From Modestobacter sp. VKM Ac-2982 (lineage in GTDB: Bacteria; Actinomycetota; Actinomycetes; Mycobacteriales; Geodermatophilaceae), in the NCBI RefSeq assembly GCF_026967935.1, contig NZ_JAPVBL010000002.1, positions 124,001 through 188,000 of the forward strand: 64,000 nucleotides of DNA, read 5' to 3'. Of this stretch, positions 1-64,000 are shown piece by piece. The stretch's first letter is position 1. Each line of letters starts with the position of its first letter. Below the pieces are notes generated by a model. That model searched no databases. It had not been told where the DNA came from and worked only from the letters and a program-made list of their open reading frames with translations. Position numbers and translations under genes: made by a program.

Positions 1-332
1 TCGCAGCACCAGACCGCCGCCGGGTTGGCGCTGCGCACCTTGGCCACCGAGCCGAGCACCGCGTGCCCGATGTCGGCCGAGCCCAGGTACCCCGACAGCA
101 CGGCGTCGCAGCTGCCCAGCACCCCGCGGTCCTCGATGCCCTGCACCACCTCGTCGACGGCCTGGCCGTCGAACACCCGGCCGGTCCAGGCGCCGTAGCC
201 GGTGTGGTTGGAGAACTGGACGGTGTGCACCGGCCAGACCTCCACGCCCAGCCGCTGCAGCGGGAACACCGCCGAGGCGTTGCCGGCGTGGCCGTAGGCG
301 ACGTGGGACTGGATCGACAGGACGTTCACCAT
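1..332 (-). CDS. pdxY: Pyridoxal/pyridoxamine kinase, 5' part only
   Basis: The minus strand encodes about 110 residues from an ATG at 332 with no stop before the window edge, so the C-terminal two thirds is missing. The start, [20 protein letters not shown], followed by [20 protein letters not shown] and HTGYGAWTG, is the typical N-terminus of PdxY-type kinases, which phosphorylate pyridoxal to pyridoxal 5'-phosphate in the B6 salvage pathway in the cytoplasm. The ATP-binding C-terminal half cannot be checked here. It lies 33 bases downstream of the ABM-domain gene on the same strand, so the two are probably co-transcribed. Family assignment is secure; substrate preference (pyridoxal versus pyridoxamine) is not. 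Confidence 0.88.
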
Positions 333-365
333 GCGGCAGAACATCGCACATCGATCCCGGGCGGG

Positions 366-695
366 TCAGCCGCGGGGCTGGACCTCGCCCATCGGGCCCC
401 AGCCGGCCAGGTCGGGGGAGTCGACGTACATGATCGACGGCGTCGCCGACACCCAGTCGGGCATCTCGGAGATCGCCTTCCGGAAGTGGTCGGAGGAGGT
501 GTGCACCGCACCGGCCTCGGCGTCGCGGAACCCCTCCACGAGCACCCAGGTGTGCGGCTCCTCCACGCTGCGGGACCACTCGAAGAAGACGTTGCCCGGC
601 TCGGCGCGCACCGCCTCGGTGAACTCCCGGACGAGCTCGGGCCAGCGCTCGTCGAACTCGGGGCGGACCGGCCACTTCACCACGATGAGGATCAC
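366..695 (-). CDS. ABM-domain (YgiN-like) monooxygenase family protein
   Basis: A 109-residue protein made of one antibiotic-biosynthesis-monooxygenase (ABM) ferredoxin-like domain. Seen: VILIVVKWPVRPEFDERW at the N-terminus, then EPGNVFFEWSRS and the late HTSSDHFRKAI segment, the usual ABM order. The GTG at 695 is preferred because the family begins directly at this beta strand; an upstream ATG at 746 would add 17 arginine-rich residues that overlap the palindrome at 737-759. Relatives include the quinol monooxygenase YgiN and small dimeric cofactor-free oxidases, but substrate cannot be read from sequence. It is followed by pdxY in the same direction. Confidence 0.75.
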   Translation of the reverse strand: MILIVVKWPVRPEFDERWPELVREFTEAVRAEPGNVFFEWSRSVEEPHTWVLVEGFRDAEAGAVHTSSDHFRKAISEMPDWVSATPSIMYVDSPDLAGWGPMGEVQPRG

Positions 696-736
696 CGGGT
701 CAGCGTAGGTCGCTCTCGCGCGCCCCACCCGCCGGT

Positions 737-759
737 GGCGTCCCACCCGATGGGACGCC
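737..759. promoter_or_regulatory. Perfect inverted repeat between the ABM gene and the xylanase gene
   Basis: GGCGTCCCA, five bases, then TGGGACGCC: a perfect 9-bp dyad in the divergent intergenic region (696-874). It lies about 45 bases upstream of the ABM gene start and about 115 upstream of the xylanase. It could be an operator or an RNA hairpin in the ABM leader; the sequence alone does not decide. Confidence 0.4.
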
Positions 760-770
760 GTTGACCGGTG
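756..770. promoter_or_regulatory. Weak match to the island's IclR-type operator
   Basis: CGCCGTTGACCGGTG matches 11 of 15 positions of TGCCATTGACCGGCA, keeping the TTGACCGG core but degrading both ends. It lies about 105 bases upstream of the xylanase start. It could be a degenerate site of the same regulator or simply a TTGACC -35-like element. Low confidence. Confidence 0.25.
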
Positions 771-802
771 CTCGTGTGGTGGGGTTCACTCTCTCGGGCC
801 AC

Positions 803-820
803 TTCCGATAATTCTCGGAA
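803..820. promoter_or_regulatory. Near-perfect 18-bp palindrome upstream of the GH10 xylanase
   Basis: TTCCGATAATTCTCGGAA is an inverted repeat with one mismatched pair, 55 bases before the ATG of the xylanase. Its AT-rich centre stands out in this GC-rich DNA. Size and position suit a repressor operator (LacI or ROK type) controlling the xylanase, but no adjacent regulator gene is present in the window. Confidence 0.45.
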
Positions 821-874
821 CTGGTCAGGTCACGCAGCAGCGCTGCTCGCGCACCGACCCGAGGAGAACGACAC

Positions 875-3622
875 ATGGGACGACGACGTCTGGGAGCCGG
901 GGCAGCGATGCTCGGCATGGTCGCCACGGCGGGGGTGGTGGCGGCGCCGGCAGCCGGTGCCGCGCCCACGACCGTGCACACGGCCGACTTCGAGCAGGAC
1001 ACCGGCGGCTGGTCCGGCCGCGGGACGGCGCAGGTCGCACCCGCCACCGCCCAGGCGCGCAGCGGTGCGCAGAGCCTGGCGGTCACCGGGCGCACCGACA
1101 CCTGGCACGGCCCGGCGCTGGACGCCGCCGCGCTGCTGCCGGCCGGCAGCTGGGAGGTCGAGGCCTGGGTGCGGCTCGCCGACACCACGCCGGAGCCGGA
1201 GACCGACGTCGTCACGATGAGCGCGGCGCGGACGCCCACGGGCGGCTCGACCAGCTACGACACCGTGGCCTGGCAGGTCGCCGTCTCCGACAGCGCCTGG
1301 ACCAGGGTCAGCGGCACCTACGAGTTCGGCACCAGCAACAGCGGCCTGGAGCTCTACCTGGAGAGCCCCGACGCGACCCAGGCGTTCTTCGTCGACGACG
1401 TGACGATCACCGGCGAGGCGGCCGGGCCGGTCGAGCCCGGCACCCGGGTGGACCTGGCCACCGACTTCGAGAGCGGCGCCGGCGGCTGGGGTCCCCGTGG
1501 GGACGCCCGGGTCAGCACCACCACGGCCGATGCGCACAGCGGGTCCACGAGCCTGCTGGCGACCAACCGGCTGCAGGCCTGGCAGGGGCCTGCTCTGGAC
1601 GTCACCGACGGGCTGGCCGTCGGCGAGACCGTGCAGGTGTCGGTCTGGGCGAAGCTGGCGCCGGGTCAGGCACCGGCGTCGCTCAAGGTCTCCGTCCAGC
1701 GGGACCGGGCCGGCGCGACGACCGCCTACGAGGGCGTCTCCGGCGCTTCCGCCGTCGTCACCGCCGACGAGTGGACCCAGCTGCGTGGCACCTACACGCT
1801 CGGTGCGGCGATCGACACCGCGCAGGTGTACGTCGAGGGCGACGCGGGGGTCGACTTCCTGATCGACGACTTCGCCCTGACCGGCTTCGCCGAGACCCCG
1901 CTCCAGGACGTCCCCGGGCTGGCCGCCGTGCTGGGCGAGGACGGCTTCGAGCACGTCGGCGTGGCGATCGACCAGCGGGAGACCGTGGGCCGGCCGGCGC
2001 AGCTGGTGCAGCGGCACTTCGACGCGATCACCCCGGAGAACGACGGCAAGCCGGCCGAGATCCAGCCGGTGGAGGGCACCTTCACCTTCGGCGACCTCGA
2101 CGCGCTGCTCGACTTCGCCGACGCCACCGGCACCGACGTCTACGGGCACGTGCTGGTCTGGCACAGCCAGACCCCGGACTGGTTCTTCCTCGACGGCGAC
2201 CGCCCGCTCACCGACAGCCCGGCCGACCAGGCCCTGCTGCGCGCCCGGATGGAGGCGCACATCAAGGCGATCGCCGACCACGTCGACGCCCGCTACCCGG
2301 ACGGCGACTCACCGATCTGGGCCATGGACGTCGTCAACGAGGTCATCGCCGACGGCGACACCGCCAACCCGCACGACATGCGGGACAGCCGCTGGTTCCA
2401 GGTCCTCGGCGAGGGCTTCGTCGACGAGGCGTTCCGGCTGGCCGACCGGTACTTCCCGGACACCGCGCTGTTCATCAACGACTACAACACCGAGATGCCG
2501 ACCAAGCGGGCCGACTACCTCGACCTGATCTCGAGCCTGGTCGAGCGCGGCGTGCCGATCGATGGGGTGGGCCACCAGGCACACGTCGACTTCGCCCGCC
2601 CGGTGGAGTGGTTGGACGACTCGCTGACCGCCGTGGAGCAGCTCAGCGCCCGGACCGGGACGCCGCTGCTGCAGGCGATCACCGAGCTGGACGTGAGCAG
2701 CTCCAAGGAGAACAACGGCGCCGACGTCAGCAACGGCACCGTGCCGCAGCACTCGCCGGCGATGGCCGACCAGGACGCCGCCGAGACCGAGCTCGGGTAC
2801 TACTACCGGGACCTGTTCGACATGCTGCGGGGCCACGCCGACTCCATCGAGGCGGTCACCTTCTGGGGGATCAGCACCGGCCGCAGCTGGCTGCGCACCT
2901 GGCCGGCGGCCCGGCCGTGGGAGTCGCCGCTGCCCTTCGACGACGACCTGCAGGTCCTGCCCGCCTACTGGGGCATCGTCGACCCGGCGCAGCTGGCGCC
3001 GCGTCCGGCCGACCAGCTCCCGCCGCGGATCGCCGGCACCGACGACGTGGCCGCCGACTCCACCAGCCCCGCCGGGGCCGTGGTGCGGTACGCGCTGCCG
3101 GAGGCCGGGGACACCCGGGACGGCGACGTGACGGCGACCTGCGCTCCTGCGCCGGGGGCGGTCTTCCCGATCGGCACCACCGAGGTGAGCTGCACGGCCA
3201 CCGACAGCGCGGGCAACACGTCGAACCCGAGCACCTTCGACGTGGTGGTCACCCCGCCGGCGACGGAGACGGAGCTCTACCAGCAGATCAACAACGGGCC
3301 GGTCGTGCGGGCGAACGCCAAGCAGACCGTCCAGCTGGTCGTGCAGTTCGGCAACCGGGGCGCAGGCGTGCTGCTGGGCAGCTCGTTCGAGTACTCCTGC
3401 ACCCAGACGGCAGGCCCGGCCCTGGCGCTGGACCTGGCGCCCGGGTCGGCCCGGCAGGTCGGCAACCGCGACTACCCGGCGGGCCAGAACGGGAACTTCA
3501 CCCTGCGGGCCCGCCCCACGCAGGTGGGGCAGGCGACCTTCGACTGCACGATGTCGATGACCGACGGCCGCGGCGCCCCGGTGAGCAGCACGACGACGGT
3601 CACCATCGACGTCCGACGCTGA
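875..3622 (+). CDS. Secreted multidomain GH10 endo-1,4-beta-xylanase
   Basis: A 915-residue exported enzyme that should hydrolyse internal beta-1,4 links of xylan outside the cell. Layout: signal peptide at about 1-30 ending in an AAPAAGAAP stretch; two similar CBM4/9-type carbohydrate-binding modules (about 35-187 and 190-345, each starting DFE-x-GGW and ending in a F-x-DD strand); a GH10 barrel (about 350-705) with acid/base Glu489 in DVVNEV and nucleophile Glu604 in ITELDVSS; a HYR/immunoglobulin-like module (about 724-796); and a C-terminal beta-rich domain of about 110 residues that I do not recognise. GAGGAG at 861-866 precedes the ATG at good spacing. It is monocistronic and ends at a strong terminator. 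Confidence 0.95.
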   Translation: MGRRRLGAGAAMLGMVATAGVVAAPAAGAAPTTVHTADFEQDTGGWSGRGTAQVAPATAQARSGAQSLAVTGRTDTWHGPALDAAALLPAGSWEVEAWVRLADTTPEPETDVVTMSAARTPTGGSTSYDTVAWQVAVSDSAWTRVSGTYEFGTSNSGLELYLESPDATQAFFVDDVTITGEAAGPVEPGTRVDLATDFESGAGGWGPRGDARVSTTTADAHSGSTSLLATNRLQAWQGPALDVTDGLAVGETVQVSVWAKLAPGQAPASLKVSVQRDRAGATTAYEGVSGASAVVTADEWTQLRGTYTLGAAIDTAQVYVEGDAGVDFLIDDFALTGFAETPLQDVPGLAAVLGEDGFEHVGVAIDQRETVGRPAQLVQRHFDAITPENDGKPAEIQPVEGTFTFGDLDALLDFADATGTDVYGHVLVWHSQTPDWFFLDGDRPLTDSPADQALLRARMEAHIKAIADHVDARYPDGDSPIWAMDVVNEVIADGDTANPHDMRDSRWFQVLGEGFVDEAFRLADRYFPDTALFINDYNTEMPTKRADYLDLISSLVERGVPIDGVGHQAHVDFARPVEWLDDSLTAVEQLSARTGTPLLQAITELDVSSSKENNGADVSNGTVPQHSPAMADQDAAETELGYYYRDLFDMLRGHADSIEAVTFWGISTGRSWLRTWPAARPWESPLPFDDDLQVLPAYWGIVDPAQLAPRPADQLPPRIAGTDDVAADSTSPAGAVVRYALPEAGDTRDGDVTATCAPAPGAVFPIGTTEVSCTATDSAGNTSNPSTFDVVVTPPATETELYQQINNGPVVRANAKQTVQLVVQFGNRGAGVLLGSSFEYSCTQTAGPALALDLAPGSARQVGNRDYPAGQNGNFTLRARPTQVGQATFDCTMSMTDGRGAPVSSTTTVTIDVRR

Positions 3623-3635
3623 CCACCGGCTGACC

Positions 3636-3679
3636 GCACAGAGCCCCCGCCCACCGACCGGTGGGCGGGGGCTCTGTGC
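3636..3679. terminator. Strong bidirectional hairpin terminator
   Basis: A perfect 19-bp stem beginning GCACAGAGCCCCCGCCCAC with a 6-base loop (CGACCG) lies between the convergent xylanase and PfkB kinase genes, 14 bases after the first stop and 12 bases from the other. No U-tract follows, as is usual in high-GC actinobacteria. It marks the left end of the minus-strand catabolic operon. Confidence 0.9.
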
Positions 3680-3690
3680 GTGTCCCGTCC

Positions 3691-4653
3691 TCAGCCGCGC
3701 GCGGCCGCCAGCTCGGCGAGGGTCGGCGGGTCGGCCCCGGCGCGGGTGCAGGCGAGGGCGGCGACCAGCGCCGCGTCCTCCAGCAGGGCGGTCAGCTCGG
3801 TCTCGGGCAGGTCGCGCAGCTGGGCGGAGGTGAGCACGCCGCTGCGGGCGAGCCCGGCGAACAGCCCGGCGGCCAGGCTGTCGCCGGCGCCCACGGTGTC
3901 GACCACGGTCACCGACGGGGGCTGCACCCGCAGCACCGCGCCGCCGGGGCGGGCCGCCCGCAGCGTGTCACCGCCGTCGGTGACGACCACCAGGGCGGGG
4001 CCCTCGGCGGCCCAGCGGGCGGCGGCGGCGTCCAGGTCGGCCCCGGGTTCCAGCCACGCCAGGTCCTCCGCGCTCACCTTGACGATGTCGGCGACCCGGC
4101 GCAGCTCGGTCACCTGGGCGCGCACCGCGTCGGGGTCGGCGATGAGGGTCGGGCGCACGTTCGGGTCGAAGCTGACGAGCGCGGTGCCCTCGGCGCGCAC
4201 CCGGCGCACCAGGTCGGCGATGGCCAGCGCACCCGGCGGGGTCCAGCTGGAGATCGACCCGATGTGCACGATCCGGGTGTCGGCCGGCCAGGCCGCCGCC
4301 AGCTCCGCAGCCGTCCACTGCCAGTCGGCGGCGCCCACGGTGTGGAAGGAGTAGCTCGCCGACCCCTGCTCGGCCAGCTCGACCACGGCCAGGCTGACCG
4401 GTTCGGGGGCGGTGAGCATGGCGTCGGTGGCCACGCCGTTGCCGGCCGCGTGCTCGCGCAGCAGCGCACCGAACGGGCCGGGGCCGACGCGGGACATCAG
4501 GTGCGTGACCGCGCCGAGCCGCGCGGCCGCCACCGCGACGTTGAGCGCGTTGCCGCCCGGGAAGGCGGTGTACTGCGGCGGTGCGCCCGGAGTCGGGTCC
4601 CCGGAGGGGATCAGGTCGATGACGAGTTCGCCGCAGACGGTGATCACGGCCAC
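3691..4653 (-). CDS. PfkB-family sugar kinase
   Basis: About 320 residues with the two ribokinase/PfkB signatures: an N-terminal substrate-binding region (VITVCGELVIDLIP, then FPGGNALNVAVAAARLG) and a C-terminal DTVGAGDSLAAGLF motif whose aspartate is the catalytic base. It should phosphorylate a free sugar or sugar derivative with ATP; fructokinase-like members look similar, but substrate is not readable. Two GTG starts are possible (4653 or 4647); neither has a clear Shine-Dalgarno site. It is the last gene before the terminator at 3636 and follows the Gfo/Idh/MocA gene by 65 bases, so it probably handles a sugar released by the glycosidases of the island. Confidence 0.88.
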   Translation of the reverse strand: MAVITVCGELVIDLIPSGDPTPGAPPQYTAFPGGNALNVAVAAARLGAVTHLMSRVGPGPFGALLREHAAGNGVATDAMLTAPEPVSLAVVELAEQGSASYSFHTVGAADWQWTAAELAAAWPADTRIVHIGSISSWTPPGALAIADLVRRVRAEGTALVSFDPNVRPTLIADPDAVRAQVTELRRVADIVKVSAEDLAWLEPGADLDAAAARWAAEGPALVVVTDGGDTLRAARPGGAVLRVQPPSVTVVDTVGAGDSLAAGLFAGLARSGVLTSAQLRDLPETELTALLEDAALVAALACTRAGADPPTLAELAAARG

Positions 4654-4718
4654 ACCGTAGCCGCGGCCGGTCTCGCGACGTCCTCGGCCGTCGACGGGAT
4701 GAGCTGTGAGGTGCCGGC

Positions 4719-5801
4719 TCAGCGGTCGTTCGGGTAGACCACCCCGAGCTGCTCGCGGATCCCGTCCAGCAGCCGCATGGTGGCCAGCGAGTGCTCCAGC
4801 GGCATCACCGGGCTCTCGATGAGCCCCTGCTGCAGGCAGCGGGTGACCTCCCGCAGCTCGTGCACGTAGCCCGAGCCGATCAGCCCGAACTCCTCGGTGC
4901 GGACGGCGCCGTCGCCGACCTGCACGTCCAGCCGGGTGGGCCGGTAGACCGAGTGGCCGCCGTCGGTGCGGATCCAGCCGTCGCCGCCGCAGATCAGCGC
5001 GCTGTGCGGCGAGCGGGCCAGCAGGGACGTGGTCAGCTGCGCCTGGGCGCCGGAGGCGTAGGTGAGCGTGAGGGCGTTCTGCGCGTCGACGCCCTCGGGG
5101 GTGACGGTGCCGGCGGCGCGTACCGAGTCGGGCAGCCCGAGGGTGCCCCAGGCCCACAGCAGCGGGTAGACGGCCAGGTCGAGCAGCGCACCGCCGCCGT
5201 CCGCGAGCGCCCAGATCCGGGCGGTGAGGTCGAGCGGCGCCGGGAACCCGACCTCCGCGGCGACCCAGTGCACGGTGCCGATCTCCCCGGAGGCGGCGAT
5301 CTGCAGCGCGCGCTGGTACGCCGGCAGGAACCGGGTCCAGACCGCCTCCATCAGGAACAGCCCCCGCTCCCGGGCCAGGTCGACGAGCTCCTGGGCCTCC
5401 CGGGCGTTGATCGTGACGGGCTTCTCGCAGAGCACGGACTTGCCGGCGGTCAGCGCCGCCCGGACCACGTCGGCGTGCTGGGCGTGCGGGGTGGCGACGT
5501 AGACGACCTCGACGGCCGGGTCGGCGAGCAGCGCGTCCAGCCCCGACCGCGCCTCGTCGTCGGCGTACCAGGACGCGAAGCCGAGCTGCTCGGCGAAGGC
5601 CTGGGCCCGCGCCGGCTGCCGCGAGCTGACCGCCTGCAGGACGGCGTCGGGCAGCAGCGCCAGGTCGGCGGTCACGGTGGCCGCGATCGCGCCGGTGGCC
5701 ACCACGCCCCACCGGACAGGCCGCCCGGTCGGGGCCAGCGGGTCGGCGTCGAGGAGCTCCGGCCGGGCGATGAACGACGAGGTGGGAGGCGCAGAGGTCA
5801 T
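4719..5801 (-). CDS. Gfo/Idh/MocA-family NAD(P)-dependent oxidoreductase
   Basis: A 360-residue protein with an N-terminal Rossmann fold (RWGVVATGAIAATVTADLALL at about 30-50) and the family Glu126-Lys127-Pro128 motif in KSVLCEKPVT, followed by the alpha/beta substrate-binding domain. Relatives oxidise or reduce sugars, inositols or cyclic diols; it resembles the dihydrodiol-dehydrogenase/glucose-fructose oxidoreductase branch, but this is not decisive. Only 9 bases separate it from the upstream hydroxylase gene, so they share a transcript. That suggests a role either in reducing a ring-derived intermediate or in sugar processing. Confidence 0.88.
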   Translation of the reverse strand: MTSAPPTSSFIARPELLDADPLAPTGRPVRWGVVATGAIAATVTADLALLPDAVLQAVSSRQPARAQAFAEQLGFASWYADDEARSGLDALLADPAVEVVYVATPHAQHADVVRAALTAGKSVLCEKPVTINAREAQELVDLARERGLFLMEAVWTRFLPAYQRALQIAASGEIGTVHWVAAEVGFPAPLDLTARIWALADGGGALLDLAVYPLLWAWGTLGLPDSVRAAGTVTPEGVDAQNALTLTYASGAQAQLTTSLLARSPHSALICGGDGWIRTDGGHSVYRPTRLDVQVGDGAVRTEEFGLIGSGYVHELREVTRCLQQGLIESPVMPLEHSLATMRLLDGIREQLGVVYPNDR

Positions 5802-5810
5802 GCGGTCACG

Positions 5811-7439
5811 CTAGGGGAGGAGGCCGGCCAGCTCCCCGGCGCCCACGACCCGGGCCAGCAGCGCCTCGGCGTCCACCGGTTCCGAGCCACGCCAGGCGAC
5901 GTGCTGGTCGGGGCGGACCAGCAGCAGGTCCGCCCCGTAGCGCTCCCGGAGGCCGGGCACGTGGGCGAGGTCCACCACCCGGAACGGGACGTCGCGCCGC
6001 GCGGCCGCCACGGCGAGCGCCTCGGTGGCCGCCGAGCGGTCCAGCCGGAGCAGGGTGAACTCCTCGCCGAGCAGGTCGTACAGCGAGCGCCCGTCCGGCA
6101 GCCAGGTGTGCGGCAGCCGCGCGCCCGGGTGGGCCGACGGCCGGAAGGCGACCAGCTCGGGGGCGGGCACCGGGAGGCCGTCGGGGACGACGACCGCCGA
6201 GTCGGGGTAGTCGTAGCCGAGCACCAGCCCGAGGCTGTGGAACTCCGGGTCCTTGACCTGCAGCCCCCGGGCCAGCGTGGCGCGCAGGGCCGCGCCCTCG
6301 GCGGTCTCGGCATCCAGGTCGCCGGTGGCGAAGGAGGGTGCCAGGAAGGCCTCCTGCGCCCCGGCCGCGGCGATGGTCCGCTCGGCCACGGGCCGGCGTT
6401 CGGCCTGGTAGCTGTCCAGCAGGTGCTCCGGTGCCCAGCCGCGCAGCACGGCGGCGAGCTTCCAGCCCAGGTTCACCGCATCACCGACGCAGGTGTTGAA
6501 GCCGTGCCCGCCCCACGGGGGGTTGAGGTGGGCGGCGTCCCCGACCAGGAACACCCGCTGGCCGCGGTACCGGTCGACCAGCAGCATCCGGGCCGACCAG
6601 GGGTCGGTGGCCAGCACCTCCACGCCGATCTCCGCACCGACGAGGTCCTGCACCAGGCGCACCGGGTCGACCTGTCCGGTCTCCGCGTCGACACCCTGGA
6701 CGATCGCCCACCAGGTGCCGTCGAGGTCCAGCCGGCCCATCAGGCCGCCGCGCTCCGCGCCGATCACCCAGTAGTGGACGCCGAGTGCGCACAGCTCCCG
6801 CTGCTCCAGCTGCGGTGAACGAAAGGCGATGCTCACGTTCGGCAGGGTCCCCGAGGAGCCGGCGTACCGCGCCCCGATCGCTCGCCGGGTGACCCCGCTG
6901 CTGCCGTCGCAGCCCAGCAGCCAGTCGGCGGTGACCTGGTGGCGCTCGCCGTCCGGGCCCTCCAGGACCGCGGCTGCCTCGGTGGGGCCGTCGGTGACCT
7001 CGGTGACGCGCCAGCCGATGAGGACGGTGACCGAGGGCAGCTCGGCGACGGCGTCCCGCAGCAGCTGCTCGACCAGCGGCTGCGGGGCCTGCTGGCCGGG
7101 CTCGGCGAAGTCGTCACGCCGGTCGGTGGTGAGGCCGAACGCCTCGGGGAAGCGGGTGATCTCGTGCCCGAACAGGCCGGTGCAGAAGACGACGTCCTGC
7201 GCGTGCTCGACAGGCAGCGGCGCCAGGGCGCGCAGCCGGTCGGCCAGCCCCCAGCGGCGCAGGTGCTCCATGGTGCGCACGCTGGTGGTCTTGGCGCGCG
7301 GGCGGAGCGGGTCGAGGGCGGTGCGCGGTTCGACGACGAGCACGTCGATGCCGCGCCGGCCGAGCTCCAGCGCGGCAGCCAGGCCACTGGGCCCCCCGCC
7401 GGCGATCAACACCGGGACGTGGGCTGGCACGGCGGTCAT
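5811..7439 (-). CDS. FAD-dependent aromatic monooxygenase
   Basis: A 542-residue group A flavoprotein hydroxylase. Seen: the dinucleotide-binding GGGPSG at 14-19, the DG motif in LLGCDGSSGVTRRAIG, and the FAD ribityl-binding GD motif in VFLVGDAAHLNPPWGGHGFN, plus a C-terminal thioredoxin-like extension as in MhpA and phenol hydroxylases. Start chosen at 7439 because AGGAG sits 7 bases upstream. The enzyme should insert one oxygen into a phenolic ring using NAD(P)H. Beside a quercetinase-like gene the likely substrate is 2,4,6-trihydroxybenzoate or phloroglucinol (inference). A copy of the shared IclR-type site at 7558 lies in its 150-base upstream region, so it probably has its own promoter. 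Confidence 0.88.
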   Translation of the reverse strand: MTAVPAHVPVLIAGGGPSGLAAALELGRRGIDVLVVEPRTALDPLRPRAKTTSVRTMEHLRRWGLADRLRALAPLPVEHAQDVVFCTGLFGHEITRFPEAFGLTTDRRDDFAEPGQQAPQPLVEQLLRDAVAELPSVTVLIGWRVTEVTDGPTEAAAVLEGPDGERHQVTADWLLGCDGSSGVTRRAIGARYAGSSGTLPNVSIAFRSPQLEQRELCALGVHYWVIGAERGGLMGRLDLDGTWWAIVQGVDAETGQVDPVRLVQDLVGAEIGVEVLATDPWSARMLLVDRYRGQRVFLVGDAAHLNPPWGGHGFNTCVGDAVNLGWKLAAVLRGWAPEHLLDSYQAERRPVAERTIAAAGAQEAFLAPSFATGDLDAETAEGAALRATLARGLQVKDPEFHSLGLVLGYDYPDSAVVVPDGLPVPAPELVAFRPSAHPGARLPHTWLPDGRSLYDLLGEEFTLLRLDRSAATEALAVAAARRDVPFRVVDLAHVPGLRERYGADLLLVRPDQHVAWRGSEPVDAEALLARVVGAGELAGLLP

Positions 7440-7557
7440 GGGATCTCCTGTCCTGGGCTGCGGTGCCCAGTGGCTGGGAAGGGGAGGAGCGACGGGCATC
7501 CGGGCCGATCGACGCCCGTCCAGCATCCGTGGCGGGCGTCACGCCGCCGTAGCCCGA

Positions 7558-7572
7558 TGCCATTGACCGGCA
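7558..7572. promoter_or_regulatory. IclR-type operator, copy 1 (exact consensus)
   Basis: TGCCATTGACCGGCA, an imperfect dyad with TGCC and GGCA ends, lies 119 bases upstream of the FAD monooxygenase start, in the gap after the DUF3500 gene. It is one of five near-identical copies in intergenic regions of this island. GGCGTCACGCC at 7535-7545, between the site and the gene, is also palindromic. Confidence 0.7.
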
Positions 7573-7591
7573 GAGCGAGACGGATCCGTCC

Positions 7592-8839
7592 TCAGGACCC
7601 GTGCACGGCCTGCCACTGCCGGACCCAGGCCCGGCCGTAGTCGTTGCCGTGCGGGGTGCGCAGCACGGTGTGCACGTGGAAGGGCTGCGGGGTGGAGTAG
7701 TCGAGGAAGACGCCGCAGTGGTGGTCGAGCTCGGCGATCAGCACCGGGGACTGGACTCGGTAGTAGAAGACGTCGCCGGGCTCGGCGCCGCCGATCCAGC
7801 TGAACCAGGTCTCGTCCAGGTGGTCGGTCACCTCGCGCATGCGGGCCCGGCGCGGACCGTCGGGCAGCAGGCCGACGAACTGCTCGACGATCCGCAGGAC
7901 CAGCTGCCGGGCGTCTTCGGGCATGTCCGATACCCGGATGCCCTCGGGCGGGATGACCCGGTTGTCCTGGAAGGCGCCGGCCAGGTGCCGTTCGTCGCCG
8001 GGGTGCACCCGGCCCGGCGGCATGGCCGGGTCGACCATCTGCGCGTAGACGGTGGCCGCCCGCCGCTGCTCCTCGGGCAGGGCGGTCATCACCGCGAGGC
8101 CGGTGGCGATCCGCTCGGTGAAGGACTCGGTGCCGGCGTGCGGGCCCGCGTCGATCTCGTTGGGCTCGGCGCCGAGGAAGACCGGAGAGAGCTGCATCCT
8201 GCCCTCGACGACGAGGCAGTTGAGGGCGCAGTGGTGCCCGAACAGCTGCCAGCCCCAGGGCGCCCGGGGGTCAGGGGTGCCGTAGAGGGCGATGTTGTAG
8301 CTGAACTCGTTGAGCACGTTCTGCAGGCCGACGACCTCGCCGAGGAAGCCGTTGATCAGCATCATCGCGTGGGCGAGCTCGAAGCCCTCGGGGGACAGCG
8401 ACGCGCGGACCAGCGCCAGCGCCCGCTCCCGCACCTCCGAGGGCTGGAACTCCAGCCGCAGGCCGGTGTCGAACTGCATGAACTCCGGGTTGGCCCAGGT
8501 CTGCCACTCCGGTGCGTCCACCGGGAAGGCGATCCGGTCCCGGCCGTCGTCGTCCAGGGCGGCGAGCAGGTCCTGCGCCGCGGCCACCATGGCCGCGACC
8601 GGCGCCTCCTCGCCCGGCTCGGCCGGGGTCAGGGGGTACAGCCCCTCGCGCAGCGTGCCGTCGGAGGTGACCCCGCGGAACTCCTGGAGGTACAGCGGCG
8701 TCCAGCCCTCGACCAGCCCGCCGGTGAAGGTGCCCGGGGTCCGCGCGTGCTCCCGGTAGGCGTAGGGGTCGAGCGCGCGGACGTCGGCCAGCCGGGGGTG
8801 GTCGTGCGGGAAGCGGTACTGCCGGAACTCACCGGTCAC
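7592..8839 (-). CDS. DUF3500 protein, probable aromatic/flavonoid catabolism
   Basis: A 415-residue DUF3500-family protein with no signal peptide. Conserved features visible: WGWQLFGHHCALN (His202, His203), AELDHHCGVFLDY (Glu370, His373, His374), and the end motif HVHTVLRTPHGNDYG (His388, His390, His397). These clustered His, Glu and Asp residues look like metal or acid-base ligands. The family has no function I know with certainty. It overlaps the FAH-family gene by 11 bases and is co-transcribed with an esterase and probably a quercetinase, so it is likely a catabolic enzyme. Because no ring-cleavage dioxygenase is otherwise present, ring opening of the phloroglucinol-type product is a reasonable guess. 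Confidence 0.85.
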   Translation of the reverse strand: MTGEFRQYRFPHDHPRLADVRALDPYAYREHARTPGTFTGGLVEGWTPLYLQEFRGVTSDGTLREGLYPLTPAEPGEEAPVAAMVAAAQDLLAALDDDGRDRIAFPVDAPEWQTWANPEFMQFDTGLRLEFQPSEVRERALALVRASLSPEGFELAHAMMLINGFLGEVVGLQNVLNEFSYNIALYGTPDPRAPWGWQLFGHHCALNCLVVEGRMQLSPVFLGAEPNEIDAGPHAGTESFTERIATGLAVMTALPEEQRRAATVYAQMVDPAMPPGRVHPGDERHLAGAFQDNRVIPPEGIRVSDMPEDARQLVLRIVEQFVGLLPDGPRRARMREVTDHLDETWFSWIGGAEPGDVFYYRVQSPVLIAELDHHCGVFLDYSTPQPFHVHTVLRTPHGNDYGRAWVRQWQAVHGS

Positions 8840-9680
8840 GGCGCGCCTCGTTGCCCACGACCGTGGTGGTCAGCACGCCGAGCTTCTCGACCTCGACCTC
8901 GACGACGTCCCCGGGCTGCATCAGCCACGGGGGTGTCCGGGCGTAGCCGACCCCCGACGGCGTGCCGGTGGCGAGCAGGTCGCCGGGGCGCAGGGTGAAC
9001 GTCCGGGAGATCAGGGAGAGGGTGTCGCCGACGGTGTAGACCATCTCGTCGGTCCGCCCGTCCTGGACGGTCTCGCCGTTGACCCGGGTCTGCACCCGCA
9101 GCCCGTTGCGCAGGTCGCCGACCTCGGAGGCACCGACCAGCGGCCCCAGCGGGCCGGACTTGTCGCCGTTCTTGCCCAAGATCCACTGGCTGGTGAGCTT
9201 CTGCGCCCGCCGGGAGGTCAGGTCGTTGAAGGTGGAGTAGCCGACGACGGCGGCCAGCGCCTCATCGGGGGTGGCGTCGACCAGGGTGCTGCCGACGTAG
9301 GCCATCACCTCGCCCTCCCAGTCCAGGCCGGCCTCGTCGGCGGGCACGGGCACCTCGGCGCCGTCCACGGTCAGCGACTGGGTCCAGCGGGCGAAGAGCG
9401 TCGGGTAGGGCGGGACCTCCTGGTCGCGGAAGCTGCCCTCGGCGACGTGCTTCAGGTAGTTCAGCCCGATGCAGATCACCCGGGCGCCGGGCAGCACCGG
9501 CGGCACGAACTCGACGTCGGTGGCGGACAGCGTCTCCCCGCGGGGCTCGCGCGACAGGTACCCGGTGGCGTCGGCCCAGAAGTCGTCCAGCCCGGCGACC
9601 ACGGTGACCGAGGCGCCGTCCTCGGCCAGTGCGGCGACCTGCACCTCGCCGCCGTCCCGGCGGATGCCGACTGTCCTCAT
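8829..9680 (-). CDS. Fumarylacetoacetate hydrolase (FAH)-family enzyme
   Basis: A 283-residue member of the FAH superfamily: an N-terminal small domain, then VICIGLNYLKHVAEG, the acidic metal-binding stretch DWEGEVMAYVG, the GKNGDKSGPLGP loop, and the closing GDLLATGTPSGVGY. The family hydrolyses C-C bonds of beta-diketo acids or acylpyruvates, or decarboxylates/hydrates related compounds, with Mg2+ or Mn2+. AAGGAGACCCAGC precedes the ATG. It overlaps the esterase upstream by 4 bases (ATGA) and the DUF3500 gene downstream by 11, so the three are translationally coupled. In context it should cleave the ring-opened product of the trihydroxybenzoate branch (inference). Confidence 0.9.
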   Translation of the reverse strand: MRTVGIRRDGGEVQVAALAEDGASVTVVAGLDDFWADATGYLSREPRGETLSATDVEFVPPVLPGARVICIGLNYLKHVAEGSFRDQEVPPYPTLFARWTQSLTVDGAEVPVPADEAGLDWEGEVMAYVGSTLVDATPDEALAAVVGYSTFNDLTSRRAQKLTSQWILGKNGDKSGPLGPLVGASEVGDLRNGLRVQTRVNGETVQDGRTDEMVYTVGDTLSLISRTFTLRPGDLLATGTPSGVGYARTPPWLMQPGDVVEVEVEKLGVLTTTVVGNEARRDR

Positions 9681-10600
9681 GCTGGGTCTCCTTCGTCGAT
9701 CAGGTGGCGCCGCAGGAAGGTGATCGTGCGGTCGAGTGCGTCGGTGGCCGCGTCCGGTGCGCCGAGCCACATGTGGTCGGCGTCGTCGTAGGTGTGCAGC
9801 TCGACGTCCGTCCCTGCCGCGGTCAGGGCGGCGTGCAGCCGCTGGCTCTGCACGGTTGCGACGAACCGGTCGGCCCGGCCGTGCAGCAACAGGACCGGCG
9901 GTGCAGCGGGGGAGACGTGCGTGATCGGGCTGGCCTGCGCCGCCAGGTCGGCGGCCGCGGACACCGGGGCGCCGATCAGCTGCGCCTCTCGGCTGGCCGG
10001 GTCCGCCGGGTCGTTGCCGATGTCGGTCGCCACCGCCGCGACGTCGCTCGGGGCGTACCAGGCGGCCACGGCGGAGACCGCGGACGACGGGCCGGTGACC
10101 CCGACCTCGCCCTCGAGGGCGGGGTCGGTCACCAGCCCGAGCAGCTCGGCCAGGTGGCCGCCGGCCGACTCGCCCCACGACGCGATCCGGTCGGCGTCCA
10201 CCCCCAGCTCGGCGGCTCGGGCGCGCAGCCACCGGACGGCGGCCTTCGCGTCCTGCAGCTGCGCCGGCCAGACCTGCTCCGCGGACAGCCGGTAGTCGAC
10301 GCTGGCCACGGCGACCCCGGCCTGCGCGACCTGCTCGAACGGCGTCGGGACGGCGTCCCGGTACATCGGGCCGACGGCGTGCCGGCTGCCCAGCCGCCAC
10401 CCGCCGCCGTGCAGGAAGACCACGGCCGGCGCCGGGCCGGCACCGGCCGGCAGGTACAGGTCGAGCTCCAGTGGCCGGGCGCCGGGCAGCGCCGCGTACG
10501 GCACGCCGGACAGCACCCGGACGCCGCCGGCGCCCGTGCGGGCCGGGGGCAGCGGCGCCTCGTGGGCGGGTGGAGGGAGCGGGAGGGCGGGCGTGGGCAC
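9677..10600 (-). CDS. Alpha/beta-hydrolase esterase (HSL/BD-FAE type)
   Basis: A 307-residue cytoplasmic esterase: oxyanion motif HGGGW at 64-68, nucleophile Ser145 in GESAGGH, acid in LLLHGRADRFV and catalytic His in the YDDADHMWLG segment. It overlaps the FAH-family gene by four bases. Quercetin dioxygenation gives a depside ester (2-protocatechuoyl-phloroglucinol carboxylate), and an esterase is needed to split it; position makes this the obvious candidate, though specificity is not readable. It is clearly paralogous to the esterase at 22117 (both have PAQLxDAKAAVR and GESAGGHLA). Confidence 0.88.
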   Translation of the reverse strand: MPTPALPLPPPAHEAPLPPARTGAGGVRVLSGVPYAALPGARPLELDLYLPAGAGPAPAVVFLHGGGWRLGSRHAVGPMYRDAVPTPFEQVAQAGVAVASVDYRLSAEQVWPAQLQDAKAAVRWLRARAAELGVDADRIASWGESAGGHLAELLGLVTDPALEGEVGVTGPSSAVSAVAAWYAPSDVAAVATDIGNDPADPASREAQLIGAPVSAAADLAAQASPITHVSPAAPPVLLLHGRADRFVATVQSQRLHAALTAAGTDVELHTYDDADHMWLGAPDAATDALDRTITFLRRHLIDEGDPA

Positions 10601-10619
10601 GGGTCTCCTCAGGGCGCGC

Positions 10620-10657
10620 TCCCGGCGCCGAGGGCGGCTGTGCTCTCGGCGCCGGGA
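10620..10657. terminator. Hairpin between the quercetinase and esterase genes
   Basis: TCCCGGCGCCGAG, a 12-base loop and CTCGGCGCCGGGA form a perfect 13-bp stem in the 79-base gap between the cupin stop and the esterase start (minus strand). No U-tract. It could be a partial terminator that makes the dioxygenase more abundant than the downstream enzymes, or an RNA-processing/stability element. Confidence 0.6.
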
Positions 10658-10679
10658 ACGGGGTGGTGGTCGGCGCGGG

Positions 10680-11240
10680 TCAGGCGGTGGGCTCGGGCCA
10701 CTGGAAGTCGGGCTTGAACTGCATGTTGTGCTGCTGGGCAGCGGCCTGCATGCGCGGGAAGTCCGGGATGAACGGCGGCTGGTCGGCAGCCGTGGAGTCC
10801 GTCGGGGTGCCCATGTGCTGGAAGAACCGTTCGAACCCGCCGGAGAGCGTGCCCATCATCCGGGCGTGCTCGACGATCTGGTAGGCGTGCGCGAACCCGG
10901 CCGGGACGTAGCCGAAGTCGCCGGGGGTGAGCAGCTGCGACTGCTTGCCGCCCTCGGCGTCCTCGAAGAAGAGCCGGACCTTGCCCTCGAGCACGTAGAA
11001 CGTCTCGTGGGTCTCGTTGTGCGAGTGCGTCGGGATGACGTCGCCGGCGGGGGAGTCCGCGGTGACGATGCCGAACTGGCCGTCGGTCTCGTCGCCGGAG
11101 AGCAGCACGGTGAACAGGTCACCGAACAGCTTGGCGTGCTCGCCCTCGCCGCGGCGCAGCACGTAGGGCTGGGGCTTGCCGGGCAGCACGCCCTGCCACT
11201 GCGGGCCCTTCGCGGGGTCGATCAGGTACTCGAAGCTCAT
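10680..11240 (-). CDS. Quercetin 2,3-dioxygenase-like cupin
   Basis: A 186-residue monocupin. Cupin motif 1 is complete: Gly66, His72, His74, Glu79 and Gly86 (within PTHSHNETHETFYVLEG), and motif 2 has GDFGYVPAGFAH with His118, giving the 3-His/1-Glu metal site of quercetinases. The length equals that of the Streptomyces monocupin quercetinase QueD as I recall it. Reaction: O2-dependent opening of the flavonol C-ring with release of CO. Start at 11240 chosen for GGGAGC 5 bases upstream. A copy of the shared operator at 11315 and a palindrome at 11280 lie upstream. Other cupins can share these motifs, but the glycosidase-rich context supports a flavonol substrate. Confidence 0.82.
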   Translation of the reverse strand: MSFEYLIDPAKGPQWQGVLPGKPQPYVLRRGEGEHAKLFGDLFTVLLSGDETDGQFGIVTADSPAGDVIPTHSHNETHETFYVLEGKVRLFFEDAEGGKQSQLLTPGDFGYVPAGFAHAYQIVEHARMMGTLSGGFERFFQHMGTPTDSTAADQPPFIPDFPRMQAAAQQHNMQFKPDFQWPEPTA

Positions 11241-11279
11241 GGGGTGCTCCCGGGTCGGTGTCGGCGTTGACGGTCCTGA

Positions 11280-11305
11280 GCCTCGGTGACCGGGGTCACC
11301 GAGGC
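11280..11305. promoter_or_regulatory. Perfect 12-bp inverted repeat upstream of the quercetinase gene
   Basis: GCCTCGGTGACC, GG, GGTCACCGAGGC: a 26-base perfect palindrome 40-65 bases before the quercetinase ATG and downstream of the GH1 stop. It could terminate GH1 transcription or act as a second operator; with a 2-base spacer it is a better DNA dyad than an RNA hairpin. Confidence 0.5.
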
Positions 11306-11314
11306 CCAGGGTGG

Positions 11315-11329
11315 TGCCATTGGGCGGCA
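11315..11329. promoter_or_regulatory. IclR-type operator, copy 2
   Basis: TGCCATTGGGCGGCA, 13 of 15 identical to copy 1, 75 bases upstream of the quercetinase start and just past the GH1 stop codon. The position suits control of a promoter for the quercetinase-esterase-FAH-DUF3500 operon. Confidence 0.68.
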
Positions 11330-11335
11330 GGTGGA

Positions 11336-12508
<1,173 letters not shown>

Positions 12509-12621
12509 GCGGTGGGCCTCCAGCGGTGTCGGGAGACCGTGCCACACGGGCAGGCACGGCGCTCCTCGTCGATCGACGTCCCGCGAGCATGCGTGACGCC
12601 GCTCACCGTGATCAGCACCGC

Positions 12622-12636
12622 TGCCGGCCAATGGCA
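12622..12636. promoter_or_regulatory. IclR-type operator, copy 3 (reverse orientation)
   Basis: TGCCGGCCAATGGCA; its reverse complement TGCCATTGGCCGGCA differs from copy 1 at one base. It lies between the IclR gene stop (12648) and the GH1 start (12508), placing GH1 under separate control. Confidence 0.7.
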
Positions 12637-12647
12637 GAGGAGTCGGA

Positions 12648-13454
12648 TCAGGGGGTCCCGGGTGCCCGCCAGGCGCCGAGCCCACGGGAGATGCCCCGTG
12701 CGGCCGTGCGCACCGCCGGCCCGAGGAGTCGTGGCTCGGCGTTCTCCGCGGGCACCAGCACCGACAGCGCGGCGACGACGGTGCCCTGGGCGTCGTGCAC
12801 CGGGGCGGCGACGGAGACGATCGGCTCCGGGGCGCCCCGGCGGAAGGTGGCCAGCCCGTCCCGCCGGATCTCCGCCAGCGTGCGCCGCAGCGCCGCGGGC
12901 GACACCGGGATCTGCTCCGGGAGGTGCATCAGCGGCTGCCCGAGCACGTGCTCCTGGAACCCGGACTCCGCGAAGGCCAGGAGCACCAGTCCGACTCCGG
13001 TGGAGTGCAGGGGCATCCGCCCGCCGGGCCGGTAGAGGGCGGCGACGGCCCCGTGGGACGAGAGCCGCTCCACCATCAGCGCCTCCTCGCCCTCCAGGAC
13101 GGCGAGGAGCACGTGCTGCCGGGTCACCTCCTCCAGGTCGCCCATGAACGGGAGGGCCACCCGGCGGAGCTCGTGGCTGCGGGGGGTGAGCGACGCCACC
13201 TCCCACAGCCGCATGCCGATGGAGAAGCGGCCGTCGGTGCCCCGCTCGAGGGCGCCCCACTCCAGCAGCCGGCCGGCCAGCCGCAGCGCCGAGCTGGCCG
13301 GGATGCCCGTGCGCCGGCTGAGCTCGCTGAGGGTCAGGTACGGGCGGTTGCTGTCGAAGGCGCCGAGCAGGGCGAGGGCCCGGTCGACGACGGGATCGCC
13401 CTGTGGAGGGCGCCGGCCGCGGACCCGCGTGCCGGGGGAGACGTCGTCCGTCAC
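12648..13454 (-). CDS. IclR-family transcriptional regulator of the island
   Basis: A 268-residue IclR protein: N-terminal winged helix (LSELSRRTGIPASSALRLAG at about 45-65) and a C-terminal ligand-binding domain ending in IVSVAAPVHDAQGTVVAALSV. The GTG at 13454 is chosen because AGGAG lies 9 bases upstream; the reading frame stays open far upstream only because of high GC. The gene is transcribed away from the ABC-transporter operon, and a copy of the repeated 15-bp site lies 48 bases upstream of it. Sites of this type lie before five transcription units of the island, so this protein is the likely regulator of the regulon and of itself. The effector is unknown; a flavonoid or phenolic acid is plausible. 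Confidence 0.9.
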   Translation of the reverse strand: MTDDVSPGTRVRGRRPPQGDPVVDRALALLGAFDSNRPYLTLSELSRRTGIPASSALRLAGRLLEWGALERGTDGRFSIGMRLWEVASLTPRSHELRRVALPFMGDLEEVTRQHVLLAVLEGEEALMVERLSSHGAVAALYRPGGRMPLHSTGVGLVLLAFAESGFQEHVLGQPLMHLPEQIPVSPAALRRTLAEIRRDGLATFRRGAPEPIVSVAAPVHDAQGTVVAALSVLVPAENAEPRLLGPAVRTAARGISRGLGAWRAPGTP

Positions 13455-13501
13455 GCAAGAGGCTCCTGGATCTCGTCGATGAGGCGCAGGCCACAGTTGT
13501 G

Positions 13502-13516
13502 TTCCATTGACCGGCA
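13502..13516. promoter_or_regulatory. IclR-type operator, copy 4, in the divergent regulator/transporter region
   Basis: TTCCATTGACCGGCA, one mismatch to copy 1, lies 48 bases upstream of the IclR start and 119 bases upstream of the substrate-binding-protein start. The position suits autoregulation plus control of the transporter operon. Confidence 0.7.
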
Positions 13517-13634
13517 TTGTGCCTGACGTCACGGCGAGGCCCATCGCACTGTTGCTGCCAAGCCGGTTCCCCGGCGCGGCCGAGTCCCCGGCCGACATGA
13601 CCCCTCCGTAATGAAGCGAAGGAGCCAGACCGGT

Positions 13635-15227
13635 ATGAAGCTGTTCCGGACTCGTGACCCCCTGGTCGTTCCCCGACCCTCCCTGACGCGAACCGGCGTC
13701 GCCGTCCTGGCCGCCGGTGCGCTCACCTCGCTCGCCGCGTGCGGTGGCGGCAGCAACGGCGGTGGCACCTCCAGCCAGAGCCCGAGCGACACGCTGACCT
13801 TCGCCTACGACGCGGACGCCGCCCCGACCGGCTACGACCCGCTGGAGTACTCGCAGGGTCAGTTCACCTTCTTCAGCGCCCTGTACGACTCGCTGTTCGT
13901 GACCCAGCCGGACGGCACCGTGGCGCCGAGCCTGGTCACCGAGTCCAGCAACAACGAGGACGACACCCAGACGACGCTGACCCTGCGCGAGGGCGTCACG
14001 TTCGCCGACGGCGCGGAGCTGACCGCGGAGATCGTCAAGGCCAACCTGGACCGGCGCAACGACGCCGACCTGGAGGCCTACGGCGCGCTCGCCACCGGAG
14101 GGGCCAGCGAGATCGTCGACGTGGCGGCGCCCGACCCGCAGACCGTCGTCATCACCTGGGCACAGCCGCAGGCCAGCCCGGAGAACAACCTCACCGACAC
14201 GGCCGGCGTCATCGTCGGGCCCGACGGTCTCGCCGACCCCGCGTCGCTGGAGACCACCCCGGACGGGTCGGGCGCCTACACCCTCAACGCGGGGGAGACC
14301 ACGCGGGCCAGCACCTACACGCTGGACAAGAACGACCAGGCGTGGAACGCCGGCGAGTGGGCCTACGACAGTGTCGTGTTCAACGTGATCACCGACCCCC
14401 AGGCGCTGGCAAACGCGGTCATCTCCGGTCAGGCCGACGTCGCCACGATCCTCAAGCCGACCACGATCGACATGGTCGAGCAGCGGTCGAGCCTGGCGAA
14501 GGTGGGCGGGACCATCGTCGGCTTCCCGGTCATCGACAAGACCGGTGCCACCAACCCCGCCTTCGCCGACGAGCGGGTCCGGCAGGCGATCAGCTACGCC
14601 ATCGACCGGGAGGCGATCGTCGAGCAGCTGCACCCCGGCGCCCAGCCGACGGCCCAGCTGTTCCCGGCCGAGGCCGAGGGCTTCGACCCCGCGCTGAACG
14701 AGGAGTTCGGGTACGACCCCGAGCGCGCCCGCGAGCTGCTCGCCGAGGCCGGCCTGCCCGACGGGTTCTCCTTCGACATCACGGTGCTCGGCCAGCCGAC
14801 GGAGGACCAGGTGGTCATCCAGCAGCAGCTGGCCGAGGTCGGCATCGCGATGAACTTCGTGACCGCCACCTCGACCGACCAGGTGTTCGCCGCGGTGCGC
14901 ACCGACCCGCTGATCTTCGGGCCGATGGCGATCGGTGGCCAGCCGGCCGGTTGGGTCGCCGGGGTCCTCTACGGCGGCTTCATGAACATGCAGGGCGCGA
15001 CCGAGCCGGAGATCCAGAGCGCGCTGGGCGCTGCCCTCGGCACGACCGGCGAGGCCAGGGAGCAGGCGCTCGGCGAGCTGAACCGGGCCATCGCGGAGAA
15101 CGGCTGGTACATCCCGGTCTACGAGGACTACGCCTACACCGGCTACAACGCCGAGAAGGTGGTCGAGCCCTCCTACGCGGGGACGAACAACTACCTGGTC
15201 CTCTCCGAGGTCGAGCCGGCGGCCTGA
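13635..15227 (+). CDS. ABC transporter substrate-binding lipoprotein (family 5, DppA/OppA-like)
   Basis: A 530-residue lipoprotein: signal peptide with lipobox TSLAAC (Cys36), a Gly/Ser-rich linker, then a family 5 (SBP_bac_5) binding domain with YDPLEY early, RQAISYAIDREAIVEQL near residue 315 and the C-terminal YIPVYEDYAYTGYN. The family carries di-/oligopeptides, nickel and also oligosaccharides and glycosides. GAAGGAG precedes the ATG at 13635 at 10-base spacing, which is preferred over the ATG at 13611. It is the first gene of a long operon containing rhamnosidases, so the likely cargo is a glycoside. A strong hairpin follows at 15242. Confidence 0.92.
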   Translation: MKLFRTRDPLVVPRPSLTRTGVAVLAAGALTSLAACGGGSNGGGTSSQSPSDTLTFAYDADAAPTGYDPLEYSQGQFTFFSALYDSLFVTQPDGTVAPSLVTESSNNEDDTQTTLTLREGVTFADGAELTAEIVKANLDRRNDADLEAYGALATGGASEIVDVAAPDPQTVVITWAQPQASPENNLTDTAGVIVGPDGLADPASLETTPDGSGAYTLNAGETTRASTYTLDKNDQAWNAGEWAYDSVVFNVITDPQALANAVISGQADVATILKPTTIDMVEQRSSLAKVGGTIVGFPVIDKTGATNPAFADERVRQAISYAIDREAIVEQLHPGAQPTAQLFPAEAEGFDPALNEEFGYDPERARELLAEAGLPDGFSFDITVLGQPTEDQVVIQQQLAEVGIAMNFVTATSTDQVFAAVRTDPLIFGPMAIGGQPAGWVAGVLYGGFMNMQGATEPEIQSALGAALGTTGEAREQALGELNRAIAENGWYIPVYEDYAYTGYNAEKVVEPSYAGTNNYLVLSEVEPAA

Positions 15228-15241
15228 GCCGCCCGGCACCG

Positions 15242-15275
15242 GCCGGTGGCCGCGGGACGTCCCGCGGCCACCGGC
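15242..15275 (+). terminator. Intercistronic hairpin after the substrate-binding-protein gene
   Basis: A perfect 16-bp stem (GCCGGTGGCCGCGGGA and its complement) with a 2-base loop in the 114-base gap between the binding-protein and permease genes. Such hairpins often act as partial terminators or 3'-end stabilisers that raise binding-protein levels above those of the membrane parts. Confidence 0.65.
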
Positions 15276-15341
15276 GTCCCTCACACCGCTCCCCGGACCC
15301 TGGCCCCTGGCTACCGGACCCGTACGCCGAAGGACCCCGTG

Positions 15342-16283
15342 ATGCTCCCTTTCCTCGCCCGGCGGATGGCCATGGCCATCGGCACGGTGCTCGCCGCGGT
15401 GGTGATCAGCTTCCTGCTGGTGCACGCCACCGACACCTCCCCGGGCGCCGTCCGGCTGGGCACGAACGCGACCCCCGAGCGGATCGTCGCGGAGAACGAG
15501 GCGCTGGGCTGGAACCGGCCGCTGCCCACCCAGTTCTTCGACTACCTGGGTGACCTGGTGCGCGGCGACCTGGGCACGTCGCTCATCGACGGCCGTTCGA
15601 TCGCCGCCGACCTGGCCGACCGGGTTCCGGTGACCGCGTCGATCGCGCTGTTCGCCACCCTCCTGTCCGGTGTCCTCGGCATCGTCCTGGGGGTCGCCGC
15701 GGCGTTCCGCGGCGGCCGGGTGGCCCGCCTCATCACCACCGGCAGCGGGGTGGCGCTGTCCCTGCCGGTCTTCTGGGTCGGCATCCTGCTGGTCTACGTG
15801 CTGGCGCTCCAGCTGGGCTGGCTGCCGGCCACCGGGTACGTGCCGTTCACCGTGGACCCGGTCGGGTGGTTCACCAGCCTGCTGATCCCGGTGATCGCGC
15901 TGACCATCGGCGGGGCGGCGATCGTCGCGCGGACGGCGAACGCCGGCCTGCGGCAGGCGCTGGGCCAGGAGCACGTCCGGACGCTGCGGGCGATGGGCAC
16001 GCCGGAGTGGCGGATCCGCTACGTGCACGCGCTGCGGTTCGCCAGCCTCCCCGTCGTCTCCGTCCTCGGCATCCAGTTCATCGCCCTCTTCGGCGGCTCG
16101 GTGATCATCGAGAACCTCTTCGCACTGCCCGGGCTGGGACAGGCCGGGCAGGCCGCCGCGGCCTCCAGCGACTTCCCGGCCCTGGTGGGTGTCGTGGTGG
16201 TGGCCACCGTCGTCGTCGTGCTCATCAACCTGCTGCTCGACCTGGTCGTGGCGGCACTGGACCCGAAGGTGCGTGCATCGTGA
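15342..16283 (+). CDS. ABC transporter permease (DppB-like)
   Basis: A 313-residue membrane protein with about six transmembrane segments and the family-typical N-terminal helix (FLARRMAMAIGTVLAAVVIS) and EAA-type cytoplasmic loop around QEHVRTLRAMGTPEWRIRYV. GAAGGA lies 8 bases before the ATG; a GTG directly in front (15339) is an alternative. It forms the translocation pathway with the fused permease domain of the next gene, which it overlaps by 4 bases. Confidence 0.92.
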   Translation: MLPFLARRMAMAIGTVLAAVVISFLLVHATDTSPGAVRLGTNATPERIVAENEALGWNRPLPTQFFDYLGDLVRGDLGTSLIDGRSIAADLADRVPVTASIALFATLLSGVLGIVLGVAAAFRGGRVARLITTGSGVALSLPVFWVGILLVYVLALQLGWLPATGYVPFTVDPVGWFTSLLIPVIALTIGGAAIVARTANAGLRQALGQEHVRTLRAMGTPEWRIRYVHALRFASLPVVSVLGIQFIALFGGSVIIENLFALPGLGQAGQAAAASSDFPALVGVVVVATVVVVLINLLLDLVVAALDPKVRAS

Positions 16284-18271
16284 GCGTGCTCCCGCTGGAC
16301 GCGGCCGACGACGTCACGACGGAGCCCGGACCGCCGGCCCGCCGGCGAGTGCCCGACGTGCTTCGCCGGCCCGGGGGGCTGCTGGCCGCCGGCTGGCTGA
16401 TCTTCATCGTCGTCGCGTCGCTGACCGCACCGTGGTGGCGGCCCTACGGCGTCGCCGAGCAGGACCTCGCCAACCGGCTGGCGCTGCCGTCGGCCGAGCA
16501 CTGGCTGGGCACCGACCCGCTGGGCCGGGACCTGCTCAGCCGGATCTTCACCGCCGGTACCGAGCCGCTGCTCTCCTCCGCGGTGACCGTGCTGGTCGCC
16601 TTCGGGATCGGCCTGCCGCTGGCCCTGATCGCCGCCGAGCGCGGGCCCCGCGTGGAGCGGGTGATCAGCCGGGTGACCGAGGTGTTCCTCGCGCTGCCCT
16701 CGACGATCCTGCTGCTGGCCGTCATCGGCGTGATCGGGGTGCGGATCTTCATCATCATGGCCGTCCTCGGCGTGCTGATCTCCGCCGCGGTCTACCGGGT
16801 GATGCTGGGCGTGGCCCAGTCGGTCCGCACCCGGCTCTACGTCGACGCCGCCCGGGTCAACGGTCTGGGCTCGCTGCGGGTGAACGTGGTGCACGTGCTG
16901 CCGTCGATGGCCACCGTCATCGCCGTGCAGGCCGCCCAGCTGTACGGCATCGGCCTGCTCATCGTCGCGGGCCTGGCCTTCCTCGGCTTCGGTCCGGCCG
17001 AGCCCGACCCCAGCTGGGGGTTCATGATCCAGGACGCGTCCTCCTACGTGTTCAACGCGCCGTGGCTGATGGTGCCCACCGGGCTGGTCCTCGCCCTCAC
17101 CGTGATCGCCGCCAACGAGCTGGCCGACGCGATCGCCGGCAAGGCCGCCGGGGAGACCGCACCGGTCCGCCGGCGCCGGTCACCGGCGCGGACCGCCCCG
17201 GCGGAGATCCCCCCGGCCGACCCGGCCGCGGTCCTGGAGGTCCGGGACCTGACCATCGCCGTCGACGACGGCCCGGACCTGGTCACCGGTGTCTCGTTCG
17301 CACTCCGACCGGGCCGGGTGCTCGGCCTGGTCGGTGAGTCCGGGTGCGGCAAGACGATGACCGCGCGGTCGCTGCTCGGTCTGCTGCCCGACGGGGTGTC
17401 GGTGCGCGGCGGGGCGATCCACTGGCGGGGCCAGGACCTGGTCGGCCGCACGGAGAAGGAGCTGAGCGCCGTCCGGGGGCGGGAGATCGCGATGATCTCC
17501 CAGGAGCCGATGGTGGCGCTGGACCCGATGTTCTCCGTCGCCTACCAGCTCACCCAGCCGATCCGCCGGTTCCGCGGCGTCGGCCGGGGCGAGGCACGGC
17601 GGATCGCCGCGGAGCTGCTGCGCAACGTGGGCATCGTCGACGCCGAGCGGGTGCTGAAGAGCTACCCGCACCAGCTCTCCGGCGGCATGGCCCAGCGCGT
17701 GTGCATCGCGCTGGCGCTGACCGGTGAGCCGGAGCTGCTGATCGCCGACGAGCCGACGACCGCGCTGGACGTGACCGTGCAGGCGGAGATCCTCACCCTG
17801 CTGCGGGCGCTGGTCCGGGACACCGGGCTGTCGGTGGTCATCGTCAGCCACGACCTCGGGGTCGTCGCCGACATCTGCGACGACGTGGCCGTGATGTACG
17901 CCGGCACGGTCGTCGAGTCCGGCACCGCGGCCGCCGTCCTCGACGGGCCGAGGCACCCGTACACCCAGGCGTTGTTGGCAGCCAACCCGCACGTGCCCGA
18001 CGGTGTCGCGGTGCCGGCGCGGCTGGCGTCGATCCCCGGGACGGTGCCGCCGCCCGGCTCGTGGCCCACCGGCTGCCGGTTCGCCAGCCGCTGCCAGTTC
18101 GCCCAGGACCAGTGCCGGGCACCGTTCCCGGCCGAGCCCGCCCACGGCATCGGGTCGGTGCTCTGCGTCCGGGCCGACGAGCTCGCCGGCGCCCACCTCA
18201 GCTGGGACGCCGACCCCGTCGGCGCGGCGCCAACCCCCGCCACCACCCCGACCGCAGGAGCGTCCCGATGA
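16280..18271 (+). CDS. Fused ABC permease (DppC-like) and ATPase (DppD-like)
   Basis: A 663-residue fusion. Residues about 1-290 are a DppC-type permease (six helices, [16 protein letters not shown], then the loop [19 protein letters not shown]). After an Arg/Pro-rich linker (about 290-315) comes an ABC ATPase with Walker A GESGCGKT (about 352), signature LSGGMAQR, Walker [10 protein letters not shown] and the C-terminal oligopeptide-transporter domain with a cysteine motif ([14 protein letters not shown]), possibly Fe-S or zinc binding. In most systems these are two genes; the continuous frame with no internal start-stop shows a true fusion. The GTG start overlaps the previous stop by 4 bases. 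Confidence 0.92.
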
Positions 18272-19290
18272 CCGCGCTGGCCGACCCCACCCACGAGGTG
18301 CACCCGGGCGAGCAGGCACCCGCGCTCCGGGTCCGCGACCTGGTGGTCCGCTACGGCACCGGTCGCCGGGCGCGCAGCACCCCGCCGGCGGTGGACGGCG
18401 TCAGCTTCGACATCGCGCCCGGGGAGACGCTCGGCCTGGTCGGGGAGTCCGGCTCGGGCAAGTCCACGATCGGCAAGGCCGTCCTGGGCCTGCAGCGGCC
18501 GACCGCCGGCACCGTGGAGGTGGCCGGGCAGGACGTCACCGCGATGTCGCTCAAGCAGCGCAGCCGCCAGGTGGCGGACCTGCGGGTGGTCTTCCAGGAC
18601 CCGTACTCCTCGCTCAACCCCGCCCGCACCATCGGCCAGACCCTGGTGGAGCCGCTGCGACTGATGGGCGTGACCGGCGCCGAGGCGCTGGCGCGGGCCA
18701 GGTCCGGGCTGGAGTCCGTGGGGCTCCCGGCCGAGGCCGTCGACCGTCGCCCGGCGCAGTTCTCCGGGGGCCAGCGGCAGCGCATCGCCATCGCCCGGGC
18801 GCTGGTCTGCGACCCCAAGGTGGTCGTGCTCGACGAGCCGGTGTCCGCCCTGGACCTGTCCACCCAGGCGCAGGTGCTCAACCTGCTGGCCGACCTGCGG
18901 GACCAGCGCGGGCTGTCCTTCCTCTTCATCGCCCACGACCTGGGTGTGGTGCGCTTCCTGTCCCAGCGCACCGTCGTGCTCTACCGCGGCCAGGTCATGG
19001 AGACCGGCCCGGCGGAGCAGGTGGCCCAGCGGCCCCGGCACCCGTACACCCTCGCGCTGACCGCAGCCGCCCCGGTGCCGCGCCCCGCCGAGCAGGCCGC
19101 ACGCCGCGCGGCCCGGGAGGCCGCGGGCTTCGGCACCGCGGGGGCTGCATCCCCGTCGGCCACCGGCTGCCCCTTCGTGCCGCGCTGCCCGTTCTCCACC
19201 GACGTCTGCGTGGACCAGCGGCCGCCGCTCCGGCTGCTCGACGGCTCGCTCACCGCCTGCCACCACGCCGAGCGGGTCCCGCAGCCGTGA
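18268..19290 (+). CDS. ABC transporter ATPase (DppF-like)
   Basis: A 340-residue ATPase: Walker [10 protein letters not shown] at 59-67, [18 protein letters not shown] (Q-loop), signature FSGGQRQR, Walker [13 protein letters not shown], switch His in IAHDLGVV, and the C-terminal motif [14 protein letters not shown]. It completes a five-domain dipeptide-type importer with the preceding three genes. ATG chosen at 18268, with GCAGGAG upstream and a 4-base overlap with the fused permease-ATPase gene. Confidence 0.93.
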
Positions 19291-22022
19291 GAGCGGACCC
19301 CGCTGCCCCCCACCACCCACAGGCTCCGGCCGGCTCCCTGCACCGGGGTCAGCCGGCCTCACCGGAAGCGGGGGAGGTGCCGCACCACCTGCGGGCCGAG
19401 CACCTCGACGAGCCCCTCGGCATCCGGAGCACCACCCCGCGGCTGTCCTGGCGGCTGCCGGCCGGCGCCCGCGAGCAGCTGGCCGCCCGGATCACCACCG
19501 ACAACGGCTGGGACACCGGCTGGGTGGACGGCGACCGGACCCTGCTGGTCCCCTACGCCGGCCCGCCGCTGGGGTCGTCCCAGCGGGTGCAGTGGCGGGT
19601 GGCGGTCCGCACCGACCTGGGGGAGAGCGCTGCGTCGGAGCCGGCGTGGTTCGAGACCGGGTTGCTGTGGGCCGAGGACTGGCAGGCCTCGTGGGTCGAG
19701 CCGGGGGAGACGCCCGGCGGCCCGCCGGGGGAGCGGCCCGCCGCGCTGCTGCGGTACGAGTTCGACGTCGACCGGCCGGTGGTCACCGCCCGGCTGCACG
19801 CCACCGCCCAGGGGTTGTACGAGGCGTTCCTCAACGGCGAGCGCGCCGGTGACGCCGAGCTGACCCCGGGCTTCACCCAGTACGACGTCCGGCTGCAGGT
19901 GCAGACCCTCGACGTCACCGCCGCCGTCCGGCCGGGCCGCAACGCGCTGGCCGTGGTGCTGGCCGACGGCTGGTTCCGCGGCCAGATCGGCATCCTGCGC
20001 GCCGCTGACCAGTGGGGTGACCGGCTGGCCCTGCTCGCGCAGCTGCATCTGGTGCACGCCGACGGCAGCGTCACCGTCGTCGGCTCCGGGGCGGGCTGGC
20101 GCAGCGCCGAGGGCCACGTGGTGGCCGCCGACCTGATCGCCGGCGAGCGGGTGGACCTGCGGCGGCTGCCGCGCGGCTGGGACGTGCCGGGGTTCGACGA
20201 CGCCGGCTGGGCACCGGTGGGCGTCGTCCACCACGGCTACGCCGGCCTCGTCGACTCACCGGCCCCGCCGGTCCGCCGGATCGAGGAGCTCACCCCGGTG
20301 TCGGTCACCCGGCTCCCGAGCGGGGTGCACGTCGTCGACCTCGGCCAGAACGTCAACGGCTGGCTGCGGCTCACCGACCTGGGCCCGGCGAACACCACCC
20401 TCACGCTGACGCACGGCGAGTGGCTCGGCCCCGACGGCGACGTCACCACCGACCACCTCCGCCCGGCTGTGCCGTTCCTGCCGGAGCCGCTGTCGGCCGG
20501 GCAGGTCGACCAGGTGGTGTCCGCCGGCGTGCCGGGGGAGGTGTTCGAACCGCGGCGGACGACGCACGGCTTCCAGTACGCGCGGATCGAGGGCCACCCC
20601 GGTGAGCTGACCGCCGACGACGTCCGCGGCGTGGTCGTGCACACCGACCTGCGCCGCACCGGCTGGTTCTCCTGCAGCGACGAGCGGGTGAGCCGCTTCC
20701 ACGAGGCTGCCGTCTGGAGCCTGCGCGGCAACGCCTGCGACGTCCCCACCGACTGCCCGCACCGCGAGCGCGCCGGCTGGACCGGTGACTGGCAGCTCTA
20801 CGTGCCCACGGCTGCGTTCCTCTATGACGTCGCCGGGTTCTCCACCAAGTGGCTGCGCGACGTCGCCGCCGACCAGTGGCCGGACGGCACGATCGCCAAC
20901 ATCAGCCCGTCCTCCCGCAGCGAGGGGCGGGAGGGCCCGGTCGCGGCGATGAACGGCTCGGCCGGCTGGGGCGACGCCGCGGTCATCGTGCCCTGGGAGC
21001 TGTACCGCGCCTACGGCGACGAGCAGGTGCTCGCCGAGCTGTGGCCGACGATGGTCGGCTGGCTGGACCGGGTGGAACGGACGGCCCGCGACCAGCGGCA
21101 CCCGGCGCGGGTCGCGCGCCATCCGGATCCCGCGCCGCACGAGCGGTTCCTCTGGGACACCGGCTTCCACTGGGGCGAGTGGCTCGTGCCGGGGGAGGGC
21201 GTCGGCGACTTCGGCGCGTTCGCCGCAGCGGACAAGGGCGAGGTGGTCACGGCGTACTACGCGCACAGCGCCGGCTTGATGAGCCGGATCGCCGCCGTCC
21301 TCGGCCGGACGGCGGACGCCGACCGCTACGCGGGGCTGGCCGCCGAGGTGCGCGCCGCCTGGCAGGCGGAGTACCTGGACGACGAGGGGCGGCTGACCTG
21401 CGACACGCAGGCCGACCACGTGCGTGCGCTCGCCTTCGACCTCGTCCCCGCGGAGCTGCGGGCGGCCGTCGCGGAGCGGCTGGTCGAGCTGGTCCGCAAG
21501 GCCGACACCCACCTGGGCACCGGGTTCCTGGCGACGCCGTACCTGCTGCCGGTGCTCGCCGACGCCGGGCACCTCGACGTCGCCTACGAGCTGCTGTTCA
21601 CCGACACCGAGCCGTCCTGGCTGACCATGGTCGACCGCGGCGCGACCACCGTCTGGGAACGCTGGGACGGGGTGAGCGCCGAGGGCGTGCCGCACGAGTC
21701 GCTCAACCACTACAGCAAGGGCGCGGTCGTCTCCTTCCTGCACCGGTACACCGCCGGCATCGAGCTGACCGACCCCGCCTACCGCCGGTTCCGGGTGCAG
21801 CCGCGCCCGGGTGGCGACCTGACCAGCGCAGAGGCCGCGCACGAGTCGCCGTACGGCCGGATCGAGTCGGCCTGGCAGGTCACGGACGGCGTCTTCTCCC
21901 TGCGCGTGGCGGTGCCCGCCGGCACCGAGGCGACCGTCGTCCTCCCCGACGGCACCACCCACCAAGCCGCCCCCGGCCTGCACACCTTCCGCTGCCCCGC
22001 CCCCGTTCCCGCCCCCGCCTGA
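19287..22022 (+). CDS. GH78 alpha-L-rhamnosidase, copy A
   Basis: A large glycosidase of 881-911 residues that should remove terminal alpha-L-rhamnose from glycosides. Seen: N-terminal beta-sandwich with [19 protein letters not shown], a carbohydrate-binding segment ([20 protein letters not shown]), the six-hairpin barrel beginning [13 protein letters not shown] with the signature [14 protein letters not shown], whose Glu is the general acid, and TTVWERWDG late in the barrel with the base region. Two starts are possible: GTG at 19287, overlapping the previous stop by four bases, or GTG at 19377, which aligns better with copy B. No signal peptide, so cytoplasmic. About one third identical by eye to the GH78 enzyme at 23028. 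Confidence 0.92.
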
Positions 22023-22023
22023 T

Positions 22024-22089
22024 GATCATGGAGCTGGCGGGAGGACACGCCGCGGTACCCCGGCGCGTCCGCACCGGTGCTCCATGATC
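22024..22089. repeat. Nested inverted repeat between rhamnosidase A and the esterase
   Basis: Outer arms GATCATGGAGC (22024-22034) and GCTCCATGATC (22079-22089) are perfect complements; an inner stem (GGACaCGCCG with CGGCGcGTCC, one mismatch) sits in between. It fills the only sizeable gap within the downstream part of the operon. It looks like a REP-type extragenic palindrome or an mRNA-stability hairpin. It contains an ATG (22084) in frame with the esterase, but the esterase has a better start at 22117. Confidence 0.6.
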
Positions 22090-22116
22090 GTCGGCCCGCT
22101 CGACCGAGAGGACCCC

Positions 22117-23031
22117 ATGAGCACCACCGAGACCCCCGAGTGGGCCGGGCCCGCGCACTTCCTGGACCCGCACGAGCCCATCCGCCGCGCGGACGGCGCC
22201 CGGCACTTTTCCGGGCTGACCTACGCGGTCGCGTTCGGCTACCGGCCGCTGCAGCTGGACCTCTGGGTGCCCGACACCCCGGCGCCGGCGCCGCTGGTGG
22301 TCTACGTGCACGGTGGCGGCTGGATGATGGGAGACCGGCGGTACCTGCCCGAGACACTCCGCCCGGGGTCGTTGTTCGACGCCTTCCTCGACGCCGGCCT
22401 CGCGGTCGCGACCATCGACTACCGGCACGCGCACGAGGCCGCGTTCCCGGCCCAGCTGCACGACGCGAAGGCCGCCGTCCGTTACCTGCGGGCGCACGCC
22501 GACGTCCTCGGGGTCGACACCACCCGGATCGGGGCGATGGGCGAGTCGGCCGGCGGGCACCTGGCCGCGCTGCTCGGGCTCACCGCGCACCGCCCCGACC
22601 TGGAGGGTCGTCACGGGGTCACCGGACCGTCCAGCGCGGTCGACGTCGTCGTCGACTGGTACGGCGTGGCCGACCTGGACACCATGCCCCGGCAGGCGCC
22701 GCCGCCGGAGGTCGCTGCGCTGCTGCCGGTGGAGATGCAGGTGCCGCCGGAGGACCAGCTCCTCGACGGCCTGGACGGACAGCTCCGGGACGACGCCAGC
22801 CCGATCTCCCACGTCACCGCGGACGCCCCGCCGTTCCTGCTGGTGCACGGCACCGCGGACTGGCTGGTGCCCTGCTCCCAGAGCGAGCAGCTGCACGCCG
22901 CCCTCACCGCCGTCGGCGTGGACTCCCGGCTGGTGCCGGTGAAGGGGGCCGGGCACATCTGGCTCGGGTGCGACGACGTGGACGGCATCGTCGAGCTGTC
23001 CGTGAAGTACCTGGCGGAGGCGCTGGCATGA
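22117..23031 (+). CDS. Alpha/beta-hydrolase esterase in the rhamnosidase operon
   Basis: A 304-residue hydrolase: HGGGW oxyanion motif at 65-69, nucleophile Ser144 in GESAGGH, acid in LVHGTADWLVP, and His in GAGHIWLG. GAGAGGA lies 8 bases before the ATG. It overlaps the second rhamnosidase gene by 4 bases. It is similar to the esterase at 9677 and also resembles bacterial feruloyl/acetyl-xylan esterases (BD-FAE). Between two rhamnosidases it may remove acyl groups from acylated flavonoid glycosides or act on the depside; specificity is unknown. Confidence 0.88.
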   Translation: MSTTETPEWAGPAHFLDPHEPIRRADGARHFSGLTYAVAFGYRPLQLDLWVPDTPAPAPLVVYVHGGGWMMGDRRYLPETLRPGSLFDAFLDAGLAVATIDYRHAHEAAFPAQLHDAKAAVRYLRAHADVLGVDTTRIGAMGESAGGHLAALLGLTAHRPDLEGRHGVTGPSSAVDVVVDWYGVADLDTMPRQAPPPEVAALLPVEMQVPPEDQLLDGLDGQLRDDASPISHVTADAPPFLLVHGTADWLVPCSQSEQLHAALTAVGVDSRLVPVKGAGHIWLGCDDVDGIVELSVKYLAEALA

Positions 23032-25664
23032 GCGACCTGACCGTCCTGCCCGTGACCGTCGAGCACCACCGCGAGCCGATGGGCATCGGCGACACCCGGC
23101 CGCGGCTGTCCTGGGTGCCCCGCACCGACCTCGACGGCTGGCGGCAGGCCGCGTACGAGCTGGAGATCGCACCCGAGGACGGCCCGGTCTGGTCGTCGGG
23201 CCGGGTGGCGTCCGACGAGTCGGTCCTGGTGCCCTGGGGCGCTCCCGAGCTGACCAGCCGGGAACGGCGCGCGGTCCGCGTCCGGGTGTGGGGGGCCGGT
23301 GCGAGCGAGCCGTCGGCGTGGAGCGAGGACACCGTCGTCGAGGCCGGCCTCCTTGCGCCGGCCGAATGGACCGCGACGCTGGTCCACCCGGTGATCCCGG
23401 TCGAGGCCGGCGACGAGCCGGCCGCGCTGCTGCGCCGGGAGTTCGTGCTGGACCAGCCGGTCACCCGGGCCCGGCTGTACGCCACCGCACAGGGCGTCTA
23501 CGAGGCCGAGCTGAACGGGTCGGTCGTCGGCGACCACGTGCTGGCGCCCGGCTGGACGAGCTACCACCACCGACTGCGCTACCAGACCCACGACGTGACG
23601 GCGCTGCTCACCGAGGGCGCCAACGCGCTCGGCGTGCACCTGGCGCAGGGATGGTTCGCCGGCCCGCTCGGCTTCACCGGCAAGCGGGCCTTCTACGGCG
23701 ACCGGACCGGCGCCTTCGTCCAGCTCGAGGTCGAGCACCCCGACGGCAGCCGCACCGTCGTGACCACCGACGGTTCCTGGCGCTCGGCGCCCAGCCCGCT
23801 CACCCGGGCCGGGCTCTACAGCGGGGAGACCTTCGACGCCCGCCGCGACCTCCCCGGCTGGTCGCAGCCGGCCTTCGACGACAGCAGCTGGACGCCGGTG
23901 GAGACCGGGACGCTGGACGTCGCCACCCTGGTCGCCCCGACCGGCCCGCCGGTGCGCCGGACCGAGGTCCTGCCGGTGCGGGAGATCAGCACCTCGCCGT
24001 CGGGGAGGACGCTGGTCGACTTCGGCCAGAACCTGGTCGGCCGGCTGCGCCTCTCGCTGCCGGACGCGCCGGCCGGCACGGAGGTCACCGTCCGGCACGC
24101 GGAGGTGCTCGAGCACGGCGAGCTGGGCACCCGCCCGCTGCGCGGGGCCGACGCCACCGACGTTGTCGTGCTGGACGGGCAGGGCCCGCGCACCTGGGAG
24201 CCGCGGTTCACCTTCCACGGCTTCCGGTACGCCGAGGTCAGCGGCTGGCCGGGGGAGCTGACGCCGGGCGACCTCGAGGCCGTCGTCGTGCACACCGACC
24301 TGCGCCGGACCGGCACCTTCGCGTGCTCGGACCCGGACGTGGACCGGCTGCACGAGAACGTCGTCTGGGGGATGCGGGGCAACTTCCTCGACGTCCCCAC
24401 CGACTGCCCGCAGCGCGACGAGCGGCTGGGGTGGACCGGGGACCTGCAGGTCTTCGCCCCGTCCGCCTCCTTCCTCTACGACACCACCGGCATGCTCCGC
24501 TCCTGGCTGGCCGACCTCGCGGTCGAGCAGCGGGTGGACCACGACGGCATCGTGCCGATGTACGTGCCGTTCCTGCCGCTGCTGCCCTTCCCGCAGCAGG
24601 CGGAGGTGGGCTGGGGCGACGCGGCCGTCGTCGTCCCGTGGGTGCTGTACCAGCGGACCGGGGACGCCGGGCTGCTCGCCGACCAGTGGGGCTCCATGAC
24701 CGCCTGGATCGACGTCTTCGCCGCGCGGGCGGGCGCCGACCTGGACTTCCCCGAGGGTGGGTTCTCCTTCGGCGACTGGCTGGACAGCGCGGCGCCGCCG
24801 GACAACCCCGCCGCGGCGCGCACCCCCTGGCAGTGCGTCGCCACCGCCTACCTCGCCCGTTCGGCGCGCACGGTCGCGCAGGCCGCGGAGGTCCTCGGCC
24901 GGGACGGCGCCCGGTTCGCCGACCTCGCCGCGCGGGCGACCGAGCGGTTCCGCGCCGAGTACGTCTCCCCGAACGGCCGGGTCGCCTACCCGTCGCAGAC
25001 GGCGTACGCCCTGGCCCTGGAGTTCGACCTGCTCACCGCCGACCAGCGGGCGCACGCCGGCCGGCTGCTGGCCGAGCAGGTGCTGAAGGACGGCTTCCAC
25101 ATCGCCAGCGGCTTCCTCGGCACCCCGTTGGTCACCGACGCGCTGACGAACGCCGGGGAGCTGGCGACGGCCTACGAGCTGCTGCTCCAGCGGGAGAACC
25201 CGTCGTGGCTGTACCCGGTGACGATGGGCGCGACGACGATCTGGGAGCGCTGGGACTCCATGCTCCCCGACGGGTCGATCAACCCCGGGGACATGACCTC
25301 GTTCAACCACTACGCGTTCGGTGCGGTGGCCGACTGGCTGCACCGCACCGTCGCCGGCCTGGCCCCGGCCGAGCCCGGTTACCGGCGGTTGCGGGTCGCC
25401 CCCCGCCCCGGCCCGGGGATCACCTCCGCGGCGGCCACCCATGAGACGCCGTACGGGACGGCGGCGGTCTCCTGGACCCTCGACGGCGCCGAGCTGACGC
25501 TGGAGCTGACCGTCCCGCCGAACACGACCGCCGAGGTGTCACTGCCCGACGGCAGCGCACCGGTCCAGGTGGCGGCCGGGCGGCACTCGTTCACCCGCAC
25601 GGTGACCGTCCCGGCGCCGGTGGAGAAGCCCGCGCTGTTCTTCGACCCGGATGCCCACCAGTGA
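23028..25664 (+). CDS. GH78 alpha-L-rhamnosidase, copy B
   Basis: An 878-residue rhamnosidase with the canonical GH78 signature DCPQRDERLGWTGD (general acid Glu465), preceded by the family N-terminus PMGIGDTRPRLSWVPRTD, the sugar-binding domain ATAQGVYEAELNGSVVGD, and followed by GATTIWERWDSM and FNHYAFGAVADWLHR. The canonical motif here differs from copy A ([13 protein letters not shown]), so the two may prefer different linkages, for example alpha-1,2, alpha-1,6 or direct aglycone links (inference). No export signal. Start-stop overlaps of 4 bases occur at both ends (ATGA and GTGA). Confidence 0.94.
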   Translation: MSDLTVLPVTVEHHREPMGIGDTRPRLSWVPRTDLDGWRQAAYELEIAPEDGPVWSSGRVASDESVLVPWGAPELTSRERRAVRVRVWGAGASEPSAWSEDTVVEAGLLAPAEWTATLVHPVIPVEAGDEPAALLRREFVLDQPVTRARLYATAQGVYEAELNGSVVGDHVLAPGWTSYHHRLRYQTHDVTALLTEGANALGVHLAQGWFAGPLGFTGKRAFYGDRTGAFVQLEVEHPDGSRTVVTTDGSWRSAPSPLTRAGLYSGETFDARRDLPGWSQPAFDDSSWTPVETGTLDVATLVAPTGPPVRRTEVLPVREISTSPSGRTLVDFGQNLVGRLRLSLPDAPAGTEVTVRHAEVLEHGELGTRPLRGADATDVVVLDGQGPRTWEPRFTFHGFRYAEVSGWPGELTPGDLEAVVVHTDLRRTGTFACSDPDVDRLHENVVWGMRGNFLDVPTDCPQRDERLGWTGDLQVFAPSASFLYDTTGMLRSWLADLAVEQRVDHDGIVPMYVPFLPLLPFPQQAEVGWGDAAVVVPWVLYQRTGDAGLLADQWGSMTAWIDVFAARAGADLDFPEGGFSFGDWLDSAAPPDNPAAARTPWQCVATAYLARSARTVAQAAEVLGRDGARFADLAARATERFRAEYVSPNGRVAYPSQTAYALALEFDLLTADQRAHAGRLLAEQVLKDGFHIASGFLGTPLVTDALTNAGELATAYELLLQRENPSWLYPVTMGATTIWERWDSMLPDGSINPGDMTSFNHYAFGAVADWLHRTVAGLAPAEPGYRRLRVAPRPGPGITSAAATHETPYGTAAVSWTLDGAELTLELTVPPNTTAEVSLPDGSAPVQVAAGRHSFTRTVTVPAPVEKPALFFDPDAHQ

Positions 25665-27172
25665 CGTCTGTGCCCGTGACCCCGGCGCCCGTCGTCCCCG
25701 GCTTCCATCCCGACCCCAGCGTCTGCCGGGTCGACGACACGTACTGGATGGTGCACTCGAGCTTCGAGTACGCCCCGGGCGTGCCGCTGTACCGCTCGAC
25801 CGACCTGGTCTCCTGGGAGCAGGTCGGGCACGTGCTGGCCCGGCCGTCGCAGCTCGACGTCTCGGCCGCCCCGGGCTCTGGCGGCATCACCGCCTGCACG
25901 ATCCGCCACCACGACGGCCGGTTCTGGATGGTCACCACCAACCTCGCTGATGGCGGCTGGCAGACGCTGGTCACGGCCGAGGACCCGCGGGGGGAGTGGT
26001 CGGAGCCGGTCCGGATGGACGAGGTCCGCGGGATCGACCCCGACCTCGCCTGGGACGACGACGGGACCCTGCTGGTCACCTATGCGGGCTTCGGCGCCAA
26101 AGGGCCGGCCGGGGTCGTGCAGCAGGCCGTCGACCCGGTCACCGGGTGGGCGCTGACCGAGCGGCAGCGCGTGTGGCAGGGCACCGGCGGCCGGTTCCCG
26201 GAGGGCCCGCACCTGTACCGGGTCGGGGAGCACTGGTACCTGCTGATCGCCGAGGGCGGCACCGAGCGCGGGCACGCGGTCACCATCGCCCGCGGCCCGT
26301 CACCGCAGGGGCCGTGGGAGCCGTGCCCGCACAACCCGCTGCTGACCCACCGGGGTGTCGAGTCGCCGGTGCAGAACACCGGCCACGCGGACCTGGTGCA
26401 GCGCCCCGACGGCAGCTGGGCGATCGTCTTCCACGGCGTCCGGCCGCGCGGAGCGAGCCCGCAGTTCCACGTCCTGGGTCGGGAGACCTTCGCCGCCGAC
26501 GTGGTGTGGACCGACGGCTGGCCCCGGCTGGGGGAGTGGTTGACCCCGGCCGCCGGGCCGGTCGAGGTCGAGGAGCTGGGCGGCGCCGCGCTGCCGGTCT
26601 CCTGGGTGTCGCCGCGCCGGTTCCCCGGCGACGCGCTCACCCGGGGCGAGGGCGGCTGGCGGCTCACCGCCGGGGCCGCCGACCCGGCCTCGGACGACGC
26701 CGCCTTCGCCGGCCGCCGGCAGGAGCACCTGTACTGCCGGGCCCGTGCGGTCGTGGCCGCGGACGGCGACGGGGTCGGTGGACTGTCGGTGCGCATGGAC
26801 CCCCGCCACCGCCTCGACCTCCAGGTCGCCGGGGGCGTGGTGCGCGCGGTCGCGCAGGTCGGCCCGCTCCGATCGCTGCTGGGGGAGGCCGCCGTCCCGG
26901 CCGGGGACGTCGTGCTGGAGGTCCGGGCCGTCCCGTCCGAGGGCCACTTCTCCTCCACTGCGCTCGGCCCGGACCAGCTGGTCGCCGGGGTCGTGGACGC
27001 CGGCGGCGTGTTCGCCGAGCTCGGCCGGATCGACGGCCGCTACGTCTCCACCGAGGTGGCCGGCGGGATGACCGGCCGGATGGTCGGCGTCTGGTGCTCG
27101 TCCGGGTCGGTCGTCGTCCGCTCGTTCCGCTACGTCGGCGCCGACGACCCGGCCGCCGTCCTCACCGCCTGA
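25661..27172 (+). CDS. GH43 glycosidase (xylosidase/arabinofuranosidase type)
   Basis: A 503-residue enzyme: five-blade GH43 propeller in about the first 310 residues, with catalytic base Asp18 in PGFHPDPSV, a second Asp in RGIDPDLAW and acid Glu181 in RFPEGPHLY; then a C-terminal beta-sandwich (GH43_C2-like, about 330-503). Members split beta-xylosides or alpha-L-arabinofuranosides. No signal peptide, so cytoplasmic. GTG start overlaps the rhamnosidase B stop by 4 bases. In this operon it could trim pentosyl groups from flavonoid glycosides such as quercetin arabinosides or xylosides. Confidence 0.92.
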   Translation: MTSVPVTPAPVVPGFHPDPSVCRVDDTYWMVHSSFEYAPGVPLYRSTDLVSWEQVGHVLARPSQLDVSAAPGSGGITACTIRHHDGRFWMVTTNLADGGWQTLVTAEDPRGEWSEPVRMDEVRGIDPDLAWDDDGTLLVTYAGFGAKGPAGVVQQAVDPVTGWALTERQRVWQGTGGRFPEGPHLYRVGEHWYLLIAEGGTERGHAVTIARGPSPQGPWEPCPHNPLLTHRGVESPVQNTGHADLVQRPDGSWAIVFHGVRPRGASPQFHVLGRETFAADVVWTDGWPRLGEWLTPAAGPVEVEELGGAALPVSWVSPRRFPGDALTRGEGGWRLTAGAADPASDDAAFAGRRQEHLYCRARAVVAADGDGVGGLSVRMDPRHRLDLQVAGGVVRAVAQVGPLRSLLGEAAVPAGDVVLEVRAVPSEGHFSSTALGPDQLVAGVVDAGGVFAELGRIDGRYVSTEVAGGMTGRMVGVWCSSGSVVVRSFRYVGADDPAAVLTA

Positions 27173-27188
27173 CGCCTGGAGGAAGCAC

Positions 27189-28034
27189 GTGTCCCTGCGC
27201 ATCACCCAACGCTGCCGCGTCGTCGTCGACAACGACTCGGCCGGTGACCCCGACGGTCTGGTCGCCCTGGCCCACCACCTGCTCAGCGCCGCCAACCGGG
27301 TGGACGCGGTGACCAGCTCGCACCTGAACGCGGTGTTCGGGCCGCCCGAGGGCACGGCAGCCGCGGGCGCCCGGCGCGCGCAGGAGCTGGTCGACCTGGT
27401 CGGCACCCAGCGGCCGGTGGTGGCCGCCGGGTGCGACGTGCCGATCGGCGGCGGTGACACGTCGTCGGCGGCCGCGGATGCCATCGTCGCCGAGGCGCGG
27501 CGGGACGACCCGCTGCCGCTCTTCCTGGTCTGCGCGGGCCCGCTGACCAACGTCGCCCAGGCGCTGCGGCAGGCCCCGGACATCGCCGCCCGGTTGACCC
27601 TGGTCTGGGTCGGTGGGGCGCTGGACGCCGACGCGTTCGAGTACAACAGGGACACCGACGCCGAGGCCGCCCGCGAGGTGCTCGCCCGCGACGACCTGGC
27701 GATCTCGCAGTTCCCGCTGGAGACCTACCGGCGCTGCACGTACTCGGTGGCGGAGCTGGAGCAGGACGTGGGCGGCGCCGGGCGGCTGGGTGCCTGGCTC
27801 TGGCAGCAGTACGTCGAGCTGCCGGTCCCCGACTTCGTGGAGCAGGGGGAGACCTGGCCGCTCGGCGACAGCCCGCCGGTCCTGGTCACCGCCCTCGACG
27901 ACGTGGCCTGCACGTGGACGGAGTCCCCGGACCGGCCGGGACGCCGGGTGTGCACCGACGTCGACCTCCGCCTGCTGGTCGCCGACCTGCTCGCCCGGCT
28001 CCGGCTGCACGAGCGCCGGAGCCGGGAGGCCTGA
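27189..28034 (+). CDS. Nucleoside-hydrolase-like protein, copy A
   Basis: A 281-residue protein with the nucleoside hydrolase fold signature in variant form: VVVDNDSAGDPDGL (Asp14, Asp16, Asp20, Asp22) instead of the usual DxDPGxDD. The Ca2+/substrate site appears retained in part: LFLVCAGPLTNVAQAL and the late ALDDVA Asp. GGAGGAAG precedes the GTG. It is the last gene of the rhamnosidase operon, 16 bases after GH43, and a paralog lies at 36349. True nucleoside hydrolases cleave N-ribosides; here the context suggests another glycoside or glycosyl-like bond. Family assignment good, function open. Confidence 0.8.
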   Translation: MSLRITQRCRVVVDNDSAGDPDGLVALAHHLLSAANRVDAVTSSHLNAVFGPPEGTAAAGARRAQELVDLVGTQRPVVAAGCDVPIGGGDTSSAAADAIVAEARRDDPLPLFLVCAGPLTNVAQALRQAPDIAARLTLVWVGGALDADAFEYNRDTDAEAAREVLARDDLAISQFPLETYRRCTYSVAELEQDVGGAGRLGAWLWQQYVELPVPDFVEQGETWPLGDSPPVLVTALDDVACTWTESPDRPGRRVCTDVDLRLLVADLLARLRLHERRSREA

Positions 28035-28041
28035 GCACGGC

Positions 28042-28794
28042 TCAGAGCGTGGTCATGCCGCCGTCGACGGCGAACGTCGCGCCGGTGGCGAACGCCGACT
28101 CGTCGCTGGCGAGGAACACCATGACGCCCTCGAGGTCGCCGGTCGTGCCGGCGCGGCCCATCGGGATCCGGCCGACGATCGCGGCCCGCGCCCCGGGGTC
28201 GGCGGTGAGGGTGCTGACCAGCCCGGTCTCGGTGTACGGCGGGACGACGGTGTTCACCCGGATGCCCCGGCGGGCGTAGGCGGCGGCGACCGTGCGGGCC
28301 AGCCCGTGCATGCCGGCCTTGGACGAGGCGTAGGCGGTGAACTCTGCCCCCTCGCCGCGGACGGCGGTGGGGCTGCCGGTGAACACGATCGAGCCGCCGC
28401 CGACGCCCAGCATCCCGCGGACGGCGTGCTTCACGGTCAGGAAGGCCCCGGTCAGGTTGACCTCGTGGGTGCGGCGCCAGACGTCGAGGTCCAGGTCGGC
28501 CACCTCGGCGTCCTGCCCGAACAGCTGCACGCCGGCGTTGACGACGACCACGTCGGGCACCCAGCCGTCCGCGGCGAGCGCGGCGAAGCCACCGGCGACG
28601 CTGTCCTCGTCGGTGACGTCCATCGGCACCGCGCGCCCGCCCGATGCCGCGGCGGCCGCCTCGGCGCCCGCGACGTCCCGGTCGGCGTAGGCCACCCGCG
28701 CTCCCTCGGCGGCGAACCGGTCGGCCACCGCCCGCCCGATGCCCGCCGCAGCCCCGGTCACCAACGCCGTCTTCCCTGTCAGTCGCCCGCTCAT
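28042..28794 (-). CDS. SDR-family dehydrogenase
   Basis: A 250-residue classical short-chain dehydrogenase: cofactor motif TGAAAGIG near residue 12, NAG in VVVNAGVQ, a Ser in VFTGSPTAV, and catalytic Tyr and Lys in YASSKAG. The C-terminus GATFAVDGGMTTL is typical. The acidic residue after the second beta strand (YADRD) suggests NAD+. Sugar dehydrogenases of this type include L-rhamnose and L-fucose 1-dehydrogenases; oxidation of released L-rhamnose fits the cluster but is not shown. It is transcribed toward the nucleoside-hydrolase-like gene (7-base convergent gap) and starts 102 bases from an IclR-type site shared with the GH2 gene. Confidence 0.9.
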   Translation of the reverse strand: MSGRLTGKTALVTGAAAGIGRAVADRFAAEGARVAYADRDVAGAEAAAAASGGRAVPMDVTDEDSVAGGFAALAADGWVPDVVVVNAGVQLFGQDAEVADLDLDVWRRTHEVNLTGAFLTVKHAVRGMLGVGGGSIVFTGSPTAVRGEGAEFTAYASSKAGMHGLARTVAAAYARRGIRVNTVVPPYTETGLVSTLTADPGARAAIVGRIPMGRAGTTGDLEGVMVFLASDESAFATGATFAVDGGMTTL

Positions 28795-28895
28795 GGCACG
28801 AGTCTGCCCAGCGCCGGCACCGCCGGAGACCACCGTGCCGATCACCGGCAGCCCGGTTCCACCAGCGGCCCGACCACCCGGACGACGTCACGCCT

Positions 28896-28910
28896 TGCTG
28901 GCCAATGGCA
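28896..28910. promoter_or_regulatory. IclR-type operator, copy 5 (reverse orientation)
   Basis: TGCTGGCCAATGGCA (reverse complement TGCCATTGGCCAGCA), 13 of 15 identical to copy 1; outer bases extend it to a CTTGC...GCAAG dyad (28894-28912). It lies in the divergent region between the SDR gene and the GH2 gene, about 15 kb from the regulator gene, and so extends the regulon to both. Confidence 0.68.
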
Positions 28911-29082
28911 AGGACGTCGCGGTGGTGACGGCGGTCACCGAGGATCGACGGTGCGCGGGTGCCCGCGGCGATCCAGCAGACGGCCGATCGCCGGGAACGC
29001 CGGCCCCGCGCGGGCATGGGGCGCTCCAGCCAGGACGCCATCCGTCGCGTGCTGACCTCGTTCCCCACTCGAGAGGGCAGCC

Positions 29083-31494
29083 ATGCGCCGCACCCCGTTC
29101 ACCACCGGCTGGCAGTTCCGGCCGCACGCCAACTCCTTCGCCGAGATGGTCGGGGCCGCCGCACCCTGGCAGCCGGTCACGCTGCCGCACGACGCGACGC
29201 TGGCCCAGCCGCGCGACGCCGCTCACGGTGCCGGGTCGGGGTACTTCCCGGGCGGCGTGTACGAGTACCGGCGGACGTTCGACGTCCCCGCGGACGCCGT
29301 CGAGCAGCGCTGGCTGCTGGAGTTCGAGGGCGTCTACCGCCGGGCGATGGTCTACGTGAACGGCAGCCTCGCCGGGCACTGGGCGTCGGGGTACACCGGC
29401 TTCACCGTGCCGCTGGACGACCATCTCCGGTACGGCGCGGAGAACGAGGTGCGGGTGGTCTGTCGCGCCGGCGCCGACTCCCGCTGGTACGCCGGCGCCG
29501 GCATCCACCGGCCGGTGCACCTGCTGGCCGGCCCGCTGCTGCGCGTCGCCCCGGACGGCGTCCGGGTGACCACGCTGGACGCCGACCGCGAGCTGGCGGT
29601 CGTCGAGGTGGTGACCACCGTCGTCAACGACCGGCTGCGGCTGGCCACCGTCGCGGCGGTCACCGAGCTGCGCGACGCCGCGGGCACCGTCGTCGCCGCC
29701 GATCGGGTGCCGGTCAGCGTGCGCCCCGGGGAGCCGGCGGTGGTGCGGCAGCGGCTCGTCGTCCGCGAGCCGGCGCTGTGGGGGCCGGACTCCCCGGCGC
29801 TGCACACCGCGACGGTCGCCCTGGTCGAGGAGGACGCCGTGCTGGACACCGAGACGGTGACCACCGGCATCCGCACCCTCTCCGTCGACCCGGTCCGCGG
29901 CCTGCGGGTCAACGGCGAGCCGGTGCTGCTGCGTGGGGCGTGCGTCCACTCCGACAACGGGGTGCTCGGCGCGGCGGCGGTCGACCGGGCCGACGAGCGC
30001 CGGGTGGAGCTGCTGCGGGCCGCCGGCTTCAACGCCCTGCGCAGCGCGCACAACCCGATGAGCCGGGCTGTGCTCGAGGCCTGCGACCGGCTCGGGGTCC
30101 TGGTGATGGACGAGCTGACCGACATGTGGACGGAGAGCAAGTCCGACTTCGACGCCGCGCTGGACTTCCCCGAGTGGTGGGCGCGTGACGTCGCCGCGAT
30201 GGTGGCCAAGGACGTCAACCACTCCAGCGTGGTGATGTACTCGATCGGCAACGAGATCCCCGAGCTCGGCACCCCGCACGGCGCGCTGTGGTCCCGCCGC
30301 CTGGCCGAGGAGGTGCGGCGCCTCGACCCGACCAGGCCGGTGACCAACGGGGTCAACGGCATGCTGGCCGTGATCGGTGAGGCGACGGCCGACCTGGCGG
30401 ACGCTGAGGGCGGCATCAACACGATGCTCGCCGACATGGGCGGCTTCATGCGCGAGCTCTCGCGGTCCGAGCTCGTCGGACGGCGGACTGCGGAGGCGTT
30501 CGGCGTGCTCGACGTCGCCGGGCTGAACTACATGGACACCCGGTACGAGAGCGACCGCGACGTCTTCCCTAACCGGGTGGTCGTCGGGAGCGAGACCTTC
30601 GCGACCGAGATCGACCGGCTCTGGCGGTTGGTGCAGGACAACCCGCACGTCATCGGTGACTTCACCTGGACCGGCTGGGACTACCTGGGCGAGGCCGGCA
30701 TCGGGCGCACCGCCGACGCCGAGGAGCCGGGGGCCCGCGGGCTCTCCGGGCCCTTCCCGTGGCTGCTCGCGTGGTGCGGCGACATCGACATCACCGGGCA
30801 CCGGCGGCCGGCGTCGTACTACCGGGAGATCGTCTTCGGGCTCCGGTCCGACCCCTACCTCGCCGTCCAGCGGCCGGAACGGTCCGGCCGGGAGACGGTG
30901 TCGCCGCCGTGGGCGTGGACCGACTCGGTGGGCAGTTGGGGCTTCGCCGGTGCCGAGGGCGCCCCGCTCACCGTCGAGGTCTACAGCGACGCCGATGAGG
31001 TCGAGCTGCTGCTGGACGGCCACTCGCTGGGCACCGCGAAGGCGGGGGAGGCCCACCGCTTCCGCGCCGAGTTCACCGTGCCCTGGGCGCCGGGCGAGCT
31101 GACCGCGGTCGCCCGCACCGGCGGGGCGGAGACCGGCCGGTGCTCGCTGCGCTCGGCAGACGGACCGGTGCAGCTGGCCGTCGCCGTCGACCGGCAGGTG
31201 GTCCGAGCCCAGGACACCGACCTGGCGTTCGTCGACCTCGCGCTGACCGACGCCGCCGGCACGGTCGCGCTGGGGGTCGACCGCGAGGTGACCGTGGCGG
31301 TGGCGGGCCCGGGCGTGCTCGTCGGGTTCGGCAGCGCCGCGCCGGTGACCGAGGAGTCCTACGGCGACGACGTGCACACCACCTTCGACGGCCGGGCGCT
31401 CGCCGTCGTCCGCCCGACCGGCGCCGGCGCCATCACCGTGACCGCGACCGCCGAGGGCTGCGCCCCGGTCACCGTGACGGTCGAGGCCCGCTGA
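29083..31494 (+). CDS. GH2 beta-galactosidase/beta-glycosidase
   Basis: An 803-residue family 2 enzyme: N-terminal jelly-roll sugar-binding domain (about 1-150, with GVYEYRRTFDVP and MVYVNGSLAGHW), Ig-like domain, then a TIM barrel with acid/base Glu391 in YSIGNEIPE and nucleophile Glu504 in VVVGSETFA, followed by two C-terminal beta domains. No signal peptide, so cytoplasmic. GH2 covers beta-galactosidase, glucuronidase and others; specificity is not clear, but galactose or glucuronic acid from flavonoid glycosides is plausible. GAGAGGGC lies just before the ATG. The shared operator lies 173 bases upstream. Confidence 0.92.
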   Translation: MRRTPFTTGWQFRPHANSFAEMVGAAAPWQPVTLPHDATLAQPRDAAHGAGSGYFPGGVYEYRRTFDVPADAVEQRWLLEFEGVYRRAMVYVNGSLAGHWASGYTGFTVPLDDHLRYGAENEVRVVCRAGADSRWYAGAGIHRPVHLLAGPLLRVAPDGVRVTTLDADRELAVVEVVTTVVNDRLRLATVAAVTELRDAAGTVVAADRVPVSVRPGEPAVVRQRLVVREPALWGPDSPALHTATVALVEEDAVLDTETVTTGIRTLSVDPVRGLRVNGEPVLLRGACVHSDNGVLGAAAVDRADERRVELLRAAGFNALRSAHNPMSRAVLEACDRLGVLVMDELTDMWTESKSDFDAALDFPEWWARDVAAMVAKDVNHSSVVMYSIGNEIPELGTPHGALWSRRLAEEVRRLDPTRPVTNGVNGMLAVIGEATADLADAEGGINTMLADMGGFMRELSRSELVGRRTAEAFGVLDVAGLNYMDTRYESDRDVFPNRVVVGSETFATEIDRLWRLVQDNPHVIGDFTWTGWDYLGEAGIGRTADAEEPGARGLSGPFPWLLAWCGDIDITGHRRPASYYREIVFGLRSDPYLAVQRPERSGRETVSPPWAWTDSVGSWGFAGAEGAPLTVEVYSDADEVELLLDGHSLGTAKAGEAHRFRAEFTVPWAPGELTAVARTGGAETGRCSLRSADGPVQLAVAVDRQVVRAQDTDLAFVDLALTDAAGTVALGVDREVTVAVAGPGVLVGFGSAAPVTEESYGDDVHTTFDGRALAVVRPTGAGAITVTATAEGCAPVTVTVEAR

Positions 31495-31507
31495 CCCGCG
31501 TCCCGTC

Positions 31508-31532
31508 GCGGTGTCGCCATGGGCGACACCGC
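31508..31532 (+). terminator. Perfect 11-bp hairpin after the GH2 gene
   Basis: GCGGTGTCGCC, ATG, GGCGACACCGC: an 11-bp stem with a 3-base loop, 13 bases after the GH2 stop codon. The most likely role is transcription termination; it could also be an operator for the DUF1349 gene, whose start is 37 bases further on. Confidence 0.65.
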
Positions 31533-31569
31533 ACCGGGGCGCTCCTCGACGCGCAGCTACCGTGCCGGC

Positions 31570-32157
31570 ATGACGGACGACGGCAGCCGGGTCCAGCCGT
31601 GGGGCGCGGGCACGTGGACCACGCAGCCGGTCGCGGCCACCGAGGACGGCGCCGACCTGCTGGTCACCGCCGTTGAGGGCAGCGACGCCTGGCGGCACAC
31701 CTCCTACGGCTTCGTCCACGACGACGCTCATGCCCTGCTCGCCCCGCTGGACGGTGCGGTCGAGGTGACCTTCGAGGCCGACTTCGACCAGCAGTTCGAC
31801 CAGGCCGGGCTGATGCTGCGGACCGACGCGGAGACCTGGCTCAAGGCCGGCGTCGAGTTCTCCGACGGCGCGCCGCAGCTCGGTGCCGTCGTCACGCTCG
31901 GGCACTCGGACTGGTCGGTCGCCCCGGTGCCGGACTGGGCCGGCCGCCGGGTCACCGTCCGGGCCAGTCGGGACGGCGACGCGGTCACGGTGCGGGCGCG
32001 GGTGGACGACGAGCCGTTCCGGCTGGTCCGGGTCGCCTGGTTCCCGCCGGACGCCGAGGTGCACGCCGGGCCGTACTGCTGCGCCCCGACCAGGGCCGGC
32101 CTCGTCGTCCGCTTCCGACGCTGGACGACCGGGGCGGCGGACGCAGCTCTGCACTGA
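31570..32157 (+). CDS. DUF1349 (concanavalin-like) protein
   Basis: A 195-residue cytoplasmic protein with the DUF1349 beta-sandwich: WRHTSYGFVHDDAHALL, then FDQAGLMLRTDAETWLKAGVEF and the C-terminal GPYCCAPTRAGLVVRF. The family is widespread and poorly understood (carbohydrate-binding lectin-like fold). The ATG at 31570 has no Shine-Dalgarno site; the AGCTACCGT stretch about 12 bases upstream could be a -10 region for a leaderless message. It lies between the GH2 and GH3 genes, which suggests a role with sugars, but no activity can be assigned. Confidence 0.8.
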   Translation: MTDDGSRVQPWGAGTWTTQPVAATEDGADLLVTAVEGSDAWRHTSYGFVHDDAHALLAPLDGAVEVTFEADFDQQFDQAGLMLRTDAETWLKAGVEFSDGAPQLGAVVTLGHSDWSVAPVPDWAGRRVTVRASRDGDAVTVRARVDDEPFRLVRVAWFPPDAEVHAGPYCCAPTRAGLVVRFRRWTTGAADAALH

Positions 32158-32219
32158 ACCCCTCCCGCTGGATGGCATCGGCGGCGACGCGGGCGGCCGG
32201 CGGTCGGCAGGATCGGGGA

Positions 32220-34466
32220 GTGACTGCCACCACCCCGTCCGACCCGACCGCGCTGCCGCTGGAGCAGAAGGCGGCCCTCCTCTCCGGCCAGGACTTCTGG
32301 TCGACCCCGCCGGTCGAGGCGGCCGGGCTGCCCTCGGTGGTGCTCACCGACGGCCCGCACGGGGTGCGCCGGCAGGTGGGCGACCTCGACCAGATCGGCC
32401 TCATCGAGAGCGTGCCGGCCACCTGCTTCCCGCCGGCCGTCGCCGTGGGGTCCAGCTGGGACCCGGAGGTGGCCGAGCGGATCGGGGCGGCGATCGGGGT
32501 CGAGGCCCGTGCGATCGGCGTGCCCGTCGTCCTCGGGCCGGGGGTGAACATCAAGCGGTCGCCGCTGTGCGGCCGCAACTTCGAGTACTACTCCGAGGAC
32601 CCGCTGCTGGCCGGGGTGCTCGGCGCCGCGCACGTCCGCGGCCAGCAGGGCGCGGGCGTGGGCGCGTCGGTCAAGCACTTCGCGGCCAACAACCAGGAGA
32701 CGCAGCGCATGCAGGTCAGCGCCGACGTCGACGAGCGCACGCTGCGCGAGATCTACCTGCCGGCCTTCGAGCGGGTGGTCACCGAGGCCCAGCCGGCCAC
32801 GGTGATGTGCGCCTACAACAAGGTCAACGGGGTCTACGCCTCCCAGCACCACTGGCTGCTCACCGAGGTGCTGCGGGAGGAGTGGGGCTTCACCGGGGCC
32901 GTCGTCTCCGACTGGGGCGCGGTCGACGACCGGGTCGCCGCCCTCGAGGCGGGCCTGGACCTGCAGATGCCCGGTGACCACGGCGCCGGCAACGCCCTGG
33001 TGGTGGACGCCGTGCGCAGTGGCCGGCTGGACGAGGCCGTCGTCGACCGCAGCGTGCGCCGGGTGGCCGCGCTGGCCGGGTACGTCACCGAGCCGGCCCA
33101 CACCTCCGACGCCGATGCCTTCGACGCCGACGCCCACCACGCGCTGGCCCGCGAGCTCGCGGCCGGCTGTCCGGTGCTGCTCAAGAACGACGGCGGCGCG
33201 CTGCCGCTGGTCGCCGGCCAGCGGGTCGCCGTGGTCGGCGAGTTCGCCCGCACGCCGCGGTTCCAGGGCGGCGGCAGCTCGCACGTCAACGCCACCCGGG
33301 TCGACGACGCCCTCACCGCGCTGCGGGCGACGCACCCGGACCTGGCGTTCGCCCCCGGCTTCACCCTCGACGGCGCCGGGGACGCCGCTGCCTTGCGGGA
33401 CGAGGCCGTCGACCTGGCCCGGGACGCCGGCGTCACCGTGGTGTTCGCCGGGCTGGGCGAGGGCGACGAGTCCGAGGGCTTCGACCGCACGCACCTCGAC
33501 CTGCCGGCCGCCCAGGTGGAGCTGATCCGCGCGGTCGCCGCGGTCAGCAGGAGGACGGTCGTCGTCCTCTCCTCGGGGGGCGTGGTCTCCCTGGAGGGCT
33601 GGCACGACGACGTCGACGCCGTGCTCGCCGGCTTCCTGCTCGGCCAGGCCGGCGGCAGCGCGCTGGCCGACCTGCTCACCGGCGCCGTCGACCCCTCGGG
33701 CCGGCTGGCCGAGACCATCCCGCTGCGGTTGGCGGACACCCCCAGCTTCCTCGACTTCCCGGGGGAGCAGGGCCACGTCCGCTACGGCGAGGGCGTGATG
33801 GTCGGCTACCGCCAGTTCGTCACCGTCGACCGCCCGGTGCGGTACCCGTTCGGCCACGGGCTGAGCTACACGACGTTCACCACGAGCGACCTGCAGGTCC
33901 GGGCCGTCGGCGACGACGCAGCGACGGTGACCCTGATGGTGACCAACACCGGCGCGCGGGCCGGCCGGCACGTCGTGCAGGTCTATGTCGCGACCACCGC
34001 CGGACCGGTGCGGCGGCCCGCCCGTGAGCTGCGCGCCTTCACCAAGGTCTCGCTGGAGGCGGGGGAGTCGACGACGGTGACGTTCGAGCTGGACCGCCGG
34101 GCGTTCGCGTACTGGGACGTCCGGGAGCACGCCTGGGTCGTCGCGCCGGGGGAGCACACCGTGCAGATCGGCTGCAGCGCCACCGACGTCGTCGACGAGC
34201 GGACGATCGACCTCGCCGGGGACGTCGTGGTGCGGGACCTGACCCTGCAGTCCTCGGTCGTCGAGTGGTTCGAGCACCCGGTCGCCGGCCCACAGCTGCT
34301 GGAGGGCTTCCTGGCGACGATGCCCGAGGGTGCCGGTGAGATGCACGCCGGGATGCTGCAGATGATCGGCTCGATGCCGATGCGCCGGTTCGCCGCGGAC
34401 TTCGGTGCGGCGATCCCCGCCGCGGAGCTCGAGCGGCTCATGGCGGCGGCGCGGGCCGCCCGGTGA
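32220..34466 (+). CDS. GH3 beta-glucosidase
   Basis: A 748-residue family 3 glycosidase: barrel with the substrate-binding VLTDGPHGVR and KHFAANNQE, catalytic nucleophile Asp231 in VVSDWGAVDD, then the alpha/beta sandwich with GLGEGDESEGFDRTHLDLP (acid/base Glu region), and a C-terminal fibronectin type III-like domain (HVVQVYVATTAGPVRRPARE). A short extra tail follows (about 690-748). No signal peptide, so intracellular. GTG start at 32220; its stop overlaps the next gene by 4 bases. A second route for glucose removal beside the GH1 enzyme. Confidence 0.93.
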   Translation: MTATTPSDPTALPLEQKAALLSGQDFWSTPPVEAAGLPSVVLTDGPHGVRRQVGDLDQIGLIESVPATCFPPAVAVGSSWDPEVAERIGAAIGVEARAIGVPVVLGPGVNIKRSPLCGRNFEYYSEDPLLAGVLGAAHVRGQQGAGVGASVKHFAANNQETQRMQVSADVDERTLREIYLPAFERVVTEAQPATVMCAYNKVNGVYASQHHWLLTEVLREEWGFTGAVVSDWGAVDDRVAALEAGLDLQMPGDHGAGNALVVDAVRSGRLDEAVVDRSVRRVAALAGYVTEPAHTSDADAFDADAHHALARELAAGCPVLLKNDGGALPLVAGQRVAVVGEFARTPRFQGGGSSHVNATRVDDALTALRATHPDLAFAPGFTLDGAGDAAALRDEAVDLARDAGVTVVFAGLGEGDESEGFDRTHLDLPAAQVELIRAVAAVSRRTVVVLSSGGVVSLEGWHDDVDAVLAGFLLGQAGGSALADLLTGAVDPSGRLAETIPLRLADTPSFLDFPGEQGHVRYGEGVMVGYRQFVTVDRPVRYPFGHGLSYTTFTTSDLQVRAVGDDAATVTLMVTNTGARAGRHVVQVYVATTAGPVRRPARELRAFTKVSLEAGESTTVTFELDRRAFAYWDVREHAWVVAPGEHTVQIGCSATDVVDERTIDLAGDVVVRDLTLQSSVVEWFEHPVAGPQLLEGFLATMPEGAGEMHAGMLQMIGSMPMRRFAADFGAAIPAAELERLMAAARAAR

Positions 34467-35254
34467 CCAGCTACGTCGCCCTGGGCAGCTCCTTCGCCGC
34501 CGGCCCCGGCATCGACCCGATCCTGGTCCCCGGGTGCGCGCGGTCGGGCCGCAACTACGCGCAGCTGGCCGCCGGGCGGCTCGGGTACGACCTGGTCGAC
34601 GTCAGCTCGGGTGGGGCGACGATCGACGACGTCCTCACCCGGCCGCAGGCGCTGCTGGCCGGTGGCACCGTGCCGCCGCAGGTCCAGGCGGTCGGCCCGG
34701 ACGCCGACCTGGTGACCGTCACCGTCGGCGGGAACGACGTCGACTACCTGCTCACCCTGCTGCGCTGCTCGGCCCGGGCCGACCCGGAGGGTGTGCCGCT
34801 GCCGGCCCGGGCGTTCTTCGGTACGCCGATCGACCTGGCCGCGGTGCACGCCGCGCTGGCGGTCCTGCCGGACCGGCTGGCCCAGCTGGTCGGGGAGGTC
34901 CGCCGGCGGGCGCCCCGGGCCAGGGTCGTGCTGGTCGACTACCTGACCGTGGTGCCTGACCAGGCCACCCCCGCCTTCCCGATGAACGAGGAGCACCGCC
35001 TGCTGTGCGCCGACGTCGGCCGGCGGCTGGAGGCGGCGACCGCGGCGGCCGCGCGCGAGGCCGGGGCGGAGCTGGTGACCGCCTCGGCGGCCTCCCGCGA
35101 CCACGCCGTCGGCTCGGCCGAGCCGTGGGTCACCGGCTGGGTGTTCGGGGACCTGCTGGGTGGCGGGGTCGCCCCGTACCACCCGAACGCGGCTGGCATG
35201 CGCGCCGTCGCGGACCTGCTGGTCGAGCAGCTGTCAGCCCACCCCGCGCGCTGA
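34463..35254 (+). CDS. SGNH/GDSL-family esterase
   Basis: A 263-residue SGNH hydrolase: block I SYVALGSSFAAGPG with the catalytic Ser in GSS (residue 10), block III TVTVGGNDVDYL, and the C-terminal PYHPNAAG carrying the catalytic His. Block V lacks the usual DxxH Asp, having Pro-Tyr-His instead, which is known among serine-histidine dyad members. No signal peptide. Translationally coupled to the GH3 gene by a GTGA overlap, so it probably deacylates the same substrates. Substrate unknown. Confidence 0.87.
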   Translation: MTSYVALGSSFAAGPGIDPILVPGCARSGRNYAQLAAGRLGYDLVDVSSGGATIDDVLTRPQALLAGGTVPPQVQAVGPDADLVTVTVGGNDVDYLLTLLRCSARADPEGVPLPARAFFGTPIDLAAVHAALAVLPDRLAQLVGEVRRRAPRARVVLVDYLTVVPDQATPAFPMNEEHRLLCADVGRRLEAATAAAAREAGAELVTASAASRDHAVGSAEPWVTGWVFGDLLGGGVAPYHPNAAGMRAVADLLVEQLSAHPAR

Positions 35255-35327
35255 CCGGCGGTTCGTCCCGGCGGGGGCGGGCAAGGAGGACGGGTCCGAC
35301 CCGCACTCCGAGAGGAACACCGCCCCC

Positions 35328-36344
35328 ATGCGCGGAGCAGTCCTGCACGCCCCCGGCGACGTCCGCGTCGAGCAGCTCGAGGACCCGCGGGTCGTGGAGC
35401 CCACCGACGCCGTGGTCCGGGCCTCCGCCACCTGCGTGTGCGGCTCGGACCTGTGGCCCTACCGCGGCATCAACGAGGTCACCGAGCCGACGCCGATCGG
35501 CCACGAGTACGTCGGGGTCGTCGAGGCGGTCGGGGACGACGTCACCACGGTCCGCCCCGGCCAGTTCGTGATCGTGCCGTTCATCGCCTCGGACGGCACC
35601 TGCGCGCACTGCCGGGCCGGGTACCAGAGCGCCTGCGCACACCGGGTGGGCATCACCGGTGCCCAGGCGGAGCTGCTGCGGGTGCCGCACGCCGACGGCA
35701 CCCTCGTCGCCACGCCGGAGGTGCCGGCTCCCGAGCTGCTGCCCAGCCTGCTCACCCTCTCCGACGTCATGGCCACCGGCTGGTTCGCCGCCGTCGCCGC
35801 CGGGGTGCGGCCGGGGATGACCGTCGCGGTGGTGGGGGACGGCGCCGTCGGACTGCTCGGCGTGCTGTCGGCCGCCCAGCTGGGGGCCGAGCGGATCATC
35901 GCCATGAGCCGGCACGAGCCGCGGCAGCGGCTGGCCAGCGGGTTCGGTGCCACCGACATCGTGACCGAGCGCGGCGACGAGGGGGTGGCGCGGATCCGGG
36001 ACCTCACCGACGGGGTGGGGGCCGACGCCGTCCTGGAGTGCGTGGGCACGGCTGAGTCGATGGACCAGGCGATCCGCTCCACCCGCCCCGGTGGCGGCGT
36101 CGGGTTCGTCGGCGTCCCGCACGGTGTGGAGATCACCGGGCGGCAGCTGTTCTCCACGATGGTGCGGCTGCACGGCGGCCCCGCCCCGGTGCGCCGCTTC
36201 CTGCCCGACCTCATCGACCGGGTCTGGTCCGGGGCGACCGACCCCGGCCGGGTGTTCGACCTGACCCTGCCGCTGGACCGGGCCGCCGAGGGCTACCGGG
36301 CGATGGACGAGCGCCGCGCGGTCAAGGCCCTGCTGACGCCCTGA
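35328..36344 (+). CDS. Zinc-dependent alcohol dehydrogenase (MDR family)
   Basis: A 338-residue medium-chain dehydrogenase: catalytic zinc ligands Cys in CVCGSDLW and His-Glu in GHEYVG, and Rossmann motif VVGDGAVGLLG. The structural zinc loop reads DGTCAHCRAGYQSAC, so the first of the four usual cysteines is replaced (Asp at that position), a small oddity. It should oxidise an alcohol or polyol with NAD(P)+. ATG at 35328 with GAGAGGA about 12 bases upstream. It converges with the nucleoside-hydrolase-like gene at 36349 with only 4 bases between stops. Substrate unknown. Confidence 0.9.
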   Translation: MRGAVLHAPGDVRVEQLEDPRVVEPTDAVVRASATCVCGSDLWPYRGINEVTEPTPIGHEYVGVVEAVGDDVTTVRPGQFVIVPFIASDGTCAHCRAGYQSACAHRVGITGAQAELLRVPHADGTLVATPEVPAPELLPSLLTLSDVMATGWFAAVAAGVRPGMTVAVVGDGAVGLLGVLSAAQLGAERIIAMSRHEPRQRLASGFGATDIVTERGDEGVARIRDLTDGVGADAVLECVGTAESMDQAIRSTRPGGGVGFVGVPHGVEITGRQLFSTMVRLHGGPAPVRRFLPDLIDRVWSGATDPGRVFDLTLPLDRAAEGYRAMDERRAVKALLTP

Positions 36345-36348
36345 CCGA

Positions 36349-37296
36349 TCAGGAGCTCCCCTCGGCTCGGGCGTGCAGCTGCAGCTTGGCGAACAGGTCC
36401 TCGATCATCAGCCGGCAGTCGAGGTGGGTGTAGACGCGCATCGGCCGCGCATCGGGAACGTCGGTGTACTGCCCGTCCGCAGAGATCCTCGGTGTGTCCC
36501 GGACGACGTGCCGACTCGAGGAGGGGTCCGGCTCGAACGCCGACTGCAGCGCGGTGAGCAGCACCAGCGGGTTGTCGCCGAGGATGTAGGTCTCGCCGAG
36601 GTCGAACCCGTGCTGGAGGGCCTCCGTACGGAGGCCGTCCAGCGCGGCGAACAGTCGCGCACCCAGCGGCCCCTGCTCGGCCATCCGCAGCTGCAGCTCG
36701 GCGAAGGTGGCCAGCGTCTGCCGGTAGGCGTCGCGCGGCACCTGCCAGATCGGGACGGCGGAGTCACCGAACACGATCGACCCGGCCAGCACGTCGATGA
36801 GCAGGTTGTACTCGATCGGCATCGCGCCCGCCGGCGGCTCGGCCAGGCCGGAGTGCTCGGGCCCGCCGATCCAGACCAGCGTGAGCCGCTCGGCGATCCG
36901 CGGCTCGATCAGCCAGGCACTGGCGACCTCGGTGAGCCCGGCACCCGCGCAGACGTACAGCGGGCTGTCGACGTCGGTGCGCATGGCCTCGGCGACCAGC
37001 GCCTCGGCCGCCGCGGACCGGATCGGCGTCACCCGGTCGGTCAGACCGACGTTGGACCCGGCGAGGACCGGGACGTCGGGGCGTCCGGCCAGCGCGAGCA
37101 CCTCGCGGGCGAGCTCGGCGGCGTTGTCGGCGGTGGTGTCCGAGGGGTCGAAGTGGTCACCGGGCCGCAGGTGCGAGCCGATGACCAGCCGCAGGTCGAC
37201 CGACGGTGAGAGCGCGTGGTGCGCGAGCTGGACGAGGCCGTCGGGGTCACCGCTGAAGTCGTTGTCGACGACGACGCGGATACGGGGCTGCTTCAT
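36349..37296 (-). CDS. Nucleoside-hydrolase-like protein, copy B
   Basis: A 315-residue protein with the same unusual motif as the protein at 27189: VVVDNDFSGDPDGL (Asp11, Asp13, Asp17, Asp19), plus SPLYVCAGAGLTEVA and the shared RLTLVWIGG. The two clearly form a subfamily distinct from classical inosine-uridine hydrolases. It starts 3 bases after the stop of the MFS exporter gene and is thus probably the third gene of a tetR-exporter-hydrolase operon. It may hydrolyse a glycosylated or nucleoside-like compound. Function unproven. Confidence 0.8.
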   Translation of the reverse strand: MKQPRIRVVVDNDFSGDPDGLVQLAHHALSPSVDLRLVIGSHLRPGDHFDPSDTTADNAAELAREVLALAGRPDVPVLAGSNVGLTDRVTPIRSAAAEALVAEAMRTDVDSPLYVCAGAGLTEVASAWLIEPRIAERLTLVWIGGPEHSGLAEPPAGAMPIEYNLLIDVLAGSIVFGDSAVPIWQVPRDAYRQTLATFAELQLRMAEQGPLGARLFAALDGLRTEALQHGFDLGETYILGDNPLVLLTALQSAFEPDPSSSRHVVRDTPRISADGQYTDVPDARPMRVYTHLDCRLMIEDLFAKLQLHARAEGSS

Positions 37297-37299
37297 CGG

Positions 37300-39631
<2,332 letters not shown>

Positions 39632-39652
39632 GTCGAGAGCATGGCAGGGAAA

Positions 39653-39686
39653 GTGCACGGACTGCAAACATGCGCAGACTGCACGG
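39653..39686. promoter_or_regulatory. Direct repeats upstream of the TetR gene
   Basis: GACTGCA at 39660-39666 and again at 39677-39683 (17 bases apart), with TGCACGG at 39654-39660 and 39680-39686, giving GTGCA...TGCAC outer ends. This is the only AT-richer stretch in the divergent gap and may hold the TetR operator and promoter. Not a clean palindrome, so confidence is low. Confidence 0.35.
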
Positions 39687-39762
39687 CGTGCCGGCTGAGG
39701 GCGGTGTCGGCGCGGAGGTCACCGGGTGGGCGGCACCGGCGGCCATCGGCGAGGATCGGCCG

Positions 39763-40629
39763 GTGACCGATCCCGAGCTCCCGCCCCTCGCCGTCACCGG
39801 GTCGACCGGACGGCTCGGCGGCCGGGTCGCCCGGCTGCTCGCCGATGCCGGGGTGAGCCAGCGCTTGCTGGTCCGTGACCCGGCCCGCGCCCCGCAGCTG
39901 CCCGGCACCACCGTCGCCACCGCGCCCTACGGCGACCGGGCGGCCGTGCGCGAAGCGCTGACCGGCGTCGGCACGGTCTTCATGGTCTCGGGCAGCGAGT
40001 CCGCCGACCGGGTCGAGCAGCACCGCAGCTTCCTCGACGCGGCGGCCGACGCCGGGGTCGGTCACCTGGTCTACCTCTCCTTCCTCGGCGCCGCGCCGGA
40101 CGCGACGTTCCTGCTGGCCCGCGACCACTGGGCCACCGAGGAGCACGCCCGCTCGCTCGGGCTGGCCACGACGTTCCTCCGTGACGGGCTCTACGCCGAG
40201 GACATGCCGGAGATGGTCGGCGAGGACGGCGTGATCCGCGGACCCGCCGGTGACGGCCAGGCGTCGGTGGTGGCGCTGGACGACATCGCCGCCGTCGCCG
40301 CCCTCGTGCTGCAGGACCCGGTGCCGCACGCCGGGGCGGTCTACGACCTCACCGGGCCGGCGGCGCTGACCCTCGGCGAGATCGCCGAGACGATCACCGC
40401 CGTGATCGGCCGGCCGGTGCGCTACCAGCTGGAGACCGTGGCGGAGGCCCACGCCTCCCGGGCCCAGTTCGAGGCACCCGAGTGGCTGGTGGACGCCTGG
40501 GTCTCCACGTACACGGCGATCGCGGCGGGGGAGATGGCCCCGGTCAGCAGCGACGTCCCCGAGCTGCTGGGCCGCCCGGCCACCCCGCTGGCCGAGGTGC
40601 TGCGGCGGACGGAGGCAACGGCAGGATGA
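39763..40629 (+). CDS. NmrA-like NAD(P)H-dependent oxidoreductase
   Basis: A 288-residue atypical SDR: NAD(P)-binding VTGSTGRLGGRVARLL near the N-terminus, LLVRDPARAPQLPG (an Arg after the second strand, which suggests NADP), and the mid-region LVYLSFLGAAPDATF. No YxxxK catalytic pair is evident, so it fits the NmrA/azoreductase-like branch, which may sense or reduce quinone-like compounds. GTG at 39763 lacks a clear Shine-Dalgarno site; an ATG at 39670 would lie within the TetR promoter region and is unlikely. Function uncertain. Confidence 0.82.
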   Translation: MTDPELPPLAVTGSTGRLGGRVARLLADAGVSQRLLVRDPARAPQLPGTTVATAPYGDRAAVREALTGVGTVFMVSGSESADRVEQHRSFLDAAADAGVGHLVYLSFLGAAPDATFLLARDHWATEEHARSLGLATTFLRDGLYAEDMPEMVGEDGVIRGPAGDGQASVVALDDIAAVAALVLQDPVPHAGAVYDLTGPAALTLGEIAETITAVIGRPVRYQLETVAEAHASRAQFEAPEWLVDAWVSTYTAIAAGEMAPVSSDVPELLGRPATPLAEVLRRTEATAG

Positions 40630-40633
40630 GCCG

Positions 40634-41836
40634 GTGACCCGGACACCGCACCTCGCCTCCCGGCTGCAGGGCTTCGGGACGACGGTCTTCGCCGAGATGA
40701 GCGCGCTGGCCGCCGCCACCGGCGCGATCAACCTGGGCCAGGGCTTCCCCGACGAGCCGGGCCCGGCCGAGGTCCTCGACGTCGCCCGGGCGGCGATCGG
40801 CACGGCGCACGACCAGTACCCGCCGGGCCCCGGTCAGCCCGACCTGCGGGCCGCGATCGCCGAGCACCAGCAGCGGTTCCGCGGCCTGACCTACGACCCG
40901 GTCGACGAGGTGCTGGTCACGGCCGGGGCGACCGAGGCGCTGACCGCCGCGCTGCTCGGGCTGCTCGAGCCCGGCGACGAGGTGGTGCTGTTCGAGCCCA
41001 TGTACGACAGCTACGCCGCGGCGGTGGCGATGGCCGGCGGGGTGCTGCGCCCGGTTCCGCTCCGCCCGCCGTCCTCGGTCGCCGGCGAGGTCGCCACCGG
41101 ACCCTGGACCTTCGACGAGGCCGAGCTGCGGGCGGCGGTCACCCCGCGGGCGCGGCTGCTGCTGCTGAACACCCCGCACAACCCGACCGGCAAGGTGTTC
41201 ACCCGCGCCGAGCTGGCGGTGCTCGCCGAGGTGGCCACTGCCGCGGACCTGCTGGTGCTCACCGACGAGGTCTACGAGCACCTGGTGTTCGCCGGCGCCG
41301 AGCACGTCTCGATCGCCACCCTGCCCGACATGGCCGAGCGCACCCTGGTTGTGAGCAGCGGCGGCAAGACGTTCAACACCACCGGCTGGAAGACCGGCTG
41401 GATCTGCGGCCCGGCACCGCTGGTGGCAGCGGCCCGCACCGCCAAGCAGTACCTCACCTTCGTCAACGGCGGCCCGTTCCAGCCGGCGATCGCCGCCGGG
41501 CTCCGGCTGCCCGACGAGTACTTCACCCGCGCCGCCGCCGACCTGCAGCGCCGCCGCGACCTCCTCGTGGCCGGGCTGGCCGACGCCGGGCTGCCGGTGG
41601 TGAGCCCGGAGGCCACCTACTTCGCCACCGTCGACGTCCGCCCGCGGCAGCCCGACGGCGACGGCATCGCGTTCTGCCGGTCCCTGCCCGGGCGGGCCGG
41701 GGTGGTCGCCGTCCCGACCGTGGTCTTCTATGCCCCGGAGCACGCGGAGCTGGGGCGGCACCTGGTGCGGTTCGCGTTCTGCAAGCGTGACGAGGTGCTG
41801 GCCGAGGCGGCCGCGCGGTTGAGGAGGCTGGCATGA
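40634..41836 (+). CDS. PLP-dependent aminotransferase (glutamine/methionine transaminase type)
   Basis: A 400-residue class I/II aminotransferase: INLGQGFPDEPGP at the N-terminus, LLLNTPHNPTGKVF, and Schiff-base Lys245 in SSGGKTFNTTGWKTGW. This branch includes methionine aminotransferase YbdL, kynurenine/glutamine transaminase K and DapC. The next gene is an omega-amidase homolog with a 4-base overlap, the partner expected for a glutamine transaminase that regenerates methionine or phenylalanine from their keto acids (inference from family knowledge). GTG start, 4 bases after the previous gene. Confidence 0.9.
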   Translation: MTRTPHLASRLQGFGTTVFAEMSALAAATGAINLGQGFPDEPGPAEVLDVARAAIGTAHDQYPPGPGQPDLRAAIAEHQQRFRGLTYDPVDEVLVTAGATEALTAALLGLLEPGDEVVLFEPMYDSYAAAVAMAGGVLRPVPLRPPSSVAGEVATGPWTFDEAELRAAVTPRARLLLLNTPHNPTGKVFTRAELAVLAEVATAADLLVLTDEVYEHLVFAGAEHVSIATLPDMAERTLVVSSGGKTFNTTGWKTGWICGPAPLVAAARTAKQYLTFVNGGPFQPAIAAGLRLPDEYFTRAAADLQRRRDLLVAGLADAGLPVVSPEATYFATVDVRPRQPDGDGIAFCRSLPGRAGVVAVPTVVFYAPEHAELGRHLVRFAFCKRDEVLAEAAARLRRLA

Positions 41837-42588
41837 GGATCGCGGCGGTGCAGCACGACATCGTCTGGGAGGACCGGGCGGCGAACTTCGCCCGGCTGGC
41901 CCCGCAGGTGGCCCGCGCGGTGGGCGCCGGGGCGGAGCTGGTGCTGCTCACCGAGACCTTCTCCACCGGCTTCTCGATGACGCCCGGGATCGGCGAACCG
42001 GAGGGTGGGCCGTCGTCTCAGTTCCTCGCCGCGCAGGCCGCCGAGCACGGCGTCTGGGTGGCCGGCACCTGCCCGGAGACCGACGTCGAGGGGGAGCTGC
42101 CCTACAACACGTTCGTGCTCGCCGGCCCGGACGGCACCGCCCACCGCTACCGGAAGCTGCACCCCTTCGCCGACGAACGGACCCGGTTCCGCTCCGGCAC
42201 CGGCCCGGTCACCGTCGACGTCGGTGGCCTGCGGATCACCCCGTTCATCTGCTATGACCTGCGCTTCGCCGACGTGTTCTGGGCGGCCGCGCCGGACACC
42301 GACGTCTACCTGGTGCCGGCGAACTGGCCCAGCCCGCGCCGGCACCACTGGTCGGCGCTGCTGCAGGCCCGGGCGATCGAGAACCAGGCCTACGTGGTCG
42401 GCTGCAACCGGGTCGGCACGGCCGGCGACGGCACCGAGCACGCCGGGGACAGCCGGATCGTCTCCCCGATGGGCGAGCTGCTGGCCACCGCCTCGGGGGT
42501 GGAGACGATCGTGCTGGCCGACGTCGACGCCGCCGAGGTGGCTGCCACCCGGGACCGCTTCCGTTTCCTGGCCGACCGCCGGAGCTGA
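41833..42588 (+). CDS. Omega-amidase-like carbon-nitrogen hydrolase
   Basis: A 251-residue nitrilase-superfamily enzyme with the catalytic triad Glu41 (LLTETFSTGF), Lys108 (YRKLHPF) and Cys140 (ITPFICYDLRF). The short length and these motifs fit the YafV/Nit2 omega-amidases, which hydrolyse 2-oxoglutaramate to 2-oxoglutarate and ammonia. ATGA overlap with the aminotransferase stop supports a coupled transaminase-amidase pathway. Confidence 0.9.
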   Translation: MRIAAVQHDIVWEDRAANFARLAPQVARAVGAGAELVLLTETFSTGFSMTPGIGEPEGGPSSQFLAAQAAEHGVWVAGTCPETDVEGELPYNTFVLAGPDGTAHRYRKLHPFADERTRFRSGTGPVTVDVGGLRITPFICYDLRFADVFWAAAPDTDVYLVPANWPSPRRHHWSALLQARAIENQAYVVGCNRVGTAGDGTEHAGDSRIVSPMGELLATASGVETIVLADVDAAEVAATRDRFRFLADRRS

Positions 42589-42599
42589 GCAGGTGGTGC

Positions 42600-42618
42600 C
42601 CCCGGGGCCAATCCGGGG
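42600..42618 (+). terminator. Short GC hairpin after the omega-amidase gene
   Basis: CCCCGG, 7 bases, CCGGGG, in the 42-base gap before the next lipoprotein gene. Only a 6-bp stem; a weak terminator at best. Confidence 0.3.
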
Positions 42619-42630
42619 TACCGGCGCACC

Positions 42631-43416
42631 GTGCCCACCCGTCGCGCGTTCCTCGCCGCCTCCGGCCAGCTGACCGCGGCGGCCCTGCTGGCGGCCTGCG
42701 GCGCGCCCAGCCCGGGGGACAGCGGAGAGGAGGCGCCGGACCCGGCGACCCTGGCCGTGCGTCCGGGCAGCGGCCAGCCGACCGGGTCAGCACCGGCCCC
42801 CGGTACGCACCCGCTGGGCGTGGCCGAGGACCGGGACGCCCTGCTGTACGTGCCGCCGACGCTGCCGGCGGAGGGGTCGGTGCCGCTGGTGGTCACCCTG
42901 CACGGCGCAGGTGGGGACGCCGAGGGCGGACTGGCGCCGCTGCGCGGGCTCGCCGACGAGCGCGGTCTGCTCCTGCTGTCCCCGGCCTCACGCGGGACGA
43001 CGTGGGACGCGCTCGGCACCGGCTGGGGCCCGGACGTCGACCACGTCGACCGGGCGCTGCGCGAGGCCCTCGGGCTGCTGCCCGTCGACCCCGGACGGAT
43101 CGCCGTCGCCGGGTTCTCCGACGGCGCCTCCTACGCACTCGGCCTGGGGCTGGCCAACGGCGACCTGTTCAGCGACGTCATCGCCTTCTCGCCGGGCTTC
43201 GTCCCCCCGGCCTCTCGCACCGGTCGCCCTCCGGTCTTCGTCTCGCACGGGGTCGACGACGAGGTGCTGCCGGTGGAGCGGACCAGCCGGCAGATCGTCC
43301 CGGCGCTGCGGGAGGGCGGCTACGAGGTGACCTACCGTGAGTTCGACGGCGGACACACCGTGCTCCCGGAGATCGCTCGGGAGGCCGTCGACCAGCTCGT
43401 CCGGGCGGGCGGTTGA
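42631..43416 (+). CDS. Lipoprotein alpha/beta-hydrolase (LpqC/PHB-depolymerase-like)
   Basis: A 261-residue exported esterase. The N-terminus MPTRRAFLAASGQLTAAALL has a twin-arginine-like motif followed by lipobox LAAC (Cys23), so it is probably a Tat-exported lipoprotein. Catalytic Ser in VAGFSDGASYALGL, Asp in GVDDEVLPV, His in FDGGHTVLPE. Related to LpqC and to esterases annotated as polyhydroxybutyrate depolymerases; substrate not known. GTG start with no clear Shine-Dalgarno site. Confidence 0.85.
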   Translation: MPTRRAFLAASGQLTAAALLAACGAPSPGDSGEEAPDPATLAVRPGSGQPTGSAPAPGTHPLGVAEDRDALLYVPPTLPAEGSVPLVVTLHGAGGDAEGGLAPLRGLADERGLLLLSPASRGTTWDALGTGWGPDVDHVDRALREALGLLPVDPGRIAVAGFSDGASYALGLGLANGDLFSDVIAFSPGFVPPASRTGRPPVFVSHGVDDEVLPVERTSRQIVPALREGGYEVTYREFDGGHTVLPEIAREAVDQLVRAGG

Positions 43417-43484
43417 CCGGCCAGATCGACCGCTGTGCACCCCGGTGAGCATGCCGGGTCGTCAGAGCGGGCAGGCTGGAGGAC

Positions 43485-43506
43485 CCTGGTACAGGTAGGT
43501 ACCAGG
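43485..43506. promoter_or_regulatory. Palindrome in the leader of the cold-shock-domain gene
   Basis: CCTGGTAC, AGGTAG, GTACCAGG: a perfect 8-bp dyad 31 bases before the ATG of the four-domain cold-shock protein. As RNA it would form a hairpin just upstream of the GGAG ribosome site (43523-43528); as DNA it could be an operator. Cold-shock genes are often controlled through their leader RNA. Confidence 0.45.
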
Positions 43507-43536
43507 TGGGACGTCGAGATGTGCAGGAGCTAGAGG

Positions 43537-44643
43537 ATGTCGCAGGGCACGGTCAAGTGGTTCAACGCCGAGAAGGGGTTCGGGTTCATCGAGCCCGACG
43601 ATGGTGGGCAGGACGTGTTCGCGCACTTCTCCGCGATCGCCGACGACGGGGGCTTCCGCAGCCTGGACGAGGGGCAGCGGGTCGAGTACACCGCCAGCGC
43701 CGGCGACCGCGGCATGCAGGCGGACTCCATCCAGCCCCTGGGCGGCGGCGGTGGCCGGCCCGCCCGTGAGGAGCGCGGTCACCGCGACGACCCCCGGCAG
43801 GTCCGCGCGCCGCAGGCCCCCCGCAGTGGTGGCGGCGGCTCGGAGGGCACGGTCCGCTGGTTCAACGCCGAGAAGGGCTTCGGGTTCATCGAGCCCGACG
43901 AGGGCGGGGACGACGTGTTCGTGCACTTCTCCGCGATCGCCGACGACGGTGGCTACCGCAGCCTGGACGAGGGTCAGCGGGTCGAGTACACCGCCAGCCC
44001 CGGCCAGCGGGGCCTGCAGGCCGACACGGTCCAGCCGCTCGGCGGCGGCCGGGCACCCCAGCGCGAGGAACGCGGCCGCCGGGACGCGCCCGCCCCGCGC
44101 GGCGGGCGTGGCGGCTCCGAGGGCACGGTGCGGTTCTTCAACGCCGAGAAGGGCTTCGGGTTCATCGAGCCCGACGAGGGCGGGGACGACGTGTTCGTGC
44201 ACTTCTCCGCCATCGAGGACGACGGTGGCTACCGCAGCCTGGACGAGGGTCAGCGGGTCGAGTACAGCGCCAGCCCCGGCCAGCGCGGCATGCAGGCCGA
44301 CTCGGTGCGCCCGCTCGGCGGCGGCGGTCGCCCGCCGGCCCGGTACGACGACCGACGTGACGACCGGCGGGACGAGCGGCCCCGCCGGGACGACCGCGCC
44401 GCGCGCGCCCTGCGGGCACCCCGCGGCGGCGGTGCCGGCGCCCAGGGCACCGTGCGGTTCTTCAACGCCGAGAAGGGCTTCGGGTTCATCGAGCCCGACG
44501 AGGGCGGAGACGACGTGTTCGTGCACTTCTCCGCCATCGCCGACCAGGGTGGTTACCGCAGCCTGGACGAGGGTCAGCGGGTCGAGTACACCGCCAGCGT
44601 CGGCGACCGCGGCATGCAGGCCGACTCCGTCCAGCCGCTCTGA
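43537..44643 (+). CDS. Protein with four tandem cold-shock domains
   Basis: A 368-residue protein with four nearly identical CspA-type domains at about 1-68, 101-168, 193-260 and 301-368. Each has RNP1-like KGFGFIEPD and RNP2-like VFVHFSAI (VFAHFSAI in the first) and ends QADSVQPL or similar. The domains are joined by Gly/Arg/Asp-rich linkers of about 32, 24 and 40 residues (for example [17 protein letters not shown]), likely disordered and RNA-binding. Bacterial cold-shock proteins normally have one domain of about 67 residues. GCAGGAG precedes the ATG. Role inferred: multivalent single-stranded nucleic-acid binding (RNA chaperone). The DNA repeats are highly similar, implying recent duplication or conversion. 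Confidence 0.93.
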
Positions 44644-44648
44644 CACCC

Positions 44649-44686
44649 TCCCGCTGACCGCCGGGCACCCGCGGCGGTCAGCGGGA
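44649..44686 (+). terminator. Strong terminator after the cold-shock-domain gene
   Basis: TCCCGCTGACCGCC and GGCGGTCAGCGGGA form a perfect 14-bp stem with a 10-base loop, starting 6 bases after the stop codon and before the acyl-CoA ligase gene. Good rho-independent-like hairpin without a U-tract. Confidence 0.8.
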
Positions 44687-44736
44687 CGGACGGCCCGCCG
44701 CCGACCCCGGGTGCGCCGTCGCGAACGAGGGAACAG

Positions 44737-46431
44737 ATGGTCACCGAGCCGCACCCCAGGACGCCGGAAGCGCCGGCCTGGACCCGGAGCTACGCCGAGG
44801 GCGTTCCGGCCGAAGTCGAGGTCCCCCGGGAGACCGTCCCCGACCTGCTGACCTCGGCGGCGCAGCGGTTCCCCGACCGGCCGGCGCTGGAGTTCTTCGG
44901 TGCCACGACCAGCTACGCCGAGCTACGGGACGCCGTCGCCCGGGCCGCGACGGTGTTGCGCGACCTGGGGGTGCGGCAGGGTGACCGGGTGGCCCTGGTG
45001 CTGCCCAACTGCCCGCAGCACGTGGTCGCCTTCAACGCCGTCCTCCGGCTCGGAGCGGTGGTCGTCGAGCACAACCCGCTCTACACGGCTGAGGAGCTCG
45101 GCTCGCAGTTCCGCGACCACGGGGCCACCGTCGCGGTGGTCTGGAACGTCGTCGCCCCCGTCGTCCAGCAGCTGGACGCCCCGGAGCTGCGCGAGGTGCT
45201 CGCGGTCGACCTGAGCCGGGCGCTGCCGCTGGTGAAGCGGCTGGCGCTGCGGCTGCCGGTGCCCAAGGCCCGGGCCACCCGGGCGGCGATGACGAAGCCG
45301 GCCCCCGGGACGACGTCCTGGGACGCCGTGGTGGCCGACGCGACCCCGCTGGAGGAGACCCACCCGGGTCCGGCGCACGAGGACGTGGCGCTGCTGCAGT
45401 ACACCGGCGGCACCACCGGCAGCCCGAAGGCCGCCGTCCTCACCCACCGGAACCTGGTCGCGAACGTCACCCAGTCCCTGGCCTGGGTGCCCCAGTTGCG
45501 GGCGGGCGAGGAGGTCCTTTACGGCGTCCTCCCGATGTTCCACGCCTACGGGGTGCTGCTCTGCCTGGCTGCGGCGGTGCGCCTGGGGGCGGTGCTGGTG
45601 CTGTTCCCGCGCTTCGACGTCGACCAGGTGCTGGCCGCAGCGAAGAAGCGGCCGCCGACGTTCTTCCCCGGCGTGCCGCCGATGTACCAACGGCTGGCCG
45701 CCGCGGCCGAGGAGCGGGGCGTGGACCTGTCGGGCACCCGGGTGGCGATCTCCGGGGCGATGCCGCTGCCGCTGGAGACCGCCGAGCTGTGGGAGCGGGT
45801 CACCGGTGGGCTGGTCGTGGAGGGCTACGGCATGACCGAGGCTTCGCCCATCGTGATCGGCAACCCGGTCGGCCCGACCCGTCGCCCCGGCACCGTCGGG
45901 CTGCCGTTCCCGTCGACCCGGATGCGGGTGGTCGACCCGGAGGACCCGACGGTCGACCGGGCACCGGGGGAGCGTGGCGAGCTACTGGTGCAGGGGCCCC
46001 AGGTGTTCTCCGGCTACTGGAACCGGCCGGAGGAGACCGCTGCCGTCCTGCTGCCCGGCGGCTGGCTGCGCACCGGCGACGTGGTCGAGGTGGACGACGA
46101 CGGGTTCGTCCGGATCGTCGACCGGATCAAGGAGCTGATCATCACCGGCGGCTTCAACGTCTACCCCTCCGAGGTCGAGGAGGTGCTGAAGGCAGTCGAC
46201 GGCATCACCGACGCCGCCGTCGTCGGCCTGCCCGGCAAGAACGGGGAGGACGTCGTCGCCGCGGTCGTGCTGGAGCGGGAGCTCGACCTGGACGCCGTCC
46301 GCGAGTCCATCCGTGCGTCGCTGGCCGGCTACAAGGTGCCGCGGCGGATCGTGGCGGTCGACGACCTGCCCCGCTCCCAGATCGGCAAGGTGCTCCGCCG
46401 CGATGTCCGCGACCAACTGCTCGCCGACTAG
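44737..46431 (+). CDS. fadD: Long-chain fatty-acid-CoA ligase-like AMP-forming synthetase
   Basis: A 564-residue ANL-superfamily enzyme: P-loop YTGGTTGSPKAAVLTHRN at about 222, VEGYGMTEASP (A5 motif), and GWLRTGDVVEVDDDGFVRIVDRIKELIITGGFNVYP (A7-A8, broken here only by description) followed by the A10 lysine in PRSQIGKVLRRD. This order and the length suit long-chain acyl-CoA ligases, which activate fatty acids with ATP and CoA. Substrate chain length is not readable. GAGGGA lies 8 bases before the ATG. It appears monocistronic, just before the lower-GC region. Confidence 0.88.
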   Translation: MVTEPHPRTPEAPAWTRSYAEGVPAEVEVPRETVPDLLTSAAQRFPDRPALEFFGATTSYAELRDAVARAATVLRDLGVRQGDRVALVLPNCPQHVVAFNAVLRLGAVVVEHNPLYTAEELGSQFRDHGATVAVVWNVVAPVVQQLDAPELREVLAVDLSRALPLVKRLALRLPVPKARATRAAMTKPAPGTTSWDAVVADATPLEETHPGPAHEDVALLQYTGGTTGSPKAAVLTHRNLVANVTQSLAWVPQLRAGEEVLYGVLPMFHAYGVLLCLAAAVRLGAVLVLFPRFDVDQVLAAAKKRPPTFFPGVPPMYQRLAAAAEERGVDLSGTRVAISGAMPLPLETAELWERVTGGLVVEGYGMTEASPIVIGNPVGPTRRPGTVGLPFPSTRMRVVDPEDPTVDRAPGERGELLVQGPQVFSGYWNRPEETAAVLLPGGWLRTGDVVEVDDDGFVRIVDRIKELIITGGFNVYPSEVEEVLKAVDGITDAAVVGLPGKNGEDVVAAVVLERELDLDAVRESIRASLAGYKVPRRIVAVDDLPRSQIGKVLRRDVRDQLLAD

Positions 46432-46504
46432 CGGAACTGGTCGGGCCGGCTGCTCCCCGAGTGGTTCGGTGAGCTTCCCGAAACCGCCCTCCCAGCGAAT
46501 CGGT

Positions 46505-46536
46505 GCTGGTGTCCCTGAGCGGCCCACTATGGGACA
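46505..46536 (+). repeat. Short dispersed repeat, copy 1
   Basis: A 32-bp unit starting GCTGGTGTCCCTGAGCGGCC and ending CACTATGGGACA, 73 bases after the acyl-CoA ligase stop. GTCCC and GGGAC form an inverted repeat. It is identical over 32 bases to copy 2 at 47583. No transposase is nearby. Confidence 0.8.
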
Positions 46537-46612
46537 GGGGTCGAGGGGTGGCTGCGATGACGTGCTGCCGTCGCTGCGACGGTCCGACGCCGGGGGGAGG
46601 CGGTGCGATGGC

Positions 46613-47179
46613 ATGGCGGCGCAGACTGGGCCAGTGAAGCTTGAGGAGCTGCGGCGGATCGCGGACCTGCTCAGGGAGCGCAACCGCCTCGACGGCGAGA
46701 TTGCGGCGCACATCGGGAGACCGATGACGTCAGGCCACCTCGGCGAGTGGATCGCTGCTGAGATCTTCGATGTGGAACTCGAGCAGTCAGCCGCCGCGGC
46801 CGCTTGGGACGGCCACTTCCAGTCCGGTCCACTCAAGGGGCGTTCGGTCAACGTGAAGTGGTATCTGCGGCGAGAGGGCATCCTCGACCTGACGTCGCCA
46901 CTGATACCGGACGAGTACCTGGTGATGACCGGCCCGGCTGGTGCGGCGACGAGTTCGCTTGGCGGAACGCGGCCGTGGCGCATCGACAGCATCTACCTCT
47001 TCGATGCCGTGGGATTGCGCGACGACCTGCTCGCACGCGGCAGAAAGGTCGGCACGGCCTCGAGCGTGCGGACCGCTCTGTGGGCACAGGCTGAGATCTA
47101 TCCGAAGCCGGTCAACCCGCGGTTGGTCCTCGAGGAGGACCAAGTCGAAGCGCTGAGGTTGTTCGCGCGGGCCGAGTAG
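46613..47179 (+). CDS. Unknown protein, possibly nuclease-like
   Basis: A 188-residue protein that I do not recognise with confidence. Seen: two N-terminal helices (LEELRRIADLLRERNRLDG), TSGHLGEWIAAEIFDVEL, WDGHFQSGPLKGRSVNVKWY, and PDEYLVMTGP. The spacing of Glu in GEW, Asp in WDG and Lys in VNVKWY resembles a PD-(D/E)XK nuclease core, but this is only a pattern match. Start ATG 46613 (GGGGGAGG 12 bases upstream); GTG 46634 is an alternative. Codon use is less GC-biased than the neighbours, which suggests acquired DNA. Confidence 0.6.
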   Translation: MAAQTGPVKLEELRRIADLLRERNRLDGEIAAHIGRPMTSGHLGEWIAAEIFDVELEQSAAAAAWDGHFQSGPLKGRSVNVKWYLRREGILDLTSPLIPDEYLVMTGPAGAATSSLGGTRPWRIDSIYLFDAVGLRDDLLARGRKVGTASSVRTALWAQAEIYPKPVNPRLVLEEDQVEALRLFARAE

Positions 47180-47190
47180 CCACCGCCCGT

Positions 47191-47210
47191 CCCGTAGCGG
47201 TCGCTACGGG
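47191..47210. terminator. Hairpin between two convergent accessory genes
   Basis: CCCGTAGC, GGTC, GCTACGGG: a perfect 8-bp stem, 12 bases after the stop of the gene at 46613 and overlapping the stop codon of the convergent small gene at 47204. Probably a shared terminator. Confidence 0.6.
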
Positions 47211-47419
47211 CCGGCGCACTCGGCCTGGCGCCTTCTTCGCCACGGCGGGGACTGCGTCGGTGACTTGGAGGTCAAGTGCCACTGTCCCCGACACAGGGGG
47301 CAGAGGTATGCACCTGTTGGCGCCTTCCGGCCGCGCTCAAGATGCCGTCTCCGGATCGCGGCAAGTGCCCGGAGGGCAGCAGCCTGGGACGAGTAGCAGT
47401 TCTTCGGGCAACCCGACAT
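47204..47419 (-). CDS. Small zinc-ribbon-like protein
   Basis: A 71-residue basic protein with Cys4 and Cys8 near the N-terminus and Cys40-x2-Cys43 in YLCPLCRGQWHLTS, plus His48. The pattern, in which a helix (AAALRALAAIRRRH) is followed by a CPxC...WHLTS end, is one I know from small uncharacterised actinobacterial and mobile-element proteins. Probably binds zinc and perhaps nucleic acid; no function is established. Conserved Cys spacing supports real coding despite small size. Confidence 0.6.
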   Translation of the reverse strand: MSGCPKNCYSSQAAALRALAAIRRRHLERGRKAPTGAYLCPLCRGQWHLTSKSPTQSPPWRRRRQAECAGP

Positions 47420-47800
47420 CGCAGTGAATCTCTCGATGTGGGGTGCTCGACCGGCTCACATCCGGCCCGGCACCGCGGCCCCAGCCTGATGGCGGGCGGC
47501 CATATCACTCCCGACGGTGCGCTCGCACGGAGCTTAGACCGGCGTCCGCAGCGGTGTCCTCGAGGCCGCCCTTTGCCCGGCCGCTGGTGTCCCTGAGCGG
47601 CCCACTATGGGACACCGCAACGGGCGCGCCTGTCCCCGGCAGCACGTCCCTGCAGCATGTGAGGTGGCCCTTTGGCTACACAGCGTTCGGACGCGCTTTC
47701 AGGTTGCACCGGGTACACCCAGACCCCTCGCGCGAAAAGTGCGCGGGACGCCACGCTTGGGCGGCACATGGCCAAGCTGTTCAGCGGATCGGAGATCCCC
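47420..47800. other. Intergenic region of about 380 bases
   Basis: Between the small zinc-ribbon gene and the small secreted-protein gene. It holds copy 2 of the dispersed repeat (47583-47614). Reading frames here have composition unlike genes of this genome. No tRNA, operator or clear promoter seen. Confidence 0.5.
47583..47614 (+). repeat. Short dispersed repeat, copy 2
   Basis: Identical over 32 bases to copy 1 (46505-46536); here the inverted repeat is longer because the copy continues CC after GGGACA, pairing GGTGTCCC with GGGACACC. Confidence 0.8.
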
Positions 47801-48046
47801 ATGCGGACTCGGCGTCTGATCATCGTCGGAGGCATCGCCACCGTCCTAGCCCTTGGCCCCACGGTCGCCGCTTCGGCCGCGCCCGCGCCCGGCGGCTGCC
47901 AGGAGTTCGGTAACAACATCGCCTTCTTGGCTAACGAGCTCCTGCCCCAAGGTCAGTTCGGGGCCGTTACCTCCACGACCGCACGACAGCTCGGTCCAGA
48001 AGGCCTCCCGAACGTCGTCTTTTCCGAGCAAGCCGCCTGCGACTGA
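47801..48046 (+). CDS. Small secreted protein of unknown function
   Basis: An 81-residue protein with a clear signal peptide: MRTRRLIIVGGIATVLALGP, then TVAASA before a likely cleavage site at about residue 26. The mature part is about 55 residues, with two cysteines (Cys33 near its start and Cys80 next to its end) that could form a disulfide. GGAG lies 8 bases before the ATG. No family recognised. The lower GC of the coding DNA fits the rest of this accessory patch. Confidence 0.6.
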   Translation: MRTRRLIIVGGIATVLALGPTVAASAAPAPGGCQEFGNNIAFLANELLPQGQFGAVTSTTARQLGPEGLPNVVFSEQAACD

Positions 48047-48134
48047 TCGACTGATCCGCAAGCAAGTGAGCCCGGGTCTCGGGTGTGCCTTAATGCCTGG
48101 CTCAATATCGCCCGTCCTAACAAGTTGAATGCGC

Positions 48135-48163
48135 GTGGCCCTGAACGGCCCACTATGGGACAC
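48135..48163 (+). repeat. Short dispersed repeat, copy 3 (diverged)
   Basis: GTGGCCCTGAACGGCCCACT followed by ATGGGACAC: matches the core of copies 1 and 2 with two substitutions over 28 bases. Same orientation. Confidence 0.75.
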
Positions 48164-48225
48164 AAACGAGCACCTTCGGCGCTGGTCCCAGCGCCCGTCG
48201 GATCTCGTGGCCTAGCGTTCGACAC

Positions 48226-48769
48226 GTGAGCGACTCGCCCGGCCTGCTGACCACGCTGGAGCACTACCTCAGCGTTGGCCAAAGAGACGCGAGACGGGTC
48301 TCGGTGCCTACCAGCGGGCCTACGAGCTTGCGGTCTCGAACGTGCACGCTCCGGTGCAACGGGCGCTTGAGGACTTCGGCCCAGTCACTGTTGTGACAGA
48401 CGAGAACATCGGCGACATCTCATGCATCTACGAGGTTGACGGGCCGAGTTCGGCGGCGGCGCTCGTCTTCATCTCCACCGCCTTGCCTTACTCGGCGGTG
48501 ATTCTTACGGAGGGACGTCGCTACAGCCGGTTCGTGTCATGGGAGAAACCAACGAGTGGGCAAGGGCAATCGTTGATTGCCTGACGGAGCGCGGCTTCTT
48601 CGTCCTCCCCGATGACGCGTGCCGGGCGAAGCGCCCAGCACCAAGTGGGCCAGGCGGGTCGACGCCCTCGTACTTCGAGGACCTCTTCGAGGACGAGTTC
48701 GGGCCGCCCGAAGACTGGTTCTGGGTGGGTGACCCAGAGGCCGCCAACGAGACGCGCAACTGTCCCTGA
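48226..48769 (+). pseudogene. Probable frameshifted gene of unknown family
   Basis: Three plausible coding segments lie in different frames: a start at GTG 48226 (VSDSPGLLTTLEHYLSVGQR), a middle segment running to a stop at 48584 (ETGLGAYQRAYELAVSN onward, with ALEDFGPVTVVTDENIGD), and a last part to 48769 (ETNEWARAIVDCLTERGFFV, then SYFEDLFEDEFGPPEDWFW). Each reads like protein and they join end to end, so one gene with two frameshifts is the simplest view. Alternatives: two short overlapping genes starting at GTG 48342 and ATG 48539. No family recognised; the acidic, aromatic C-terminus is reminiscent of small immunity proteins, which is only an impression. Confidence 0.4.
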
Positions 48770-48850
48770 GGCCGCCTTCAGGGCGCACTCGCCGGGCGCG
48801 GCGCCAAGTCATCGAAGCTTGCTCACGTCACCTCACCGATGGGGTCCGGC

Positions 48851-50401
48851 TCAGCGCAGGGGCAGCCCGGTGGCGGTGAGCACGGCGCCGTCGGTGACCA
48901 GCTGGACGGCGGCCTCGATCTCCGGGGCCAGGTGCCGATCCGGGCCGGGGCCGGGCACCCCGGCGGCTCGGACGGCGTCCCGCACCGCGCCCGTGGCCGC
49001 GGCCGGCTGCAGCGGGGTACGCAGGTCGAGCGCCCGGGCTGCGGTGAGCACCTCGATGGCCAGCACGCGGGTCAGCCCGTCCAGCGCCCGGCGCAGCTTC
49101 CGCGCCGCGGCCCAGCCCATCGAGACGTGGTCCTCCTGCATCGCCGAGGAGGGAATCGAGTCGACGCTGGCCGGCACCGCGAGCCGCTTCAGCTCGCTGA
49201 CGATCCCCGCGGCGGTGTACTGGGCGATCATGTGGCCGGAGTCGACCCCCGCGTCATGGGCGAGGAAGGGCGGGAGTCCGTGGCTGCGGGAGGCGTCCAG
49301 GAAACGGTCGGTGCGGCGCTCGCTCATGCTGGCCACGTCGGCGACCGCGATCGCCAGGAAGTCCAGCACGTAGCCGACCGGGGCGCCGTGGAAGTTGCCG
49401 TTGGACTCGACCCGTCCGTCCACCGTCACCACCGGGTTGTCGATCGCCGCGGCCAGCTCCCGCTCGGCGACCGTGGCGGCGTGCGCCGCGGTGTCCCGGG
49501 CGGCGCCGTGCACCTGCGGGGCGCAGCGCAGCGAGTAGGCGTCCTGCACCCGGGTGCACTCGGGCCCGCGGTGGCTGGCCATCACGCCGCTGCCGGCCAG
49601 CAGCGCGCGCAGGTTGGCCGCTGAGTCCGCCTGCCCGGGGTGCGGGCGGAGCCCCTGCAGGTCGGCGGCGAACACCGCGTCGCTGCCCAGCAGCGCCTCC
49701 ACGCTCATCGCTGCGGCGACGTCGGCGGTGCTCAACAACCGGCGCAGGTCGGCCAGCGCGAGCACCAGCATGCCGAGCATCCCGTCGGTGCCGTTGACCA
49801 GCGCCAGGCCCTCCTTCTCCGCCAGCTGCACCGGGGTCAGCCCGGCGTCGGCCAGCGCCTCGGCGGCCGGCCGCAGCTCCCCGGCGGCGTCCCGGACGGT
49901 GCCCTCGCCCATCAGCGCCAGCGCGATCGACGACAGGGGCGCGAGGTCGCCGGAGCACCCCAGCGAGCCGTACTCGTGCACGGTCGGCGTGATCCCGGCG
50001 TCCAGCATCGCCGCGTAGCCGCGGGCCGTCTCCGGCCGGACGCCGGTGCGCCCGGTCGCCAGCGTCGACAGCCGCAGCAGCATCAGCGCCCGCACCACCT
50101 CGCGCTCCACCTCCGGGCCGGAGCCGGCGGCGTGCGAGCGGATCAGGCTGCGCTGCAGCTGGGCCCGCTGGGCGACCGGGATGTGCCGGGTGGCCAGCGC
50201 GCCGAACCCGGTGGAGACGCCGTAGTGCGGGCGGTCGTCGTCGGCCAGCCGCTCGACGACCCCGCGGGTGGCGGCGATCCCGGCCAGCGCCTCCTCGGAC
50301 AGCCGCACGCCGCAGCCGTCCCGGGCCACCCGGACGACGTCGTCGAAGGAGACCGGTCCGCTGCCGACGACGACCTGCTCTGTGTCCACCGCTGTGCTCA
50401 T
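48851..50401 (-). CDS. hutH: Histidine ammonia-lyase
   Basis: A 516-residue aromatic amino acid lyase: active-site Tyr in HYGVSTGFGALA (Tyr60), the prosthetic-group loop GSLGCSGDLAPLS, and later the conserved QDAYSLRCAPQVHGA and NFHGAPVGY motifs. It removes ammonia from L-histidine to give urocanate. The MIO cofactor would form from Cys149-Ser150-Gly151 rather than the usual Ala-Ser-Gly, a variant to note. The IclR gene next upstream (72-base gap, same direction) is the probable regulator. No other hut genes are in the window, so the rest of the pathway must lie elsewhere. Confidence 0.93.
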   Translation of the reverse strand: MSTAVDTEQVVVGSGPVSFDDVVRVARDGCGVRLSEEALAGIAATRGVVERLADDDRPHYGVSTGFGALATRHIPVAQRAQLQRSLIRSHAAGSGPEVEREVVRALMLLRLSTLATGRTGVRPETARGYAAMLDAGITPTVHEYGSLGCSGDLAPLSSIALALMGEGTVRDAAGELRPAAEALADAGLTPVQLAEKEGLALVNGTDGMLGMLVLALADLRRLLSTADVAAAMSVEALLGSDAVFAADLQGLRPHPGQADSAANLRALLAGSGVMASHRGPECTRVQDAYSLRCAPQVHGAARDTAAHAATVAERELAAAIDNPVVTVDGRVESNGNFHGAPVGYVLDFLAIAVADVASMSERRTDRFLDASRSHGLPPFLAHDAGVDSGHMIAQYTAAGIVSELKRLAVPASVDSIPSSAMQEDHVSMGWAAARKLRRALDGLTRVLAIEVLTAARALDLRTPLQPAAATGAVRDAVRAAGVPGPGPDRHLAPEIEAAVQLVTDGAVLTATGLPLR

Positions 50402-50455
50402 GGGTCCATCTGACCTGGCCCGCGGCAGCGGATCCAGGCTCGTGAGCCGAGTGCT

Positions 50456-50471
50456 GTCCGGTATCCCAGAC
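50456..50471. promoter_or_regulatory. Possible IclR operator between hutH and its regulator
   Basis: GTCCGG, TATC, CCAGAC: an inverted repeat with one mismatch per arm, in the 72-base gap just after the IclR gene and 55 bases upstream of hutH. Reverse complement reads GTCTGGGATACCGGAC. Size and position suit a binding site of the neighbouring IclR protein. It differs from the island's 15-bp sites. Confidence 0.45.
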
Positions 50472-50473
50472 GT

Positions 50474-51274
50474 TCAGCTGGGGCGGCGGCCGTTGATCCG
50501 GCGGGTCAGCTCGCCGGCGGCCCGGGCCACCCGCTGCGCCAGCTCGGTCCGCCCCGGGGCGTCGACGTCCTCGGTGGGGAAGGTGACCGCGACCGCCGCC
50601 GCAGGCCGGCCGGCGTGGTCGTGCACCGCCGCGGCGACCGAGGCGAAGCCGGGGGTGACCTCGCCGTCCTCGTCGGCGTACCCGGCCCGGTGCACCTCGC
50701 CCAGCAGCCGGCGCAGCTCCGAGAGCCGGCGGGGACCCAGGTCGTGCCGGTCGACGAACGCGGTCGCGTCGGGGAACAGCGCCCGCACCTGGGCCGGCGG
50801 CAGACCGGCCAGCAGGGCCCGGCCGCTGGCGGTCAGCTGGGCCGGCAGCCGGACGCCGACGTCGGTCACCAGCGGCGGCCGGCCCGGGGCCCGCTGCTCG
50901 ACGACGTAGAGCACCTCCCGGCCGTGCAGCACCGCCAGGTGCGCCGAGTGGCCGACCGCGTCGACGAGCCGGGCCAGCACCGGGCGGGCCAGCCGGGCCA
51001 GCGGCTCCTGGCGGGAGTAGGCGCTGCCGATCTCGAAGGCGCTCACCCCGAGCCCGTACCGGCGTTCCTCGGGCAGGTGGACGACGAAGCCGGCGTCGAT
51101 CAGCTCGGCGAGCAGGTGGTACGTCGTCGACCGCGGCAGTCCGAGGTCCCGGGCGAGGGCGCCGGCGGGGACGGCGCCGGGGGAGCGGGCCAGCGCCTGG
51201 AGCAGCGCCAGCGCCTGCCGGGCGGCCGGCACCCCGCCCCGCGGCGTCCGGGGTGAGGGGACCGGCTCCGGCAC
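50474..51274 (-). CDS. IclR-family regulator next to hutH
   Basis: A 266-residue IclR protein: winged helix with GALARDLGLPRSTTYHLLAEL, then effector domain segments HSAHLAVLHGREVLYVVEQ and GFASVAAAVHDHAGRPAAAVAVTFP. GTG start. Same direction as and directly upstream of hutH, so it is the likely regulator of histidine use. It is a paralog, not a duplicate, of the IclR protein at 12648. Confidence 0.9.
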   Translation of the reverse strand: MPEPVPSPRTPRGGVPAARQALALLQALARSPGAVPAGALARDLGLPRSTTYHLLAELIDAGFVVHLPEERRYGLGVSAFEIGSAYSRQEPLARLARPVLARLVDAVGHSAHLAVLHGREVLYVVEQRAPGRPPLVTDVGVRLPAQLTASGRALLAGLPPAQVRALFPDATAFVDRHDLGPRRLSELRRLLGEVHRAGYADEDGEVTPGFASVAAAVHDHAGRPAAAVAVTFPTEDVDAPGRTELAQRVARAAGELTRRINGRRPS

Positions 51275-51315
51275 CGGGGGAGCCTACGGCGCGATCGACC
51301 CCGCGCTGCCCGCGG

Positions 51316-51879
51316 TCAGCGGGGCCGTTCGTGCCGCAGCAGGACGACGCCGTTGCCGAAGGTGCGGGTCTCGACCAGGCGCAGGTCCATGGGCTTCTCA
51401 CCAGGACCGAAGAGCAGGCGCCCGGCCCCCAGCAGGACCGGGTTCACGTAGATCCGGTACTCGTCGATGAGGTCGTGCCGCCGGAAGGCCGCGCCCAGGC
51501 GCCCCCCGCCCAGCACCAGGTCGCCCCCGGGCTGCGCCTGCAGTGCCCGCACCTCGTCGGGTACGACGTCGCGCACCAGGGTGGCGTTCGGACCCGGGGC
51601 GGTGAGGCTGCTCGAGTAGACCACCTTGGGCATCTCCCGCCAGATGCCGGCGAACTCCGCCTCGGTGGGCGAGCTGTCGGGGTCCTGGTCCGCCGCCGGC
51701 CAGTACTGCTCCATCAGCTCGTAGGTCACCCGGCCGAAGAGGAAGGCGCTCATCATGGCCAACTGCTGGTTGAAGTGGTCGTGCAGCTCCTCGTCGACGT
51801 GGTGCCAGCCGATGTCGCCGTCCGGGCCCTCGAAGTACCCGTCGAGCGACACCGCCATCTGGGCCACGACTCTGCGCAT
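51316..51879 (-). CDS. DHFR-like reductase (RibD C-terminal domain family)
   Basis: A 187-residue single-domain protein: MRRVVAQMAVSLDGYFEGPDG at the N-terminus, FLFGRVTYELMEQYWPA, and GDLVLGGGRLGAAFRRHDLIDEYRIYVNPVLLG, the common pattern of the dihydrofolate reductase/RibD-C fold. Many actinobacteria carry several such paralogs of unknown substrate; true folate reduction is unlikely because of the altered substrate region. Confidence 0.87.
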   Translation of the reverse strand: MRRVVAQMAVSLDGYFEGPDGDIGWHHVDEELHDHFNQQLAMMSAFLFGRVTYELMEQYWPAADQDPDSSPTEAEFAGIWREMPKVVYSSSLTAPGPNATLVRDVVPDEVRALQAQPGGDLVLGGGRLGAAFRRHDLIDEYRIYVNPVLLGAGRLLFGPGEKPMDLRLVETRTFGNGVVLLRHERPR

Positions 51880-51964
51880 GGTGTTCTCCGTCCCGGTCGC
51901 CTGCTCTACCGGGGACAGGACCGCCGAGCAGTGCTGGACTCATCGGTCCCGGGCAGAGCGCGGC

Positions 51965-52336
51965 TCAGCCGCCCGAGCCGATCTCCACCCAGCCGTCGCG
52001 GAGCCGCACCGGGTGGACCGGCAGCCGCACCGCCGGGTCGTCGGGGGTGTCGAGGCAGACCCCGGTGCGCAGGTCGAACACCTGCTTGTACATCGGCGAG
52101 GCCACCGTCGGCGCGTCGCCGCGGGTACCGACGAGGCCCCGGGCGATCACGTGCGCCCCGCTCACCGGGTCGCGGTGCCCGACGGCGTGCAGCGCGCCGT
52201 CGAAGAGCCGGAACACCGCGACCTGCTGGTCGCCGACCAGCGCGGCCACCCCGCGCTCGGGCTGCAGGTCGTCGTACCGGCAGACGGTCGTCCAGCCGGC
52301 CGGGGCCGTGGTCTCGGGGGGCAGGGTCGCGGTCAT
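51965..52336 (-). CDS. nirD: Nitrite reductase (NAD(P)H) small subunit
   Basis: A 123-residue Rieske-fold protein without the Cys/His iron-sulfur ligands, as is normal for NirD: VCRYDDLQPERGVAALVGDQQVAVFR, then SPMYKQVFDLRTGVCLDTPD. It is the small partner of NirB in reducing nitrite to ammonium in the cytoplasm. Overlaps the nirB stop by 4 bases (ATGA). Confidence 0.9.
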   Translation of the reverse strand: MTATLPPETTAPAGWTTVCRYDDLQPERGVAALVGDQQVAVFRLFDGALHAVGHRDPVSGAHVIARGLVGTRGDAPTVASPMYKQVFDLRTGVCLDTPDDPAVRLPVHPVRLRDGWVEIGSGG

Positions 52337-54966
52337 CGGGAGAACACCTCCAGTCGGGGGCCGGCCACCAGGACGGCGCCGGTGGCCTCGCCGGCCGTCC
52401 GTTCCGCCGCGGTGCTCGGGCGGGGCTGACCCCGCTCCACGACGTAGGACAGCGATGGGTCGGGAGAGTCGGGGGCGTTGACGAAGGAGGCGAAGCGGCG
52501 CAACTTCTCCGGGTCCTCCAGGGTGGCGCGCCACTCGTCGGTGTAGCCCTCGACGTGGTCGGCCATCGCCGCGTCCAGGTCGGCGGCGATGCCCAGGCTG
52601 TCGTCCAGGACGACGGCGCGCACGTGGTCCAGCCCGCCCTCGATCTCCTCCAGCCACGGCGCGGTGCGCTGCAGCCGGTCGGCGGTGCGCACGTAGTAGA
52701 CGAGGAAGCGGTCGATGGTGCGCACCAGCGTCTCGGTGTCCAGGTCCTCGGCCAATAGCTTCGCGTGCCGGGGGGTGAAGCCGCCGTTGCCGCCGACGTA
52801 GAGGTTCCACCCGTTGTCGGTGGCGATGACCCCGACGTCCTTGCCGCGCGCCTCGGCGCATTCCCGCGCGCAGCCGGACACCCCGAGCTTGATCTTGTGC
52901 GGGGAGCGCAGCCCGCGGTACCGGAGCTCGAGTGCGATCGCCAGGGCCACCGAGTCCTGCACGCCGTACCGGCACCAGGTCGAGCCCACGCAGGACTTCA
53001 CCGTGCGCAGCGACTTGCCGTACGCGTGCCCGGACTCGAAGCCGGCGGCCACCAGCCGCTCCCAGATGGCCGGCAGCAGCTCCATCCGGGCGCCGAACAG
53101 GTCGATCCGCTGACCGCCGGTGATCTTGGTGTAGAGGCCGAAGTCGCGGGCCACCTCACCGATCGCGATCAGCCCCTCCGGCGTCACCTCCCCGCCGGGG
53201 ATGCGCGGCACCACCGAGTAGGTGCCGTCCTTCTGGATGTTGGCCATCACGTGGTCGTTGGTGTCCTGCAGCGTGGCCCGCTCGCCGTCCAGCACGTGCC
53301 CGGAGTCCAGGCTGGCCAGGATGGAGGCGACCACCGGCTTGCAGATGTCGCAGCCGCGGCCGCGGCCGTGCCGGTCGACCAGCTCGCTGAAGCTGGTGAT
53401 CCCGGTGACCCGGACGACGTCGAACAGCTGCGCCCGGCTGACGTCGAAGTGCTCGCACAGCGCGGAGCTGACCGTGACCCCGGCGGCGGCCAGCTCGGTG
53501 GTCACCAGCTTCTTCACCAGCGGCAGGCAGGAGCCGCAGCTCGTGCCGGCCTTGGTGCACGCCTTCACCGCGCCCAGGTCGGCGCACCCGTCGCAGCGGA
53601 CGGCGTCCCGGATCGCCCCGGCGGTGACGTTGTTGCACGAGCAGACCGCGGCGTCGTCGGGCAGCTCGGCCGACGCGGGCCCGCCCTCGGCGCCCTCGGG
53701 CAGCAGCCAGGCGGCCGGGTCGCCGCCGAGCTCGCGGCCGACGAGTGGCCGCAGCCCGGCGTAGGCGCTCGCGTCGCCGACCAGGATGCCGCCGAGCAGC
53801 GTGCGCGCGTCGTCGGAGAGGACCAGTTTCTTGTAGACCCCGGCGACCGGGTCGCCGTAGACGACCGACAGTGCGCCCGGTGAGGTGCCGAACGCGTCGC
53901 CGAAGCTGGCGACGTCGACCCCGAGCAGCTTCAGCTTGGTGGACAGGTCCGCGCCGGGGAACTCGGCGGCACCGCCGAGCAGCTGGTCGGCGACGATCTC
54001 GGCCATCGTGTAGCCGGGCGCCACCAGGCCCCAGGTCCGCCCGTCCAGGCAGGCGACCTCGCCGATCGCCCACACGGCCGGGTCCTCGGTGCGGCAGCTG
54101 GGGTCGACGACCACGCCGCCGCGCGGGCCGACCGGGAGCTCGCAGGCCCGGGCCAGCTCGTCGCGCGGGCGCACACCCGCGGCGAACACGACGACGTCGA
54201 CGTCCAGGTGGGTCAGCCCCGCCGCGGACCCCTCGGCGGCGTGCATCCGGGCGACCCTGCCGTCCCGACCCGCGGTCAGCTTGGCCGTCGCGGTGCCGGC
54301 GTGCACCTGGACGCCGAGCGCGCCGACCAGCCGCTGCAGCGCTTCGCCGCCGCCCTCGTCGACCTGCAGCGGCATCAGCCGGGGGGCGAACTCGACCACG
54401 TGGGTCTGCACGCCCAGGGCGGTCAGCGCGCCGGCGGCCTCCAGCCCGAGCAGCCCACCGCCGACGACGGCGCCGGTGACCGGTCGGGGGCTGCCGTCCT
54501 CCTGCCGCCGGGTGTCGACCTCGGACACGTACTGCCGGAGTGCGGCGACGTCGTCGATCGTGCGGTAGACGAAGCAGCCGGGGAGGTCCTTGCCCTCGAC
54601 CGGGGGCACGAACGGCGAGGAGCCGGTGGCCAGCACCAGCGCGTCGTAGCCGTGCTCCCGGCCGCCCGCCGTCCGCACCACGCGGGCCGCGCGGTCGACC
54701 TCGGTCACCTGCTCGCCGCGGCGCAGCTGCACCCCCGGGGTGTCCCAGAGGCCCGGGTCGCCGAGCGCCAGGTCCTGCGGGTCCCGGCCGGAGAAGTACG
54801 AGGTCAGGGCGACCCGGTCGTAGGGGGCGCGCGGCTCCTCGGCCAGCACGGTCACCTGCCAGCCCCCGTCGGCCACCCCGCCCCGGTCGACGAGCGCCTC
54901 GACCAGCCGGTGGGCGACCATCCCGCCGCCGACGACGACGAGCTGACGAGGTGCGGGGGTGCTCAT
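52333..54966 (-). CDS. nirB: Nitrite reductase (NAD(P)H) large subunit
   Basis: An 877-residue enzyme with all expected parts: N-terminal FAD/NAD-binding reductase (VVVGGGMVAHRLVEAL, SYFSGRDPQDL); a BFD-type [2Fe-2S] region around 440-490 with AVCSCNNVTAGAI, RCDGCADLG and CGSCLPLV; then the siroheme/[4Fe-4S] domain with SCVGSTWCRYG (about 658) and GVSGCARECAEA (about 697). Start chosen at 54966: AAGGAGC lies upstream. Assimilatory nitrite reduction; no nitrate reductase is in the window. A GlnR-like box lies about 65-100 bases upstream. Confidence 0.95.
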   Translation of the reverse strand: MSTPAPRQLVVVGGGMVAHRLVEALVDRGGVADGGWQVTVLAEEPRAPYDRVALTSYFSGRDPQDLALGDPGLWDTPGVQLRRGEQVTEVDRAARVVRTAGGREHGYDALVLATGSSPFVPPVEGKDLPGCFVYRTIDDVAALRQYVSEVDTRRQEDGSPRPVTGAVVGGGLLGLEAAGALTALGVQTHVVEFAPRLMPLQVDEGGGEALQRLVGALGVQVHAGTATAKLTAGRDGRVARMHAAEGSAAGLTHLDVDVVVFAAGVRPRDELARACELPVGPRGGVVVDPSCRTEDPAVWAIGEVACLDGRTWGLVAPGYTMAEIVADQLLGGAAEFPGADLSTKLKLLGVDVASFGDAFGTSPGALSVVYGDPVAGVYKKLVLSDDARTLLGGILVGDASAYAGLRPLVGRELGGDPAAWLLPEGAEGGPASAELPDDAAVCSCNNVTAGAIRDAVRCDGCADLGAVKACTKAGTSCGSCLPLVKKLVTTELAAAGVTVSSALCEHFDVSRAQLFDVVRVTGITSFSELVDRHGRGRGCDICKPVVASILASLDSGHVLDGERATLQDTNDHVMANIQKDGTYSVVPRIPGGEVTPEGLIAIGEVARDFGLYTKITGGQRIDLFGARMELLPAIWERLVAAGFESGHAYGKSLRTVKSCVGSTWCRYGVQDSVALAIALELRYRGLRSPHKIKLGVSGCARECAEARGKDVGVIATDNGWNLYVGGNGGFTPRHAKLLAEDLDTETLVRTIDRFLVYYVRTADRLQRTAPWLEEIEGGLDHVRAVVLDDSLGIAADLDAAMADHVEGYTDEWRATLEDPEKLRRFASFVNAPDSPDPSLSYVVERGQPRPSTAAERTAGEATGAVLVAGPRLEVFSR

Positions 54967-55029
54967 GCGCAGGGTGCTCCTTCGACGGCGGCGGTGCGGC
55001 GGGACGGCGGCCCACTGCCGAGCGAAGTT

Positions 55030-55067
55030 ATGTACGAGGTGTTTCCGTCGCCGTCGCGACGCGTTAC
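55030..55067 (-). promoter_or_regulatory. GlnR-like box upstream of nirBD
   Basis: Read on the minus strand: GTAAC (55063-55067), 6 bases, CGACG, 6 bases, GAAAC (55041-55045), 6 bases, TACAT (55030-55034). The 11-base periodicity and GTnAC/GAAAC half-sites match the actinobacterial GlnR box pattern, although the second half-site is degenerate. Fits nitrogen control of nirBD. Confidence 0.6.
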
Positions 55068-55116
55068 GGAGCGGGAAGGTCGAACGCACAGTGCCGACGG
55101 TGCCGGCGTGAGCCGC

Positions 55117-56994
55117 TCAGCCCTGCGGCCCGGACCCGAAGTCGCCGAACGGCTCACCGGCCATCGGCGCCACCGGGACCTGCCTCAGCGGCTGGCCCGC
55201 GGCGTCCAGGGTCCGCACGTCCCGGGTGCCCTCGGGGAGGGGGACGACCGTGCCGCCCCCGGTCAGCGGCAGCCGGGACAGCGTCCGGCCGGTGGCGCCG
55301 AGCACCTCGACGGCGGTCGCCTCCGGTGGCGCGGTGACGACCAGCCAGCTGCCGTCCCCGGACTGCCCGAGCCCCGGCAGGTCGACCGTGCACGTCCGGG
55401 CCACGGTCAGGGACGCCACCGGGGTGCTGCCGGCCGGGGTGACGGTGCCGCAGGCGAGGGCCCCGCCGCCGCCCCCGGCCCAGGTGGTGACGACCAGCGC
55501 ACCGCCGGGGCTGCGGCCGACGACGACGGCGACGGTGCCCGGGCCCCGGCTCAGCGGCAGGGTGCCCGACCACAGCAGCTCCGGCTGCAGCCCGGCGGGC
55601 TCGACCCCCAGCGGCACCGCCAGCCCGACCAGCGCGGCGGCGACCACCCTCGCGTCGGGCTCCTGGGTCACCGGGCGGATCGGCTCCAGCACCGGGAGCG
55701 GGGTGGTGCGGCCGGGCCGGTCGCCGGGCCAGTCGACGGCCGACCGGTGCACCAGCCGCCCCTCCCGGGTGACCCGGACGCTCAGCGCCGGCCCGTCCTC
55801 GGTGGTGGTGGCCGGGACGACGGCGACACCCTCGGTTGCGTCCACCGCCGTGTAGCTGCGGGCGACGGTTCCGCGAGGGCCGACCATCAGCCGGTCGGAG
55901 ACCTCGATCGTGTCGCCCCGTCCGGCGACCACCACCAGCGACGCCGGGCCCGGCCCGCCCAGCAGCAGGGTGACCGGCCGGCTGCGGGCCAGCCCGGGTG
56001 GCAGGTGCGGGACGAGCGCCTCCGCCGGGGCCCCGGCCGGCCCGATGAGCCAGGTGCCGCGGAAGTCCTCGTCGACCGTGCCGACGACCAGCGCCGCGCG
56101 CCCGGAGGGCGTGTCGCCGGCGAAGACGACCGTCCGGTCGGGGACCGGCGGCGCCACCAGCCCACCCCAGTCGGCCTGCTGCACGGCGGCGAGGAACGCG
56201 GGGTCGTCGGCGAGGGAGCCGCGGGTCGGACCGGTGAGCACGGGGGCGGCGCGGACCGACGGCCCGGCGTCGACGGCGGGGGTGGCCGGGGTCGCCGCCG
56301 CGGGGGGCTCCGGGGCCGGCCGGGTCAGCGTGCCGACCGCACCGGTGAGGACCAGGGCGGCGACCGCCGCCGCGGCGAGCACCCGTCGCCGCCGCCCGGT
56401 CCGGCGGTGCCCGACGTCGGCGACGGCCTGGGCGGTGTCCAGCCGCCACCGGCCCGGGGCCCCGGCCAGCCGGCCCAGCCCGTCGCGCAGCCGCTGGTCG
56501 TCCGTCGTCGGCTGCTCGCGCCGGAAGGGGTCCGGACGCGCGGCCGGCCGCAGCTGCGCGGCGCCCGCGGCGGCCGCCGCCTCGACCTCCGCCACGGGGC
56601 GGCCGAGCAGCGCGGCGACCGCAGCCGCCTCCAGACCCTCGGCGATGTGGAACACCGTGGCGGCCCGGGTGCGCGGAGGGAGCTCCCGCAGCGCCCGGGC
56701 CAGCTCGTCGTCCACCGACGGGGCGAGCGGATCGGGCAGCTGCTCGATGACCTGCTCGGTGCGCAGGCCCCGGCTGGTAGCGCCGGTGGCCAGGGCCCGG
56801 CGGGCGGTGGCCAGCGGATCGTCCGTGGGCCAGCCGCGCCGGGTGCGGGTCAGCGCCCGCTGCACCAGCTCCTCGGCGGTGGTCCGGTCCCCGGTCAGCA
56901 ACAGCGCGGTGCGCAGCAGACCCGGACGGCGCTCGGCCACGAAACTCGCGAAGGCCGCGTCCTCGACTGCGTCGTCGTCCCGCACCGTGCGCAT
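55117..56994 (-). CDS. Sigma-factor-like domain fused to a membrane anchor and outer domain
   Basis: A 625-residue protein. Residues about 15-75 resemble ECF sigma region 2 (FVAERRPGLLRTALLLTGDRTTAEELVQ) and 95-150 resemble region 4 (LARALRELPPRTRAATVFHIAEGL, then AAVAALLGRPVAEVEAAAA). A single transmembrane helix follows at about 204-224 after RRRR, then about 400 residues with valine/glycine-rich beta strands, presumably outside the membrane. The recognition helix looks degenerate (Ala-rich), so DNA binding is doubtful. It could be a membrane-tethered sigma-like regulator or a sensor. Unrelated neighbours give no help. Confidence 0.75.
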   Translation of the reverse strand: MRTVRDDDAVEDAAFASFVAERRPGLLRTALLLTGDRTTAEELVQRALTRTRRGWPTDDPLATARRALATGATSRGLRTEQVIEQLPDPLAPSVDDELARALRELPPRTRAATVFHIAEGLEAAAVAALLGRPVAEVEAAAAAGAAQLRPAARPDPFRREQPTTDDQRLRDGLGRLAGAPGRWRLDTAQAVADVGHRRTGRRRRVLAAAAVAALVLTGAVGTLTRPAPEPPAAATPATPAVDAGPSVRAAPVLTGPTRGSLADDPAFLAAVQQADWGGLVAPPVPDRTVVFAGDTPSGRAALVVGTVDEDFRGTWLIGPAGAPAEALVPHLPPGLARSRPVTLLLGGPGPASLVVVAGRGDTIEVSDRLMVGPRGTVARSYTAVDATEGVAVVPATTTEDGPALSVRVTREGRLVHRSAVDWPGDRPGRTTPLPVLEPIRPVTQEPDARVVAAALVGLAVPLGVEPAGLQPELLWSGTLPLSRGPGTVAVVVGRSPGGALVVTTWAGGGGGALACGTVTPAGSTPVASLTVARTCTVDLPGLGQSGDGSWLVVTAPPEATAVEVLGATGRTLSRLPLTGGGTVVPLPEGTRDVRTLDAAGQPLRQVPVAPMAGEPFGDFGSGPQG

Positions 56995-57001
56995 CCCGGG
57001 C

Positions 57002-57970
57002 TCAGGTCGCCGCGTAGGCCTGGGTGAGCCGGGCGAAGCCCTCGTCCAGCGACACCTGCGGGGTCCAGTGCAGCGCCTCGCGGGTACGGCGCTGGTCGAA
57101 CCAGTGCGCGGTCGCCAGCTGCTCGGCGAGGAACCGGGTCAGCGGGGGCGTGTCCCGGCGCTGGGTAGCAGCCCAGAACGCCTCGACCAGACCCCCGGCG
57201 GCCCAGGCCGCTCCGAACGGCACCCGGCGGCTCGGTCCGGGGACCCCGGCGGCGCGGCACAACCGGTCGATGACCTCGGCGACCGGCCGGGGCTCGCCGT
57301 TGGAGACCACCAGCGCCTCCCCGTGCACCGGCCCGCAGGCGTCGACCGCGGCCAGCAGCGCGTCGGCGGCGTTGTCCACGTAGGTGGTGTCGATCAGCGC
57401 GGCACCCGAGCCGATCACCGGCAGCCGCCCGGCCCGGGCCCGCTCGACGATCCGCTCGACCAGCTGGGTGTCCCCGGGCCCCCAGACCAGGTGCGGCCGC
57501 ACGACCAGGACGGCGAGGGCGGCGTCGTCCGCCGCCAGTGCCAGCTCCTCGGCGACGGCCTTGGAGCGGGAGTAGTTGCCGCGGGCCCGCGCCGGGTCGG
57601 CCGGTTGCGCGCCCACCCCGACCAGTGCCGAGCCGCCGTGCGCCACCGACGGCGAGGAGACGTGCACCAGCCGGCCCACCCCCGCCTGCCGGCAGGCGTC
57701 GACCACGGTGCGGGTGCCCTCGATGTTCGCCCGCGCGTACTCCGCCCACCGGCCGGTGACGTCGACCTTGGCGGCCAGGTGCACCACGGCGTCCTGTCCG
57801 GTCACCGCGCGGGCCACCACGGCCGGGTCGGCGACGTCCCCGCGCACCTCCCGGCAGGGCAGCCCGGCCGGCCGGCGCTGCAGCACGGTGACCTCGTCGC
57901 CCCGGCTCAGCAGGCCCTGCACCGTGGCCCGGCCGAGCATGCCGCTGGCCCCGGTGACCAGCACCCTCAT
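57002..57970 (-). CDS. oleD: 2-alkyl-3-ketoalkanoate reductase of olefin biosynthesis
   Basis: A 322-residue extended SDR: NAD(P) motif MRVLVTGASGMLGRATVQGL, VVHLAAKVDVTG, catalytic Ser region LVHVSSPSVA, and Tyr-Lys in NYSRSKAVAE. It resembles 3-beta-hydroxysteroid dehydrogenases, the family of OleD, which reduces the beta-keto acid formed by OleA to a beta-hydroxy acid. Overlaps the oleBC stop by 4 bases and is the last gene of the ole operon. Confidence 0.88.
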   Translation of the reverse strand: MRVLVTGASGMLGRATVQGLLSRGDEVTVLQRRPAGLPCREVRGDVADPAVVARAVTGQDAVVHLAAKVDVTGRWAEYARANIEGTRTVVDACRQAGVGRLVHVSSPSVAHGGSALVGVGAQPADPARARGNYSRSKAVAEELALAADDAALAVLVVRPHLVWGPGDTQLVERIVERARAGRLPVIGSGAALIDTTYVDNAADALLAAVDACGPVHGEALVVSNGEPRPVAEVIDRLCRAAGVPGPSRRVPFGAAWAAGGLVEAFWAATQRRDTPPLTRFLAEQLATAHWFDQRRTREALHWTPQVSLDEGFARLTQAYAAT

Positions 57971-60528
57971 CGGGTGCGCGCCCGCGCACCGGCGAGCGTG
58001 CGGGTCGCCTGCCGGGCCACCTCCCGCCGGTCGATCTTCGACTGGTGCCGGATGTCGACCGGCAGCCGGCCGGTGACCAGGACGGCGGCGACCTCGGTTC
58101 CGACAGCCGCGCGGACGGCGTCGGCCAGGGCGGGGCCGGCGAGCTCGAACCCGGCCCGGCGGCGCACGCCGTCGGCCGGGACGACGACGACCACCACGAC
58201 CTGGGCGCCGGCCGGCCCCACGCCGACCACGGCAGCGGAGGAGACCCCGGCCAGCAGCTCCACCCGCTGCTCGACGCCGACCGGCGTCACCACCCCGGAA
58301 GCGGTGGTGACCGCGTGCGGCAGCCGGCCCTCGACCCACAGCCGGCCCTCGGCATCCAGGTGCCCGACGTCGCCGGTCCGGTGCCAGCCCGGGTCGCGGG
58401 ACGCGGCGCGCTCGGTGGCCCACAGCGCGTCGTAGCGGTCCTTGACGTGCGCGGCCCGGACGGCGATCTCGCCGGTCGTGCCGACGGTGTCGGTGAGCTC
58501 GCCGTCGGCCGCCCCGGTGGCCGACAGCGGGCTGACCCGAACCTCGACGCCGGGCAGCGGACGGCCGACGCAGACCCCGTTCCCGGGCCCGGCCGCCTCG
58601 ATCTCGGTCGCGCAGACGTCGGTGACCGGCAGCGCCTCGGTCATCCCGTACGGGGTGTGCGCGGCGGCCGCGGGCAGCACCTGGCGCAGCTCCCGGAGCA
58701 GCGGCAGCGGCACCGGTGCCCCGGCCGACATGAGCAGGCGCACCCGGCCCAGCGCGGTCCGCTGCGGCCCGGTCAGCTCACCGGCGGTGGCGACGACCCG
58801 GCGCAGCGCGGCCGGTGAGGCGAACACCACCGTCCCGTCGATCGCGGCCGCGGCGTCGGCGAGCGCGGCGGCGGTCAGCGACCCGGGTGCGGTCACGTCG
58901 ACGTCGGGCACCGCGGAGCCGATGCCGAGGGCCGGGCCGAAGAGGGCGAACGGCGGGAACCCGGCGACCAGCCGGTCGTCGGGGGACAGCCCGTAGGTGG
59001 CACCGACCAGGTCCAGCTGGGCCATCGCCTGGCGCCGGGTGTAGACGACGCCCTTGGCCGGTCCGGTGGCGCCGGAGGTGAACAGGACGGCGCAGTCGGT
59101 GTCCAGGTCGGACTCCGGCGGCGCGGGCGCGGTGCTGCCCGCACGCTCCAGCTCCGGCAGCGTGTGCGCCACCCCCAAGGCGCGCGCCGCGGCCGCGGGC
59201 AGCGCGGTGGCCGCGATGCGGGTGGCGTCCAGCCGCATCGCGCGGGCAGCCGCCAGCCCGGGGGCACCGCCGACGACCGCGTCGACCCGGGCGCTGTGCA
59301 GCGCCCGGCGCATGCCGCGCAGGCCCAGGCCCTTGTCGGCCACGACGATGACCGCACCGGCCCGCCAGACGGCGTAGACCGCAGCGGTGAGGTCCACCGA
59401 GGGCTCGACGAGCAGCGCGACCCGCTGCCCGGGGCCGATACCGGCGGCGGTCAGCCCGGCGGCCAGGTGCTCGACCCGGCGGTGCAGCTGCGCCCAGCTC
59501 ACCGTGGCGCCGCCGACCTCCACCACGGCGGGGGAGTGGTCACCGGCCCGGTCGGCCAGCGCCGAGCCGAGGCCGCGCTGCTGGGCGCCGGTGCTGCGCG
59601 GCCGGTCGGTGGGGGGCCGCCCGGTGGCCAGGTCGGTGACCCACTGGGCGACGGCGTCGGCGTACTGCGGGGCGTCCTCGGGCAGCAGGTGCGAGGCGCC
59701 CTCGTAGCGGTGCAGCTGCGCGTGGGGGAGCCGCTCGCGCAGGTCGGCCAGGTAGCGCTCGCCGAAGACCGGGTCGCGGGGGCCCCAGAGCAGCAGCGCC
59801 GGGACGTCGAGGGAACGGATGCCCTCGGCGATCTCCTCCTGCGCGGCCCGAGAGGGGTGTCCGGGGGAGAACGGGATGTCGGCCACGAAGTCGCCGACCG
59901 ACCGCCGGCGGGCCGCCGTCCGGTAGGGCGCGGCGAAGGCGTCCCGGACGTCGGCCGGCAGCCTCGGGGAGGACAGCGCCGTCGTCGCCCGGACGAACAG
60001 CGGCGTGCCCACGGTGGCCACCGACCGGACCCCGGGGGCGTGCGCCAGCCGGATCACCGCCGGACCGAGGTCGCCCTCGGGCATGGAGACGGCGGTGTTG
60101 CCCAGGACGACGCCCCGCAGCTGCTCCTGGTGGGCCAGCGCCCAGCCCAGCGAGATGACCCCGCCCCAGTCGTGCCCGACGGTGATCACCGGGCCGGTGA
60201 CCCCCAGCGCGGCGGTCAGGTCACCGAGGTCGGCGACCCGCTGCGTCAGCGGCCGTGGCCCGGGGAGCCGCTCCGAGAAGCCCATGCCCAGCTGGTCGGG
60301 GGCGATCACCCGCCACCCGGGCGGGGCGGCGGCGACCAGCCGGCGCCAGAGGTAGGACCAGGTCGGGTTGCCGTGCACGCAGAGCAACGTGCCCACCGGG
60401 TCGGGGACGCCGTTGTCCAGCAGGTGCCACTCGTGCTTCGTGCCGGTGGCGTCGGCGACGGTGAGCCGGCGGGACCAGGCCGGATCGAGCCCGGGCAGGT
60501 CGGCGGGGAGGTCGGTCGGGACGCTCAC
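57967..60528 (-). CDS. oleBC: OleBC fusion: beta-lactone decarboxylase plus beta-lactone synthetase
   Basis: An 853-residue fusion. Residues about 1-290: alpha/beta hydrolase related to haloalkane dehalogenases, with HGNPTWSYLWR, nucleophile Asp in GHDWGG (about 120), acid Asp in GPRDPVFG and His in ASHLLPED (OleB, converts the cis-beta-lactone to the alkene and CO2). Residues about 310-853: AMP-forming synthetase with FTSGATGPAKGVVYT (about 483), TPYGMTEALPV and RTGDVGHLDAEGRL (OleC, ATP-dependent beta-lactone formation). The OleBC fusion is known in actinobacteria. GTG start overlaps the oleA stop by 4 bases. Confidence 0.92.
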   Translation of the reverse strand: MSVPTDLPADLPGLDPAWSRRLTVADATGTKHEWHLLDNGVPDPVGTLLCVHGNPTWSYLWRRLVAAAPPGWRVIAPDQLGMGFSERLPGPRPLTQRVADLGDLTAALGVTGPVITVGHDWGGVISLGWALAHQEQLRGVVLGNTAVSMPEGDLGPAVIRLAHAPGVRSVATVGTPLFVRATTALSSPRLPADVRDAFAAPYRTAARRRSVGDFVADIPFSPGHPSRAAQEEIAEGIRSLDVPALLLWGPRDPVFGERYLADLRERLPHAQLHRYEGASHLLPEDAPQYADAVAQWVTDLATGRPPTDRPRSTGAQQRGLGSALADRAGDHSPAVVEVGGATVSWAQLHRRVEHLAAGLTAAGIGPGQRVALLVEPSVDLTAAVYAVWRAGAVIVVADKGLGLRGMRRALHSARVDAVVGGAPGLAAARAMRLDATRIAATALPAAAARALGVAHTLPELERAGSTAPAPPESDLDTDCAVLFTSGATGPAKGVVYTRRQAMAQLDLVGATYGLSPDDRLVAGFPPFALFGPALGIGSAVPDVDVTAPGSLTAAALADAAAAIDGTVVFASPAALRRVVATAGELTGPQRTALGRVRLLMSAGAPVPLPLLRELRQVLPAAAAHTPYGMTEALPVTDVCATEIEAAGPGNGVCVGRPLPGVEVRVSPLSATGAADGELTDTVGTTGEIAVRAAHVKDRYDALWATERAASRDPGWHRTGDVGHLDAEGRLWVEGRLPHAVTTASGVVTPVGVEQRVELLAGVSSAAVVGVGPAGAQVVVVVVVPADGVRRRAGFELAGPALADAVRAAVGTEVAAVLVTGRLPVDIRHQSKIDRREVARQATRTLAGARARTR

Positions 60529-61550
60529 CAGGCGATCTCGAGGCAGGAGGCGTTGAGGCCCGAGCCGATGCCCATCAGCAGGACCCGGTCGCCGTCGACC
60601 AGTTCGTGCTGCGCGCTGGCCAGGGTGTAGGGCACCGAGGCCGGGCCCAGGTTGCCGCGGGTCGGGAAGGTCTTCGGCACCCGTGACTCGTCGATGCCGA
60701 AGCGCTCGCACATGGCGGCGGTGTGCACCTTGGACACCTGGTGGATCACGTAGCGGTCCATGCCGCGCTGCCAGTCGAAGTCCGCGGCGGCCTCCTCCCA
60801 CATGTCCATCGACAGGTCCAGGCCGGCTTCCAGCAGGCCCTTGAGGTCGGTGCGCATCTCGTCGTTGTCACCGACGCACAGGTCGTGGTGCTCGGTGCCG
60901 GCCCGGCTGACCGAACCGACCAGCCGGTGGCCCTCCGGGTGCTGGTCGGACCGGCCGAGGACCATGGCGACGGCCCCAGAGCCCAGGGTCAGCGTCGCGA
61001 ACTGGGCGATCACGTCCCGGGCGGTCGTGCCGGGCTGGTTGAGCCGGTCGATGGTCCGGTCCTGCACGGTCTGGGCGTCCTCGCCGTTGACGATCACGGC
61101 GTGCTCGATCATGCCGGAGTCGATCATCGCCGCGGCCAGCTCCATGCCGTTGACGAAGCCGAGGCAGGCGTTGGTGACGTCGAAGTTCTGCGCCGAGCGG
61201 GGGAGCCCGAGCGCGTGGTGGACGGCGACGGCCGTCGAGGGCTCCAGGTGCCGGCGGCTGACCGAGGTGTTGATCATCAGGCCGATGCCGGCCGGGTCGA
61301 CGCCGCTCTCGCTGATCGCCTTGGCACCGGCCATGGCGGCGCCGTCGGTGAAGGTGACGCCGTCCTCCCACCACCGGCGCTCGCGGATGCCGGCCAGCCG
61401 TTCGAGCAGGCCAGGGCGCAGCCCGACCCGCTTGTAGGTGTCGGCGAGCCGCTCGTCGATGGCGTCGGAGGTGACGACGTGGGAGGCATCGGCCGTCTGC
61501 ACGGTCAGGATGCTGGTGTTGCTGAAGCGGTGCGTCGCGTTTCCACTCAT
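60525..61550 (-). CDS. oleA: Long-chain acyl-CoA head-to-head condensing thiolase
   Basis: A 341-residue thiolase-fold enzyme: active-site Cys129 in VTNACLGFVNG, His270 in YVIHQVSKVHT, Asn300 in TRGNLGPAS, and Glu103 in RRHLEPSTA, the position of the OleA-specific glutamate. It condenses two fatty acyl-CoAs to a beta-keto acid, the first step of long-chain olefin synthesis. ATG at 61550 (MSGNATHRFSNTSIL) matches OleA N-termini; an in-frame ATG at 61589 would add 13 residues. First gene of the oleA-oleBC-oleD operon. Confidence 0.92.
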   Translation of the reverse strand: MSGNATHRFSNTSILTVQTADASHVVTSDAIDERLADTYKRVGLRPGLLERLAGIRERRWWEDGVTFTDGAAMAGAKAISESGVDPAGIGLMINTSVSRRHLEPSTAVAVHHALGLPRSAQNFDVTNACLGFVNGMELAAAMIDSGMIEHAVIVNGEDAQTVQDRTIDRLNQPGTTARDVIAQFATLTLGSGAVAMVLGRSDQHPEGHRLVGSVSRAGTEHHDLCVGDNDEMRTDLKGLLEAGLDLSMDMWEEAAADFDWQRGMDRYVIHQVSKVHTAAMCERFGIDESRVPKTFPTRGNLGPASVPYTLASAQHELVDGDRVLLMGIGSGLNASCLEIAW

Positions 61551-61628
61551 GGGCGGGGTCCAGTCCTCGAGAAGGGCCGACTCTTCCATGTGTGTCGCCG
61601 GCGTTCCGTTGGGCACTACCCGACGAGG

Positions 61629-61650
61629 ACACCGGTATGCCGTCCGGTGT
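61629..61650. terminator. Hairpin between the P450 and oleA genes
   Basis: ACACCGG, TATGCCGT, CCGGTGT: a perfect 7-bp stem in the 139-base gap, 40 bases after the P450 stop and 79 bases before the oleA start (minus strand). Could end the P450 transcript or be an operator for the ole operon. Confidence 0.4.
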
Positions 61651-61689
61651 TCACCCGCGGCACAGCTCACACAGCGTCCCAGGGCGTGC

Positions 61690-63120
61690 TCAGAACCGGA
61701 CGGGCAGCTCGTCCAGGCCGTAGACGAAGGACAGCTCGCGGAAGGACAGCTCCTGCTGCGGCACGGCCAGCGCCAGGTCGGGGAAGCGGCGGAGCAAGGC
61801 CGGCAGCACGACCCGCAGCTCCATCCGGGCCAGCTCGGCGCCGATGCACCGGTGGATGCCGTGGCCGAAGGCCAGGTGGCCGGAGGTCGGCTGCCGCCGG
61901 GGGTCGAAGACCTCCGGCTCGGCGCCGGCCGACCGGGGGTCACGGTTCGCGCCGCTGAGCGAGGCCAGCACGACGTCCCCGGCCTTCAGGGGCACGCCGA
62001 ACAGGTCCAGGTCGTGCTTGGCGAAGCGGGGGAACGCCATCTGCACCACCGACAGGTGGCGCAGCAGCTCCTCGACCACCCGGTCGACGTCCGCGCGGGA
62101 GCCGTCGCGCACCAGGGCGGCGTGCGCCGGGTCCCGCAGCAGCACCATCGTGCTCAGCGAGATCATCCCGGCGGTGGTCTCGTAGCCGCCGGTGAAGACC
62201 CCGTCGGCCAGCCCGGCGAGGTCGACGTCGGAGATCCGGTCACCCTCGTCCCGGATGATCTGGCCGATCAGCCCCGGCCCGGGCTCCACGCGCTGCCGGG
62301 CGACGGCGTCGAAGAGGAACTCGCGCTGTGCCGAGACGGCGCCGAAGGCCGCGGCGGCGCCCGCCGTGGCGTCGAAGCGCTGGACGCCGAGCCGGGCGAA
62401 GGCGTCCCGGTCCTCCAGCTCCAGGCCCAGCAGCGCACAGATGGTCTGGAACGGCACCGGGAAGGAGACCAGCCTGGACAGGTCGGCCGGGGACCCGGCG
62501 GCGGCCAGCGCATCGAGCCGCTGCGCCACGATCGTCTCGATCATCGGCTCGAGCCGGGCCAGCCGGCGCATCGTGAACTCCGGCGTGATGATCTTGCGCA
62601 GCCGGGTGTGCAGCGGCGGGTCGGTGAAGCCCAGGCCCCCGACCTCGTCCGCGCTGCTCGGCCCGGCGCCCGGCAGCAGGTGCCGGATGTCGTTGCTCCA
62701 GCTGTCCCGGTCGGCCAGCACCGCCCGGACGTGCTCGGCGCCGGTCACCAGGTACACGGAGAAGGCGAACGGCAGCTTCAGCCGGTGCACCGGGTCGTCC
62801 TCCCGCAGCTGGGCCAGCCGGGGGACGGGGTCGATGCCGTGCCGCTGGAGCGGCACCTTGGTCCGCTCGGGGATGAAGGTCAGGCTGGACAGGTCGATGC
62901 CGCGCTTCTGGATGCGCCGCGCCAGCAGCTTGCCGGTCCAGGCCCGGGCCCGGGCGCGCACCCCGGGACCACCCCGCGCGCCGACGGGCTGCCGCGGACC
63001 GGGGACGGGGTACCTGGACAGGGCGGCGGTGCGGGGTGCGGGGTCGGTGACCCCTCCCGCTGGTTCGTGGTCGATGGGGTCTTCGTACTGCAGGACGCCG
63101 TTCGTGATCAAGGCCGCCAC
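61690..63120 (-). CDS. Cytochrome P450
   Basis: A 476-residue P450: I-helix GGYETTAGM (threonine for O2 activation), K-helix EELLRHLS (ExxR), PERF-like region and the heme-binding FGHGIHRCIGAELA with Cys425 as thiolate ligand. No transmembrane anchor, so soluble and dependent on separate redox partners, none of which are nearby. The GTG start at 63120 gives an arginine-rich N-terminus of about 60 residues longer than usual, so a later start is possible. Same strand as and directly upstream of oleA, but with a 139-base gap and hairpin. Substrate unknown; action on fatty acids or the olefin product is a guess. Confidence 0.9.
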   Translation of the reverse strand: MAALITNGVLQYEDPIDHEPAGGVTDPAPRTAALSRYPVPGPRQPVGARGGPGVRARARAWTGKLLARRIQKRGIDLSSLTFIPERTKVPLQRHGIDPVPRLAQLREDDPVHRLKLPFAFSVYLVTGAEHVRAVLADRDSWSNDIRHLLPGAGPSSADEVGGLGFTDPPLHTRLRKIITPEFTMRRLARLEPMIETIVAQRLDALAAAGSPADLSRLVSFPVPFQTICALLGLELEDRDAFARLGVQRFDATAGAAAAFGAVSAQREFLFDAVARQRVEPGPGLIGQIIRDEGDRISDVDLAGLADGVFTGGYETTAGMISLSTMVLLRDPAHAALVRDGSRADVDRVVEELLRHLSVVQMAFPRFAKHDLDLFGVPLKAGDVVLASLSGANRDPRSAGAEPEVFDPRRQPTSGHLAFGHGIHRCIGAELARMELRVVLPALLRRFPDLALAVPQQELSFRELSFVYGLDELPVRF

Positions 63121-63181
63121 GCGCCGTCGGTGCAGCGTTCACCTGGCGGTCCCCACCGCCCGGCGCGCGGGCCGGTGGGTT

Positions 63182-63204
63182 TGCCCGGCCGGGACGGCCG
63201 GGCA
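63182..63204 (+). promoter_or_regulatory. Hairpin in the leader of the molybdenum hydroxylase operon
   Basis: TGCCCGGCC, GGGAC, GGCCGGGCA: a perfect 9-bp stem ending 11 bases before the ATG at 63216, where a ribosome site would be expected. It could restrict translation or be an operator. Confidence 0.4.
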
Positions 63205-63215
63205 CCAGCGGCCCC

Positions 63216-63725
63216 ATGGACGCCGAGATCACCCTGCGGGTCGACGGCGAGGCGCACCGCCTCACCGTCGACACCCGGACCTCCCTGCTGGACGCCTTGC
63301 GCGAGCGGCTGGGCAACACCAGCCCGAAGAAGGGCTGCGACCACGGCCAGTGCGGCGCCTGCACCGTGCTGCTGGACGGCGACCGTGCGCTGACCTGCCT
63401 CGCCCTGGCGGTGGCGCACGACGGGGCGGAGGTCACCACGGCCGACGGCCTGGCCCCGGCCGGGGAGCTGCACCCGGTGCAGCAGGCGTTCCTGGACTTC
63501 GACGCGTTCCAGTGCGGCTACTGCACCCCCGGGCAGGTCTGCTCGGCGGTCGGGGTGCTGGCGGAGTTCGAGCGCGGCTGGCCCAGCCACGTCACCGAGG
63601 ACCTCACCGGCCGGCCGGAGATGAGCCACGACGAGGTGGCCGAGCGGATGAGCGGCAACCTCTGCCGCTGCGCCGCCTACGTGAACATCACCCCCGCGGT
63701 GCAGCAGGCCGGCGGTGCCCGGTGA
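63216..63725 (+). CDS. Molybdenum hydroxylase small (2Fe-2S) subunit
   Basis: A 169-residue protein with two [2Fe-2S] domains: plant-type ferredoxin cysteines Cys41, Cys46, Cys49 and Cys61 (GCDHGQCGACTV) and the helical domain Cys100, Cys103, Cys150 and Cys152 (QCGYCTPGQ, NLCRCAAY). This is the CoxS/XdhC-like electron-transfer subunit of xanthine-dehydrogenase-family enzymes (aldehyde, CO, nicotinate or purine oxidation). The next gene, with a 4-base overlap, is the FAD subunit; the molybdenum subunit must lie past the window, so the substrate is unknown. Confidence 0.93.
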   Translation: MDAEITLRVDGEAHRLTVDTRTSLLDALRERLGNTSPKKGCDHGQCGACTVLLDGDRALTCLALAVAHDGAEVTTADGLAPAGELHPVQQAFLDFDAFQCGYCTPGQVCSAVGVLAEFERGWPSHVTEDLTGRPEMSHDEVAERMSGNLCRCAAYVNITPAVQQAGGAR

Positions 63726-64000
63726 AGCCGTTCGCCTACGCCCGCCCCGGCGACGTCGCCGAGGCCGTGCGGGACGTCGCCGCCGAGCCGCGCGCGGTCT
63801 TCCTGGCCGGGGGCACCAACCTGGTCGACCACCTCCGGCTCGGCGTGGCCCGGCCCGACCTGGTGGTCGACGTCCGCACGCTGACCTCCCGCGAGGTGAC
63901 CGACCTCCCGGACGGCGGGCTGCGGCTGGGCGCGGCCTCGACCAACAGCCAGGTCGCCGCCGACCCGCGCGTCCGGGAGCGGTGGCCCGTGCTGGCCCAG
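63722..64000 (+). CDS. Molybdenum hydroxylase FAD-binding (medium) subunit, 5' part
   Basis: The first 93 residues of a CoxM-like flavoprotein subunit, running off the window end. KPFAYARPGDVAEAVRDVA and the FAD-binding FLAGGTNLVDHLRLGVARPD are typical; the second FAD motif has begun (LRLGAASTNSQVAADP). GTG start overlaps the 2Fe-2S subunit stop by four bases. Confidence 0.88.
   Translation, partial: MKPFAYARPGDVAEAVRDVAAEPRAVFLAGGTNLVDHLRLGVARPDLVVDVRTLTSREVTDLPDGGLRLGAASTNSQVAADPRVRERWPVLAQ

What the first reader, a model, noticed from the sequence alone, without database searches (positions are those of the whole stretch)
3691..31494. A flavonoid-glycoside utilisation island with enzymes for both sugars and aglycone
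One 28-kb block combines two GH78 rhamnosidases, GH1, GH43 and GH2 enzymes, a dipeptide-type importer, two esterases, a complete quercetinase-type cupin (His72, His74, Glu79, His118), an FAD hydroxylase, an FAH-family enzyme and DUF3500. Quercetinases open flavonols to a depside plus CO (established). The full route from a glycoside such as rutin to protocatechuate and trihydroxybenzoate products is my inference. All glycosidases lack signal peptides, so import would come before deglycosylation.
Basis: partly seen in the sequence, partly recalled or inferred. Interest (0 to 1): 0.88.

Follow-up and report, generated by a model that had tools for sequence, protein, structure and literature searches.

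The report
Bacterial operon for dismantling plant flavonols
A soil bacterium carries one gene island that appears to import sugar-linked plant flavonols, strip the sugars, split the pigment in two with a quercetinase, and open the left-over ring by a route so far described only in fungi.

Summary
The cupin's best solved relative is the quercetinase QueD (E 2e-46), with all four metal ligands kept.

Comparative data supply one. Of 80 loci with the same DUF3500 clade, 67 carry a nearby FAH gene. Among the 60 with full flanks, all 27 with a quercetinase-type cupin also carry esterase, flavin hydroxylase and FAH; of the 33 without, 3 carry the esterase. Two quercetinase architectures occur beside this set. 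Once, hydroxylase and DUF3500 form one reading frame.

A fungal DUF3500 protein is the proposed ring opener for 1,2,3,5-tetrahydroxybenzene (PMC12388069), a pathway that a 2026 paper says "currently seems restricted to fungi" (PMC13094099). Hydroxylating the flavonol A-ring half should give that compound.

My reading: quercetinase, depside esterase, hydroxylase, DUF3500 ring opening, FAH acylpyruvase. The first step is well supported by homology. The A-ring steps are inferred. The only solved DUF3500 relative is titled a dehydratase, and with kinship allowed for the co-occurrence test lacks power.

The parts
12648..13454 (-). IclR-family regulator (PcaR/PcaU-like), first gene of the catabolic operon
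   Evidence: PF01614/PF09339; TIGR02431 112 bits, below its cut-off of 285; next to the operon in most of the relatives fetched
11336..12508 (-). GH1 beta-glucosidase-like enzyme
   Evidence: PF00232 E 2e-62; TLNE and ENG strings present (motifs recalled); conserved in relatives
10680..11240 (-). Monocupin quercetinase (QueD-like flavonol dioxygenase)
   Evidence: Best PDB match 5fli QueD E 2.2e-46; H72/H74/E79/H118 fall on QueD ligands H69/H71/E76/H115
9677..10600 (-). Alpha/beta-hydrolase esterase (BD-FAE, GESAG); proposed depside esterase
   Evidence: PF20434 E 2e-54; GESAG; a homologue is at 27 of 27 quercetinase-type loci and 3 of 33 others with full flanks
8829..9680 (-). FAH-family hydrolase; proposed 2,4-dioxoacid (acylpyruvate) hydrolase
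   Evidence: PF01557 E 3e-62; PDB relatives include 8gsr diketo-deoxyrhamnonate hydrolase and FAHD1 acylpyruvase; homologue near 67 of 80 clade-A DUF3500 genes
7592..8839 (-). DUF3500 protein; proposed ring-opening enzyme for 1,2,3,5-tetrahydroxybenzene
   Evidence: PF12006 E 8e-105; H202, H203, E370, H388, H390 invariant in the 49-row alignment; fungal DUF3500 precedent in PMC12388069
5811..7439 (-). Group A flavin hydroxylase; proposed 2,4,6-trihydroxybenzoate or phloroglucinol hydroxylase
   Evidence: PF01494 E 2e-68 and PF21274; PDB relatives RebC, 2,4-dichlorophenol 6-monooxygenase, 2-hydroxybiphenyl 3-monooxygenase; a relative is fused to DUF3500 in L065
4719..5801 (-). Gfo/Idh/MocA sugar oxidoreductase, probably sugar processing
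   Evidence: PF01408; found next to the core in some of the fetched relatives only
3691..4653 (-). PfkB sugar kinase, last gene of the operon
   Evidence: PF00294; found in 4 of the 13 fetched relatives
13635..15227 (+). Solute-binding lipoprotein, dipeptide/nickel type (SBP_bac_5)
   Evidence: PF00496 E 2e-59; lipobox-like LAAC
15342..16283 (+). ABC permease, DppB type
   Evidence: PF00528
16280..18271 (+). Fused ABC permease and ATPase (DppC+DppD)
   Evidence: PF00528 and PF00005 in one 663-aa protein; matched over about the same length in relatives
18268..19290 (+). ABC ATPase, DppF type
   Evidence: PF00005 and PF08352
19377..22022 (+). GH78 alpha-L-rhamnosidase a
   Evidence: PF17389 E 5e-107
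22084..23031 (+). Second BD-FAE esterase (deacylation of acylated glycosides inferred)
   Evidence: PF20434; not found between the GH78 genes of relatives G005 and G021
23028..25664 (+). GH78 alpha-L-rhamnosidase b
   Evidence: PF17389 E 2e-119
25670..27172 (+). GH43 glycosidase (xylosidase/arabinofuranosidase type)
   Evidence: PF04616
27189..28034 (+). Nucleoside-hydrolase-like protein, role unclear
   Evidence: PF01156
29083..31494 (+). GH2 glycosidase, peripheral to the core
   Evidence: PF02836 and others; varies in identity and place among relatives

Best explanation
This is an island for using O-glycosylated flavonols such as rutin or quercitrin, probably switched by its IclR regulator.
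(1) The ABC importer brings in the glycoside (inferred).
(2) Cytoplasmic GH78, GH1 and possibly GH43/GH2 enzymes remove rhamnose, glucose and pentoses (families shown, substrates inferred).
(3) The QueD-like cupin opens quercetin to the depside 2-protocatechuoylphloroglucinol carboxylate plus CO (strong homology, activity not tested).
(4) Esterase 9677-10600 splits the depside into protocatechuate and 2,4,6-trihydroxybenzoate (inferred).
(5) Protocatechuate goes to a chromosomal protocatechuate 3,4-dioxygenase (gene found).
(6) The FAD hydroxylase turns 2,4,6-trihydroxybenzoate, or phloroglucinol after loss of CO2, into 1,2,3,5-tetrahydroxybenzene (inferred).
(7) DUF3500 opens that ring (inferred from a fungal family member); intradiol opening would give 2,4-dihydroxymuconate, the enol form of 2,4-dioxoadipate.
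(8) The FAH enzyme cleaves this acylpyruvate to pyruvate plus malonate, or acetate after decarboxylation (inferred from family chemistry).
For: QueD is the best PDB match, with all four ligands conserved. The operon is contiguous, with overlapping genes, and syntenic in relatives.

Among the 59 genomes searched (own included), all 14 with the cupin have a clade-A DUF3500, against 2 of the other 45 (Fisher p 9e-12, not corrected for kinship).

In 80 loci from named records: FAH near 67, this hydroxylase clade near 46, the esterase near 38, a quercetinase-type cupin near 33. With full flanks (60 loci), 27 of 27 cupin loci have esterase, hydroxylase and FAH; the 33 cupin-free loci have the esterase in 3, this hydroxylase in 8 and FAH in 25. 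So the esterase follows the quercetinase, and FAH follows DUF3500, as the pathway predicts. Control: of 26 loci with other DUF3500 clades, FAH is near 2 and the other three near none.

The cupin is a monocupin in Geodermatophilaceae and a bicupin in Arthrobacter and Brevibacterium.

One 998-residue reading frame holds hydroxylase and DUF3500. Genus relative G004, with no cupin match anywhere in its genome, has IclR-hydroxylase-FAH-DUF3500.

A DUF3500 protein is the proposed ring-opening dioxygenase for 1,2,3,5-tetrahydroxybenzene in Aspergillus nidulans (PMC12388069, passages). A pcaH gene is present above cut-off.
Against: No activity was measured. The only solved DUF3500 relative (9x86, 24% identity) is titled a dehydratase in amipurimycin biosynthesis, so the fold need not mean dioxygenase. 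No fungal sequence was available to show that the bacterial clade groups with the fungal enzyme.

The FAD hydroxylase's solved relatives are RebC and phenol-type monooxygenases; no salicylate-type decarboxylating hydroxylase is among the 17 listed.

With kinship allowed for, only 3 well-supported independent contrasts exist. The esterase goes with the cupin in 2.6 of 3 on average, the hydroxylase in 2.3, FAH in 0.4, none against; too few for a significant sign test.

GH78 genes lie near only 8 of 27 full-flank quercetinase-type loci, so the rhamnoside part is variable. The importer family is named for peptides and nickel, and flavonoid transport by it is a guess. No CO dehydrogenase large subunit passed its cut-off, so CO use is not supported here.
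Confidence: 0.62

Rival explanations
1. The island is a flavonol island with a working quercetinase, but DUF3500 is not a ring-cleaving dioxygenase. It is a hydratase, dehydratase, lactonase or other hydrolytic enzyme acting after ring opening, and the ring is opened another way, for example by a second oxidation by the flavin hydroxylase.
For: The only solved relative, 9x86, is titled dehydratase ApmL in amipurimycin biosynthesis. Of 243 Foldseek matches (50 shown) only 9x86 is below E 0.001, so the model shows no clear similarity to a known dioxygenase fold.
Against: No other ring-cleavage candidate was recognised in the window's module. DUF3500 with FAH persists at loci where this hydroxylase clade is not found near, and in one Streptomyces locus a Rieske oxygenase lies nearby instead. 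The fungal literature proposes ring opening for this family. Near-universal H202, H203, E370, D372, H388, H390 fit a metal site, though metal binding alone would not exclude a lyase.
Confidence: 0.22
2. The FAH enzyme and the sugar genes serve oxidative L-rhamnose catabolism (2,4-diketo-3-deoxy-L-rhamnonate hydrolase). The island is mainly for rhamnose-rich plant polysaccharide, with the cupin operon an accessory.
For: FAH matches 8gsr, L-2,4-diketo-3-deoxyrhamnonate hydrolase, and NF053535 with 144 bits. GH78, GH43, GH2, a PfkB kinase and an SDR are near.
Against: NF053535's cut-off is 500 bits, so FAH is not that equivalog. FAH stays beside DUF3500 in 67 of 80 loci, while GH78 is near 10. 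G004 and G028 have IclR, hydroxylase, FAH and DUF3500 with no GH78 profile match on the 17-kb stretch.
Confidence: 0.07
3. The operon acts on another phenolic, such as gallate esters, hydroxycinnamate esters or flavan-3-ols, and the cupin is a ring-cleaving dioxygenase for that substrate.
For: Both esterases belong to the feruloyl-esterase-like BD-FAE family. Fungal DUF3500 was studied on gallate.
Against: The cupin's five best PDB sequences, named QueD, yxaG or quercetin 2,3-dioxygenase, lie at E 2e-46 to 3e-42, a sixth quercetin 2,3-dioxygenase at 3e-14, and the next cupin at 1e-9. One Arthrobacter and one Brevibacterium counterpart were compared and both match yxaG/quercetin 2,3-dioxygenase best.
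Confidence: 0.06

Closest known systems
Bacterial quercetinases QueD (Streptomyces sp. FLA) and YxaG (Bacillus subtilis), EC 1.13.11.24
   Same: Cupin fold, 3His/1Glu ligands in place, strong sequence match over nearly the whole chain
   Different: The passages I read of PMC4416304 treat the enzyme alone ('gene cluster' occurs 0 times). Here it lies in an operon with esterase, FAH, DUF3500 and a hydroxylase.
Fungal 1,2,3,5-tetrahydroxybenzene central pathway (Martins et al. 2024; paper not held, known here through PMC12388069 and PMC13094099)
   Same: A monooxygenase makes 1,2,3,5-tetrahydroxybenzene and a DUF3500 protein is the proposed ring opener. That the fungal cluster also holds an FAH-like gene is recalled, not read here.
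   Different: Bacterial, entered from flavonols through a quercetinase and esterase rather than from gallate. The hydroxylase resembles RebC and phenol-type hydroxylases.
1,2,3,5-tetrahydroxybenzene in anaerobic gallate degradation (Eubacterium oxidoreducens; title seen in a reference list; details recalled)
   Same: A bacterium in which 1,2,3,5-tetrahydroxybenzene has a role
   Different: Anaerobic; as recalled it is a co-substrate of a molybdenum transhydroxylase, not a ring opened with oxygen
Herbaspirillum seropedicae fde naringenin pathway (recalled, no call)
   Same: Aerobic bacterial flavonoid catabolism with a flavin monooxygenase
   Different: As recalled, it starts by hydroxylating the intact A ring of a flavanone, followed by an extradiol-type enzyme; no DUF3500 or quercetinase is recalled there.
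GH78-bearing carbohydrate-use islands of actinobacteria (recalled as a kind)
   Same: GH78, GH43, GH2, GH1 and an importer
   Different: Here an aromatic-degradation operon diverges directly from the importer genes

Membership tests
Cupin quercetinase (EC 1.13.11.24) | Three His and one Glu metal ligands in the cupin motifs | tested here: met
   H72, H74, E79, H118 fall on QueD H69, H71, E76, H115
Cupin quercetinase (EC 1.13.11.24) | Closer to known quercetinases than to other cupins | tested here: met
   Top six PDB sequences are named QueD, yxaG or quercetin 2,3-dioxygenase, five of them at E 2e-46 to 3e-42; the next cupin is E 1e-9
Cupin quercetinase (EC 1.13.11.24) | CO-releasing cleavage of quercetin | not testable with these tools
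   Needs enzyme assay
1,2,3,5-tetrahydroxybenzene central pathway | DUF3500 (PF12006) protein as ring opener | tested here: met
   PF12006 E 8e-105. Family membership only; the reaction was not tested.
1,2,3,5-tetrahydroxybenzene central pathway | Flavin monooxygenase linked to DUF3500 | tested here: met
   This hydroxylase clade near DUF3500 in 46 of 80 loci and a relative fused to it in L065
1,2,3,5-tetrahydroxybenzene central pathway | Bacterial DUF3500 clade groups with the fungal enzyme | not testable with these tools
   No fungal sequences are held in the collections searched
1,2,3,5-tetrahydroxybenzene central pathway | 1,2,3,5-tetrahydroxybenzene formed and consumed | not testable with these tools
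   Needs metabolite work
Known ring-cleavage dioxygenase folds (intradiol, extradiol, cupin) | DUF3500 model resembles one of them | tested here: not met
   Foldseek against the PDB with a pLDDT 92.5 model: only 9x86 below E 0.001; 50 of 243 matches shown
FAH-family acylpyruvate hydrolases | FAH catalytic domain | tested here: met
   PF01557 E 3e-62; FAHD1 acylpyruvase among PDB matches. Substrate not tested.
2,4-didehydro-3-deoxy-L-rhamnonate hydrolase (NF053535) | Score over the curated equivalog cut-off | tested here: not met
   144 bits against a cut-off of 500
GH78 alpha-L-rhamnosidase | Six-hairpin catalytic and accessory domains | tested here: met
   PF17389, PF08531, PF05592, PF17390 in both proteins

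The most novel reading that the evidence does not exclude
Actinobacteria possess a complete 1,2,3,5-tetrahydroxybenzene ring-opening pathway, thought so far to be restricted to fungi. Its ring-cleaving enzyme, DUF3500, is a dioxygenase with a fold unlike the known intradiol, extradiol and cupin classes. It forms a portable core with an FAH hydrolase that has been joined several times to different quercetinases, hydroxylases and possibly a Rieske oxygenase. This would supply the missing genes for the A-ring half of aerobic bacterial flavonol degradation.
Probability: 0.5. Interest if true: 0.75.

Novelty: new variant of a known kind. Interest (0 to 1): 0.62.

Why it matters
Flavonols are common plant phenolics reaching soil. 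Bacterial quercetinase has been studied mainly as an isolated enzyme, and the listings and passages I saw gave no gene route for the phloroglucinol-type half it releases. If this reading holds, five adjacent genes define that route. DUF3500, still a 'domain of unknown function', gains a testable reaction in bacteria. [quoted passage not shown] The co-located genes also give a genomic marker for flavonol degraders in soil and rhizosphere data.

Tried and rejected
Rhamnose-oxidation role for FAH: rejected as the main role, because its score is far below the equivalog cut-off and it follows DUF3500, not GH78.

CO recycling: the CO dehydrogenase large-subunit model found relatives below cut-off only. 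Of the four loci whose DNA I scanned, one carries AYRGAGR and none the other motif (motifs recalled). A paper on peat archaea reports co-expression of QueD and CO dehydrogenase (PMC11153144, passages); nothing here supports it for this genome.

Structure route to function: the DUF3500 model is confident (pLDDT 92.5), but only 9x86 matches. The second aligner was not available. Model coordinates were not in the script box, so the geometry of the conserved His/Glu residues could not be measured.

Literature: DUF3500 occurs in 3 held papers, all read in passages only; the Cryptococcus one only lists it in a table of enriched domains. The key fungal paper (Martins 2024, PMC10832562) is not held; what I say of it comes from the two citing papers or is marked recalled. 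Searches for bacterial tetrahydroxybenzene or phloroglucinol pathways showed 25 of 1,552, 15 of 37, 8 of 8 and 10 of 77 papers; no title or abstract start shown there reports a bacterial DUF3500 pathway. Read in passages: PMC12388069, PMC13094099, PMC4416304, PMC8416521, PMC10698177, PMC12366328, PMC11153144, PMC3990503. PMC10698177 did not explain the name Amc20; in PMC12366328 the terms occur in the reference list only.

Kinship-controlled test: too few independent contrasts for significance. The first Fisher test counted one genome too many and was redone.

Rows dropped: alignment A2 holds 48 of the 80 loci plus the window; L132 had a stop, others were left out as redundant or partial, and a few ends were trimmed by a codon. 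The tree holds 78 of 80 loci plus the window. Its mono/bi labels were set by hand, and 'none' includes loci cut by a contig end. Of the 23 'bi' rows only L136 and L120 were compared with PDB sequences; in the Brevibacterium rows one cupin domain passed my profile cut, not two. Of 27 fetched loci of other DUF3500 clades, 26 entered the control; in one the profile gave no DUF3500 hit.

Full report
What is there. Genes were called in the window with a codon model and identified with Pfam and NCBIfam. Two divergent transcription units meet at 13454/13635. The minus-strand unit runs IclR, GH1, cupin, esterase, FAH, DUF3500, FAD hydroxylase, Gfo/Idh/MocA, PfkB. The plus-strand unit runs binding lipoprotein, permease, fused permease-ATPase, ATPase, GH78, esterase, GH78, GH43, nucleoside-hydrolase-like. 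Esterase, FAH and DUF3500 overlap by 4 and 11 bases. The window lies in a 4.78-Mb genome. Its closest named relatives by DUF3500 are Modestobacter sp. VKM Ac-2984 and Ac-2985.

The cupin. It matches QueD (5fli, E 2.2e-46) and yxaG (1y3t, E 4e-44); the first cupin not named a quercetinase or yxaG is at E 1e-9. H72, H74, E79 and H118 fall on QueD H69, H71, E76 and H115, the ligands mutated in PMC4416304 (passages read). [quoted passage not shown]

Synteny among relatives. 59 genomes were searched, own included. Fourteen have a close homologue of this cupin (69% identity or more; the partial hit in G022 included). Stretches of up to 40 kb were fetched for the 13 others and compared. In 10 of 13 the cupin, esterase, FAH, DUF3500 and hydroxylase lie on the same stretch. 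In 9 of those 10 both GH78 genes follow the importer; in G006 the contig ends first. G011 is split over contigs, G022 is a fragmentary assembly, and in G030 the cupin and an esterase sit apart from an IclR-esterase-hydroxylase-FAH-DUF3500 cluster (L181).

DUF3500 in the same genomes. PF12006 was searched in the same 59 genomes. I took 335 bits and over as the window's clade, a cut set after seeing the gap to 285, plus the fragment in G022. On that count all 14 cupin genomes have it and 2 of 45 others do (G004, G028). Fisher p is 9e-12, not corrected for kinship. G004 and G028 carry IclR, hydroxylase, FAH and DUF3500 without a quercetinase or esterase match on the fetched stretch (L182, L183). 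So the smallest unit is hydroxylase plus FAH plus DUF3500.

The wider picture. In a draw of 396 genomes across the phylum, own included, 31 have PF12006. 33 stretches were fetched. Six match the window's clade with over 390 bits. One of them, L065, holds a single 998-residue reading frame with a hydroxylase at residues 28-551 and DUF3500 at 586-986. Searched with profiles made from the window's genes: FAH lies near 67 of 80, this hydroxylase clade near 46, the esterase near 38, a quercetinase-type cupin near 33, GH78 near 10. In the 60 loci with at least 9 kb on both sides, 27 have the cupin and all 27 also have esterase, hydroxylase and FAH. The 33 without the cupin have the esterase in 3, this hydroxylase in 8, FAH in 25. 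As a control, 26 loci with other DUF3500 clades, some on short contigs, have FAH near 2 and the other three near none.

What this pattern says. The esterase goes with the quercetinase and FAH goes with DUF3500. That is expected if the esterase hydrolyses the depside, which only a quercetinase makes, and if FAH handles the product of DUF3500. Quercetinase-type cupins near this module come in two builds: monocupins of about 190 residues in Geodermatophilaceae and one Amycolatopsis, and bicupins, mostly in reading frames of 360-430 residues, in Micrococcaceae and Brevibacterium. Two bicupins were compared with the PDB and both match yxaG/quercetin 2,3-dioxygenase best (E 2e-66; E 4e-50). On the DUF3500 tree the three labels need 13 changes against a shuffled mean of 29.7. 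Allowing for kinship leaves only 3 well-supported independent contrasts. On average the esterase agrees with the cupin in 2.6 of 3, the hydroxylase in 2.3 and FAH in 0.4, and none goes the other way; this cannot reach significance.

Other partners. Loci without this hydroxylase clade often have something else. A second flavin hydroxylase type (L066-like) scores over 500 bits at L102, L103, L114, L116 and L156 (L114 and L116 also carry the window's type). Streptomyces himalayensis has a Rieske oxygenase, a ferredoxin-domain protein and a DUF4440 protein nearby; phmmer found the Rieske type at no other of the 80 loci, so this is a single case. An FCD-type regulator like the one in L105 is found at 30 of the 80 loci, L105 included, usually just before DUF3500. 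Rhodococcus qingshengii RL1 lists, with locus tags close together, a DUF3500 gene, a 3-(3-hydroxyphenyl)propionate-type hydroxylase and an FCD protein (PMC8416521, passage).

Function of DUF3500. PMC12388069 (passages) reports that gallate is converted to 1,2,3,5-tetrahydroxybenzene by PhyA in Aspergillus, and that a DUF3500 protein, AN10530, is proposed to open that ring to 5-hydroxydienelactone, citing Martins et al. 2024 (not held). [quoted passage not shown] By chemistry, replacing the carboxyl of 2,4,6-trihydroxybenzoate by hydroxyl, or hydroxylating phloroglucinol, gives exactly 1,2,3,5-tetrahydroxybenzene. Intradiol opening would give 2,4-dihydroxymuconate, a tautomer of 2,4-dioxoadipate. 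That is an acylpyruvate, the substrate class of FAH-family acylpyruvases such as FAHD1, which is among the solved relatives. This chain of chemistry is my inference.

Structure. AlphaFold2 on a 49-row alignment gave pLDDT 92.5. Foldseek found one clear solved relative, 9x86, at E 1.5e-18 and TM 0.53 over the query, titled dehydratase ApmL in amipurimycin biosynthesis; the sequence search lists the same entry as Amc20. H202, H203, E370, D372, H388, H390 and D400 are near-universal across the 49 clade-A rows and 26 other DUF3500 proteins. The HH, ExD and HxH positions can be seen in the 9x86 alignment. This suits a metal site but does not settle dioxygenase against lyase, and the dehydratase title counts against the dioxygenase reading.

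B ring and CO. The genome has a protocatechuate 3,4-dioxygenase beta gene over cut-off, with a second, weaker match (possibly the alpha subunit) beside it. No CO dehydrogenase large subunit passed its cut-off.

Verdict. The addition is a role for the hydroxylase, DUF3500 and FAH as an A-ring pathway matching the fungal 1,2,3,5-tetrahydroxybenzene route, with DUF3500 as the pivotal untested step. I put about 0.85 on a flavonol-specific quercetinase operon and about 0.6 on the whole scheme.

Noticed in passing
window 43537-44643 (+): A 368-residue protein made of four near-identical cold-shock domains joined by Gly/Arg-rich linkers (PF00313 four stretches); cold-shock proteins usually have one domain (recalled).
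   Followed up: partly
window 16280-18271 (+): The importer's second permease and first ATPase are one fused protein (DppC+DppD), matched over about the same length in relatives.
   Followed up: partly
L065:7957-10950 (-): Natural fusion of a flavin hydroxylase and DUF3500 in one 998-residue frame.
   Followed up: yes
window 27189-28034 (+) and 36349-37296 (-): Two nucleoside-hydrolase-like proteins (PF01156) beside glycosidase genes; a role in cleaving some plant glycoside is possible.
   Followed up: no
window 48851-50401 (-): Aromatic amino acid lyase (PF00221, 617 bits) next to another IclR regulator at 50474-51232.
   Followed up: no
window 908-3622 (+): Large GH10 xylanase with CBM4/9 and HYR domains just outside the island; its start shows a signal-peptide-like stretch.
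   Followed up: no
L164, L166, L168, L169, L170: Microbacterium and Demequina group (L169 an unnamed actinobacterial MAG) with DUF3500 beside a dipeptide-type importer, and GH78 in L170, but no FAH, this hydroxylase or quercetinase-type match near at my cut-offs: possibly a variant for another glycoside.
   Followed up: no
Corynebacterium glutamicum (control genome): A PF12006 match over cut-off in a genetically tractable model actinobacterium; its neighbourhood was not examined.
   Followed up: no
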